DNA of 64,000 nucleotides from Zea mays. Taxonomy: Eukaryota; Streptophyta; Magnoliopsida; Poales; Poaceae. The stretch is from contig NC_050104.1 of the NCBI RefSeq assembly GCF_902167145.1, forward strand, positions 95,863,849 through 95,927,848, read 5' to 3'. A program made the position numbers and the translations under genes. The notes beneath the pieces were generated by a model. It saw only the letters and a program-made list of their open reading frames with translations, made no database searches and had not been told where the DNA came from. Shown one piece after another: positions 1-64,000 of this stretch. How positions within the stretch are numbered: position 1 is the stretch's first letter; each line of letters starts with the position of its first letter.

Positions 1-1799
1 ACATTCAATTCTTCAATCTTAGCAAGCAAGTTAACATTATCATCTCTAAGATTGGGAATTGAAACATCACAAGTATTAGAATCAACCTTAGCAATTAATT
101 GAGCATTTTCATTTCTAAGGTTGGCAATAGTGTCATGGCAAGTGCTTAGCTCACTAGATAGTTTTTCACATTTTTCTACTTCTAGAGCGTAAGCATTTTT
201 AACCTTAACATGCTTCTTGTTTTCTTTAATAAGGAAGTCCTCTTGGGAGTCCACGAGATCATCCTTCTCATGAATAGCACTAATTAATTCATTTAATTTT
301 TCTTTTTGTTGCATGTTTAGGTTGGCAAAAAGAATCCGCAAATTATCCTCCTCATCACTAATATTTTCCTCATCACTAGAGGTTTCATATTTAGTGGAGG
401 ATTTTGATTTTACCTTCTTCCTTTTGCCGTCCTTTGCCATGAGGCACTTGTGGCCGATGTTTGGGAAGAGAAGACCCTTGGTGACGGCGATGTTTGCGGC
501 GTCCTCGTCGGAGGAGGAGTCGGTGGAGCTCTCGTCGGAGTCCCATTCCCGGCAAACATGAGCATCGCCGTCCTTCTTCTTGTAATACCTCTTCTTCTCC
601 CCTTCTTGTCGTCGCCCCCGTCACTATCACTAGATAATGGACATTTAGCAATGAAATGATCGGGCTTACCACACTTGTAGCAAACTTTCTTGGAGCAGGA
701 TTTGTAGTCCTTCCCCCTCCTTTGCTTGAGGATTTGGCAGAAGCTCTTGATGATGAGCGCCATCTCCTCATTGTCGAGCTTTGAGGCGTCGATTGGTGTT
801 CTACTTGATGTAGATTCCTCCTTTTCTTCCGTCGCCTTGAATGCGACGGGTTGTGCTTCGGACGTGGAGGGGCCATCAAGCTCGTTGATTTTCTTTGAGC
901 CTTTGATCATTAGCTCAAAGCTCACAAAATTCCCTATTACTTCCTCGGGAGTCATTAGTGTATATCTAGGATTGCCACGAATTAATTGAACTTGAGTAGG
1001 GTTAAGGAAAACAAGTGATCTAAGAATAACCTTAACCATTTCGTGGTCATCCCATTTTTTGCTCCCGAGGTTGCGCACTTGGTTCACCAAGGTCTTGAGC
1101 CGGTTGTACATTTCTTGTGGCTCTTCCCCTTGGCGTAGCCGGAAGCGACCGAGCTCCCCCTCGATCGTCTCTCGCTTGGTGATCTTGGTCACCTCATCTC
1201 CTTCGTGCGCGGTCTTTAATACATCCCAAACCTCCTTGGCGCTTTTCAACCCTTGCACCTTGTTATACTCCTCTCAACTTAGAGAGGCGAGGAGTATAGT
1301 GGTGGCTTGGGAATTGAAGTGCACGATTTGGGCCACTTCATCCTCATCATAATCTTCATCCCCTACGGATGGTACCTATACACCAAACTCAACAACATCC
1401 CATATACTTTTGTGGAGTTAGGTTAGGTGATATCGCATCATATCACTCCACCTAGCATAATCTTCACCATCAAACGTTGGTGGTTTGCCTAATGGAACGG
1501 AAAGTAATGGCGTATGTTTAGGAATGCGAGGATAGCGTAGGGGGATCTTACTGGCGCTTAGAAGTGACGGACTGCGTGTCGGAGCCGGAGGTGGATGGCG
1601 ACGAGGAGTCGGTCTCGTAGTAGACCACCTTCCTCATCTTCTTCTTCTTGTCACCGCTCTGACGCGACTTGTGTGAAGGGGATTCCTTTTCCTTCCCCTT
1701 CCCTTTATTGTAGGACTCTCCCCATGGAGCCTTCCCGTGGCTTGTAATGGGCTTCTCGTCGGTCCCCATCTCTTTCTTGGCGTGATCTCCCGACATCAC
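1..1799 (-). pseudogene. Sirevirus gag, broken by stops and frameshifts
   Basis: Gag would form the particle and bind the genomic RNA. Three pieces are readable. An N-terminal piece (1799 to 1548) is rich in Lys and Ser and resembles the start of the Ji-like gag at 30008. A capsid piece (1258 to about 600) contains zinc knuckle CYKCGKPDHFIAKC at 641-682. A third, coiled-coil piece is open from 316 to the window edge. The pieces are in different frames: stops lie between 1259 and 1547, and the frame is lost shortly after the zinc knuckle near 600. This copy cannot make a full Gag. No promoter was looked for beyond the LTR. Confidence 0.8.
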
Positions 1800-1829
1800 T
1801 TCGAGCGGTTAGGCTCTAATGAAGCACCG

Positions 1830-1842
1830 GGCTCTGATACCA
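1830..1842 (-). other. Primer binding site, initiator Met tRNA type
   Basis: On minus the sequence is TGGTATCAGAGCC, complementary to the 3' end of plant initiator tRNA-Met. It starts two bases inside the LTR, as usual for Copia elements. It fixes the element's orientation as minus. Confidence 0.85.
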
Positions 1843-1844
1843 AT

Positions 1845-3162
1845 TGAAAGTCGCCTAGAGGGGGGGTGAATAGGGCGAATCTGAAATTTACAAACTTAAG
1901 CACAACTTCAAGCCAGGTTAGCGTTAGAAATAGAAACGAGTCCGAGAGAGAGGGCGCAAAACAAATCGTGAGCGAATAAAGAGCGAGACACGATGATTTG
2001 TTTTACCGAGGTTCGGTTCTTGCAAACCTACTCCCCAATGAGGTGGTCACGAAGACCGAGTCTCTTTCAACCCTTTCCCTCTCTCAAACGGTCACTTAGA
2101 CAGAGTGAGCTTCTTCTTCTCAATCAAACGGGACACAAAGTCCCCGCAAGGACCACCACACAATTGGTGTCTCTTGCCTCGATTACAAATGAGATGATCA
2201 CAAGAATGAAGGAAGAAAAGAAGCAATCCAAGCGCAAGATCTCAAATGAACACAACAAATCACTCTCTCTAATCACTAAAGCTTTGTGTGGAGTTGGGAG
2301 AGGATTTGATCTCTTTGGTGTGTTTTGTATTGAATGCTATAGCTCTTGTAAGGTGTAGAAGTGTGGAAACTTGGATTCTATTGAATGTGGGGTGGTTGGG
2401 GTATTTATAGCCCCAACCACCAAAATATGGCCGTTGGAAGTGTGTTGTCGTATGGCGCACCGGACAGTCCGGTGCGCCACCGGACACTGTCTGGTGCGCA
2501 AGCCACGTCAGCAGACCGTTGGGGTTCGACCGTTGGAGCTCTGACTTGTGGGGCCTCTGGGCTGTCCGGTGGTGCACCGGACAGGTCCTGTAGACTGTCC
2601 GGTGCGCCTTCTCGCGCGTGCCTGACTTCTGCGCGCTCTGGCGCGCATTAAATGTTGTAGCAGGTGACCGTTGGCGTGGAAGAAGCCGTTGCTCCGCTGG
2701 CACACCGGACAGTCCGGTGTGCACCGGACACTGTCCGGTGAATTATAGCGGAGCAGATTCCCGAAGCTGCCGAGTTCAGAGTCGCTTCTCTCTGGGGCAC
2801 CGGACACTGTCCGGTGGTACACCGGACAGTCCGGTGAATTATAGTGGAGCGCCTTTGAGAATTCCCGAAGGTGGAGAGTTGAGCTTGGAGTTCCCTGGTG
2901 CACCGGACATTGTCCGGTGGTGCACCGGACACTGTCCGGTGGCACACCGGACAGTCTGGTGCGCCAGACCAGGGCTGCCTTCGAGTTGTCTTTTGCTCTC
3001 TTTGTTTGAACCCTTTTCTTGGTCTTTATATTGGCTTATTGTGAACCTTTTGCACTTGTAGAACTTATAGACTAGAGCAAACTAGCTAGTCCAATTATTT
3101 GTGTTGGGCAATTCAACCACCAAAATCAATTAGGAAATAGGTGTAAGCCTAATTCCCTTTCA
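1845..3162 (-). repeat. 5' LTR of the Opie-like element
   Basis: 1318 bp, bounded by TG and CA on minus. Positions 2458-2960 hold repeated palindromes in two spacings, GGAC-A-GTCC and GGAC-ACT-GTCC, usually flanked by CACC and GGTG. It abuts the primer binding site at 1842. Only one LTR is in the window, so its age cannot be judged. Confidence 0.85.
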
Positions 3163-4110
3163 GCCGCCAGCTAGCTGGCCTCGGTCGTGCCTGTCCACGC
3201 CGGCTAGGCCGCCGGCCACCTCCATCAAGGGAGCACATGCGGGGCAGAGGCGCGCACGGCAAGACGAAAAAGAAATGGTTTGGGAAGATGAACAGAGCTC
3301 TAGCGGCGGCTAAGCAACCTGCCCACGCGGGGACGTGCGCGACGTGTTGTTGGGGCGAGGCGACGTGGGGGCATGGGCTGGGGGCGCGCGCAGGCGGCTG
3401 GGGCGCTAGGCTGGCGCGGCTTGCTGGGCTGCGTGCGCATGCGGCTGGGGAAGGGCGCGCTCGCGCGCTAGGCTGGGTGGGGGTGTTGGCCGAGCTGGTC
3501 GAGCTGGCCTAGGTGTGGGCGCCTGCACGCTGGGATGGGCCGCGCGGGGTGGGCCAGCCACGCGCGCCACAGAATAGGCCGCGGACGGGGGGCGAGGCAT
3601 TGGGCCACGGGTGTGGGACATGGCGGGGGGGAAAGGGGGTGCGCCTGGGCCGCGCGGGGCTGGGCGGGGCAGGCCACGGGGAGGGGGAGGGTTTGTTGGC
3701 CGCGCTGGCGCTGGGATGGGCCGTGGGAGGTAGGGCCTGAGGGAGGAAAGGGTTTTTCTTTTGTTTTTATTTGATTTTAGTCTATTTCTATCTTTTATTT
3801 ATTTCCATTTAAATTTAAATATAGGTTTTGAATCGAAAATTCAAATATACTTCTTGTGTTTGAATGGATGCACCACCACAACAATTCAACATACCATAAA
3901 ATATCTCGACATGTTATGCAGAAATCAAGGACCCCTTTTAGGGTTCTATTTTACTACACTCAACATATATATATATATATACTCTCACACAAAAATAACT
4001 CTCCACTATTTAGGAAAAGAAAAGAAAATTAAGGAAAAGAGAGAGAGTAACACCCGAGTTTGGTGGATATTAGGAAAGAAATTTTATACCTCTAAATTCA
4101 GGGTGTTACA
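3163..4110 (-). repeat. Truncated Gypsy-type LTR
   Basis: The right end on minus starts TGTAACACCCTGAATTTAG, a form common at the start of Del/Tekay LTRs in grasses. A GC-rich block (3170-3740) is followed by an AT-rich tail with an (AT)n run at 3966-3980, the same GC-then-AT layout as the solo LTR at 8537-11922. The other end is lost at the Opie-like insertion. Open frames in the GC-rich block occur on both strands and are not treated as genes. Confidence 0.6.
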
Positions 4111-6935
4111 ATATGTCACCATGAGGCCTTTTGTGCCTTGCAAATATTACAAGACTTTCTTTACCAATTTCCAATGCTCAATCCCTGGATTACTTTGAAA
4201 TCTGACAAGCAACCCAGAAACAAAAGCTAAGTCAGGGCATGTACACACTTGATCATATTGCAGTCTTTCGACAACATAAGCATATGGAACCACTTTCATT
4301 TGATCGAGCTCATACTGGTTCCTGGGACATTGAAAATCCCCGTATATATCGCCCATGACTATCGGTGCAGGTGATGCACTACATTTGTGCATACTAAACT
4401 TCTTTAAAATATTTTCTATGTATAACTTTTGTGGCAATCCCAATGCCCCTTTTGTTCTATCTCGGTGAATATTTATGCCCAAAACAAAAGATGCTTCATC
4501 AAGATCTTTCATATCAAATTTTTGAGGACAAAAACTTCTTTGTCTCCAGTTGTAGACTGACATCACTACTAAGAAATAAGATATCATCCACATACATGAT
4601 TAGAAAGATGTATTTTCCATTCTTAAACTTTGCTTATACACGGTTGTCCTCAACATTTTCTTTAAACCCAAAATCCTTTATAGTTCTATCAAACTTCAAG
4701 TACCATTGTCTTGAAACATGTTTTAAACCATAAATCGATTTCTTTAGGTGGTGTCCCATGCCTTCTTTTCCTTCCACAACAAAACCTTTCAGTTGTGCCA
4801 TATAAACAATTTCCTACAAATCTTCATTGAGGAATGATGTCTTTACATCCATCTGATGTAACTCTAAATCATAGTGTGCCACTAATGCCATTATTATCTT
4901 GAAGGAATCCTTACATGAGACTGGAGAAAATGTCTCATTGTAGTCAATCCCTTTCTCTTTGTGTAAAACCTTTTGCCACAAGTCATGCTTTATATCTTTC
5001 AATACTCCCTCGGGAGTCATGTTTTATTTTGTAGACCCATTTACAGCCTATTGTTTTGGATCCTCTAGGGATTGTTTCTAAATCCCAAACTTTGTTAGCA
5101 TTCATTGATTCCATTTCATCTTCCATGGCTTTAATCCACTTTGACGAGTGCTCACTTCTCATGGCTTCTTTAAATGAGGTGGGACCACCCTCCATTTGAA
5201 GTCCTTATGTGTTATACACCTCATAATCATCAGGAATAGCTGATATTCTAACTCTTTGAGACCTTCTTGGGGCCTCTACATTTGGCACATCTTCTGTTTG
5301 GGGCTGTTGTTTCTCCCCCTCATTTGTGGCATCATTTTCTATAGGATCCTAAAGTACATGTTCCTCATGATGATTCATTGTTGCCATAGGAGAACTAACA
5401 ACAGGTGGTGTCACTACATTGTCTTGCGCAGTTCGTGCAACAGGAATAGGTATTTCAAAAATTGGTTCCTAAATCATTGGAGTGGGCACATATACTTGCT
5501 TCTCCTTAAGATCAATTTATCGACTTACCATGCTCCCCTCATCATTTCATCCTCTAGGAATACATCGTGTCTCGTTTCTACAAACTTTGCGTATATATTT
5601 GGACAGTAGAAACAAAAATCTTTTGATCTTCATGGATAGCCAATGAAATGGCAACTTACTGTTTTGGGATCTAGTTTCCCAATGTTTGGGTTAAACACTT
5701 TAGCCTTAGCGGGATTCCTCCACACACGTAAGTGGTTTAGTAAGGGCACTTTTCCTGTCCATAACTCATACGATGTTTAGGGCACTGACTGACTTGGTAC
5801 TCTATTGAGAATATGAATGACAGTTTTTAATGCCTCCATCCATAGACTCAATGGCAAGGTAGAATAACTCATCATATTGCGCACCATATCCATTAGGGTA
5901 CGATTATGCCTTTCAGCTACTCCATTCTACTGAGGTTCGTCCAGTGTTGAGTTCTAAGCTACTATACCATTTTCTTGTAAAAACCTTGCAAAAGGTCCAG
6001 AAACTTGGCCATATGGGGTATGTCGACTGTAGTACTCTCCCACGGTCAGATCAGACTACCTTAATCTTTAAATTATGTTGATTTTCAACTTTAGTCTTAA
6101 ATATCTTAAATTATCCAATGTTTTTGTTCTTTCTTTGATTGGATAAATGTATCCAAGCTGAGAGTAATCATCTATGAATGTTATGAACGGGTCAAAACCA
6201 TCCACACTTTTCATAGGAAATGGACAACATATGTCTGTATGAATTATCAGTAGAATTATTATGCTTCGTTTGACATCATTTTAGATTTTCTTTTTATACT
6301 TTCCTTTAATGCATTCTCTGCATTGTTCTAAGTATAACAACTCTAATAGAGGAAGAATATCATTCTTAACTAGTCTCTCTATTCTCCCCCTCGTAATATG
6401 GTCTAAACGATAGCGCCATAATTTTGACGACACATCTTGAGTTATCTTTCGTTTTCTATTTTCATTAATAGATGAGGATACTTTTTCATTTATATCACTT
6501 ATAGAATTCACATTTCACGAAGTGATAACAATAAATATCTTCCTTTTGAAAAGCAAGACCGACACTTTCTTTATTGCAAAATATCTCACATTTGCCATGT
6601 CCAAAATAACAATCAAAACCATCATTGTCCAAACATGATACACTAATCAAATTCCTATGTAAATACGGAACATAAAGAACATCTCTAAGTACAAGTATGA
6701 AGCCATTAGCAAGCTCTAGAGGAAGATCGCCAACAGCTTTAACATATACTTGTACTCCATTTGCATCTTTAATGTGTCTTTCTTTTCATCGCATAGTCCC
6801 CGTCGAACGAAATCCCTGTAAAGAATTAGCAACATGGACAGTTGCACCAGAGTCAATCCACCAATTAGATTTTGAATATTGTACATACAAGGATTCATTA
6901 TAAACATAATGATCTTCTCACCATTCTTTGCCATG
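4111..6935 (-). pseudogene. Old Copia pol relic (protease, integrase, RT, part of RNase H)
   Basis: Fragments on minus are in correct order for a Copia pol: a protease with WWIDSGATVHVAN near 6845-6870, a pre-integrase piece at 6511-6281 (LWRYRLDHITRGRIERL), integrase-like stretches, RT pieces at 5195-4814 (ETFSPVS, ELHQMDVKTSFLNEDL), the RT active site YVDDIL near 4585-4605, and a last piece at 4593-4147. Many stops and frameshifts separate them. The 3' end is cut where the Gypsy LTR begins at 4110. It is far more decayed than any other element here and is not a Sirevirus by its protein sequence. Confidence 0.8.
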
Positions 6936-7052
6936 AGGCTTCTATTGTGGGCTCAATTCCAGAGTGTGAGGCGGTAACAGAATACCTCAATAGAATTAAG
7001 GGTCAGTTCTATGGCTCTTGAAAGACATGTAATTTAGCTTATAAAGCAGCTG

Positions 7053-7454
7053 ATGACAGAGAGGTATTCTAGAGGAGGCGATGGCACTGGCATAAGAGAG
7101 CACATACTAAAGATGAGTCATATGAACTCAAAGCTTAAACCAATGAATCTGCATGTTAAGGATGAATTCCTGGTCCATTTTATTTTTGTTGCATTGCCAA
7201 AAGAGTTTGACACCTTTGTCAACTACAACATTCAACCTGAGAAGTGGGATATTGATCGTTGTAAGGGTATGTTTGTGCAAAAGGAGGTGAGAATGAAAGC
7301 CGCCAATGGTGGCACTCTCCACTATGTTAAAGATAATAAGAAAAGAAATTTTAATGACCAATTCTCCCGTACAGACAAAGGAAAAGGCTCCTCAGCAACA
7401 TCAGCCTCAACAGAAAAAGTTTGTAGTAAACAAAGATCAATGTCAACACTATAA
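7053..7454 (+). pseudogene. Copia gag relic, inverted relative to the neighbouring pol
   Basis: The translation looks like a Copia Gag: a predicted helical region (GIREHILKMSHMNSKLKPM, then LPKEFDTFVNYNI), a basic stretch, then the start of a zinc-knuckle region. It may begin upstream (similar sequence from about 6950). It lies on plus while the pol next to it (4111-6935) is on minus, so the element has been inverted internally. A second, minus-strand copy of the Gag end starts at 7447 and forms a hairpin with this one. Not a functional gene. Confidence 0.65.
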
Positions 7455-7560
7455 GAATTTAGGATAATCTTTCTTATAATGTTATGTCTTTCTTGCAGTG
7501 GAGACATTGATCTTTGTTTACCACAAACTTTTTCTATTGAGCCTAATGTTGCCTAGGTAC
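7388..7560. repeat. Inverted repeat at the end of the Copia gag relic
   Basis: The arm at about 7388-7446 is matched by the reverse complement of about 7499-7560. The central 31 bases of each arm (7416-7446 and 7499-7529) differ by one base by eye. The spacer is about 52 bp. A transcript across it would fold into a long hairpin. Confidence 0.75.
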
Positions 7561-8486
7561 AGTCTACCATACCAATACATGCCAAATAGATTCCTCAAGT
7601 GCTCCACATAGTTCATAGAATGCGATCGGTTGGACATCCGTCGCCCAAAGGATCTGTCTTGCAGGGAGGAATTCGTGAGTTGAGAATGAAGAGGTTCCCA
7701 CTAGGCACCGGCTACCAGAAGAGAAAAGGCGATTAGGAAAGCTTAAGCATTTCTATTATATGAAAATGAGGCCAGATACATTGTCCACGTCGGCGCAAAT
7801 TTTTCAGGTCGTCTGATTCCTAATCAAAGGCCATATTGTCTCTTAGCTTCTTGTAATATCAGCTCACTATGCCTCTGGATGCTTCGATCGGCACTCTCCC
7901 TGACACTCGCTTTGGCCCCGCGCAGGGGGCTTCTCGGTGTCGTCGCTCACTTCGCCACCTCTTCCTCTTTGCGTCGAGCACTACAAGTTTGTCCCGGCCT
8001 CGCTCCCTCCGCTATTGCGACCACGGTAGATTTTATCCGGTTCATCCCGGCCTCGCTACCTTCGCTATTGCGACCATGCTAGATTTTATCCGGTTCGGCA
8101 CCATTCTACCATTCAACTTTTGGTTGTGTTCTTCGTTCTCGGGTCCGTGTCCTCCGTATGCTAGATCTTTGCTCAGCTTCGTGTTTGTACTGGCGGATAT
8201 GTGATGGAGAATCATATTCTAGGAAATCCCCTCGAAATCTACCCTAACCTCGCCCCTAAAACCATAGCTAGGGTGGTGCGGCTTGGAACTTTGTCAGTCA
8301 GTACCAGGTTGTCCCGTATAAGGATTCCATTACCTGGTGAACTATTGGAATGGCCCTCAAGAAATGGCAGCGTGATTTTGTTAGATGATCCAAAGCAGCT
8401 ATTTTTGCTGTAGGGAACAATCGTTGAGCGACTCCAATCTCTGCAGTGCTTCTTCTAGTCAACATGTGATGCAAAAGGACAGTTGG
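7561..8486. other. Unassigned stretch
   Basis: I recognise no gene here. Two similar tracts ending in a CGACC-TAGATTTTATCCGGTTC pattern (8016-8050 and 8066-8097) form a short direct repeat. Open frames are under 115 codons and have no family I know. Confidence 0.4.
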
Positions 8487-11400
8487 CAGGCAGCACGACA
8501 ACATCTTCCTCCTCTTTCTGTGGCATACTAGAGGACTGTCACACCCGGGATCTAGCGGCACCAAAACCCGAGCGCGAAATAATCACCAAGTGTGTTGGGA
8601 TCAAGTCTCACATATGATGACTCATGGTATAGAAACGAATGCCACATCTTTACTATATAATAGGACTTCTATATAAAATAGTTAAATAATTAAATTATGC
8701 GAAGACAACGATCCAGCAACACAAAGTTGACTGGGGGACGACGGCCTAGACCACTCACGAACTCATCACAGCATCATTTGTGCGCCTCCTCCTGTGATAC
8801 ATGTCCTTGACCTGGGGGATGTGAGTACAGCAAGGGTGAGCTGACATACGTTCATCGCTCAACACGTTGTGGGGAATAATGTGCATGAACTCACCAAAGG
8901 TGGGAGCTCATGTGAAGTGTAAGGCTTACCAAAGAAGATGGTTAAAGCTGAGCATTGCTTTTAAAGTTGATCAAAATTTTATTAGTAGTTACTAATTATA
9001 AGTAGATACCAACACAATTAAGTAAGAGATCAAAATTGATAATAACACAATGCAATGCATATGACAAATTAAGTTTAATTCCATAAATTAATCATGCGAG
9101 AGTCCTGAGCTGCTCATGACCGCGAGCACGGCTGATATACCAATTTTACACTCTGCAGAGGTTGTGCCCTTTACCCACAAGTCGTGTATCCCGTCTAGCC
9201 AGGGTTGACTAGACCCTTAGACACTTTCGAGGTGAATGGCAAGGGATCCACTATGAGGCCTTTATAAAGTTACACTAGCTTCAGAAAACCCGCTACAGTT
9301 TCTAGGAAGGGCAATATAGGAATTCCTCGTCCGAAAAGCCATCGCATCATGATCGACCCGAGAACCTCCCTATACGCAACTCCCCTACTTCCCTTGCCCC
9401 TTTCGGGTAAGGTAGTCATCCACTAGCTTTCCTAATTAGTCAGCCAAGGGCGTCCCCCTTGTGGTAGCACGTGTTTCTCAAGTTAAGCTCCATGTTCCAA
9501 TTAACACAATGATCTTGTCATGAACAATAATTAAACAACAGTATAATTGGAATATGATCATAATGTAATATTAATCCCAAAACCAGATATAGCAATAGCA
9601 AATTTAGCCAAAAGTTCAGTGGTAAACAAGGTGTGAGATAAAAAAGTCTAGGGAAACCTATTAGGTCCCATCAGATTAACCTAAACTTGTCACAGTGATT
9701 AACAGAAACATTATTGGGTAAAGAAAAGTGATCAAGGGCACAACTTGCTTGAGACTCAAGACTCGAGGTACCAACATGGTCTTCACGATTCTCGTAAGCT
9801 CACTGCTATTCGTAGCAATACAAACAAACATGGTATAGGAAAAATTAACATCACACCAATCATAAGAACAAACTGCATAATAATGTTCTACGCCTCGTAA
9901 CGAGATCGTGGGTTCTAGAACGGTTAAAATCGGAGTTACAGTTAGAAAGTTATGATGTTCCAAAGATTTAAGTGATTTAAATAATAAATCTATGTTCTAT
10001 GTTGACTATAATTCATGTGACAAAGATATTACAAATACATAACTTAATTGTACCTTATTCTAAGTTATAAATTAGTTAGATGTCTTAGTTAAATTATAGC
10101 CATATACTAGATTGAAATATTGTTTTCACTGTAATTAGAGAAGTTAATCATGTACTTCATTAATTTTGAAAACATGTTACATGATAAAATAATGTTACAA
10201 ATGTATGAGCAATTTTATTATGAAGCTAACGCAATTTGAACGGACTAAAACGGAATTAAAATGATAGAGTTATGAATTTTCTAAAATTCTAGGTATTTTC
10301 ATATTATTTCTAGACTTGAAATCAATTACCAAAAGCTTTTTCTGATATTCTCAATTTATTTTATTCGAAAAGGACTGCGGGTTATAATGTGTAGAAGTTT
10401 GGGGTCAGATTTGTAAATAAAAGGGCTGATTTGCGATATCCTTTACACATATGAGGACCGCGGGTTGATTAGATATAAACGTAAGGGTTATTATGCAAAA
10501 CGACACATCTGAAGGGGTATCGGTGATCCACAACTATCCAATCAGAAATCAAGGGCTGAGATCACATGGCCCCAATCAGATCTGGTCGAACCGGTATGCG
10601 GTTCCAATCGTGGTCGTTGGTGCAACGATCAACGCCACATATTTCATCGCCGAATCGCTTACCTAGCTGATCCAATCCCATCCGTTAATCATGGAACGGA
10701 CGGCCAGTGCGCTTTCCCCTTCCTCCCACCAGTTAGACCCGACGGCGCATACGCCAACGACGGAGCGACGCCGACGAGCCCAACCACGCCCCTCCCCGGT
10801 GATCATCTCCAACCCCGAACAGTCCTACGCGTAGAGGGGCCACAGTCCAATTCTACAGAGATGCTTACCACCGACGATCAACGGTGAGAAAGGCTGGCCA
10901 TGGGAGAGCGCAGATCCCCGTGGGAGAAGGACGTCGGCGAGCAATTCGTTGTTCCCCCGCCGATGTACGAGCTCAATGACCCCTCGGTCATAACCGAGCA
11001 CCCATTGCGCACGCAATCACCCACACACCGCCACCAATCTCTCAGCGAAACCTGATTCCGACCGTGGCGGCGGAGTTTCTCCCCCACCCGACGGTGATGG
11101 TGGCGAGTTCCTTTGTGGCGGGTTACTCACGGAAACACAGTGCTATGGAGGAGAGGGTGCGGGTTGGGATTTATACTCCCGAGTCGAGCCCATCAGGGGA
11201 GAGTACCGCGGCTTGGGATGCGGGATACTGTGGGTTGATCGCAACAACTGAAGCTAGAAGAACCACTTGACAGGGCTGGCCCACATGATGGGGGCAAGAG
11301 GGAGGGAGGCTGACGCCACGGGTCCCACGCGCTAGTGAGGAGAACGTTTCACGTGTGTGTGCGCGGCTTCAATCGCTGCTCACTCGGCCCCACAAGACAG

Positions 11401-12245
11401 TGACCATCCCAGGCGTGCGCGGGAGGGAATATGGGCCGGTGGTAGAGGGTTGAGTGGGCCGAGACGAAGAGTTTAGGCCCAGGTGAAGGTAAGCTTTTCA
11501 TTTTTCTTTTCTGTTTTTTCTTTTCCTTATTCTTTTTCTCTTATAATTTGCAAATTTCAAATTCAGTTCTGAGTTGGACACCCAAATTGAATCTAAATGC
11601 AAAATCAAGAAAAGTCTAGCATGTTAATGCAAAGTTTTATTTATATTTAAATTTTTTATTCCTTTGAGTTATATTAATATGTGGTCCATGAAAATTAATT
11701 CCATCACATGAATAATTTGAAAATTCTAGTTAACATGAAATTCAAATTCTAGTTTCAAGACCTAAGTATGACCTTGAATATCTAAATGTTGATACTACCT
11801 TTTATTTATTTTAAGAGAATAATTTCTTTTAAAGCTAATATAGTCTTCATTAAAAGCATTTCTACTCCAACATTGTTTAGAAGAACTTTCCTAATCTCTA
11901 AGGCATTATTTATTGGTGTTACAAGGACATGGCCGACATCAAAGATCTCTCCAGTACTGCCGCTGCGTTCATCGCCGAGGTCAACAAGCTCGCCCCTAAT
12001 GTTTGTATTTGGCACATTACCCACGCAACCATTCAGCCATCCGACGTGACGCGGAGATGCGATTAATAGGCGCGACGTGGCCTCTTCTTCCTCTATTCGT
12101 GGCGTGCTGGAGGAAATGGCCAACGTCAAAGATCGCTCTAGGGTCGTCTACGTGTTCATCGTCGAGGTCGACAAGCTCGCCCATGGTTGGTACTTGGAAC
12201 AGTATCCACACAACCATCCATCCATCCTAAGATTGCATCTTTTTC
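8487..12245. repeat. Imperfect tandem duplication (about 190 bp) interrupted by a solo LTR
   Basis: Unit A is 8487-8536 continued at 11928-12060. Unit B is about 12068-12245. Both contain a CTTCCTC-CTxTTCxxxTGGC tract, then ATGGCC-AC-TCAAAGATC, then TTCATCG-CGAGGTC-ACAAGCTCGCCC. Identity is roughly three quarters by eye. Both strands stay open through much of it (plus frame 12077-12349), so it may be a captured coding fragment, but I do not recognise the protein. Confidence 0.6.
8537..11922 (-). mobile_element. Solo LTR of a large-LTR Gypsy element
   Basis: 3386 bp with ends TGTCACACCC and GGTGTTACA on plus. It is flanked by perfect 5-bp direct repeats AGGAC at 8532-8536 and 11923-11927. No internal gag, pol or primer site lies within it, so it is what remains after recombination between two LTRs of one element. 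The GC-rich block (about 10600-11470) followed by an AT-rich tail matches the layout of the Tekay-like LTRs at 31637 and 42644, which lie on minus; by analogy this LTR is also on minus. The size fits Del/Tekay chromovirus LTRs. Confidence 0.85.
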
Positions 12246-13065
12246 TAAGACCCATAAATAGTAGATTTAGAACGAATGGAACAAGGGAGTTTGGGACTAC
12301 CGGAGTTGCCCAACCAAACAAGCACCCGTTGTTGCTCACCTCTAAATAAAATTTGATTGGTGGCTTGTGGACCTCTAAAGCTAATGCGTTATATTGGCCT
12401 AGCTTCTCCTAGAGTTTTGAGTGGATCACAGGAGTCCATGACCAGATCCAACAAAAACTATTATCACGAATGAAGAAACACGAATGCTTTCCTTCGGTCC
12501 CTGTGCCATCTTCAATTTCTTAATAATGTTAATTTGATTAATATTCATCAATCCACATGCACCTCAATCTCAGCGTCCTTGAGGAAAATAGTGTTTAGTT
12601 AATTTGCCTCAAGTTACTTGATTATGTTCCAAGTTCGTACGAACATATGTTTATAGTGTTTTGATTAAAATGTCAAAAACATGCCACTGTTTATGTTATG
12701 CCTTGTCTACTTATGCTATAACGCTAACATGGAAAATTTGACGCCATCTATTATATTTTGGGCCACTTAATTTCCTACCAAAAAATCATGTTTGTACTGT
12801 AGTGTAATCTAGAGTTTAATCCCCATCTCCTATAAGACACACTCAAATCTCTCTTCATTAAATTACATACCATATCATCGTGTTAACGTTTATGACATGT
12901 CATTTAATAAAAATGAAACACCTGTTAAGAATAGCCGAAGACGACGCGCGCGAGACGTGCGTTATGCACTAGTGTACGATAATCGGTGGGCAACTTGTAG
13001 GCACGAGGGCGCTGAGTCGTTTTATTCGGTAAGTATAGCCTGAGTACTGAAATATTATGTAAGAA
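12246..13065. other. Intergenic, AT-rich, nothing assigned
   Basis: No open frame of useful length and no repeat ends that I can pair. It is the upstream flank of the tRNA gene. Confidence 0.4.
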
Positions 13066-13138
13066 GGTTTCGTGGTGTAGTTGGTTATCACGTCAGTCTA
13101 ACACACTGAAGGTCTCCGGTTCAAACCCGGGCGAAGCC
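13066..13138 (+). tRNA. tRNA-Val (anticodon AAC)
   Basis: The 73 bases fold as a full cloverleaf. The acceptor stem is GGTTTCG with CGAAGCC (one G-U pair). The D arm is GTGT...ATCAC. The anticodon stem TCAGT/ACTGA encloses loop CTAACAC, giving anticodon AAC (valine). The T arm TCCGG/CCGGG has loop TTCAAAC. No intron is present. CCA is not encoded, as expected for a nuclear gene, and a T run follows at once (13140-13145) for RNA polymerase III termination. It looks intact; a pseudogene copy cannot be fully excluded. Confidence 0.93.
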
Positions 13139-13139
13139 A

Positions 13140-13145
13140 TTTTTT
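13140..13145 (+). terminator. RNA polymerase III terminator of tRNA-Val
   Basis: A six-T run directly after the tRNA, backed up by a second T run (13149-13155). Confidence 0.8.
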
Positions 13146-14482
13146 ATCTTTTTTTGCTAATTTCGTCTTCTACTTATCCCAGTTTACTATTATACATTCT
13201 ATATACTCAGTGTGAATCAACAACTACGAAATCAGTAGTGAGCATGATCACTGCGAAATCAGTAGTCAACATCAACTACTATTGATGCTAGCTGCTTCCC
13301 CATGCAGCACAATGCCCATCAGTAGCTCATTCTTTTTGGCCGAAAGGACTGAAACATCCCCATGCAGCACAATGCTCTCTCATGGTAATATTATTACACT
13401 AATCTACTGAGTCAGGAAAGTGTACAATGTATTTGGTTATGAAGATAATGTGGCTGTTGAAAACGAATTGCCAGAGTTAAATAATAAGAACTCACAGCCA
13501 AAAGCAAAGGGACGGTCCAAGAATTTCAGCGAAAGTATGCATCTCAGTAAGATTTCAGCTTTTAGGTGTTATCTGTTCATGCTTGAAGACATTTAGCTTT
13601 TAGTCATTTAGATTTCAGCTATATGCTAAACATGCCTATTTTATGTTAGGAGAGACTGATATGCTGCTCTGCCGTATTATCACCATCCTAATAAGATCGA
13701 CAGTTGGTATTCACTCGTGCCTAGGAAAGATAGACAGAAATTATTTGAGCTATGGATGTATACAATTCTCGTGCCTCAGATGTTTATAAAATCTCTATTG
13801 AAAATACTGATCTGCATGTCTCAATGCTCTGTCTGAAGCCTGTACTCAACTACTCATTTCGTGGAGCTTGGAAACATTATTCAAGGTACAAACATAGTCA
13901 GGAAGTATGGAAACGAAGCCATTTTAGACAGCTCTGAAACGAGACGAAGTATGGCTATACAACGTGATTTAATGGTCTCTTCAGGTTTGTGGTTAGAGGA
14001 AAACAGCCGTGCATGAGCGTGGAGCAGATGCAAATCAGCAAGTCTGCATATTGGCTGAGGGCGGGACGGGAAACAGCCATTGCGCGCCAGCAAAATTGCG
14101 CCAAAACGCAATTGTGCTGTCAGGTAAAAACAGCCGTGAAGGTGCAATGGCGGCTTAAGCACTTGTGCTGTGGATGTTAATTGTGTCAACAAGATTTGAA
14201 CCACTTGTGCTATGGATGTTAATTGTGGCAACAAGATTTGAACCCGTATGAATACATCTAGAACCACAATGAAAAAGTGACAATACTTTGATAAATCTAG
14301 AATTAACATCCATGCATAACTGATGACATACATTTGCAAATGGATCCATTGCATTTAAAATTATCCCAAGTAGTGACAAGTTCATGTATATAAAACTTGA
14401 TAACAGATGACACAGCCATTTAGTTGCAAGGAATCCCCCAGCTATTATAATCAAGGCCATCTCTTCCACCATGATCAGTTCT
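13146..14482. other. Flank between tRNA-Val and the F-box gene, including its probable 3' UTR
   Basis: The part next to 14483 should be the 3' untranslated region of the minus-strand F-box gene. A 43-bp direct tandem duplication lies at about 14160-14245 (each copy starts ACTTGTGCT and ends AAGATTTGAACC). Around 13430-13550 a short open stretch (NELPELNNKNSQPKAKGRSK) looks exon-like and ends near a CAG|GTAAG-like site; I cannot name it. The motif CATGCAGCACAATGC occurs twice (near 13302 and 13361). Confidence 0.4.
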
Positions 14483-14972
14483 CTAAAAATCATCATCACT
14501 GCTGTTTTCATAATACACGCCCCAATAATACTCTTCTTCGTCCGAGCTATTTGGAAGGGTCAGTTTCTTCACTTTAGCACATTTTGCACATAGCTCTGCA
14601 TCCATTATACCATCAAAATAACCTGTAATGTAGAGATCTTCGAGTACAGGGCAGTGATCAAGTATGGCTGTCAATCCTTCAGCAGTGAGGTCGCAGCCCA
14701 ACAATTCCAAGGAGCATAGCTCAGTCATTCTTGTGAATATACCTATAATCTTGTCCCTCATCCAGTCATCACGATAATTATAATTACCAGTGCATAACCT
14801 GATTCTGAGTTTCCTGAGAAGGGGGCAAGCTTGGCACACAGATTCCAAGAAATTCTCGGTGCTACAGAAAAGCAACGAGGGAGATACTTCAAGATCCTCG
14901 AGGAGAGGGAGTTTATTAAGCACTTGGCTGCCATTAATTGCTGAGAGATGGAGGCTTTTCAAACAGGGTGCT
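14483..14972 (-). CDS. F-box/LRR protein, exon 2 (LRR part and stop)
   Basis: This is the C-terminal half of a plant F-box/LRR protein (SKIP19/FBL-like; substrate adaptor of SCF ubiquitin ligases). The exon starts after acceptor TTATTACAG (AG at 14973-14974) with AGCACCCTG and ends at TAG 14483-14485. The protein has irregular leucine-rich repeats (SLHLSAI, KLPLLEDLEVS, CPLLRKLRI, LCSLELLGCDLT, HCPVLEDLYITG) and an acidic tail (SSDEEEYY, NSSDDDF). Joined to exon 1 (57236-57723) it keeps the frame and completes a codon for Arg across the junction. An ATG at 14962 lies inside the repeats and is unlikely to be a start. No stops or frameshifts are seen in this exon. Confidence 0.85.
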
Positions 14973-15124
14973 CTGTAATAAGCAACGCTATAAATTAGCA
15001 GCTTATATAGTCAACAAAAGTATTAATAGTGCTTTCAGAATAAGCAGCTAGGCTATTTAGGCTAGAACATTACGGGTATTATTTCTACGAGACCATAATA
15101 TCATAACTCATAACTGTAATGTAA

Positions 15125-15266
15125 GGGGGTGTTTGCGAACACAGGTTTTTAATACCACGGTATACAAATGATATGACATAAGCTCAGTTTACAATACCAT
15201 GGTAATATGAAATACTGAGAATTGTTCCAATACTGTAGAAAACTGTGTTCCTAATTAAACACACCA
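15125..15266. mobile_element. Candidate Tourist-like MITE
   Basis: Imperfect terminal inverted repeats: GGTGTTTGCGAACACAG on the left, and on the right the reverse complement of GGTGTGTTTAATTAGGAACACAG. The stretch is about 142 bp, has no coding, and is flanked by TAA on both sides (15122-15124 and 15267-15269). It sits in the original part of the F-box intron. Confidence 0.55.
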
Positions 15267-15695
15267 TAAACCACTGCAAATGAAACAATCTTAACTGCAC
15301 ACAAGAAATTATCCAAAATATAATATATTCTGCAAATTAGTAAGTGTAGCCGATTCAACCTTATAATAGAACATTTATCAATGCTTAGAAGCACAACGAT
15401 GACTACTAGTACAAATTTCATACCATCTACAAATTTAAGAGTTGGCAAAGTGGCTAAAAAGTGCTGGGCGCATATTCGTCGGGTCCCTCATGTAGTTTTT
15501 AAAATCTAGATACTATTATCAAACAACATAAACTAGTTTTACATTTTATTTCTGTCTTCATTAAAACCCTAATCTACAGCTTATTCTTTTCGGATCCCTA
15601 CTTTAGGTCTTGTTTGAAAGTAACATAGTTTTTAAGAATCTAGTTTTTATCTTCAGTTTTTAGAAACTGATTTTCGAACTCTCGGAGATACACAA

Positions 15696-16435
15696 TGTTG
15701 ACGCTTTTTCGGAGCGCCAAATACTCAAGAAAAACCGGCGGCGGTGCTCTCTGGTCAGGGGCGGACGGTCCGCAGCCTGGGGCCGGACGGTCCGCGACCT
15801 GGCGTGAGGCGGCGGTGCTCTCTGGTCAAGCGCGGACGGTCCGCGGCACAGGGCCGGACGGTCCGCGGCACAGGGCCGGACGGTCCGCGACCTGGTGCAA
15901 GAGCTCGGGTTCCCTGCCTGACGATCGGACGGTCCGCGCCCTAGGGCCGGACGGTCCGCGCGTACGCAGGGACGGCGGAAGATCGCCGGCGGCGCCTGGA
16001 TCTCGCTCCCGGGAGGGACCCCGTCGGGGAGGAGAGATCCTATGAGTTGTCTAGGCTCGGGCAGGCCGACCTAGACTCCTCTAATCGACGTAGAGTCGAG
16101 AAGAGGCGGAGAATTTGGGGATCGAGTGGCTAAACCTAAACTAGACTAGAACTACTCCTAGGATAAAATGCGAAATAGAAGTTGTATTGATTCGATTGAT
16201 GATCACAAATCGGCCGTAGACCTCTCTTTTTATAGAGGAGGGGGGCTGGACCCTTTACACGACTGGATTCCGAGCTAATTCCGCAAATCTAGCCAACAAA
16301 CATAGCACAAAACTCGGAACCCTAAACTGCTCTGCGTATGCGCGGACCGTCCGGCCCACAGGCGCGGACTATCCAGACCGCGGACCGTCCGGCCTCAGGG
16401 CCGGACCATTCGCCCGCTCAAAATGGAGCTCAACA
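15696..16435 (-). repeat. 3' LTR of the Tat-lineage element
   Basis: 740 bp. Carries repeated GGACGGTCC and GGACCGTCC palindromes at 15764-15970 and 16335-16420, one 22-bp unit more than the partner LTR. The polypurine tract lies just to the right (16438-16455; AAAAGGCAGGGGGCATA on minus). Confidence 0.85.
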
Positions 16436-16506
16436 TATGCCCCCTGCCTTTTGGTGGAGCTGAGCAAACCAAAAGCAACTAACTCGATGTGATTACATCG
16501 GTTCTC

Positions 16507-17573
16507 TTAGGCATCTTGCCACATACTAGGATGGTACTGTTTGAGGAAACGCCCATTCAAAGCCTTAGGCAAGTCCTTGCCTTGTAACGGTTGTAGCAAA
16601 TAGGCGTTGCCAAACATCACATGTTTTACTTTATAAGGGCCTTCCCAGCTTGGTGACCATTTCCCGAACTTCCGGTTTTTATTCCTTAGAGGCAGAATGG
16701 TCTTCCACACCAGGTCCCCTACTTGAAATGATTTTGCTTTGACCTTCTTGTTGTAGGCCCTGGCTACCATGATCTTGTCCTTTTCAATTGCTCCCAGAGC
16801 TATCATCCTCTTGTCGGTCACCTCATCAATATTATCAATCATTGAATCATAATAATCAGTAGCAGTTAGATCATTTTGTCTGGCGAACCTGACAGCATTC
16901 AAACTTATTTCCACAGGCAACACTGCTTCCTACCCATAGACAAGCTCAAAAGGAGATACTTTAGTAGCCCTATGTTTAGATATCCTATGAGCCCATAAAG
17001 CTTCAGACAAAATCTTATGCCAATGTTTAGGATTATCAGATATTTTCTTTTTTATCAAATTAATCAATGTCCTATTGCTAGACTCGGCCTGACCATTGGC
17101 CTGAGCATAATATGGAGATGAATTAAGCAGCTTAATTTTGTATAATTCAGCAAATTCACGTATCTCCTTTGACATAAAAGAAGTACCTTGATCTGTAGTT
17201 AAGGTCTGGGGAATGCCGAATCTATGAATAATATGCTCAGTTATAAACTCAATTACCTCCTTGTGTGTCATGTTCTTTAGAGCAACGGCTTCAGTCCATT
17301 TGGTGAAGTAGTCAGTGGCAACTAACACAAACCGATACCCCTTTGATGATGAAGGATGAATTTCTCCAATAAAGTCTAATCCCCATCCTCTGAACGGTCA
17401 AGGCTTGATGATAGGATGTAATTCGGCTGCAGGGACCAACTGTAGGTCGCCTAATTTTTGACACACTTGGCAACCCTTGTAGTACTTGAAACAATCAGCT
17501 ATCATACTAGGCCAATAAAAACCGGACCTTCGCTACAACCACTTCATCTTTGGAGCTGATTGATGAGTACCAC
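16507..17573 (-). pseudogene. Tat-element integrase, broken
   Basis: This piece of integrase runs from the second His of the HHCC zinc finger (GTHQSAPKMKW) through the paired cysteines (CQVC), the DDE core (ATDYFTKW, TTDQGTSF, GQAESSNRT) and the C-terminal domain (FQVGDLVWKTILPLRNKN), ending at 16507. Three in-frame stops break it: TAG 17533-17535, TGA 17398-17400 and TAG 16930-16932. The N-terminal start of the zinc finger lies on the far side of the Zeon-like element, at 49630 and up. Confidence 0.85.
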
Positions 17574-18254
17574 TGTTGGGGACTTGTTCTCAAATGCTTC
17601 GAATCAAGAACAAGGCAACATAAAATGTTAAATATCAAAGCCCTTCGTCCTTCAAATCATTATTTCCCTTCGGATATAACGAATCTAGGACGAAGGTCAT
17701 GAAGGACATACCATCATGATCATGATAAAAGATGGAAATCATTCATACAAAGTACAGAAAGTAACATAATTTCTATAAACATTATTATTAATCTATTTCC
17801 ATTTATATTACTTCTGTAAACAATGGTAAATTACAAATGTACCTTCGGCTTGAAGGAATGAGAATACAGGCGTGACGCAAAAGTGAATGCCAAGTCCGCG
17901 TGAACAGTACGAGAATACTGTTCACCTATTTATAGGCACGGGTCGTAGCCCATGCAAAATTACATTAATGCCATTTACATTTATCAATAACTCTATAGTA
18001 ATTCTTCGAGGTCTAATTTGGCTTTTCATCTTTAAGTCGGTTTCCCCTTCCCGCCGTTATGCCGAAGCTCTTCTGCACATAGCTTCGCGATCGTCTTATC
18101 CTTCGTCGTGATTGCCGTCCCAGTCTAGCTTCGTCTTAACCATGCTCTTGTATACTCGCAATCTGGCTTCGAAGGTACCTGTTCACATATTTTTCTTGGA
18201 AAACATAGTCAAATTACATTTTTGAGGACCTTCGGAAGCCGAAGGCCCCCAACA
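17574..18254 (-). repeat. 3' LTR of the Zeon-like element
   Basis: 681 bp; ends TGTTGGGGACTTG and GGCCCCCAACA on plus. Carries many CTTCG/CGAAG motifs. The likely polypurine tract (GCGAGGGGCTAC on minus) is at 18255-18266. Confidence 0.9.
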
Positions 18255-18409
18255 GTAGCCCCTCGCAATATTAATTTGCTGTAAAGATAAGTTTATATTG
18301 CGATATGGACGAAGGCTATGGTCCGAAGGTCCGAAAAAACACCTTCCTTTTGCTAGAATAGCAACAGTCATTGACAAGCGGGACCCTCCAGTTTTCGACA
18401 TACTGGGTG

Positions 18410-18417
18410 TATAAATA
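18410..18417 (+). promoter_or_regulatory. TATA box of the antisense gene
   Basis: TATAAATA on plus, about 150 bp before the ATG at 18562 and about 155 bp inside the element from the LTR edge. Spacing predicts a transcription start near 18440. This would give the plus-strand gene its own promoter, independent of the minus-strand LTR promoter. Confidence 0.6.
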
Positions 18418-18561
18418 AGAACTCATCCCGAGTTTATTTGGCACGCTCTCTTGCCAACTGCTCTTGCTCAACCATCTTTTAGCCTGCGCACGACAACACT
18501 TGCTTGGTTTTTTAAATTTTTAAGCTTCGGTTTCGGGAGTACTTTCTCAGCGCTTGCGAAG

Positions 18562-21500
18562 ATGTCTGAAGATAAGAAAGCTGTTGCTGAGACGAAGCTG
18601 AGCCTTTCTGAGGAGATGCATCTCGGCTTTCTTCAGTCAATAGTAAAGACCAATACGGAGAAGATCACTAGGGAAACCTTGGAGGGTTTATCTGAAGATA
18701 CTGGTGACAGTGACAGTTATGATGTAGAAAGTGGGGGTGAAAACTCCAAAGATCGACCGTGGCGACCAAGTCACATAGTCTTCGGCAAGTCGAGCATTAA
18801 GCAGAGTCATCTTGATACCATGAAGGGAAGGTATTTTCGAGACATGTCTATTGTGAGGGCGGATATTGGGGAGAAAACTGTGCCTACTCCCGAAGAAGAT
18901 GAAGTCGTGGTATTCCGAAGCTTCTTGAAAGCTGGACTACGATTTCCCTTAAGCAATTTTGTTGTGGAAGTACTGAAGGTTTTTGAAGTCTACCTTCACC
19001 AACTCACTCCTGAATCAATCATAAGGATGAATATCTTCGTGTGGGCCGTGAGAAGCCAAGGCTTGGAACCTGATGCGAAAAGTTTCTGCAACATACACGA
19101 ATTGTTATACGAGACAAAACCCTGGGGTAAGGAACAGTATCATAAAAACTTCGGCTGCTACAGCTTCGGCTCCCGATCTGGGTCAAGCTGCCCAGTGCCG
19201 ACCTTTCGGAAGAGATGGCCTGGCGACGGGATGAAGGAATGGTTTTACGTGAAGAATGACTTGAAATCACGAGAAGATATAAAGAAGATCATTATGCGTC
19301 CCATCTGGCAACGCTTCGGCCTGCGGAGGCCGAAGGTGGAAATGAATGAAGCAGCCGAAGAATGCCAGAGAGCCTTCGGAGTTGTTTGCTCTTTTATTGG
19401 GACGAGGGATTTGGTCCAAGAACACATTGCCTTCAGAGTATGGCCGCTTGTGGAAAAATGGGAAATGCCGCAGGAGACCATTAAAGAGACTGACGAAGGT
19501 GGACTAGTCAGGCTGAAGTACACATTTAAGTTCGGAGATAAATTCGTTGAGCCAGATGACGACTGGCTGAAAAGCATTGAAACTGTAAGTGATGAATTGC
19601 TTGGGGTATATTCGAAGGCCGAAGACACTGCATTGTCAGCGGCCTTCGGAGGCCGCAAAAAGAAAAGACTCAACCGAGTATTTGATGCAATTGGTTTTGT
19701 CTACCCCGACTACCGCTATCCAGCGCGGGGGCAAAAAAGAAAAGGCACAACTTCTGCGAAAGAAACTGCTTCAGCTGCTCCTAGCGAGCCAGCGCCGAAG
19801 AGAAAAAGGGTAAAGGTTCTCACACACCGGCCACGCTATATTGAACCAGGCACGGTGCCTGAGTTCGCCGGTGAGACCTCTTCGGCCACCGAAGCTAAAG
19901 AACCAACCCTGTTGCCAGAAATCAAAGAGTTGGCCGAATTGCCAGTAACAGAAAAGATGGAAGAACCAAGCACTGAAAAAGCAAAAACATCAGCTGAGAG
20001 AGTAAAAATATCAGAAATTTTAAGTCCTTCAGGAGAAATTGAGGTAGCAGAAATTAAAAAGGGGCCAACAGTGACCCCAAAAAGAAAAAGAATGGTTAAT
20101 GTGTTAGATGTTTTGGAGACAATTAAATCTTCAAGCATAACTCCAAAGAAGACCGCTGAAACTTCTGAAGCGTTTGCTGAAGCATCTGTTGTTGAAGCTT
20201 CGAAGCAACATACTGGAACTGAAGCCGGGCCTTCAGAGCCAACCAAGGTAAAACCTTTGGAAACAGAAGAAACGAAAATTGCAAAGGCAACCGAAAAAAT
20301 GAAAATGTCAGAGCCAATTTTGGTTGAAGAAATTGATACTGCTGCCCCCGAAGCACCTTCCAGAATATACGATTATATCGTTCGACACGCTTCGGGGAAA
20401 AAATTATCCGAAGAAGAAGTTTTTGAAGCTAATCACTATGCCAAAGAATTGAAATATCTGAAGGGGGCACTAGTATTCAATGGGACAAACGAAGATGACT
20501 TCCTATACTGCCTCCCAAACAACAAAGAATTATCCGTCTGTCGGGAGATGGCTAGAAGTATGGGATTTCCGAAGCTTGAAGCTGGACTCTGTGCTATGAC
20601 GAAGGACGATCTTGCAGATAGTCTTGCATATAATAGCCTAAAGGTATGAGAACTGCGTGTTTGGAAATTTTATAATTTGCAAATCATTCTTTTATTCTTA
20701 TACCAACTCTTTTACATATAGGGTTTAATACTAAGCAACGCGTTGAGAGCGCAAAAGAATGTCGAAGACGAGAGCTATGATATTGCTTTCAACAACCTAC
20801 GATCAGAGGTTATTAAGCTGAGAAACGAAGCTCTGGAAAAGGATAAAATTCTACTTACATTGGTGGATAAGATAAAAGAGGACGAAGCTGCCTCAAAGGC
20901 CCAGGCTGAAGCCCAAAAACGCGAAATTAAAGATCTTCAGAAACAGCTAGCTAGAGCTAAAGAAGAACGTATACTTGAAGAGACAAAACGAGAGCTTAGT
21001 GATCAATGGGCCGATCATTTAGAAATAAATGTTAAAGAGCTTCGTGCATCCCAGAGAAGATGCTATGTTAAATCCATAGAGTGTGTTAAGAAGATAAAAT
21101 CCAGCTTCGCCAATGTTGGCGCATTCTCTAACGAAGAGAATTTCTCAAGGGGCAATCTCGAAGGTCCGATTGAATGGATCAGTCACGAAGGTGAGGCCTT
21201 CGAGGAAATACTGAATAGCCGCGGAGACATATGTGCTTTTTCGGGTGCTAGAGGAATTGCTACTGTTTTGGAGAGGAAAGGTTGCGAGCATGTAAAATCC
21301 TTAGCGCAATCCGAAGCTACTTTGTCCTCCGAAGACATTAAAGACCCCTCAGCCGAAGCAAGCATGATCGGCGGAAAATTTTTCACCGATATTTGGGACA
21401 ACGGCGGACGAGAAATGGCTCAAGAAATTATTCAAAAGAGCAAAAAAGGCATTCACGATGCTAGAAAAATAACAGAGGCTGCTGAGAAAAGTACAGAGCC

Positions 21501-21744
21501 CGAAGGGCAAATAGGTACTAATTAGTGATAATTGGCTCTTCGTTGTAATCTTTTGATTTTGAACTTGTTCACGGCTTGTAATAATATATACGTACCTTTT
21601 CTTTTCTCGGAACCTGCTGAGCTAGCCCCAAGCCCTCAGACAAAGGGGGATGACGAAATTAGACAAATGGCAGAAGCCATCATGGATAGAGTTGTTGATC
21701 AACTTTTAAATGAAGCTGCAGAAGTAGTCTTAAAAGAAGATTAA
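18562..21744 (+). CDS. Antisense spliced gene of the Zeon-like element (putative gypsy-type transposon protein), three exons
   Basis: Exon 1 is 18562-20643, exon 2 20722-21514 and exon 3 probably 21626-21744, giving about 997 residues. Start: the frame opens at 18451 without an ATG; the first in-frame ATG is 18562 (MSEDKKAVAETK), downstream of a TATA box. Intron 1 (20644-20721) has AAG|GTATGA and ATATAG|GG and keeps frame. The N-terminal third (PHIVFGKSSIKQS, KAGLRFPLSNFVVEVL, WFYVKNDL) resembles the plant 'putative gypsy type transposon' domain (Pfam PF04195, from memory). Basic, nuclear-signal-like motifs follow (KRKRVKVL, PKRKRM), then a long coiled coil in exon 2 and a conserved-looking end (DDEIRQMAEAIMD). 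Function unknown. Antisense ORFs at this place are known in Tat/Grande-type elements. Confidence 0.75.
20644..20721 (+). other. Intron 1 of the antisense gene
   Basis: 78 bp, GTATGAG at the donor and TTTTACATATAG at the acceptor. It is AT-rich and phase 0. Reading through it would stop after LKV. Confidence 0.7.
21515..21625 (+). other. Intron 2 of the antisense gene, acceptor uncertain
   Basis: Donor ATAG|GTACTA at 21511-21520. The expected acceptor after TTTTCTTTTCTC (near 21600-21610) reads GG instead of AG. The next in-frame AG is at 21624-21625. Splicing to it gives phase-consistent APSPQTKGDDEI. Without splicing the protein ends at TN stop (21523-21525). Confidence 0.5.
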
Positions 21745-22148
21745 ATGCTACTGTAAAAACATTTAGTTTGTAATATTTGTCAAAAATCGTGTAACATTGT
21801 GTAACATATTAGCTGTTTATAACTCCATTTTTGACGATGCATGAAACATCATACACATACTATTTTTGAGCCTTCGGCGAAAAAACACCTTCCCTTCTTT
21901 TCATGCTTCGTAAAAATCAATAATCAATCCTTGTAAAATCAATAACCAATAGATCCTTTCATTTTGGTAATTGACAAAGGTATAACTCTTCAGCGGCTAT
22001 TTCTTGTGCCTTGTCAGTAATTCTTTAAAACCATCTTTGACCATCAATATCAAAACCCTCCCTTCTTGCATTGTTGATGCACTATGATGTATGATGTTAT
22101 GCTATGCGAATGATGTAATGATGTAATGTTATGCAAAATGATATTTGC
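21745..22148 (+). other. 3' flank of the antisense gene
   Basis: AT-rich with no frame of note. Probably the 3' UTR and end of the antisense transcript; short ATGATGTAATGTTATGC-like repeats occur at 22080-22130. Confidence 0.4.
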
Positions 22149-22327
22149 CGAAAATTGATGAAATCAGCGTTTATTTTTCGCTGTAAGCCTCCCTTAGGAG
22201 CTTCTTCGCCTTTTACTTCAGCGGAATCAACGTTTATTTTTCGCTGTAAGCCTCCCTTAGGAGCTTCTTCGCCTTTTACTTTCAGCGGAATCAGCGTTTA
22301 TTTTTCGCTGTAAGCCTCCCTTAGGAG
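22149..22327. repeat. 64-bp tandem repeats of the Zeon-like element (left part)
   Basis: Nearly three copies of a 64-bp unit that starts CAGCGGAATCA and contains TTATTTTTCGCTGTAAGCC and GGAGCTTCTTCGCC. The block is interrupted by the Ji-like element and resumes at 31301. Confidence 0.85.
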
Positions 22328-23608
22328 TGAGAGCACCTAGAGGGGGGGGGGGGTGAATAGGTGATCCTGTAAAACTTAAACTTATAGCCACAAAAACTTG
22401 TTAAGTGTTAGCACAATTATTGCCAAGTGGCTAGAGAGAAGTCTCAACAAAACACAATACCACAAAAGATCAAACACAGAGATGACACAGTGGTTTATCC
22501 CGTGGTTCGGCCAAGACCAACGCTTGCCTACTCCACGTTGTGGCGTCCCTACGGACGAGGGTTGCAATCAACCCCTCTCAAGCGGTCCAAAGACCCACTT
22601 GAATACCACGGTGTTTTGCTTGCTTTTTCTCAATCCCGTTTGCGAGGAATCTCCACAACTTGGAGCCTCTCGCCCTTACAATTGAAGTTCACAAAGAAAC
22701 ACAGAGCAAGGGTGGGAATGAGCAACGCACACAAGACTTCAAAAGATCAGAGCAACAACACGCACACAAGCAGCAACAAGAGCTCGCAACACAACTCAAC
22801 GAGTTCACAACTCCACAAGAGCTCTATATGCTATCACAATGAAACGAATGCGTGAGATCGATGTCTTGGTGCTTAGGAATATTGTAGGAATGCTTGGTGT
22901 ACTCCTCCATGCGCCTAGGGGTCCCTTTTATAGCCCCAAGGCAGCTAGGAGCCGTTGAGAACAAATCTGGAAGGACATCCTTGCCTTCTGTCGTCGGGCG
23001 CACCGAACAGTCCGGTGCACACCGGACACTGTCCGGTGCCCGATTTCTTTCCTTAACCGGCGCAGCCGACCGTTGCTGACCTTTGCAGATCTGGCGCACC
23101 AGACAGTCCGGTGCACACCGGACAGTCCGGTGCCTCCTTCCGACCGTTGGCTAGACCACGTGTCGCGCGCAGATTCCGCGGCCGACCGTTGGCTCGGCCG
23201 ACCGTTGGCTCGGCCGACCGTTGGCTCACCGGACAGTCCGGTGCACACCGGACAGTCCGGTGAATTTTAGTCGTACGCCATCGGCAATTTCCCGAGAGCG
23301 GCCTCTTCGCCCGAGGCAGCCTGGCGCACCGGACACTGTCCGGTGCACCACTGGACAGTCCGGTGCCCCAGACCGAAACAGCTTGTTGGCTGTACACAGC
23401 CAACATTCTCCTTTTCTTCTTCTCTCTGTTTCTAACACTTAGACAAATATATTAGTACACAAAACCAATGTACTAAGGCTTAGAAACATACCTTTACTTG
23501 TGATTTGCACTTTGTTCATCCATGGGCATAGATTCACATTTAAGCACTTGTGTTGCCACTTAATCACCAAAATACTTAGAAATGGCCCAAAGGCACATTT
23601 CCCTTTCA
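22328..23608 (-). repeat. 3' LTR of the Ji-like element
   Basis: 1281 bp, TGAAAGGGAAATGTGCC at its minus-strand start. GGACAGTCC/GGACACTGTCC palindromes lie at 23005-23370. Compared with the partner it has one more 18-bp CGGCCGACCGTTGGCT unit near 23190 and one more palindrome near 23335. Confidence 0.93.
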
Positions 23609-23626
23609 ATCTCCCCCTTTTTGGTG
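23609..23626 (-). other. Polypurine tract of the Ji-like element
   Basis: AAAAAGGGGGAGAT on minus directly before the 3' LTR, the primer for plus-strand DNA synthesis. Confidence 0.85.
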
Positions 23627-24397
23627 ATTTATGCCAACACAACATAAAGCAACTAGAACAAGTGCAATATCACTTCAAATAGAACTCAAATCTATTTTGA
23701 TTCATTTTTGGCATATATGGATCATCCTTTGCCACCACTTGGTTTGTTTTTGCAAATCAAACTCAAATCTCTATCTCTAAGTCAAACACACATGTTGAAG
23801 CATAAAGAGAGTCATTCCAAAAGAGATTGACCAAAGATTTCAAAAACTCCCCCTTTTTCCCATAATCAATACTTCTCCCCACAAGAAGCCAACTTTTGAC
23901 GAAAGAGACAATGCAAGAGTTTTGAACAAACCAAAAGCTCTATTCTACTATTTTCAAAATCTCTCAAGTGGTAGCTGATCCATTTATTGCTTTGGCCTTT
24001 ATTTTCTCCCCCTTTGGCATCAAGCACCAAAACGGGATCAATCTTGGCCCTTTAACCCCATTGCCTCACCAAAATCTTCAATTAAGAGCACAAAGGCAAT
24101 AAGAGTACGTGAGATGAACTTGGAATAAGTTACCCTCTCATCGGAGTGCAGTGGAAGTCTTTCATGGTCCAAGTCCACCTTTTTCCTTTAAATTCGCCTT
24201 CGAGACTAAATCAAGCAAACTCAACCACATAGTTAGTCTCAAAGGGTCAAGTTGTAACACATCTCCCCCTTAACATGTGCATCACCTTGCAACGGACTTG
24301 TGAGGTCCAGGGAGTGTTTGTACAACTTGAGCACCACAGTAAGCAACAAAATGCAGAATGAACATGATCAAAGGCATAAACACATGTATGCTACAAT
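23627..24397 (-). other. Non-coding spacer between pol and 3' LTR, with extra polypurine tracts
   Basis: Further purine runs on minus occur at about 23846-23862, 24004-24018 and 24262-24272. Repeated polypurine motifs before the 3' LTR are known for Sireviruses. No open frame of note. Confidence 0.7.
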
Positions 24398-27300
24398 TCA
24401 ATCCAAGTTCCGCGAATCTAAGACATTTAGCTCACTACGCAGCCTGCAAAAGGTCTTCTCATCTAGAGGCTTGGTAAAGATATCGGCTAGCTGGTTCTCG
24501 GTGCTAACATGAAACACTTCGATATCTCCCTTTTGCTGGTGGTCTCTCAAAAAGTGATGCCGGATGTCTATGTGCTTTGTGCGGCTGTGCTCAACAGGAT
24601 TTTCCGCCATGCGGATAGCACTCTCATTATCACATAGGAGTGGGACTTTGCTCAGATTGTAGCCAAAGTCCCTGAGGGTTTGCCTCATCCAAAGTAGTTG
24701 CGCGCAACACTGTCCTGCGGCAACATACTCGGCCTCAGCGGTGGATAGGGCAACGGAGGTTTGTTTCTTAGAATTCCATGACACCAGGGACCTTCCTAAG
24801 AATTGGCACGTCCCTGATGTACTCTTCCTATCGACCTTACATCCAGCATAGTCGGAGTCTGAATATCCAATCAAGTCAAAGGTAGACCCCTTTGGATACC
24901 AGAGCCCGAAGCAAGACGTAGCAACTAAATATCTAAGAATTCGCTTCACCGCCACTAAGTGACACTCCTTAGGATTGGATTGAAATCTAGCACACATGCA
25001 TACACTAAGCATAATATCCGGTCTACTAGCACATAAGTAAAGTAATGACCCTATCATTGACCGGTATGCCTTTTGATCAACGGACTTACCTCCTTTGTTG
25101 AGGTCAGTGTGTCCGTCGGTCCCCATCGGAGTCTTTGCGGGCTTGGCATCCTTCATCCCAAACCGCTTCAGCAAGTCTTGCGTGTACTTCGTTTGAGAGA
25201 TGAAGGTCCCGTCCTTGAGTTGCTTCACTTGGAACCCAAGGAAGTAGTTCAACTCGCCCATCATTGACATCTCGAATTTCTGCGTCATCACCCTGCTAAA
25301 CTCTTCACAAGACTTTTTATTAGTAGAGCCAAATATTATGTAATTGACATAAATTTGGCACACAAACAAATCTCCATCACAAGTCTTAGTAAAAAGAGTT
25401 GGATCGGCTTTCCCAACCTTGAAAGCATTAGCAATTAAGAAATCTCTAAGGCATTCATACCATGCTCTTGGGGCTTGCTTAAGTCCATAGAGCGCCTTAG
25501 AGAGCTTACACACGTGGTCGGAGTACCGTTCATCCTCGAAGCCAGGGGGTTGCTCTACGTACACCTCCTCCTTTATTGGCTCGTTGAGGAAAGCGCTCTT
25601 CACATCCATTTGGTACAACCTGAAAGAATGGTGAGCGGCATATGCTAGCAAGATACGAATGGACTCTAGCCTAGCCACAGGAGCAAAAGTCTCCTCAAAG
25701 TCCAAACCTGCGACTTGGGCATAACCTTTTGCCACAAGTCGAGCCTTGTTCCTTGTCACCACTCCGTGCTCGTCTTGTTTGTTGCGGAACACCCACTTGG
25801 TTCCCACAACATTTTGCTTAGGACGAGGCACCAGCGTCCAAACTTCATTCCTCTTGAAGTTATTGAGCTCCTCTTGCATGGCCAACACCCAGTCCGGATC
25901 TAGCAAGGCCTCTTCTACCCTGAAAGGCTCAATAGAAGAGACAAAGGAGTAATGTTCACAAAAATTAACTAATCGAGACCGAGTAGTTACTCCCTTGCTA
26001 ATGTCACCAAGAATTTGGTCGACGGGATGATCCCTTTGAATCATCGCTCGGACTTGGGTTGGAGGTGCCGGTTCCGCTTCTTCCTCCATCACATGATTAT
26101 CTTGTGCTCCCCCTTGATCACACGCCTCCTGTTGATGAACCTGTTCATCGTCTTGAGTTGGGGGATGTACCATAGTTGAGGAAGAAGGTTGATCTCGTTC
26201 AACTTGTTCCTGTGGCCGAACTTCTCCAATCGCCATGGTTCGTATAGCGGCCGTCGGAACATCTTCTTCATCTACATCATCACAATCAACAACTTGCTCT
26301 CTTGGAGAGCCATTAGTCTCATCAAATACAACGTCGCTAGAGACTTCAACCAAACCCGATGATTTGTTGAAGACTCTATACGCCTTTGTATTTGAGTCAT
26401 AACCTAATAAAAACCCTTCTACTGCTTTGGGAGCAAACTTAGAATTTCTACCTTTCTTCACTAGAATGTAGCACTTGCTCCCAAATACACGAAAGTAAGA
26501 TACATTGGGTTTGTTACCGGTTAGCAGCTCATACGACGTCTTCTTGAGGAGGCGGTGAAGGTAGACCCTGTTGATGGCGTGACAAGCCGTGTTCACGGCT
26601 TCCGTCCAAAAGCACTCGGGGGTCTTGAACTCTCCTAGCATCGTCCTCGCCATATCGATGAGCGTCCTGTTCTTCCTCTCTACCACACCATTTTGTTGTG
26701 GTGTGTAGGGAGCGGAGAACTCGTGCTTGATCCCCTCCTCCTCAAGGAACTCCTCCACTTGAAGGTTCTTGAACTCGGACCCATTGTCGCTCCTTATCTT
26801 CTTCACCTTGAGCTCAAACTCGTTCTGAGCTCTCCTGAGGAAGCGCTTGAGGGTCCCTTGGGTTTCAGACTTATCCTGCAAAAAGAACACCCAAGTGAAG
26901 CGGGAAAAGTCATCAACAATAACTAGACCATACTTACTTCCTCCTATGCTCAGATAGGCGACGGGTCCGAAGAGATCCATATGCAGCAGCTCCAGGGGTC
27001 TTGAAGTAGTCATCACATTCTTGCTGTGATGCGCTCCTCCCACTTGTTTACCTGCTTGACAAGCTGCACAAGGTCTATCCTTTTCGAATTGCACGTTAGT
27101 CAAACCTATCACGTGTTCTCCCTTTAGAAGCTTGTGAAGGTTCTTCATCCCCACATGTGCTAAGCGGCGATGCCACAGCCAGCCCATGCTAGTCTTAGCT
27201 ATTAAGCATGCATCTAGACCGGCTTCTTCTTTTGCAAAATCAACTAAGTAAAGTTTGCCGTCTAATACACCCTTAAAAGCTAGTGAACCATCACTTCTTC

Positions 27301-27604
27301 TAAAGACAGACACATCTACATTTGTAAATAGACAGTTATACCCCATGTTGCATAATTGACTAACAGATAGCAAATTATATCCAAGAGACTCTACTAAAAA
27401 CACATTAGAGATAGAGTGCTCATTAGAAATTGCAATTTTACCTAACCCTTTTACCTTGCCTTGATTCCCATCACCGAATATGATTGAATCTTGGGAATCC
27501 TTATTCTTGACGTAGGAGGTGAACATTTTCTTCTCCCCCGTCATATGGTTTGTGCATCCACTGTCGATAATCCAGCTTGAACCCCCGGATGCATAAACCT
27601 GCAA
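24398..27604 (-). CDS. Sirevirus Pol (protease, integrase, RT, RNase H), RT motif mutated
   Basis: 1069 codons without a stop. Domain order is that of Copia: protease ([13 protein letters not shown], residues about 10-22), pre-integrase ([11 protein letters not shown], about 145-155), integrase core (MDLFGP about 207, SDNGSEF about 272, VVERKNRTL about 308), RT (about 600-850) and RNase H ([18 protein letters not shown], residues about 925-1050), ending RNLD. There is no ATG at its start; the first codon shown is TTG. It lies in the +1 frame relative to gag and is open upstream through the gag stop, so it needs frameshifting or splicing. The RT box expected as YVDD reads YVNY at 25340-25351, losing both catalytic aspartates. 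Confidence 0.93.
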
Positions 27605-27611
27605 GGCAAAT

Positions 27612-30008
27612 TTAGGCTTGGGTCTTAGGTACCCAACTCATGTTGGGTCCTACAAGGTTAGTGCAAATATTCTTAGGGACCCAAATGCAAGTTTTGTTAC
27701 CCTTGCATCTTGCCCCTAACTTCCTAGCAACTATTTTCCTATCCTTTCTACAAATAGCAAAGGAAGCATTCAAAGCATGATATATTGTAGAAGGTTCATT
27801 TACTACTTTCCTAGGAGCATGAATAATATTCTTTCTAGGCATATGACGAATAGCATTTTTCCTAGACATATTTCTACCATGCATATAGGAAGAACTAGAA
27901 GCAAACATGGCATGAGAGTCAAAATCATCATAAGCATTATAACTCCTATAAGCATTTCTAGTTTGTCTCCTATCATGATACAAAAAGGCATGGTTCTTTT
28001 TAGCACTAGTAGCCATAGGGGCCTTCCCTTTCTCCTTAGCGGGGATGGGAGCCTTATGGCTCGTTAAGTTCTTGGCTTCCCTCTTGAAGCCAAGTCCATC
28101 CTTAATTGAGGGGTGTCTACCGATCGTGTAGGCATCCCTTGCAAATTTTAGTTTATCAAATTCATTCTTGCTAGTCTTAAGTTGGGCATTAAGACTAGCC
28201 AATTCCTCAGTTAATTTAGAAATTGAAACTAAATGATCACTACAAGCATCAACATCGAAATCTTTACACCTAGTGCAAATCTCATCATGTTCTACACAAG
28301 AATTAGATTTACTAGCTACTTCTAGTTTAGCATTTAAGTCATCATTAACACTCTTTAGAGTAGCAATGGTTTCATGACAAGAAGATAGTTCACTAGAAAG
28401 TACTTCATTTCTTTTAACTTCTAAAGCATAAGATTTTTGTGCCTCTACAAATTTGTCATGCTCTTCATACAAAAGATCCTCTTGTTTTTCTAAGAGTCTA
28501 TCTTTTTCATTCAAGACATCAATCAATTCATTAATTTTATCTACTTTAGTTCTATCCAATCCCTTGAACAAACTAGAGTAATCTATTTCATCATCACTAG
28601 ACTCATCATCACTGGAAGAATCATAAGTGACATTGTTTTGATTACATACCTTCTTCTCCCTTGCCATAAGGCATGTGTGACGCTCGTTGGGGAAGAGGGA
28701 TGACTTGTTGAAGGCAGTGGCGGCGAGTCCTTCATTGTCGGAGTCGGAGGAGGAGCAATCCGAATCCCACTCCTTTCCGATATGTGCCTCGCCCTTGGCC
28801 TTCTTGTAATGCTTCTTCTTTTCCCTCTTGTTCCCGTGTTCCTGGTCACTATCATTGTCGGGACAGTTAGCAATAAAATGACCAAGCTTACCGCATTTGA
28901 AGCATGATCGCTTTCCCTTGGTCTTAGTCTTGCTTGGCTGTCCCTTGCGACCCTTTAGTGCCGTCTTGAATCTTTTGATGATGAGGGCCATCTCTTCATC
29001 ATTAAGACCGGCCGCCTCAATTTGCGCCACCTTGCTGGGTAGCGCCTCCTTGCTCCTTGTTGCCTTGAGAGCAATGGGTTGAGGCTCATGGATTGGGCCA
29101 TTCAACGCGTCGTCCACGTACCTCGCCTCCTTGATCATCATTCGCCCGCTTACAAATTTTCCAAGAATTTCTTCGGGCGACATCTTGATGTACCTAGGAT
29201 TTTCACGAATATTGTTCACCAAGTGAGGATCAAGAACGGTAAATGACCTTAGCATTAGGCGAACGACGTTGTGATCCGTCCATCGCGTGCTTCCGTAGCT
29301 CCTTATTTTGTTGATAAGGATCTTGAGCCGGTTGTATGTTTGTGTCGGCTCCTCGCCCCTTATCATCGCGAATCGTCCGAGCTCGCCCTCCACCAATTCC
29401 ATCTTGGTGAGTAAGGTGACATCATTCCCCTCATGAGAGATCTTGAGGGTGTCCCAAATCTGCTTGGCATTGTCCAAGCCGCTCACCTTGTGATACTCGT
29501 CCCTGCACAAAGAGGCTAGCAACACAGTAGTAGCTTGTGCATTTTTATGGATCTGTTCATTAATAAACGAAGGGCTATCCGAGCTATCAAATTTCATTCC
29601 ACTTTCCACAATCTCCCAAATGCTTGGATGGATAGAAAATAGGTGAGTACGCATTTTGTGACTCCAAAATCCGTAGTCTTCTCCATCAAAGTGAGGAGGC
29701 TTGCCAAGTGGAATGGGGAGCAAATGAGCATTTGAGCTATGCGGAATGCGCGAATAATCAAAAGAAAAGTTTGAATTAACCGTCTTTTGTTTGCCATAGT
29801 CGTTGTCGTCGTTGTCCTTTTGGGAAGAGGAAGATTCGTCGCTGTTGTCGTAGTAGACGATCTCCTTGATGCGCCTTGTCTTCTTCTTCTTCCCTTCCTC
29901 CCGTCTATGGCCCGAGCCGGAGTCGGTAGGCTTGTCATCTTTGGGCTCGTTGACGAAGGACTCCTTCTCCTTATCGTTGATCACGATTCCCTTCCCCTTA
30001 GGATCCAT
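27612..30008 (-). CDS. Sirevirus Gag
   Basis: 798 residues, start ATG at 30008 ([16 protein letters not shown]), stop TAA 27612-27614. The order is: charged N-terminus, capsid-like UBN2/gag region (about 90-330; [28 protein letters not shown]), zinc knuckle [14 protein letters not shown] (28863-28904, residues about 369-382), an acidic Ser-rich stretch, a long coiled coil (about 490-660) and a basic tail. The long C-terminal extension is typical of Sirevirus Gags. Gag packages the RNA in cytoplasmic particles. It begins about 36 bases after the primer binding site and looks intact. Confidence 0.93.
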
Positions 30009-30043
30009 CTCTTCGGGCGGTTAGTCCCTTTCTTGAAGAGAAC

Positions 30044-30056
30044 GGCTCTGATACCA
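30044..30056 (-). other. Primer binding site of the Ji-like element
   Basis: TGGTATCAGAGCC on minus, initiator tRNA-Met type, two bases from the 5' LTR. Confidence 0.88.
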
Positions 30057-30058
30057 AT

Positions 30059-31300
30059 TGAGAGCACCTAGAGGGGGGGGGGGTGAATAGGTGATCCTGT
30101 AAAACTTAAACTTATAGCCACAAAAACTTGTTAAGTGTTAGCACAATTATTGCCAAGTGGCTAGAGAGAAGTCTCAACAAAACACAATACCACAAAAGAT
30201 CAAACACAGAGATGACACAGTGGTTTATCCCGTGGTTCGGCCAAGACCAACGCTTGCCTACTCCACGTTGTGGCGTCCCTACGGACGAGGGTTGCAATCA
30301 ACCCCTCTCAAGCGGTCCAAAGACCCACTTGAATACCACGGTGTTTTGCTTGCTTTTTCTCAATCCCGTTTGCGAGGAATCTCCACAACTTGGAGCCTCT
30401 CGCCCTTACAATTGAAGTTCACAAAGAAACACAGAGCAAGGGTGGGAATGAGCAACGCACACAAGACTTCAAAAGATCAGAGCAACAACACGCACACAAG
30501 CAGCAACAAGAGCTCGCAACACAACTCAACGAGTTCACAACTCCACAAGAGCTCTATATGCTATCACAATGAAACGAATGCGTGAGATCGATGTCTTGGT
30601 GCTTAGTAATATTGTAGGAATGCTTGGTGTACTCCTCCATGCGCCTAGGGGTCCCTTTTATAGCCCCAAGGCAGCTAGGAGCCGTTGAGAACAAATCTGG
30701 AAGGCCATCCTTGCCTTCTGTCGTCGGGCGCACCGAACAGTCCGGTGCACACCGGACACTGTCCGGTGCCCGATTTCTTTCCTTAACCGGCGCAGCCGAC
30801 CGTTGCCGACCTTTGCAGATCTGGCGCACCGGACAGTCCGGTGCACACCGGACAGTCCGGTGCCTCCTTCCGACCGTTGGCCAGACCACGTGTCGCGCGC
30901 AGATTCCGCGGACGACCGTTGGCTCGGCCGACCGTTGGCTCACCGGACAGTCCGGTGCACACCGGACAGTCCGGTGAATTTTAGCCGTACGCCATCGGCA
31001 ATTTCCCGAGAGCGGCCTCTTCGCCCGAGGCAGCCTGACGCACCGGACAGTCCGGTGCCCTAGACCGAAACAGCTTGTTGGCTGTACACAGCCAACATTC
31101 TCCTTTTCTTCTTCTCTCTGTTTCTAACACTTAGACAAATATATTAGTACACAAAACCAATGTACTAAGGCTTAGAAACATACCTTTACTTGTGATTTGC
31201 ACTTTGTTCATCCATGGGCATAGATTCACATTTAAGCACTTGTGTTGCCACTTAATCACCAAAATACTTAGAAATGGCCCAAAGGCACATTTCCCTTTCA
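30059..31300 (-). repeat. 5' LTR of the Ji-like element
   Basis: 1242 bp. Same ends as the left LTR. Palindromes of the GGACAGTCC type at 30740-31055. Ends CCCTTTCA on plus, followed by target duplication AGGAG. Confidence 0.93.
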
Positions 31301-31305
31301 AGGAG

Positions 31306-31636
31306 CTTCTTCGCCTTTTACTTTCAGCGGAATCAGCGCTTATTTTTCGCTGTAGGCTCAGAAAACTTACACTGCGCTTCCTTAGGAACGGCTTTTTGTT
31401 GCTTCGAATAAATTGTACTTTGTTCCTTAGAACAAGTTTTTGACAACTTTGAAAATCCTCCTTGCCAACATAAATTCTCATGCTTCAGCAGCTTAGGCCT
31501 ATGGAGAAGATATATTTTTATTACAGAAAAAAGCGAAACTATTACAAAAAATTGAAAGGCGATAAGAGACATTAAAACTACCCTTAATTGTTCCTTATTA
31601 AAAAGAAAGTAATAGTGAATATGAAAATGCGAAAGA
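31306..31636. repeat. Zeon-like element, resumed: end of tandem repeats and pol-less spacer
   Basis: The 64-bp repeat continues to about 31355, then AT-rich sequence without any RT or integrase similarity runs to the Tekay-like insertion. On the other side of that insertion the element continues only 24 bases to the gag stop, so this is the whole region where pol would sit. Confidence 0.75.
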
Positions 31637-34600
31637 TGTGGCAGAACCACCCGAATTATTCCAGCTTAAGTGCCTAAGTCACGCCTCAGGGGCCGTAACA
31701 CACTTAAATCGGAATAACCCGTCAGTCCTTCAGATCTAGTCTGATAGAGCCACTTAACCAGGATCAAATTCCACAATCTCACTCGAAGGTGAGTCACAGA
31801 GAAAAAAAACAACAAAACAGGAAACCTCAAATTAAGTACTAAGTTATTACATAAATCAGAGTTTTTGAGTAGCAAATAAAGTTCATAAATTAAAGTGCAG
31901 CGGATAATCGATGTCGTCGGTAATTGAGGAGATGGGCAAAGCCTAGCCCACTACTCCTCATGCTCCTCTCCTGCCGGAGCAACATCCCACTCGACCGTCC
32001 AACCCGGTGGCAGGGTGGTAGGCCAAGTCACACCATCAACCAAATCCTGCATGGTACCTACAAAAATGGTGCCACAAGCAAGGCTGAGTATACTAATACT
32101 CAGCTAGACTTAACCGGTGTGAGGAGTCTACTCCTCTACCTCTAGACTATGCAGCTGTTTGGCTGAGGGGTTTGGTTTGCCAAAAGCACTAGCTGTTTCT
32201 AAAATCAATTTTTAGCTTTTCAAGTTCTACCATCATTAACTTAGCTAGATTTGCTCCTTCTAAGCATACATGGTAACAACCAATTAGTTCAACCAACAAG
32301 TTATCTCATATAATCCACATTTCACTTCTTACTCGATGCAGTACAAGGAATCAAGCAGTCTCATTAGCTGCGAGAAGCAGACGATTCGAATCGAGTTTTA
32401 AACCTTGCAAGGTAAACCTAAACACACGGCATGTCAGGGTACTCCGACCCCGCACATGACAACCGTCCCCATCGATTCCCCGTTCGCGTCCAGGCCTCAC
32501 CGCCTTGGCATACAATGCTCCACTGACCCCGGCTGTCGCCGTGCAGTGACCGCACTTGTACCCACCATAGCTAGCATGGGAGACCGTGTCTCAGGTCGCA
32601 TGAGGGATAAAGTCCGCGCCCGGCTTCACTCAGGTACTAGGTTTACCGGTTACCATTTTTCCCGGCATGTGCTTAGTACGTTCAAAAGCTTGACTCAGGT
32701 ATCCACACATTAATCCTTAATTCATTTTTCCCGTCTCATGGACAAGGCATCCTCCCTGGATCCAAATCCATAGACCAACATAGATCCCGTTATCAAGATG
32801 AATACAATCAATTCCTGACCTCGCGCGAGTGCTAGAAAATCACTCGACTTCTACCGAGATCCTGATTAGCAAGCAGCTACTCGACCTAGCATACTAGTAT
32901 TCATCTCAAAAAGGAATCCTAAGTTCATGCAACTAGAGGTTTCAAGCAACTCCTACACTTAAGTGCACATTACAAACCTACAAGCATTAAGTGTAGTAAA
33001 GTAGCATATAATAATACGGTTATGCATAAAACCGGGGCTTGCCTTCAATTGCTGGGGCTGCGGGGAGATCCTCAATAGCAGCCTCTGGAGCCTGCTCCTG
33101 GTCCTCCTCTTGGACAGGTCCTTGCTCGGGGATGAGCACGTACTCTCCGTCGGCAAGATTACAATCTAATGAATGCAAGGCATAAGATATATGCATGATA
33201 TGATATGTGCTTTTAAAATTTACCACTTTAAAGGTGTATGGTCTTTTGAGTTTTAAACAAGTTAACTTTACTTATGTAAAACCCTTGGGTGGTATACTTG
33301 GTAAATTGGGTTAAACTTAGCTAAGGTAAGGGGTAGGTTTATTTTTGGGGTTCTACTGAACTCTTTTTAAGTCTTAGGGCTAGTTTGGGAACCTCATTTT
33401 TCCAAGGGATTTTCATTTTCCCAAGGGAAATTAGTTCATTTTCCCTTGGAAAAATAGAAATCCCTTGGGGAATTGGAGTTTCCAAACTAGCCCTTAGTGA
33501 TAAATGATGAGTTCTCAAGTTAGACTTATTGAGGTGGGGTTTATTTCTTCTTTCCTTTTCTTTTATTCTTTTAATGTTTTGGAGTAGGTTTGAACTACAA
33601 GTTGCTTTTATAAAATTCCAAAAATTCTGCAAAAATTACAGTGGCTTGTTACTGGTGTATGATTCTCTGTCTCAAAATTTGGGGGTCAGAAAGTGAATGG
33701 TTTTCTCTGGACAAAATTACCAAATTTTAGGGCAGAAGGGGTACTTTGAACTACAACTATTATTTAACAGTGAGTAATTCTCTAAAACTTATTTTTGCTG
33801 GCTTTTAGGTGTTATAACATGACTTGATACAAATTTCTAGTCATTAATACCTTTTAATTCTTTTCCTATGGTTTTCTTAAGGTTTCTAGCCAAAGGGGTG
33901 CTTTCTACTACCACTATATTTGAAAAACATCAAACAACAGAGTTCTTATTTTTCTTAGTTGGTATTTTGTGCAAGAGCAATCATTCTGAAGTTTGGCTTC
34001 TTTTTGCTTAAGGGAAAAGGTGGTTTGCATTATTTGAATTAAATGGCCTTTCTCTTTAATCACTAGCAAAAGGTATGAGTTTACTTCTTCTTCATGGGTT
34101 TGCATTTTTCTCTGGTAGATTGTCTCATCAGGGACTTAGCTAATTTTTGGTTGCCCATTATCACATTATTTGGGGTTGTTCATGATTTAATTGGAAAATG
34201 CCTTATTATCACTCTGTATTTATTTTCCCTACTTAAAAAGTTGGGCTGGGGTGTTCTGTATTTTTGTAGTGGGGCTCTGGTGGTTATAAGTTCATTGGAT
34301 TTTTACTAACCACTTTGGTTATAGTTTTGCAATTATAATAATTGATTTTCAGTCTATATAAGACTAATTAAATCATCTTAATTAAAAACTGGTCCAAATT
34401 AATGGTCTCTGTATTTTTCCTAGGTTCTCTGTTGCATAAGTAAACTAGGAAAAATATTATTAATCACTGTTCATTAATTTCTAAGGCCTTTCTGATTTTC
34501 TCTAAGTTTTGGGCAAAATAGCTTTAAATGAATAACTACATCATAATTTCCAATGCTGGGGTTCCTACTATTTTTAAACAGTGTCTAAATAAGGTATAAA

Positions 34601-36450
34601 CATCTACAAATTTTCTCAAGCTCAGCACAAAAGAAAAACTAAATTTCCTTAATTAAACAAGGTTTAGGGGGTTTCTGTTTTTAATTTTAAACTCTAAAAT
34701 TTAGAACAGAAAGCATAGGGTTCACTATTTTTAAATGACAGATTATAATATTCCAGAGCTAGCAAAATTGGTTTGACAACTTTTTATTAAGATTTCATCA
34801 AGTTATGGATTTTCTAAGTTCTCTGGTCATTTTAAAAAGAATAACAAAATTGATTAAATGGAAATCCACTTTGCACTGGGGTCCCTGGCGGCTTTTCTAA
34901 GTTTCCTACGCGAATCAGTCCTTAGGTTACTATTCACATGAGTCGCTGACATTACAGAAAACCCCTCGGGTTCTACAGAACCTAACCCGAGGTCCTTCTT
35001 CTACCTTAAACAGTAGCCGCGGCGAAGAAAAGGGCGGAGGGGCTTACCGGCGGCGAGACTGTTCCGGTGAAGAGGTCGAGGATGAAGGGGAGGTCGCGGG
35101 GATCACAACGGTGTGCGGAACGCCGTCGGAGATGGCCAGAGTCGGTCGGTCCACGCGCGCAGGCGGGGATGCTCGTCGGCGGCGAGGAGACCGGCCTGGT
35201 CACGGCGAGATAGTTCAATCAAATAGGTCAGGGAGGTCCACGGGATGCAAGAGAAGACATGAGCGAAAGGAATTGGGCGGAGACTCACTGGATAGCTCGG
35301 TCCACGCGCGGCGGCGGAAGACCGAAGTCCGGTGAGGTCGATCTCGGGCCTCCGGTGAAGTCCGGTCGGGTCCGAGGGCTTTGCAAGCTTCACGGGCTAC
35401 TGGCGGAGCTAGCCGAAGCACTGGCTGGGCTTGAGGGTGGCTGGAGTGGGCTGGCCACGGCGGCCGAAGCTCTGGCGGCAATGGCGGGCGGAATTAAGCT
35501 CGCCGGAGCTAAGGGAAGGTGGCTGGCCGGAGAGGGTGAGTGCGGGGCGAAGAGAGGTGCGCCCGGGGAGGCTTTATAGGCGCGGGCGGGCACGGCCGAG
35601 GGCGTGGGCGCGCGGCGGACTTGACCGGACGCCGGGGTGAGCGCGCGCGCGGGTTGGGCGAGCTCTGGCGTGCCGACCAGGGTCGAACACGTGTGCCCGT
35701 GCGTTCTGCCCAAGTTCTGGCGCGTGTGGTCGCTCATCCGAGCCTGCTCTCGCCTTGGTCAGTGCACAAAACCTCTTCTCCTCCCTACAAGCTACCATTC
35801 TTGTGTGGGGGTCATAGGATTTTGCCTACTGGTTGCAGAGATATGGAGCCAGGAAATCTGGTCTGTCTCCCTGCCCAAACCCGAGGCAAATCCCAGGTTT
35901 TGTCGTGTCTAGGGCTCGCATCCCAATGCCATCTTCTGGCACACGACAGAGGGGTTAGTTAGACACAATTTTGTCAATGGGGCCATTAGGATTCGAGTTA
36001 GGGATCAAGGTGAACATCCCTGATCTTTGGCTCAAGGTCTGAATTTCAGAATTCTGAAATTCAGAATTCCCAATGAGTCCCTACATGAGAAGCTTGATTT
36101 GGGGTTTTATTTGAATTATTTTGGCTAAGCTTTCTCAATCTTTCTTGTTGCTTAATAAATATACTTTAACTTATATAATTGGCTCAACTCAAAATTTTAA
36201 ATTTTTCATTCCCTTTTCCTTATTTTCTTGAATTTTGTTCATGGGGCTCACTTAGAGTTCTAGACTAGGGTTGCACATTCTTATCTTTCAAAAGTCTCAA
36301 TTGTTTTGATCATGACACTTTTAAGTATATACTTGGTGAATTCTTTATTACTTAAGTTAATTTGATGCTCATGCTTACTTTGGTTCACATAAAATGATGG
36401 TTCTTGGTTTGGTATTTAAGAAAAACCCTGAGTGACACTGGGGTGTCACA
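31637..36450 (-). repeat. 3' LTR of the chromovirus, with MITE
   Basis: 4814 bp. AT-rich on the left, GC-rich at about 35000-35770, then AT-rich again. Open frames on both strands of the GC-rich part are composition artefacts. A 28-bp perfect palindrome is at 36038-36065. Confidence 0.92.
33377..33493. mobile_element. Tourist-like MITE (117 bp)
   Basis: Terminal inverted repeats GGGCTAGTTTGG and CCAAACTAGCCC, direct repeat TTA on both sides (33374-33376 and 33494-33496). No coding. The partner LTR has the uninterrupted site GTCTTAGTGAT near 44385, which proves the insertion. The TTA duplication and ends fit the PIF/Harbinger (Tourist) class. Confidence 0.93.
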
Positions 36451-36452
36451 AC

Positions 36453-36466
36453 CTTCCCCCCTTAAA
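36453..36466 (-). other. Polypurine tract of the chromovirus
   Basis: TTAAGGGGGGAAGG on minus, next to the 3' LTR. Confidence 0.85.
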
Positions 36467-36701
36467 GGAATCTCGTCCCGAGATTCGGGCCAGAGTCCTC
36501 CCGGGGTGAAGCGAAGGGTGAGACTGATAGGAAAAGGGTGGTGATTGTTATTATTAGGGCAAAACTGCTCTTCGAATGTCATTCTCTTTGCAACTTCAGA
36601 AGGAAGTCCTTATAAGTTTTACTTTATAGTTACTTCATTCTGAATTAAGATCATATTTTTGGAAATTAGATTCGAAAGGCAGGAGGAGGGGTTGGGGGTG
36701 A

Positions 36702-39700
36702 TTACATACCAGCTTCCTTAGGTAGGCAATCGGGGAAGTTGGATCTTAAGAATTCCTCGGTTTCCCAAGTAGCTTCCTCCTCTGAGTGATTACTCCACTG
36801 GACCTTAAACATCTTGATTGATTTAGCCCGAGTTGATCTTTCCTTGCAATCCAGAATCTTGGAGGGGTACTCTTGGTACGAGAGATCTGGCTCTATCTCC
36901 AATTCTGGCTCTGCTATGATCTCAGTCGGCAATCGAACACACTTCTTCAGCTGAGATACATGGAATACACTGTGAATGGCAGACATTTTTGAAGGTAACT
37001 TCAGCTTGTATGCCACGGGTCCACATGCTTCTATGATCTCATAAGGTCCAATGTAACGAGGGGCTAGCTTGCCTTTGATCCCAAACCTCTGCACTCCCTT
37101 GGTGGGTGATACCTTGAGGTATACAAAACTTCCCACCTCGAACTGGAGAGGTTTCCTTCTTTTATCATGATAGCTCTTCTGCCTGGCCTGAGCAGCTTCT
37201 AGATTCTTCCTGATTAGCTTGACCTTCCTTTCGGCTTCAGTCACTAAGTCAGGTCCAAAAACTTCCCTTTCACCAGGCTGAGACCAATTGAGTGGTGTCC
37301 TGCACCTTCTTCCATAGAGAGCTTCAAAAGGTGCCATCTTTAGGCTGGATTGATAACTATTGTTATAAGCAAACTCTGCCAAGGAGAGGTGCTTATCCCA
37401 GTTCTTGCCACAATCGATCGCACAAGCTCTCAGCATATCTTCCAGAATCTGGTTTACCCTTTCCGTCTGACCATCAGTCTGTGGGTGGTAAGCTGAACTC
37501 CTGATTAGCTTGGTTCCCAGAGACTCTTGCAATTGCTCCCAAAATCTGGCAACAAATTGGGCTCCTCGGTCAGAAACAATGGTCCGAGGTAATCCATGCA
37601 AACACACGATCCGGTCAATATACAATTCTGCATACTTCTGAGCCTTATCAGTGGTGTGCACAGGAAGAAAATGTGCCACTTTCGTCAATCGGTCCACAAT
37701 AACCCAAATCGAATCGTGATGACGAGAGGTGTTGGGCAGACCCACAATGAAATCCATGCTGATGTCGTCCCACTTCCACGAAGGTACGGACAGCGGTTGC
37801 AAACCCCCAGCGGACTTCAAGTGGCTTGCCTTAATCCTCTGACAGGTGTCACACTCTGATACATACTGGGCTATTTCCCTCTTCATTCTGGTCCACCAGT
37901 ACAAAAGCTTCAGATCATGGTACATCTTGGTGCTTCCCGGATGCATAGAGAATTTGGAGAGATGAGCCTCATCCAAAATTTTCCTCTTGAGATCCTGATC
38001 CTTAGGAATTACCAATCTGCTTTTGAACCATAATACACCCTTCTCATCCTGGCGGAAACAATTATACTTCTCAACCTTCTGATGGAGATTCTTCTTGATA
38101 ATCTGCACTCCCTTGTCACTGAGCTGGGCCATGATAATCTGGTCTTGCAAAACTAGCTCAACAGCCATTTGAGACAAAGAACCAGAAGGAATCACTTCAA
38201 TTTGCATCTTGCTCAACTCATCACACAAGGTGTTAACACGAGAATCCATCAGAATACAATTGCATTGCAACTTCCGACTCAAGGCATCAGCTACCACGTT
38301 AGCTTTCCCTGGGTGATAATGTACCTCCAGGTCATAATCCTTGATCAGCTCTAGCCATCTTCTCTGCCTCATGTTGAGATCAGCCTGAGTAAAAATGTAC
38401 TTAAGGCTCTTATGATCAGTGAAGATGTTGCAGTGGGTTCCCATTAGATAGTGCCTCCACATCTTCAATGCATGAACCACTGCTGCTAACTCAAGGTCAT
38501 GAGTGGGATAATTTTGCTCATGAGGCCTGAGTGCTATTGAGGCATAAGCAATGACTCGGTTGTCTTGCATCAAGACACAACCTAACCCGGTGCCCGAGGC
38601 ATCACAATACACATCAAAAGGCTTGCTGATGTCGGGTTGCGCCAATACTGGTGCTGTGGTCAGATGCTGCCTTAACGCATGGAAGGCATCTTCGCACTTC
38701 TGACTCCACACAAATTTGACTTCTTTCTTCAGCAACTCAGTAATAGGCTTCGCAATTCGAGAGAAGTCCGGAATAAATCTTCGGTAATAACCAGCCAATC
38801 CCAGAAAACTCCGAATCTGGCGAACAGTCGTTGGTGGCCTCCAGTTCATCACCTCTTGCACTTTGTCAGGATCAACAGCTATCCCAGCCTGAGAGATAGT
38901 GTGACCCAAGAATTTGATTTCCTTTAGCCAAAAATCACACTTGGATAGCTTGGCATAAAGGTGGTGCTCTCGCAGACGTTGAAGCACTACATGCAAATGC
39001 CCGGCATGTTCTTCTTCGTTCTTTGAGTACACCAGAATATCATCGATGAAAACCACCACGAACTTGTCCAATTCCGGCATGAAAACAGAATTCATCAGAT
39101 ACATGAAATATGCTGGTGCATTTGTCAGCCCGAATGACATCACCAAGAATTCATACAGCCCATATCTGGTTGAGAATGCCGTCTTCGGAATATCACTTGC
39201 TCGTATTTTGATCTGATGGTAGCCAGAGGGAAGGTCTATCTTGGAAAACACCTTGGCCCCGACCAACTGGTCAAAGAGAACATCAATACGAGGCAAAGGA
39301 TACTTGTTCTTGATAGTTACCGCATTAAGAGGGCGGTAATCTATACACAGCCTCAAGCTTTCATCCTTCTTCTTCACAAACAGTGCTGGACATCCCCAAG
39401 GCGAAGTGCTTGGGCGAATAAAACCCTTATCCAGCAACTCTTGCAACTGCTTCTTCAACTCTGCCAACTCAGCGGGTGGCATTCGGTAGGGCCTCTTGGA
39501 AATTGGGGCCGTTCCCGGTTGCAACTCGATGGCGAATTCAATATCCCGGTCCGGTGGCATTCCTGGCAATTCATCAGGAAAGACATCTGCATACTCACAG
39601 ACCACTGGGATCTTCTTCAGGGGTAACTCCGTCATAGAGAAAGCACATGACTGAGAAGAACCCTGACTAGGCAGAATCAAAGTGAAATTCCCGCAGAAAG

Positions 39701-41132
39701 GAGAATTAACTTCCACGGTACGACTGGCTACATCAAGCACAACTTGGTGCAAGGTCATCCAATTTGCTCCTAGAATAATGTCCACATTTTCCAATCCCAA
39801 TACAAGAAGAGTGGTTTTGACAATGTGGCTTCCCAGTTGAATAGGCACACTTTGGTTTAATTGATTAGTTGCAATTTTACCCCCAGGTGTGACTATCACG
39901 AATGACCCTTTTGAGTGAGAGAATGGCAGTTTGCAATTAGCACTGAACTTTTGGCTAATGAAACTATGAGATGCACCAGAATCAAACAGAATTAAAGCAG
40001 GTTGATTATAAACTGAAAAGGTACCAGTCATGATAGGAGCTCCTTCTGGCACTTCCTCTAGAGCAGTGAAGTTGAGCTTCCCTTGCCTGACTTGCACCTT
40101 CTGCTTTCTTCCCTTGTCTTGATTTGGTGCTGGCATCTGCCTCTGCTGGTTCCTGGGACAATTCTTGGCATAGTGGCCCACATTGCCACAAGTGAAACAC
40201 TTGTTCCCATTGCCCTGGCGGAACTGCTGCTGTTGCGGAGGCTGATTGTTCCTTGGGGCGGGAGCTGGATAGCGGTTGGGTGCCGGCTGCTGCTGCTGCT
40301 GAGGTGGCCTGATCACCCATCTACCTGCCTGCTGCTGGAAACCCCTGCTCTGATTGTGAGAAACAATCCGGAATCTCTGAGCCTGAGCGGATGGTGCTGC
40401 CATTGGTGCCTTTCTCTTCTTCTCTGCCCGGTGAGCAACAATGCAATCCTCCTGAGAGATGGCCATGTTGACCAACTCATTGAAGCTATCAGCCCGGATA
40501 GTGTTGAGTCGTTCCCGCAGCTTGGTATTGAGACCCCTGCGGAAGCGATCCCTCTTCTTCTCATCAGAATCAGCATGGTACCCTGCATACTGGCATAAGT
40601 CGTTGAAGGCTTGCGCATACTGCAGTACCGTGCGGGTTCCTTGATTGAGGGCCAAAAATTCATTCAACTTCCGATCAAGAATGCCAGCTGGAATGTGGTG
40701 CCCTCTGAAGGCAGTCTTGAATTCCTCCCAAGATACTTCACGATCAGCGGGGAGCATAGCACGGAAGTGGTCCCACCAAGTCCGAGCAGGGCCGCGAAGC
40801 TGCTGTGCGGCGAAGCGAGCCTTGGCCTCATCAGGGCAGTCTCCCGTGAGGAGGGGAAACTTGGACTCGACGACGCGAAGCCACACGTCGGCGTCCAACG
40901 GATCCTCTGCCTTGGTGAACAAGGGCGGCTGCGTGCTCAGAAATTCCTGGTATGTTGCCATAGCCGGAGGTCGCTGATGCTGGCCTCCACCATGATGCTG
41001 TTGGTGGGGCTGGCGCTGCAAGAGCTGTCGCAGAATCTCATTCTGCTGGGCCATCAGCTCCTGCACTGTGGGAGCTGGAGGAGGTGGCGGGGGAGCTTGC
41101 TCATTCTGCCCGCGACGCTGCCTCGCTGCCAT
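36702..41132 (-). CDS. Chromovirus Gag-Pol polyprotein with chromodomain
   Basis: Single frame open from 41186; likely start ATG 41132 (MAARQRRGQ), or ATG 41171 (MSWDNNG). About 1476 residues. Gag: capsid ([20 protein letters not shown] onward) and zinc knuckle [14 protein letters not shown] (40158-40199). Protease [12 protein letters not shown] (about 39975-40005). RT with intact FIDDILVY (about 39030-39055). RNase H ([21 protein letters not shown]). Integrase zinc finger ([20 protein letters not shown]) and core ([24 protein letters not shown]). The C-terminal chromodomain ([21 protein letters not shown]...[16 protein letters not shown]) guides insertion to heterochromatin in this clade. 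No stops seen, so it may be functional. Confidence 0.94.
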
Positions 41133-41389
41133 CTGAAAACAGAGATTGTCGCCATTGTTATCCCAACTCATATTTCCGAACGTCAAGATATCATCTCATA
41201 TGGAAGGAAAATGCCATAATCATAATATTAGGTTCGAAATGAAGATAACATGGTGACAAGGATCCCACAGATATCAAAAGTTCACAGGGTTACATTAATC
41301 AGGGGGAAGTACCCATAAGCCTAGTCCAAAATGTGATACTACTAAGCTCGCATAGGTTTCTATCCTCCTAAAAACGTCGAAGTGACTGC
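41133..41389 (-). other. Spacer before gag with a splice-acceptor-like site
   Basis: On minus, CTCTGTTTTCAG ends directly before ATG at 41132, a good plant 3' splice site. Candidate donors upstream include AGGGTTAAG at the end of the second leader ORF. Splicing is an inference only. Confidence 0.45.
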
Positions 41390-41818
41390 TTAACCCTGAG
41401 CGGTGGAAGCGACACTGGATACGGGTGAAGGAGGCATCGCGGAGGTAGTCCCATTGGCACCAGGGGCTGGTCCTAGCTCCTCGGGAGCCTCTTCTCCCTC
41501 GCTTCCTGCTTCATTGGCCTCCATCTCCAGGTGGTGCATGTCCAAGTGGTCATTTGCTTCCTCGAGTTCCCTCTGCACGTCGTGAAGCTGGTTCTCCAAG
41601 ACATCAATAGTGTTGTCTCGGATCTCCACTTGCTGCTCCAGGGTGGTGATACGCTGGCTCAGCCTTTCCACCTGCAGATCCTTCTCCACCAACTTTGTGT
41701 ATAGGTCGACCACAAAATCTTCCCGACTGTCGAGAGTGAGCTTGGCAGCCTGAGCGGTGTTAGCAAGAAGTGTCATAGCATCGCTCTGAAGGGCCTGAAG
41801 GCGGTACAGCGCACTCAT
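41390..41818 (-). CDS. Chromovirus leader ORF 2, coiled-coil protein
   Basis: 142 residues from ATG 41818. It is a strong coiled coil (VEKDLQVERLSQRITTLEQQ, ENQLHDVQRELEEANDHLDM) with an acidic, Pro/Ser-rich tail (SEGEEAPEELGPAPG). It is in the same frame as leader ORF 1 and follows its TAG stop after one codon. I do not recognise a family. Extra ORFs before gag are reported in some plant Gypsy elements. It may be made by readthrough of the TAG or by reinitiation. Confidence 0.6.
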   Translation of the reverse strand: MSALYRLQALQSDAMTLLANTAQAAKLTLDSREDFVVDLYTKLVEKDLQVERLSQRITTLEQQVEIRDNTIDVLENQLHDVQRELEEANDHLDMHHLEMEANEAGSEGEEAPEELGPAPGANGTTSAMPPSPVSSVASTAQG

Positions 41819-41821
41819 GCA

Positions 41822-42265
41822 CTAAACAGTGACCCTCCCAACCAAGTCAGGATACATTGCCCACACATCCTTCACATGGCTCACGCGGTTACACCACATG
41901 GGATCGTCCTTCTTCTCAGCAGGGAAGAGTCCCAAGGGGTGCATCACCATCTCCAGGGGATGGTAGCCACAGAAAGTCGTCAGAGTCTTCATGGCCGCTG
42001 CCTCAACGGTGTCGTCCGTCCTGAGTCCAATCGTCTCGGAATCAAGAGAACGCCAACCCGGCTGAAGGGGATGAGCCTCCAAAGTTAGCCAGACCCGACA
42101 ACGAGGTACCCGATGCTCCTCATACAACTGCACTGTGTACAAAGGGGGCGTAGGGTAACCGGCGGAGTTAAGCACTTCCCACAAGATGGAGGGAAAGCCA
42201 TCGCGAGAAAGGAAGTCAGAACTGAAACGAGAGTCTCCTCCACTGGCGGGGGTGGGTGAATTCAT
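41822..42265 (-). CDS. Chromovirus leader ORF 1
   Basis: 147 residues from ATG 42265 (MNSPTPASGG), stop TAG 41822-41824. It looks globular (LWEVLNSAGYPTPPLYTVQL, RCRVWLTLEAHP, VEAAAMKTLTTFCGYHP). No family recognised. It lies 378 bp after the 5' LTR edge and well upstream of gag, so it is the first long ORF on the genomic RNA. The frame continues past the TAG into leader ORF 2 for 143 more codons. Confidence 0.6.
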   Translation of the reverse strand: MNSPTPASGGDSRFSSDFLSRDGFPSILWEVLNSAGYPTPPLYTVQLYEEHRVPRCRVWLTLEAHPLQPGWRSLDSETIGLRTDDTVEAAAMKTLTTFCGYHPLEMVMHPLGLFPAEKKDDPMWCNRVSHVKDVWAMYPDLVGRVTV

Positions 42266-42627
42266 CTGCGGAAGGGAATCAAAGATAAAGATTATGGTGG
42301 AAGGAAAAAGAAAAAAGAGAGCCCGGATGATTTTAAAGAAAAGGGGTTAGCTCAAATTTTAATTCCTCTTTGTGTTTTATAATGCATGCATGCTGTAAGA
42401 AACGTTGCCTCTCAAAAGAAAATAGGGTGCCTTTTTAGGGCATCCTTAAAGATATAAGTATTGGCCCACAGGGCCTAATTAATTAGCCACCTATTTCTCC
42501 CTCTATGCCTAAGGCCTTTCGTCTTAGGTCTAGCGATCTAGTCCTGACGATCCGTAACAGTTTCTAAGCAAGTTTTAGGTTTTAAAAATTGGTATTCATG
42601 GTTTATTGTCCTTCTCTGTGGTGGAAT

Positions 42628-42641
42628 TTGCTCCGATACCA
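42628..42641 (-). other. Primer binding site of the chromovirus
   Basis: TGGTATCGGAGCAA on minus, a variant of the initiator-Met site, two bases from the 5' LTR. Confidence 0.75.
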
Positions 42642-42643
42642 GC

Positions 42644-45600
42644 TGTGGCAGAACCACCCGAATTATTCCAGCATAAGTGCCTAAGTCACGCCTCAGGGGC
42701 CGTAACACACTTAAATCGGAATAACCCGTCAGTCCTTCAGATCTAGTCTGATAGAGCCACTTAACCAGGATCAAATTCCACAATCTCACTCGAAGGTGAG
42801 TCACAGAGAAAAAAAACAACAAAACAGGAAACCTCAAATTAAGTACTGAGTTATTACATAAATCGGAGTTTTTGAGTAGCAAATAAAGTTCATAAATTAA
42901 AGTGCAGCGGATAATCGATGTCGTCGGTAATTGAGGAGATGGGCAAAGCCTAGCCCACTACTCCTCATGCTCCTCTCCTGCCGGAGCAACATCCCACTCG
43001 ACCGTCCAACCCGGTGGCAGGGTGGTAGGCCAAGTCACACCATCAACCAAATCCTGCATGGTACCTGCAAAAATGGTGCCACAAGCAAGGCTGAGTATAC
43101 TAATACTCAGCTAGACATAACCGGTGTGAGGAGTCTACTCCTCTACCTCTAGACTATGCAGCTGTTTGGCTGAGGGGTTTGGTTTGCCAAAAGCACTAGC
43201 TGTTTCTAAAATCAATTTTTAGCTTTTCAAGTTCTACCATCATTAACTTAGCTAGATTTGCTCCTTCTAAGCATACATGGTAACAACCAATTAGTTCAAC
43301 CAACAAGTTATCTCATATAATCCACATTTCACTTCTTACTCGATGCAGTACAAGGAATCAAGCAGTCTCATTAGCTGCGAGAAGCAGACGATTCGAATCG
43401 AGTTTTAAACCTTGCAAGGTAAACCTAAACACACGGCATGTCAGGGTACTCCGACCCCGCACATGACAACCGTCCCCATCGATTCCCCGTTCGCGTCCAG
43501 GCCTCACCGCCTTGGCATACAATGCTCCACTGACCCTGGCTGCTGCCGTGCAGTGACCGCACTTGTACCCACCATAGCTAGCATGGGAGACCCTGTCTCA
43601 GGTCGCATGAGGGATAAAGTCCGTGCCCGGCTTCACTTAGGTACTAGGTTTACCGGTTACCATTTTTCCCGGCATGTGCTTAGTACGTTCAAAAGCTTGA
43701 CTCAGGTATCCACACATTAATCCTTAATTCATTTTTCCTGTCTCATGGACAAGGCATCCTCCCTGGATCCAAATCCATATACCAACATAGATCCCGTTAT
43801 CAAGATGAATATAATCAATTCCTGACCTCGCGCGAGTGCTAGAAAAATCACTCGACTTCTACCGAGATCCTGATTAGCAAGCAGCTACTCGACCTAGCAT
43901 ACTAGTATTCATCTCAAAAAGGAATCCTAAGTTCATGCAACTAGAGGTTTCAAGCAACTCCTACACTTAAGTGCACATTACAAACCTACAAGCATTAAGT
44001 GTAGTAAAGTAGCATATAATAATACGGTTATGCATAAAACCGGGGCTTGCCTTCAATTGCTGGGGCTGCGGGGAGATCCTCAATAGCAGCCTCTGGAGCC
44101 TGCTCCTGGTCCTCCTCTTGGACAGGTCCTTGCTCGGGGATGAGCACGTACTCTCCGTCGGCAAGATTATAATCTAATGAATGCAAGGCGTAAGATATAT
44201 GCATGATATGATATGTGCTTTTAAAATTTACCACTTTAAAGGTGTATGGTCTTTTGAGTTTTAAACAAGTTAACTTTACTTATGTAAAACCCTTGGGTGG
44301 TATACTTGGTAAATTGGGTTAAACTTAGCTAAGGTAAGGGGTAGGTTTATTTTTGGGGTTCTACTGAACTCTTTTTAAGTCTTAGTGATAAATGATGAGT
44401 TCTCAAGTTAGACTTATTGAGGTGGGGTTTATTTCTTCTTTCCTTTTCTTTTATTCTTTTAATGTTTTGGAGTAGGTTTGAACTACAAGTTGCTTTTATA
44501 AAATTCCAAAAATTCTGCAAACATTACAGTGGCTTGTTACTGGTGTATGATTCTCTGTCTCAAAATTTGGGGGTCAGAAAGTGAATGGTTTTCTCTGGAC
44601 AAAATTACCAAATTTTAGGGCAGAAGGGGTACTTTGAACTACAACTATTATTAACAGTGGGTAATTCTCTAAAACTTATTTTTGCTGGCTTTTAGGTGTT
44701 ATAACATGACTTGATACAAATTTCTAGTCATTAATACCTTTTAATTCTTTTCCTATGGTTTTCTTAAGGTTTCTAGCCAAAGGGGTGCTTTCTACTACCA
44801 CTATATTTGAAAAACATCAAACAACAGAGTTCTTATTTTTCTTAGTTGGTATTTTGTGCAAGAGCAATCATTCTGAAGTTTGGCTTCTTTTTGCTTAAGG
44901 GAAGGGGTGGTTTGCATTATTTGAATTAAATGGCCTTTCTCTTTAATCACTAGCAAAAGGTATGAGTTTACTTCTTCTTCATGGGTTTGCATTTTTCTCT
45001 GGTAGATTGTCTCATCAGGGACTTAGCTAATTTTTGGTTGCCCATTATCACATTATTTGGGGTTGTTCATGATTTAATTGGAAAATGCCTTATTATCACT
45101 CTATATTTATTTTCCCTACTTAAAAGGTTGGGCTGGGGTGTTCTGTATTTTTGTAGTGGGGATCTGGTGGTTATAAGTTCACTGGATTTTTACTAACCAC
45201 TTTGGTTATAGTTTTGCAATTATAATAATTGATTTTCAGTCTATATAAGGCTAATTAAATCATCTTAATTAAAAACTGGTCCAAATTAATGGTCTCTGTA
45301 TTTTTCCTAGGTTCTCTGTTGCATAAGTAAACTAGGAAAAATATTATTAATCACTGTTCATTAATTTCTAAGGCCTTTCTGATTTTCCCTAAGTTTTGGG
45401 CAAAATAGCTTTAAATGAATAACTACATCATAATTTCCAATGCTGGGGTTCCTACTATTTTTAAACAGTGTCTAAATAAGGTATAAACATCTACAAATTT
45501 TCTCAAGCTCAGCACAAAAGAAAAACTAAATTTCCTTAATTAAACAAGGTTTAGGGGGTTTCTGTTTTTAATTTTAAACTCTAAAATTTAGAACAGAAAG

Positions 45601-47337
45601 CATAGGGTTCACTATTTTTAAATGACAGATTATAATATTCCAGAGCTAGCAAAATTGGTTTGACAACTTTTTATTAAGATTTCATCAAGTTATGGATTTT
45701 CTAAGTTCTCTGGTCATTTTAAAAAGAATAACAGAATTGATTAAATGGAAATCCACTTTGCACTGGGGTCCCTGGCGGGTTTTCTAAGTTTCCTACGCGA
45801 ATCAGTCCTTAGGTTACTATTCACATGAGTCGCTGACATTACAGAAAACCCCTCGGGTTCTACAGAACCTAACCCGAGGTCCTTCTTCTACCTTAAACAG
45901 TAGCCGCGGCGAAGAAAAGGGCGGAGGGGCTTACCGGCGGCGAGACTGTTCCGGTGAAGAGGTCGAGGATGAAGGGGAGGTCGCGGGGATCACAACGGTG
46001 TGCGGAACGCCGTCGGAGATGGCCGGAGTCGGTCGGTCCACGCGCGCAGGCGGGGATGCTCGTCGGCGGCGAGGAGACCGGCCTGGTCACGGCGAGATAG
46101 TTCAATCAAATAGGTCAGGGAGGTCCACGGGATGCCAGAGAAGACATGAGCGAAAGGAATTGGGCGGAGACTCACTGGATAGCTCGGTCCACGCGCGGCG
46201 GCGGAAGACCGAAGTCCGGTGAGGTCGATCTCGGGCCTCCGGTGAAGTCCGGTCGGGTCCGAGGGCTTGGCAAGCTTCACGGGCTACTGGCGGAGCTAGC
46301 CGAAGCACTGGCTGGGCTTGAGGGTGGCTGGAGTGGGCTGGCCACGGCGGCCGAAGCTCTGGCGGCAATGGCGGGCGGAATTAAGCTCGCCGGAGCTAAG
46401 GGAAGGTGGCTGGCCGGAGAGGGTGAGTGCGGGGCGAAGAGAGGTGCGCCCGGGGAGGCTTTATAGGCGCGGGCGGGCACGACCGAGGGCGTGGGCGCGC
46501 GGCGGACTTGACCGGACGCCGGGGTGAGCGCGCGCGCGGGTTGGGCGAGCTCTGGCGTGCCGACCAGGGTCGAACACGTGTGCCCGTGCGTTCTGCCCAA
46601 GTTCTGGCGCGTGTGGTCGCTCATCCGAGCCTGCTCTCGCCTTGGTCAATGCACAAAACCTCTTCTCCTCCCTACAAGCTACCATTCTTGTGTGGGGGTC
46701 ATAGGATTTTGCCTACTGGTTGCAGAGATATGGAGCCAGGAAATCTGGTCTGTCTCCCTGCCCAAACCCGAGGCAAATCCCAGGTTTTGTCGTGTCTTGG
46801 GCTCGCGTCCCAATGCCATCTTCTGGCACACGACAGAGGGGTTAGTTAGACACAATTTTGTCAATGGGGCCATTAGGATTCGAGTTAGGGATCAAGGTGA
46901 ACATCCCTGATCTTTGGCTCAAGGTCTGAATTTCAGAATTCTGAAATTCAGAATTCCCAATGAGTCCCTACATGAGAAGCTTGATTTGGGGTTTTATTTG
47001 AATTATTTTGGCTAAGCTTTCTCAATCTTTCTTGTTGCTTAATAAATATACTTTAACTTATATAATTGGCTCAACTCAAAATTTTAAATTTTTCATTCCC
47101 TTTTCCTTATTTTCTTGAATTTTGTTCATGGGGCTCACTTAGAGTTCTAGACTAGGGTTGCACATTCTTATCTTTCAAAAGTCTCAATTGTTTTGATCAT
47201 GACACTTTTAAGTATATACTTGGTGAATTCTTTATTACTTAAGTTAATTTGATGCTCATGCTTACTTTGGTTCACATAAAATGATGGTTCTTGGTTTGGT
47301 ATTTAAGAAAAACCCTGAGTGACACTGGGGTGTCACA
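42644..47337 (-). repeat. 5' LTR of the chromovirus
   Basis: 4694 bp, same length as the partner without its MITE. It keeps the empty MITE site and has the same 28-bp palindrome at 46925-46952. Confidence 0.92.
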
Positions 47338-47366
47338 AAAGAGCTGCTGCTGAGGTAGGATATTTG

Positions 47367-48875
47367 TCAGTAAATCTGCTTCGACTCTGGCACAGTGCTA
47401 TTGACTGTGCGAGCTTCAGACTCCTCTCTGAAGTCCCGCTGAAGGTTGACGCACTGACTCCCTTCTGGCTGCTGACCTCTTTGTGTTGGTGGTGGCGGTG
47501 GAGGCTGCTGCCAAGATGCTTGGGGTTGGCTTGCCGAAGCAACAGAAGCTGCAGGGTGGTTGCCTACATATTCTGGAATATAAGGCGAATGATACGAAGC
47601 AGTATGCATGACCTTCTTCGGCTGACTTTGTTGCGCTGCTGCTTCTGCTATCTCCTTCTGCTTCTGGATGGTAACGTGGCACATCCTGGTGGTATGGCCC
47701 TTGTCTTCACCACAGAATAGGCAGTAAATTTTTCTTGGCTGATCTCCAAACCTTCCCCCGAAGCCCCTAGCGCCTCTGCCCCTTGGCGCTGACGGCCGAA
47801 AAGAACTTTGCTGCTGCCCCGAAGCTTGTGAAGAGTATTGTGGCCTTTGCTGCTGGCTCCCTCGATCATCACTTTGAGTAGAGTTATGAATTGACCTAAC
47901 GTGCCTCGGGTGAAATCTTCCTCCGAAGCCCCTGGTCATTTCAGAGAACCTTAATGCTTCGTCCCTTCTTTGGCAGAAGTCATTGTCAGCTCGAATATAC
48001 TCGTCTATCTTCTGGAGCAGCTTCTCCAACATTTGTGGTGGCTTCCTGGCAAAGTACTGCGCTGAAGGTCCCGGCCGAAGCCCCTTAATCATGGCCTTAA
48101 TGACAATTTCATTGGGCACTGTTGGCGCCTGTGCCCTCAGACGCAGAAACCTTCGGACATACGCCTGAAGGTATTCTTCGTGATCCTGAGTACACTGGAA
48201 TAGAGCCTGGGCGGTGACTGGCTTTGTCTGAAATCCTTGGAAGCTGGTTATCAACATATCCTTCAGCTTTTGCCATGAGGTGATTGTCCCTGGCCGAAGA
48301 GAAGAGTACCAAGTCTGAGCGACACTCTTGACGGCCATGACAAAAGACTTTGCCATGACTGCTGTATTGCCACCATACGAAGATATGGTTGCCTCATAGC
48401 TCATCAAGAATTGCTTCGGGTCTGAATGACCGTCATACATGGGGAGTTGAGGTGGCTTGTAAGACTGGGGCCATGGTGTAGCCTGTAATTCTGTTGACAA
48501 AGGAGAAGCATCATCAAAAGCAAAATTTCCATGATGGAAATCTTCATACCAGTCTTCCTCATTGTAGAAACCCTCCTGATGGAGCTCTCCGCGCTGAGGC
48601 CTTCGGCTCTGGTCATCTTGAACAAGATGACGAACCTCTTCCGACGCTTCATCTATCTGCCTCTGAAGGTCTGCTAGACGGGCCATCTTCTCCTTCTTCT
48701 GTTGAACCTGTTGCTGAACCATTTCCAGGTTTTGGATTTCCTGGTCCAAGTCGTCCTCCGGAGGCGTTGGACTAGTAGCCTTCCTCTTTTGACTTCGGGC
48801 CTCCCTGAGAGAAAGGACGTCCTGATTGGGATCCAGCGGCTGTAGAGTACCCGCTGAAGCTTTTTTCGGCGGCAT
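47367..48875 (-). CDS. Gag of the Zeon-like element
   Basis: 502 residues, ATG 48875 (MPPKKASAGTLQPLDP), stop TGA 47367-47369. A coiled coil at about 45-90 (QEIQNLEMVQQQVQQKKEKM) is followed by the Gypsy gag capsid fold (about 140-300; YDGHSDPKQFLMSYEATI, TITSWQKLKDMLITSFQGF, AYVRRFLRLRAQ) and a Cys/His knuckle CLFCGEDKGHTTRMC, in which the spacing before His is five rather than the usual four. The C-terminus is rich in Gln and Pro. No pol follows; the element would need another element's enzymes. Uninterrupted. Confidence 0.9.
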   Translation of the reverse strand: MPPKKASAGTLQPLDPNQDVLSLREARSQKRKATSPTPPEDDLDQEIQNLEMVQQQVQQKKEKMARLADLQRQIDEASEEVRHLVQDDQSRRPQRGELHQEGFYNEEDWYEDFHHGNFAFDDASPLSTELQATPWPQSYKPPQLPMYDGHSDPKQFLMSYEATISSYGGNTAVMAKSFVMAVKSVAQTWYSSLRPGTITSWQKLKDMLITSFQGFQTKPVTAQALFQCTQDHEEYLQAYVRRFLRLRAQAPTVPNEIVIKAMIKGLRPGPSAQYFARKPPQMLEKLLQKIDEYIRADNDFCQRRDEALRFSEMTRGFGGRFHPRHVRSIHNSTQSDDRGSQQQRPQYSSQASGQQQSSFRPSAPRGRGARGFGGRFGDQPRKIYCLFCGEDKGHTTRMCHVTIQKQKEIAEAAAQQSQPKKVMHTASYHSPYIPEYVGNHPAASVASASQPQASWQQPPPPPPTQRGQQPEGSQCVNLQRDFREESEARTVNSTVPESKQIY

Positions 48876-48929
48876 GACGAAGGTGATGCTTGCCGAAAGT
48901 GTTCAAGACTCAAAAAATGGAAGTGAATT

Positions 48930-48948
48930 CACCGGAGGTGGGCACCAA
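48930..48948 (-). other. Primer binding site candidate of the Zeon-like element
   Basis: TTGGTGCCCACCTCCGGTG on minus directly after the 5' LTR. I cannot assign the tRNA with confidence. Confidence 0.6.
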
Positions 48949-49629
48949 TGTTGGGGACTTGTTCTCAAATGCTTCGAATCAAGAACAAGGCAACATAAAA
49001 TGTTAAATATCAAAGCCCTTCGTCCTTCAAATCATTATTTCCCTTCGGATATAACGAATCTAGGACGAAGGTCATGAAGGACATACCATCATGATCATGA
49101 TAAAAGATGGAAATCATTCATACAAAGTACAGAAAGTAACATAATTTCTGTAAACATTATTATTAATCTATTTCCATTTATATTACTTCTGTAAACAATG
49201 GTAAATTACAAATGTACCTTCGGCTTGATGGAATGAGAATACAGGCGTGACGCAAAAGTGAATGCCAAGTCCGCGTGAACAGTACGGGAATACTGTTCAC
49301 CTATTTATAGGCACGGGTCGCAGCCCATGCAAAATTACATTAATGCCCTTTACATTTATCAATAACTCTATAGTAATTCTTCGAGGTCTAATTTGGCTTT
49401 TCATCTTTAAGTCGGTTTCCCCTTCCCGCCGTTATGCCGAAGCTCTTCTGCACATAGCTTCGCGATCGTCTTATCCTTCGTCGTGATTGCCGTCCCAGTC
49501 TAGCTTCGTCTTAACCATGCTCTTGTATACTCGCAATCTGGCTTCGAAGGTACCTGTTCACATATTTTTCTTGGAAAACATAATCAAATTACATTTTTGA
49601 GGACCTTCGGAAGCCGAAGGCCCCCAACA
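48949..49629 (-). repeat. 5' LTR of the Zeon-like element
   Basis: 681 bp, identical in length to 17574-18254. Differences seen by eye include A/G near 49150, A/T near 49230, A/G near 49287 and T/C near 49321. Confidence 0.9.
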
Positions 49630-50597
49630 AAAATCCCTTCATGTACTTCGGCCATGGCTAATATAGCATCATCTGGGCCCAAGCACTTAAGCAGGATGTC
49701 ATTGACTGTTCGGCGGTAAAGTTCGTCACTCATCAAAACATACTTGAAAGCTGTTCGCCGAATGTTCTTATCTGTTTTGATATTGGGATTTCGTAAATAA
49801 TTAAGTATAGGTGTCCTCCAATCTCTTGCATCGGCTTCATTGTCAGCCGAATCGATTAAGAGAACATTTCTGGTAACCTCGGACGGTCCGGCGCCATCAC
49901 ACGGACGGTCCGCGACCTGGGAATTTGGCTCTGCACTGATTATCAGATTTTCAGTTTTGTGAAACTTCCCTCTCTTTATCCGATAACCTGATGCATCTTG
50001 TGCCAAATCGTTAGCTCTATGATTCTCAACTCTAGAGATATGTCGAATACTGAATTCGTCAAAAGAATGAATTATGCTCCAACATTTCTCAAGGTAACTA
50101 TTTAGAGTACCATCAAAACATTGATATTCTTCTAACACTTGTTGGACAACCAGCTGAGAATCACCAAATACCTTCACATGTTTTACTCCCATACCATTTA
50201 AAAGTTCTAAGCCGAATAGGAGGGCCTCATATTCAGCTTGATTATTAGTGCAATAAGTTTTCAATCGGCTAGAAAAGTCAAAGGAGACATTACTTGGTGA
50301 AACAAGCACAATGCCAATTCCTTGCCCTTCATTGCAAACTGATCCATCAAAATATAAAGTCCAAGGAGTAATGGTGAGGTATGACATGTCTAGTTCATGA
50401 ATATCATTAACCTGATGTTCTACAATGAAATCCGCTATGACTTGGCCTTTTATAGATTTCAATGGTTCATAGTCCAAGTCATATTCTATGAGTGCATAAG
50501 CCCACTTACCAATTCTACCACCCATAATTGGGTTATGCAACATGTATTTGATCACATCGGCTTGACCAGAAACAGTGCAATGACTAGACAATAAATA
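49630..50597 (-). pseudogene. Tat-element RNase H and start of integrase
   Basis: The frame is open from about 50597 to the Zeon-like LTR. RNase H residues are present: LYFDGSVCNEGQG, NQAEYEALLFGLELL, FGDSQLVVQQVLEEY, and HISRVENHRANDLAQ. A linker with ADRPCDGAGPSEV is encoded by two GGACGGTCC palindromes (49880-49913). It ends at MAEVHEGI, the first His of the integrase zinc finger; the second His is at 17562-17573, beyond the insertion. Downstream residues read from the LTR are not element protein. Confidence 0.85.
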
Positions 50598-52144
50598 TCA
50601 TCTACATTTGGTGCATGCAAAAAACAAGCATAAGCATAACTTTTCAATAAAAGTGTACCTTGTTTCAACATCCACCAACCTTCGGCTTAGATATGTCACC
50701 ACATGCTCCTTCCCCTCAGTTTCTTGTGTCAGAACAGCCCCAATGACCTTATCCTCAGCTGCAATGTATAATCGGAATGGTACTCCTGCTCGTGGTGCTT
50801 TTAATACGGGAGCCGAAGATAAGTATTTTTTGATGAGATCAAATGCTTCTTGCTGTTCTGCCCCCAAGCGAATTCGGCATCATTCTTAAGCCGAAGAATA
50901 GGGGTGAACGCATCAATCTTCCCAGCTAGGTTAGAAATAAATCTTCGTAAATAATTCACCTTGCCGAGAAACCTCTGTACCTCGACCTTACAGGTCGGAG
51001 GTCCCACATTCCGAATAGACTTGATTCAGTCAGGGTCTATCTCTATACCATGTTCATGTATGAAAAATCCTAAAAACTTACCGGCCGACACTCCAAAAGC
51101 ACATTTACGTGGGTTCATTTTCAAACCATACTGACGCATCTTATCAAAGGCTTTGCGCAAATCAGCTATATGAGAACTAAACTCAGCCGATTTGACTACA
51201 ATATCATCAATGTAAACTTCCACAGTGTTTCCTAACAATTCATGGAAGATCAAATTCATAGCCCTCTGATAAGTAGCACCAGCATTTTTCAGACCAAATG
51301 TCATGACAACCCACTCAAATAAACCAATGAAGCCTGGACATATAAAGGCCATTTTAGACGCATCTTCTTCGGCCATGAAAATCTGATTATATCCGGCATT
51401 ACCATCAAGGAAGCTAATAATTCTATTTCCTGATGCATTATTGATTAATGTGTCGGCTATGGGCATGGGATATTCGTCTTTAGGAGTTGCTTTATTTAAA
51501 TTGCGAAAATCAATGCATACTCTAAGTTTACCTGACTCCTTCTTCTCCACCGGCACAATATTGGAGACCCACTCTGCGTATCTGCAAGGTCTGATAAAAT
51601 CAGCTTCTAGCAGCCGGTGGATTTCGTCCTTGATGCGTGGGAGAAGATCTGGACGAAATGTTCTAGCTCTTTGCTTGAAAGGTCTGAAACCAGATTTAAT
51701 AGGCAGCCGATGCTCTACGATCTCTCGGCTTAATCCAGGCATCTCAGTATAATTCCAAGCAAAGCAATCTGAATATTCCTTCAATAGACCGATCATCTCA
51801 TCTCTAGGATCGGTCTCCAGGGTCTTGTTTACAAAAGTCGGCCTTGGAGTTTTACCATCTCCTATGTCAATCTCCTCCAAAGGATCGGCCGATGTAAACC
51901 CCTGTCCTAGTTTATCAAGATCTCTGAATTCCTCTATCATGTTCCCCACAGAGGAATTAGAAGATCTTTGTGTGACGGCGGACTCTCCGGTCTGGGGGAC
52001 CGAATCATCCGTAATACTGTCCTTTTGCTGTGATATATGTTCGGTCTTAAAGTCCGAACCCTTTTGTGAAAGACCAGACCATCCGGCCTTGGAAGCCGAA
52101 CTGTCCGTGGCCAGAGACTCATGAACTTTGTGTGTATTCATCAT
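50598..52144 (-). pseudogene. Tat-element reverse transcriptase, broken
   Basis: RT pieces: MPGLSREIVEHRLPI, VRVCIDFRNLN-type box, FLDGNAGYNQI, MTFGLKNAGATYQRAMN and an intact YIDDIV at about 51200-51215. Stops occur at 51026-51028 and 50598-50600, and the frame changes around 50800-51000 (pieces 51007-50801 and 50867-50598). The N-terminal part (52144-51850) is a linker with degenerate palindromes. Confidence 0.85.
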
Positions 52145-52151
52145 TTAAACT

Positions 52152-55100
52152 TTATTTAGGATTTAGCCGATTCTCCATCGGCTCTAGCATTACAGGAATG
52201 AAACCTTTCTTATCTATACTTATGAATTGATAATCAGAAAAATCTACTCCTGTTAGACATGTAGCAGTCTCATAAGTCCAGAGTACAGGGGCATCGGCCA
52301 CAGCGATGCAGGCCGATACATCAACATGTACTTGTTCTATGTCATCGCCTACCCATTGTATTAGCATTTGATGTAATGTAGAAGGTATACATTGATTGGC
52401 GTGAATCCAATCTCTTCCTAGAATTAAACTGTAATTTCCTTCTACATCAGCGACGAAGAATGCAGCAGCAAGGGTCTTAGTCCCGATGGTTAATTCAACG
52501 GACGTGACTCCCCTGGCTTTGATCGAACTATCAGTTCCAACACCGCTGAGGGTCATGTTGGTCTTGACAAGTTCGTCATCTTGTTTACCTAATTTTCTGT
52601 ATAATGAATAAGGCATTAGATTTACAGCTGCCCCTCCGTCTACCAACATCTTAGCAATCGGTATCCCATCAATGTGACCGCGCACGAAGAGCGGCTTTAA
52701 ATGATTTACCGATTCCTTTGGTTTAGTAAAGGCGACTTCTTTAGGACCAAAATCAAACTGGGCAACAACAGGTTCATCGTCGCCGATAATAGTACAATCG
52801 GCGGAAAATGTAATAATATTTACATACATACCTGGGCGTTCTGGAGAAGCCTCGTAGTCGACCAGGTCTTCTCCCAGCAGGTCGTCCTCCTCCATTGATG
52901 TTATCGTGTCGTTGGAGGCTTCCTGGTGAACGGCGGACGGTCCGCGCGCGGGGGCCGGACGGTCCGCGCCTGGTGCAGGTTGTCTAGAGGCTTCCTGGTG
53001 AACGGCGGACGGTCCATGCGCGGGGGCCGGACGGTCCGCGCCTGGTGCAGGTTGACTTTCTATTTCTGTGGCCGTTTGTTTTTTCTCAACGGCCTTCGGT
53101 ATCCATTTCTTTTGTGGTGGCGGGTATAGTGGATGTGTGTCATTGAATATCTTTTCCGCCTTTTTCTCCTGGCTCTCCTTTACTCTTAGGCGCTGTAATT
53201 TTCTCTTTTGGGACCGTGTCAATCCCGCTGGACACCATCGAGGCATGGAGTATTTTGGATCGGCTGTTTTGATGGTAACCGTATCCTTTTTGGTTGTGTT
53301 GGTCGATTCACCAAAAATCATTGGCCCTTTATTGTCTCCCTGTATGACAACATCTGTAGTGCCTATTTTGATGATGTCCTTTTTCGTTGTTCTTTGAGTT
53401 GCTACAGGCATATGCCCCCCTGCCGGATTGGTCGGCCTAGGAGGCCGAGTAGTCCGGCAATCTTGTTGGGCCTGTGCCTGGTGACCGGATTCAGCAGCGC
53501 TCAATTGGTCTTGCACCGGCGGCGCCAACCTATCAAAAACGGATGTTTGGGGTGCCCCCCAGGCGGGGTACTGTGGCATCCCAAATGGATATGGTGGCAT
53601 GCCCCACATTTGATTTGGGACATATGGTGGAGGTAAGTATGTGTATGGATATGGCATAGATGGATAAGGAGGTGGAGGGGTCCATGTCGGCATGTTAGGT
53701 CTCAATTGTACAATAGGACCTTTCATTTCTTCCGATTGGTGAGGTGGTTCAATCGGCCTGACCTGACGTTGCTCATGAATGGGTGAGCGGGGTCGCTTCG
53801 GTGGCCGGTCACTGGGGCCGACCTTCTTTTTCACATATTTAGACAACAATTGATCGAAAGTCGGGCCAGGCTTGATCAGCCGACCAGCTGCTTTAAATGT
53901 ATTTGTTTTCCACGTACCTATCTCTGGTCGTCGTGGTTTGAAGGTACGTGGTCGCTGCGAGTCCTGAGCATGGCCGGACCGTCCGCCAGAGTCCTCCGGA
54001 CCGTCCGGAGAAGCGTCGGACCGTCCGCGTCGGGACGGCGGACTGTCCGTGATGCGCAGCACGGGTTCCCGCAACTGTCTCCCTGTCTGCGCTTGCCCCC
54101 TAGTGCTAGAGGCTGTGATGGTCACCTTTAGGGTCTCCCCTCCATCGGGAGTCTTCTCGGCCACCACTTTCCTGCAAGAAACTTTACAATCCCCGTCGAC
54201 CTTTTTAGCATTGCCGATGATTGTTTCCTTGCCTTTGCCATTATCGGCTGTATTTGGCCGAACCAGGACTTTCTTGCCCTCGAAGTCAATCATGTTCATC
54301 GGAAAGGGCTCTATATCCACCTGCATTTCCTGAAATTTCAATCGTCCTTCGTTAATGGCCGATTGAATCTGTCGCCAAAATACATTACAATCATTAGTGG
54401 CATGAGAAAATGAGTTATGCCACTTGCAGTACGCTCGACGTTTTAGCTCGTCGGCAGATGGAACAGTGTGATTTATTTTAATATTGCCATTTTTGAGTAA
54501 TTCGTCAAATATTCTATCACACTTACCAACATTAAACGTAAACTTAACCTCCTCTTGCTGTTTCTTTTGAACCGGCTGTAAGGAGGAACAAGCCGAAGAT
54601 TTGGCCTGTTTTGGCCAAACCATTTCAGCAGCGTACACTTCCGCTGGTTCATCATCCGAGCTACTTTGGTCGCATTCTACTATGTGTATGTTGTGACGTA
54701 TTGTTTTAGCAGTTTCTTTGCTCCGGCTTTCGCAAGCCAAAGCCCTCTGGTGTAACTGTGCTAGTGTAAAAAATTGGATGCCTTCTAATCTTTCTTTTAA
54801 ATAATATCGCAGACCATTAAAGACTAATCCTACTAGCTGTTTTTCTGCTAAATGAATTTGAAAGCATTGGTTTCTTGTATCGCGGAATCTCCGGATGTAA
54901 TCATTAACCGATTCATCCTTTGTTTGTTGTAATGACACTAAATCTACCAAATCCAACTCATAGTCACCGGAGAAAAAAAGATCATGAAATTTTTGTTCTA
55001 GATCCCCCCACGATGAAATGGAATTAGGAGGTAAAGTGGCATACCATGCAAACGCGGTTCCTGTTAGAGATAATGAAAATAAGCGCACGCGAAATGCCTC

Positions 55101-56333
55101 TGTGTCGGCCAATTCTCCCAATTGTGCTAAGAACTGGCCTATATGTTCACGCGTGTTTTTCCCTTGATCACCCGAAAATTTTGCGAATTCGGGTATTCTA
55201 GTTCCCTGTGGGTACGGGTGGTGATCAAATCGGCTGTCATAAGGTTTCCGATATGATTGCCCCCCAGGGATCATGCTTACTCTGAGCTTATCTCGGAACG
55301 CCCCGGCTATTTCTTCCCTTACTATATCAATGGCAGCCGGTGCAAGACCACCGGCTCTCTGGTCAAACATAGGTGGTGTTGGTTGCATGTTAGTATGTTG
55401 TCATTCCCCCCATTGGTTTGAGCTACGTGGTGCATTTCCATTTGCCCTATATGGCTCATAGGTTTGATCGTTTCTTTCTGGCCTTCTAGGTGGGGCCGGA
55501 AAGCTTTCCTGGGCTCTGGATCCTGGATTAATGGGCTGGTGCATTGCATAGTGTGATGGGAAGTGTTGCTGGGACGGGCGAGGATTCAGGTAATAATCCT
55601 CCTCAAAAGACTCATGCGCGGACTGTCCGGCTATGTACCCGGACCGTCCGTGATTATATGCGGACCGTCCGTCGTTGTATGCGGACCGTCCGACTGGGTA
55701 GTTTGGGTTCTGTGTCATATGTGGTGGCTCGGGTGCGTGTCTGGGTACTTCATTAAAAATGGGCCCGGCCATGACTGGCCCGGACGGTCCGCGATCACGC
55801 GCGAACGGTCCGGACATGTGCAGATCGGCTGTTTTGCTGCCGATTTGCGGTTGCTCAGGGTACGTGTCCATCGGCATCCCATAAAGGGGTTGTGACTGGT
55901 CGTGACAACCTACAACCGATGGATTACGCGTATTACCCCCTAATTCTACTTCGTGTGATGGGAAATTTGCAATGCTAGATTTGTCAAATGCACGTGCTAA
56001 TCTCCTATAGTCGTTTTGCATATCCCCTATGATATTTTGCATTTGCTCACGCTGTTCATCTATATAATTCTTAAGAGATTGCAGCTCATTTGTATTACTT
56101 ACATTGGGGATGTCTGGCGTGGGTCGTAGTGAAGCCGGATCTGTCGCCCGATGTCGGACGACTTTATTGTTCCTGTCCACTTTGAAGTTGGCCAAGAACC
56201 TCGCTTTTGCCTCCTGGATCATCTGCTCCTTGTGCTCCTCAAACTGGAGCTATTCGTCAGCCGGCAATGTGTCCCAAGTCGGCTCTATGATGTTGCTTGG
56301 AGATACTTCAGAACTATCCCTTGAACCAGCCAT
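52152..56333 (-). pseudogene. Tat-element Gag and protease, two in-frame stops
   Basis: Start ATG 56333 (MAGSRDSSEVSP). In-frame TAG 56250-56252 and TGA 55401-55403 break it into 27-codon, 282-codon and 1081-codon stretches. Gag: GTRIPEFAKFSGDQGKNT, LTGTAFAWYATLP, DLEQKFHDLFF, and a Cys/His stretch CKWHNSFSHATNDC. The protease near 52620-52650 has MLVDGGAAVNLMPYSLY, with the VDGG form usual in the Tat lineage. Linkers encoded by palindrome repeats (for example ADRPAPAHGPSAVHQE twice at 52918-53050) swell the protein. The stop at 52152 is followed by a new frame for RT. Confidence 0.85.
52918..53056. repeat. 70-bp tandem duplication with palindromes inside coding sequence
   Basis: Two copies of a unit starting GCTTCCTGGTGAACGGCGG, each with two GGACGGTCC (or variant) palindromes. 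Both copies stay in frame. Confidence 0.85.
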
Positions 56334-56372
56334 TGAGGGCCGATTTGATAGGTCTAAATATGTCTTCCCCAG

Positions 56373-56386
56373 CGGAGTCGCCAAAA
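56373..56386 (-). other. Primer binding site of the Tat element (tRNA-Arg type)
   Basis: Near 56366-56386, TGGCGACTCCGCTGGGG on minus, a few bases from the 5' LTR. This site is shared by Tat/Ogre-type elements. Confidence 0.75.
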
Positions 56387-56390
56387 AGTA

Positions 56391-57108
56391 TGTTTACGCT
56401 TTTTCGGAGCGCCAAATACTCAAGAAGAACTGGCGGCGGTGCTCTCTGGTCAGGGGCGAACGGTCCGCGGCCTGGGGCCGGACGGTCCGCGACCTGGCGT
56501 GAGGCGGCGGTGCTATCTGGTCAAGCGCGGACGGTCCGCGACACAGGGCTGGACGGTCCGCGACCTGGTGTAGGAGCTCGGGTTCCCTGCCTGACGATCG
56601 GACGGTCCGCGCCCTAGGGCTGGACGGTCCGCGCGTACGCAGGGGCGACGAAAGATCGCCGGCGGCGCCTGGATCTCGCTCCCGGGAGGGACCCTGTCAG
56701 GGAGGAGAGATCCTAGGAGTTGTCTAGGCTCGGGCAGGCCGACCTAGACTCCTCTAATCAACGTAGAGTCGAGGAGAGGCGGAGAATTTGGGGATCGAGT
56801 GGCTAAACCTAAACTAGACTAGAACTACTCCTAGGATAAAATGTGAAATAGAAGTTGTATTGATTCGATTGATGATCACAAATCGGCCGTAGACCTCTCT
56901 TTTTATAGAGGAGGGGGGCTGGACCCTTTACACGACTGGATTTCGAGCTAATTCCGCAAATCTAGCCAACAAACATAGCACAAAACTCGGAACCCTAAAC
57001 TGCTCTACGCATGCACGGACCGTCCGGCCCACAGGCGCGGACTGTCCGAACCGCAGACCGTCTGGCCTCAGGGCCGGACCGTCCGCCCGCTCAAAATGGA
57101 GCTCAACA
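56391..57108 (-). repeat. 5' LTR of the Tat-lineage element
   Basis: 718 bp, one 22-bp palindrome unit shorter than the left LTR. Palindromes at 56455-56635 and 57015-57085. Confidence 0.85.
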
Positions 57109-57235
57109 CCCAGAAAGATATTTTATACAATCGATTGAATACATTTGAAAAGCTAAGTGCTACTTTCAAGCTAATGATGATACTAAAAAATGGAAACAAA
57201 CTTGGGAGATGGAGAAGTAAAGGACTAGACCATAC

Positions 57236-57723
57236 CTTCCCACAAGATAGAGCAGCATCTCACTGTCGCAGGATCCCTAGAAGGCTTCGCACTGCCCCGC
57301 GCTACGATCTAGCGTGGCACGCGCCATCGCGCGCGTGGCGGGGTGAAAAACCGAAATCGTGTCTATGCCCATGTCGATGCGGCGCCACAGCAGAGCCTCG
57401 CCGACGGCTACGCGGCGCCACGTGGTGCACACGAACTCTGCGCCCAGCATGATCTCGCGGGGCCCAAGCTTGAGGAAGACGGTTATCAGGATGTCCTGAG
57501 GCAGCGCCGCCCAGTCCCTCGGCTCACTGGGCGCTGGTGGATGCGAGGGAGGTTCTGCTCTGTGGTGACCACCGTGGCGGCGGGAGGAGGACGACATAGC
57601 TACGGCCTGTGAAATATTAGCCATACGAAAACGTTGGTGAGGCCATGAGGGGGTCTGTGGTGTGGAGTATGATTTCGCTGCCGCCTGCATTTTATTGACG
57701 CTTGAGCTGCGAGTTCGATGCAT
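57236..57723 (-). CDS. F-box/LRR protein, exon 1 (F-box), with an in-frame TAG
   Basis: The F-box (RDWAALPQDILITVFLKLGPR, then EFVCTTWRRVAVGEALLWRRIDM) would bind SKP1 and link the protein to an SCF ubiquitin ligase. Several ATGs precede it (57723, 57690, 57621, 57597); the start at 57597 (MSSSSRRHGG) is also possible. After DRSAGQCEAF there is an in-frame TAG (57277-57279), then GSCDSEMLLYLVG and the donor GGAAG|GTATG at 57240-57231. Joined to exon 2 the product would be 325 residues apart from the TAG. With the TAG, only a 148-residue F-box protein without LRRs can be made. Either a recent pseudogene, a truncated gene or a sequence error. Confidence 0.85.
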
Positions 57724-57780
57724 AGGTGCAGAAGACGAAGGGTCGCCGAGGTGGAATTTAAAGCTGAAGTGACCGATGCG

Positions 57781-57790
57781 TCTATATATT
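57781..57790 (-). promoter_or_regulatory. TATA box candidate of the F-box gene
   Basis: AATATATAGA on minus, about 60 bp before the first ATG (57723), giving a start of transcription near 57755. Confidence 0.5.
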
Positions 57791-57841
57791 AAATTTCAAT
57801 AAATTAATGCATAACAGTATGTTACGCGTTTCGATAATATT

Positions 57842-57934
57842 AACCTAACGCCCTGTTTAGATCATTGGAATTGAATTTCATTCTAATAAGGCCCCATTTG
57901 TTTCGTTATAATTGAATTCTATTCTAATAATTAT
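57842..57934. repeat. MITE-like remnant next to the Huck-like LTR
   Basis: Two related tracts, CTGTTTAGATCATTGGAATTG and CATTTGTTTCGTTATAATTG, both followed by TTCTAATAA, look like the ends of a small transposon cut by the Huck-like insertion. Confidence 0.4.
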
Positions 57935-59554
57935 TGTCGGCGTTTCGAGACCGGGGGGTCCCTTGGGCCGACGAGTGAGTGTCGCCGCGTGCCCCAGCCC
58001 AGATGGGTCGAGCGCGAGGGCGAGCGCGAAGGGGGGAGAGCGAGGCGGCCGGAGACCGGCGTGAGAGAGGTGGGAATCCCGCGGCCTTCGTGTTTGTCCC
58101 GCGCCCAGGTCGGGTGCGCTTGCAGTAGGGGGTTACAAGCGTCCACGCGGGTGAGGGAGCGAGCGGCTTCCAAGCGAGCGCCTGTCTCGTCCTCGTCCCC
58201 GCGCGGCCAACCCTCTCTAAGAGGTCCCTGGTCCTTCCTTTTATAGGCGTAAGGAGAGGATCCAGATGTACAATGGGGGGTGCAGCAGAGTGCTACGTGT
58301 CTAGCGGAGGAGAGCTAGCACCCTAAGTACATGCCGATGTGGCAGCCGGAGAGATTTTGGCACCCAGCTGGTGTAATGTCGTGGCCGTCGGAGGAGCGAT
58401 GGAGCCTGGCGGAGGGACAGCTGTCAGAGCGGTTGAGTCCTTGCTGACGTCCTCTTGCTTCCGTAAGGGGGCTGAGAGCCGCCGTCGTCACAGAGTATGC
58501 GGGGCGCCATCATTGCCTATCTGGCGGAGCTAGCCAGATGGGACATCGGTCTTGTTCCCTGCAGCCCGAGTCAGCTCGGGGTAGGGTGATGATGGCGCCT
58601 CCTGTTGACGTGGCTGGCCTGCGCCCTAGGTTGGGCGATGTGGAGGCTCCTCCGAAGCCGAGGTCGAGTCTGTCTTCCATGGCCGAGGCCGAGTCCGAGC
58701 CCCTGGGTCGGGCGAGGCGGAGGTCGTCGGCAGAGGCCAGGGCGGAGTCCGAGCCCTGGGGTCGGGCGAAGCGGAGTTCGTCGTCTTCTGGGGCTGAGCC
58801 CGAGTCCGAGCCCTGGGTCGGGCGGAGCGGAGTTCGCCGTCTTCCGGGACTTAGCCCGAGTCCGAGCCCTGGGTCGGGCGGAGCGGAGTTCGCCGTCTTC
58901 CGGGACTTAGCCCGAGTCCGAGCCCTGGGTCAGGCGGAGCGGAGTTCGCCGTCTTTCGGGACTTAGCCCAAGTCCGAGCCCTAGGTCGGGCGGAGCGGAG
59001 TTCGCCGTCTTCCGGGACTTAGCCCGAGTCCGAGCCTTGGGTCGGGCGGAGCAGAGCTTCCTATGGTGCCTTTGGCAGGGCCTAACTGCCTGCCAGTCTC
59101 ACTCTGTCAAGTGGCACTGCAGTCGGAGTGGCGCAGGCGGCGCTGTCCTTCTGTCAGGCCGGTCAGTGGAGCGGCGAAGTGACGGCGGTCACTTCGGCTC
59201 TGCCGGGGGGGCGCGCGTCAGGATAAAGGTGTCAGGCCACCTTTGCGTTAAATGCTCCTGCGATCTGGTCAGTCGGTGCAGCGATTTAGTCAGGGTTGCT
59301 TCTTAGCGAAGGGGGGGCCTCGGGCGAGCCGGAAATATGTTCGCCGTCGGAGGGGGGCCTCGGGCGAGAGGGAAATCCTCCGGGGTCGGCTGCCCTTGTC
59401 CGAGGCTAGGCTCGGGCGAGGCGTGATCGAGTCGCTCGAATGGACTGATCCCTGACTTAATCGCACCCATCAGGCCTTAGCAGCTTTATGCTGATGGGGG
59501 TTACCAGCTGAGAATTAGGAGTCTTGAGGGTACCCCTAATTATGGTCCCCGACA
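57935..59554 (-). repeat. 3' LTR of the Huck-like element
   Basis: 1620 bp, GC-rich, with an internal tandem block at about 58700-59055. The likely polypurine tract is at 59555-59572 (GGCTTTGGGGCTAC on minus). Confidence 0.85.
58700..59055. repeat. 57-bp tandem repeats in the Huck-like LTR
   Basis: About five copies, the first diverged, of a unit with GGGCGGAGCGGAGTTCGCCG and CTTAGCCCGAGTCCGAGCCC. Open plus frames here simply reflect the repeat. Confidence 0.85.
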
Positions 59555-59572
59555 GTAGCCCCAAAGCCTCGA

Positions 59573-61359
59573 AGGGAGTGTTAGCACTCGCTTGGAGGCT
59601 TTCGTCGCACTTTTTTGCAAGGGGACCAGCCTTCCTCGGTTGCATTTTGTTCCGGTGGGTGCGCGCGAGCGCACCCGCCGGGTGTAGCCCCCGAGGCCTC
59701 GGAGGAGTGATTTTACTCCTTCGAGGTCTTAATACCTTGCGTAATGCTTCGGCTGGTCTGGTTGTTCCCTCATGCGAGCTGGCCGTAGCCCGGGTGTACG
59801 GTCGGGTCCCAAGTTCTCGGGCTGGTATGTTGACGCTGTCAACGGTTCGGCCGGAGACGGGTTTGCGAGAGCAGCCCCCTTGCCTCTGCACAGGGCGAGA
59901 GGGCGATCAAGGACAGACTCGGCTTTTTTACATACGCCCCTGCGTCGCCTTTCCGCAAGGAGGAGGGGGGAAAACGCCATGTTGCCCTCGATGGGCGCCG
60001 AACATGGTGTCTCCGATGAGCTGCAAGCGGGTAATCCGAGTGGATGTCCGTGCCCCGTTCATTAGGGGTCGGCTAGGGGCCCAGAGGCACGCCCAAAAGT
60101 ACCTGCGAGTGATCTGCCGGACCCGGTCCCCTGGCGATGGGGTCCGAGGGCTCGATGCCTCCCTTTGATGGGATTCCGTTACAAGATCACTCCCGCTGGT
60201 CTCGGAAATGTCCTAGGGTACCTCGGGAGCGCAGCCCGAGCCTTGGTTATGTATCGAACGTACCCATGGTCATCCCTCGCTCGGCGTCTGAGGTGGCTGT
60301 GAACCCTTCGGGGGCCAGCCTTCGAACCCCTGATCAGTAATGGGCGCGGAGCCCGAGTAGCCTGAGGCGGCTGTGGAACCCTTCGGGGGGCCGGCCTTCG
60401 AACCTCTGACCAGTAGTGGGTGTAGGGCCCACGCAATCTGAGGCGGCTGTCGAACCCTTCGGGGGGCCAGCCTTCGAACCTCTGATCAGTAGGGAGGCTC
60501 GGAGCCTAATTCCTTCCTAGGGAAGGATCCTTTTCGGGGTATCCCCCTTTCCCGGTCCCTATTGCAAGAGAGAGAGAAAGAGGAAAAAAGGAAAAGGATA
60601 CGAAATCGAACGACGCGGCGTACCTTTTTTGGCGCGGTTATTACGGCGAAGGCGAAGCGTCGCCCGCTTCTCCTGCCAGAAGCGCCGCCTGTCCCGCCGC
60701 GGAGTTAATGCGACGGGGCGAGTGGTTGGCGGGGCGGCCGTTGCGCGTGCGCGAGCTGTTCGAGGAACGGATCACGGGCGCGTTGTCTTCACGCCATGAG
60801 AGGGGGTTCTCTCGCTGCCCCCGGATGGGACGTGAGCCTGGCTGACGACGTGACCGCTGCTCCTGCCCGCCTGCCACCGTCATTACTGTCGGCCCATTTT
60901 TGGCCGCACTGACCGCCGCGCCAGGCTGGCCCTGCTGGGTCGTGCGCTGGGTCGCCTCGAGTCGCGGTATTGGTTCCGCAATCGAGGAGGCGCGGTGGTG
61001 GCGCAAGCGGCGGTGCAGTTGCATGCACGATGCATTCGGCGCGCCGGTTGCATGACGCGTGGGCCTGGGCCTCCAGGCTGGGCGTGTTGGGAGTCGGAGA
61101 AGGGCGTCCACTTGGCGCGGTTGCATGCCGCCTGCATGGCTGCCCGCCCCTTTCGCCCGCTGGTCTGGGCAAAAGTGGAGGGTCACTTGTAACCGTTGGG
61201 CGGTCGTGCGGCACCGCGCGCGGCGGTTTGGCTTCTTCTGCTCGGAGCCGGTTCGCATGACGTGTGGGACCTAGCCCCCGCGCCGCAGGGGGGGGCCTTG
61301 GAGTGTGTTGGAGAAGACTCAGCCCGCGACGGTTGGGGGCGCAAGTAGGGAGAGTCGCC
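59573..61359. other. Huck-like spacer, no supported gene
   Basis: GC-rich with overlapping open frames on both strands (for example 60641-61258 minus and 60970-61260 plus), none with a recognisable domain. A short motif, GTAGCCCC-AAGCCTCG with AGGAGTG, recurs at 59554 and 59684. Confidence 0.5.
60286..60500. repeat. 76-bp tandem repeats in the Huck-like internal spacer
   Basis: Three copies of a unit with GAGGCGGCTGT-GAACCCTTCGGGG and CCAGCCTTCGAACCTCTGA. Confidence 0.8.
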
Positions 61360-61366
61360 TTTAAAA
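61360..61366 (+). promoter_or_regulatory. TATA-like box before the Huck-like antisense ORF
   Basis: TTTAAAA about 30 bp before ATG 61395 and 47 bp before ATG 61413; the second start gives a more usual leader. Confidence 0.4.
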
Positions 61367-61394
61367 GGAGGGTGACCCCCTTCGGAAGGCGACC

Positions 61395-62030
61395 ATGTCT
61401 TCGCGCTCCCTTATGCATCGCGTCTTTCCATCTTCCAAGCCCCCGGATGGGGGATACCTGCCGTCTTTCCGCCTCATCGTCGGAGGAACGCAACTCCGTT
61501 GGAGTTGGTACCTTTCAGCCATCGTTCGGCTTCAAGGATTTTCATCAGCTAGCCCGGCTGCACCCCTTCGCCGGCGGTCACCCGAGACGACGACCACCAA
61601 CCCCTGGATGGGGAGAAGCAAGCCGGGCTGCGATCTTGGTCCCACCCTCAGCTTCAAGGATGTTCATCATCCTCGCTGGGGTGGAGGCCGGGCTGAGCCG
61701 GAGCTCTACCTCCCACGCGGGTTCGCGGGTCACCCTCCCCTGCGGCGTTCGAGGGAGAGGGCGCTCGCTGGCCCTACAGGCGGGTCGGACTTCGACAACG
61801 AGGGGTTGGTCGACGGCGGGCGTCGTCAGCCCCAGCGCGTCGAGCTCATCGGCTTGGCTCCCGGTGGCACCTCCTGTCGGAAGGCGGCTGCCGCGCCGTG
61901 TGCACGGGAGGACCGCCCAAGATGCCGCGCGCTGCTAGGGCGGCGTTCGTGTTCTGGGGTGGTCCTGCCTTTGCACCGGTATGGCGCCTCCGCACGGAGG
62001 TCGGTGCCCCACTCGTCCGGGAGGATTTGA
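61395..62030 (+). CDS. Antisense ORF of the Huck-like element, uncharacterised
   Basis: 211 residues (MSSRSLMHRVFPSSKPPDGG), opposite in strand to gag-pol and in the same relative place as the antisense gene of the Zeon-like element (between 3' LTR and pol). ATG 61413 is an alternative start. No domain recognised. Another plus frame (61264-61938) overlaps it, so the frame choice rests on the TATA spacing and on a vague memory of similar maize predictions. A continuation in other plus frames (61981-62217) would need splicing or a frameshift. Confidence 0.4.
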   Translation: MSSRSLMHRVFPSSKPPDGGYLPSFRLIVGGTQLRWSWYLSAIVRLQGFSSASPAAPLRRRSPETTTTNPWMGRSKPGCDLGPTLSFKDVHHPRWGGGRAEPELYLPRGFAGHPPLRRSRERALAGPTGGSDFDNEGLVDGGRRQPQRVELIGLAPGGTSCRKAAAAPCAREDRPRCRALLGRRSCSGVVLPLHRYGASARRSVPHSSGRI

Positions 62031-63702
62031 GTGGGGATCTGCCGGAGGGCTGATGGCCCCTGTCGTCGGTGCCAAGGCGGAGGCGACTCGAGAAGTCCCC
62101 GTCGCCGACGGGATCACCGCCACCATCCGCGCTTCAGGCCTCCGGCTCTTTGTACTTGTCCTCGCCCCTCGAGCGTCGGCGTGGGCGAGGGCAAGATTGC
62201 AGCAGCGCCCACCCTGAGGCCTATGCTGCTGCAGTTCGGACACCCGGAGCGGGGGTCGTTGTTGTTGCTGTCAGAGCGGGCGGCGGCGAGCCGCCCGTCA
62301 GCCTTCTGTTGCTCCGCAGGCCTTCCCCCATAGAGTGTGGTTGTTCGTACCTGCGGAGGTGGAACCGGAGTTCCGTTTGTAATGGCACTTTGAATGCCAG
62401 TGTTTTTGTTCATTATGGCTGTCGAGGCCTGAACAAGTATGTAATTTTGGCACGGAGCCGTGTTTTTTCCTCATTTTTGAGCACTAAGACTCGCCTGTTG
62501 GTTGTCTGAACCGCTTCACCAAGCATGAGTCGCCCCGTGTCAAGGTGACGAGTGAGGTATCCGTATCCCAGAGGCGTAGGAGTCCCTCGGCTCGGTCGGC
62601 CTTGTTGTCTGAGGCTTCTCTAGCTTAGGTAAAGGGACCCCTTGGCCGCTCTTCGATGAGCCGAGGCCAGGGGTAGCGATATCAGCATGAACAGGGGCAG
62701 AGTTGGCTCAAAAATGAAACCTGGTTGGCCGGAGCCTAGTCGGGTCGTCCGCTGGCGGGACCGATGCTGGAGTTGACCAGCCGAAGCCTCGGGTCGGGCT
62801 GGCGCCTTCTGAGGACGGCTGGCCGAGGCCCTGGGGCGACCGGCTGAGCCGCCTGCTCGGGCCGGATTCCCGGAGAAGACCCCGGCAGCGATTGCCCGGG
62901 CGTGGCGATGACGTCGTCCTTCGGAGTGGAGATCTCCGGACCACGTCGCCATCCGAGGCTAGGTCGGACCTTGTCGATGGTGTCGTCGATGCCGAGGGTG
63001 CTGCTGCCCCCTTCCAGCGTCAAGACCCGAGCCTGCAGGATCAGATTGTCTTGTAGCGTGTGTCTCCTACGGCCGCTGAGGCCGGAACACACCCTCGCTG
63101 TGTTGTAAAGCTGCGTCTCTTTTCCTCTTGTTTCGAGTATCTGGACTTTTTTGTCGGTAACAGGGATGTTTGTGTGAGCGAGAGTTGCTTCTCGCGGAAG
63201 GTGATGAGTGAGGTATCCATTTCCCGGAGGCGTAGGAGTCCCTCGGCTCGGTCGGCCTTGCCGCTTACGCGCACTTTTACTCGTCCATGAGGCTCTGTCA
63301 CCGACTCAGTCGAGAAGGCTCGAAGGATCGCTTCGGAAGAAGAACTTCCGAACGTGAAGACTTGTTCGGTCCGCGGAATCACTTATCCGAACGTGAGTTA
63401 CTTATCGCAGAAGGTGATGAGTGAGGTATCCGTATCCCGGAGGCGTAGGAGTCCCTCGGCTCGGTCAGCCTTGGCTGCTTACGTGTACTTCGTCGTTTTC
63501 AGGATCCACTTTTCGAAGTAGTCAAAAAGCACGAAAGACATTCTGGCAGAGGAGATCTTTTTCGAGGAAAATTTCGACGCAGAGGGGGTTGCCCCCCTTT
63601 TAGCCCCCGAGGGAGGGTCGGGCTTTGCCGAGGCGAGGCCGACCCTTCCTTGATGACTAAACTTTGCGTGGGTGCGAGGTATATGAACAACTTGAAAACA
63701 TC
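62031..63702. repeat. Huck-like spacer with dispersed 65-bp direct repeats
   Basis: Three copies of a unit with GAGTGAGGTATCCGTATCCC and GAGGCGTAGGAGTCCCTCGG lie at about 62546-62612, 63200-63264 and 63413-63473. No gene supported in between. Confidence 0.7.
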
Positions 63703-64000
63703 TTAAGGGTAGAAGCGACGTAGCTGTTGGATGTTCCAAGCGTTGCTGTAGACCTCGCCTTGGCTGTTGGCCAGCTTGTACGTTCTGGGCTTCAGAACCT
63801 TGGCGACGACGAACGGTCCCTCCCAGGGGGGCGTGAGCTTGTGCCTCCCTCGGGGGTCTTGTCGCAGCCGAAGCACCAGGTCGCCCACCTGGAGGTCTCG
63901 GGACCGGACCCCTCGAGTGTGGTAGCGTCGTAGGGACTGCTGGTACCGCGCCGAGTGTAGTAAGGCCTTGTCTCGAGCCTCTTCCAGCTGGTCCAGCGAG
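63703..64000 (-). CDS. Huck-like integrase C-terminus, partial
   Basis: Open from the window edge to TGA/TAA at 63703. SLDQLEEARDKALLHSARYQ is followed by LQVGDLVLRLRQDPRGRHKL and WEGPFVVAKVLKPRTYKL, ending QLRRFYP. This is the small beta-barrel end of a Gypsy integrase. There is no chromodomain. The rest of pol lies beyond 64000. Confidence 0.85.
   Translation of the reverse strand, partial: SLDQLEEARDKALLHSARYQQSLRRYHTRGVRSRDLQVGDLVLRLRQDPRGRHKLTPPWEGPFVVAKVLKPRTYKLANSQGEVYSNAWNIQQLRRFYP

Follow-up and report, generated by a model that had tools for sequence, protein, structure and literature searches.

Two exons resembling those of a plant F-box/LRR gene lie on the minus strand of maize DNA, at the two outer edges of a nest of LTR retrotransposons. 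The question raised by this locus is whether they form a single host gene across an intron of 42 kb and, if so, whether this gene still works. Based on a window of 64,000 nucleotides from Zea mays and its protein relatives, we hold with good confidence that the exons represent one copy of a SKIP19/FBL23-like F-box/LRR gene, whose intron has been swollen by nested LTR elements and which is now probably dead.

The first exon (exon 1, 57236..57723, minus strand) encodes an F-box domain (PF12937, 38.7 bits against a cut-off of 24.3). In the second exon (exon 2, 14483..14972, minus strand), which reads open as far as the TAG stop at 14483-14485, Pfam LRR models fail to reach their cut-offs (the best scores 22.7, where 27 is required), and the C-terminal LRR region can be aligned to named relatives. 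A search of solved structures gave 10 weak F-box/LRR matches with E-values up to 1 (best 1e-4), and our reading makes no use of them. The splice signals on which the original prediction was built are present, with the donor GGAAG/GTATGG after 57236 and the acceptor TTATTACAG/A before 14972, both on the minus strand (the slash marks the splice boundary). The phase-2 intron between them (14973..57235, minus strand) measures 42,263 bp and is 98% LTR retrotransposon. Its removal rebuilds an Arg codon (AG/A) within LYLVG-R-APCLKSL, at the place where this codon had been predicted.

The joined exons count 978 nt, a multiple of three, and to this extent the earlier claim that joining keeps the frame stands. 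However, exon 1 contains an in-frame TAG (57277..57279, minus strand, 41 nt upstream of the splice donor), and the joined frame is therefore not open. The extent assigned to the F-box exon likewise survives in part: its donor end is as predicted, and its start at 57723 is doubtful. P0013 begins at a Met aligned with 57690, P0001 and P0002 begin at 57624, and P0023 has VHRTRS where the window has MHRTRS. Translation of exon 1 thus likely starts at 57624 or 57690 rather than at 57723. A TATA-like stretch is kept upstream of the gene.

The joined translation, with an X at the stop, was used as query in a protein search that returned 138 matches, of which the best 120 are listed. Among the matches listed, the best is the Zea mays F-box protein SKIP19 (P0001; 78% identity over 100% of the joined query), together with the Zea mays putative F-box/LRR-repeat protein 23 (P0002; 80% identity over 96%), followed by a further maize record and then by Miscanthus P0004 and Panicum P0005. 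In the maize proteins P0001 and P0002 and in Miscanthus P0004, a single protein aligns to both exons. The order of F-box followed by LRR, which had been expected of SKIP19/FBL-type proteins, is indeed common to the SKIP19/FBL23-like relatives (P0001, P0002, P0009 and Miscanthus P0004) and the window copy. P0002 and P0004 also share the junction of the window copy: in these two and in P0005, the reading YLV(G/E/D)-R runs without a gap into APSLKSLH. It counts against our explanation that exon 1 is joined further along exon 2, away from the window junction, in the maize models P0001, P0003 and P0006. What sets the window copy apart from its SKIP19/FBL23-like relatives is the stop in exon 1, the loss of length in exon 2 and the nest of 41 kb that its intron holds.

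An intron at the same codon is visible in relatives as well. Many of the matches read as if translated from contigs that had not been spliced, and they bear directly on the intron, which was compared here through translations. In a panel of 139 proteins, 127 match exon 1 and 107 reach its end. Seventy-nine of these 107 go on into LRR-like sequence under a loose pattern, and 15 read R-Y past exon 1, as an unspliced AG/GTAT or AG/GTAC would give. The read-through pattern had matched 17 of the 107, and P0103 and P0137 were dropped as they lack R-Y; a further 11 fit neither pattern. The reading RYGLVL, like that of the window, is found in five of the 15 (P0013, P0021, P0023, P0125 and P0131), and P0126 reads RYASPSPEFVSIF, which fits the window intron with a deletion. 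At the other end of the intron, an acceptor-crossing YYRAP reading is common to P0009, P0066, P0069 and P0088. Absence of an intron at this codon from the orthologues had been named as an observation that would speak against a single gene; the translations of the relatives gave no such refutation. On viral contigs, relatives of either exon gave 4 and 5 pattern matches, none of which was confirmed.

Outside the outermost LTR element, 723 + 127 = 850 bp of intron are left, in agreement with the size predicted, and this element with its contents accounts for the other 41,413 bp. What is left of the old intron at its 5' end (57109..57235, minus strand, 127 bp) is similar to the sequence beyond exon 1 in P0013, P0021, P0023, P0125, P0126 and P0131. 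The remaining 3' part (14973..15695, minus strand, 723 bp) resembles P0131 at the nest edge and P0009 at the acceptor edge.

P0131, translated from a contig no longer than 1,886 bp, links these two remnants. It runs from exon 1 into the intron as NVFNRLYKMSFW-VYLRVRK, the longer stretch being FSNVFNRLYKMSFW-VYLRVRK. The window has NVFNRLYK at 57122-57145, beyond the right end of the nest by 13 bp, and has VYLR and RVRK at 15671-15693, beyond its left end by two bases. A six-frame translation of the window (127,996 residues) contains each of the three a single time, and P0131 alone among the 139 proteins holds both NVFNRLYK and VYLRVRK. Against P0131, the joined flanks of the nest have one extra residue (3 extra nt) and a frame offset of 2 nt, and the sequences diverge after VRK. 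Since P0131 spans both edges, the outer edges of the nest were neighbours before the outermost element arrived, and the nest lies inside the intron of the gene. This evidence for an empty site is unusually direct. That P0131 is the sole relative of the 139 with the edge words, that it is a translation of a short contig, and that the joined flanks are offset from it are points against our explanation.

The uninterrupted site also bears on whether the exons are two fragments that are unrelated or were duplicated separately, such as tandem paralogues whose ends a deletion or LTR recombination had joined. Such an origin is in line with the imperfect duplication around the outermost element and with the several maize-like copies in the family. 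Single-exon trees do not resolve whether both exons come from a common copy; they have little resolution in general, the exon 1 tree took in P0008 uncut as a long branch, and we give these trees no weight. Yet P0131 continues through both nest edges, and the window matches its relatives in splice phase, exon order and strand. In addition, the longest contig is 18,052 bp both for P0023 (exon 1) and for P0122 (exon 2), a hint, though no proof, that a relative has the two exons on a single contig. The uninterrupted site in P0131 largely refutes an origin from two fragments, which we consider extremely improbable. The claim of one gene instead of two fragments is supported by the junction that relatives share, by others whose unspliced reading enters the intron at the same ends, and by P0131.

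The nest itself consists of four LTR pairs with TG...CA ends, all four elements lying in the sense of the gene as judged by their pol or gag frames. The outermost, Ty3-type element A (15696..57108, minus strand) has LTRs at approximately 15696-16435 and 56387-57108 with a K2P divergence of 4.5%. Its integrase region holds element B (17574..49629, minus strand; LTRs 17574-18254 and 48949-49629, K2P 1.0%), which in turn holds, at separate places, the Copia-type element C (22328..31300, minus strand; RVT_2 pol, K2P 0.7%) and the Ty3-type element D (31637..47337, minus strand; chromodomain, LTRs of about 4.7-4.8 kb, K2P 0.75%). Pol domains are present in A, C and D; B carries gag only, and no pol was detected among the scanned ORFs of at least 190 aa (15 of 17 ORFs scanned). 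The insertion of B into A can be read from the A integrase, which ends in AEVHEGIF at the right edge of B and picks up GTHQSAPKMKW at its left edge, two stretches that presumably adjoin in intact integrases. Target-site duplications are exact over 5 bp for C (AGGAG) and D (AAAGA). For A the duplication is imperfect (CACAA and CCCAG, 3 of 5 positions), and no clear one was found at the ends of B; both observations count against our explanation.

The LTR divergence of A is higher than that of B (Fisher p = 1e-4), C (1e-7) and D (2e-11). There is no significant difference between B and C (p 0.60), B and D (0.48) or C and D (1.0), and the placement of B before C and D consequently rests on nesting. 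LTRs accumulate substitutions at 1.3e-8 per site per year; at this rate A would be about 1.7 million years old and B, C and D 0.3-0.4 million years. The stepwise growth of the intron that had been proposed is supported by the nesting and by this age order, in which the outermost element is the oldest (4.5% against 0.7-1.0%).

Whether the gene still works is a different matter. The column of the exon 1 TAG is covered in 117 of the 127 relatives that match exon 1, each of which has a residue there (Ser 36, Trp 29, Arg 18, Lys 8, Cys, Thr and Gly 6 each, Ala and Glu 4 each), and lacks coverage in the other 10. The residue varies at this column, and a stop inside a reading frame would not be visible in a collection of proteins, so these counts are weak evidence when taken alone. 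In the nearest maize-like records, Trp is the residue in P0001, P0002, P0003, P0006, P0009, P0013, P0021, P0125, P0126 and P0131, and Cys in P0023. If Trp was the ancestral residue, the change would be C to T on the opposite strand in a CAG (CHG) context, a kind of mutation to which methylated DNA is prone. P0127, a cluster of 3 sequences on 12 contigs, is identical to the window and ends at the same residue; it backs the stop, yet it may be the window's own record.

The second sign of decay is found in exon 2. As codon counts hinge on BLAST gaps (34 of 92 rows are gapless, P0121 included), the exon was recounted by the spacing of two conserved motifs in the 60 of 139 proteins that hold both. 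The window has 15 residues between these motifs, compared to 19-25 in 59 of the 60 relatives (the exception, P0048, has 6), and exon 2 thus lacks 4 or more codons that the 59 possess. Among the 120 matches listed out of 138, and among the 26 of another search, no protein joins the window's exon 2 to its exon 1. The sole identical match is P0121, which covers exon 2 only and, with 3 sequences on 12 contigs, may like P0127 be the window's own record. Given the TAG in exon 1 and the shortening of exon 2, the copy would no longer be a working F-box/LRR gene, and from its sequence the locus is best read as a pseudogene or as a copy reduced to its F-box. The working host gene implied by the original prediction is not supported, given these defects.

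The contrary case would be a gene whose 42-kb intron is spliced normally, the TAG being a sequencing error, a private allele or bypassed. The frame of exon 2 is otherwise open, donor and acceptor are both intact, and maize does splice very long TE introns: a ZmSSV cDNA extends across an annotated intron of 54,336 bp, as its description states (PMC4653816). Likewise, 4,156 of 39,656 maize filtered genes are reported to carry TEs >1 kb in introns, with no excess of unexpressed genes among them (PMC4133378). Set against the in-frame TAG, the P0127 cluster ending at the same residue, the spacing in exon 2 and the lack of a joined protein among the matches, we regard a working gene as quite unlikely.

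A further way to a dead copy would be a gene fragment brought by a Helitron or Pack-type element and dead before the retrotransposons arrived. Truncated copies are described as common among non-syntenic maize genes (PMC2773423), and several copies similar to the one in the window exist. The copy in the window has, however, kept its two exons, the two ends of its coding intron and the TATA-like upstream stretch, which makes such an origin unlikely.

Our preferred explanation, a single gene copy with a swollen intron, runs as follows. A grass gene copy closest to maize genes had both exons around an intron of about 1 kb or less, and the Ty3-type element A landed some 127 bp into this intron. Element B then inserted into A, and C and D into B, bringing the intron to 42 kb. 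This copy would have lost its F-box/LRR function through the TAG in exon 1 and the shortening of exon 2. If still transcribed and spliced, it would yield an F-box fragment only, of 115 residues from the Met at 57624. We think it very unlikely that the locus is indeed still transcribed, its 42-kb all-sense TE intron being spliced or prematurely polyadenylated, to give this F-box-only protein; such a protein would be expected to keep the SKP1-binding domain and to lose the substrate-binding LRRs, and could be dominant-negative on paralogues. The TAG, 41 nt before the only known junction, falls inside the 50-55 nt zone, and stops within 50-55 nt of a junction tend to escape junction-dependent mRNA decay.

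No description of this locus was recognised among literature titles and abstract openings. A TE-expanded intron is ordinary for maize in kind, a kind that is already known, and large in size. Of the introns in a 22-Mb region of maize, some 2.4% are reported to contain repeats of >1 kb, the largest intron among the 544 genes of this region measures 18,487 bp, and a nested case in an active gene is described, with a conserved intron of >12 kb in maize versus 647 bp in sorghum that holds nested LTR elements (PMC2773423). As in the window copy, a conserved intron was enlarged there by nested LTR elements; according to that account, two elements and a full-length cDNA are involved, compared to four elements, 42 kb and a broken gene here. 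Intron 17 of ZmSSV, with 54,336 bp by annotation, is likewise a plant intron that repeats have filled to a length of tens of kb, and a full-length cDNA of ZmSSV has been cloned (PMC4653816), whereas the window copy is known here from its DNA alone.

In summary, the locus offers a well-resolved example of a plant gene copy that was stretched and lost, with an empty site, a datable outer insertion, younger inner ones and a decayed frame. It is also a warning that exon pairs which seem spliceable across a TE nest need a frame check before they are called a host gene. If the locus were expressed, it would provide a test of the tolerance of plant splicing for nested LTR elements in the same sense.

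Upstream of the F-box/LRR gene copy, further LTR-like sequence (TGTCGGCGTTTCGAGACC...) lies within positions 57938-64000 and includes 56-bp tandem repeats at 58703-59112. Since this sequence appears to start about 215 bp upstream of the ATG at 57723, the upstream region of the gene copy is short. On the other side, a tRNA-Val (AAC) gene is located at 13066-13139 on the plus strand, approximately 1.3 kb past the LRR exon's 3' end. The remaining intron contains a short stretch at 15124-15271 with ends of the type GGGTGTTTG / CACACC; it carries inverted arms at 15137-15151 and 15236-15250 and is possibly a MITE.

Two long ORFs are present at 18415-21525 on the plus strand, opposite to the gag of element B, one of the nested LTR retrotransposons. 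The first of them matches PF04195 (putative gypsy type transposon), and the second had no match in the domain scan. The window's left edge holds a Copia-type gag with a zinc knuckle (413-1273, minus strand), which is a piece of another element.

The related proteins P0122 and P0023 match the LRR and the F-box exon, respectively, and the C-terminus of P0122 is divergent and apparently frameshifted. For both proteins the longest contig measures 18,052 bp, and this shared length suggests another decaying copy of the F-box/LRR gene, in which both exons would lie near each other.
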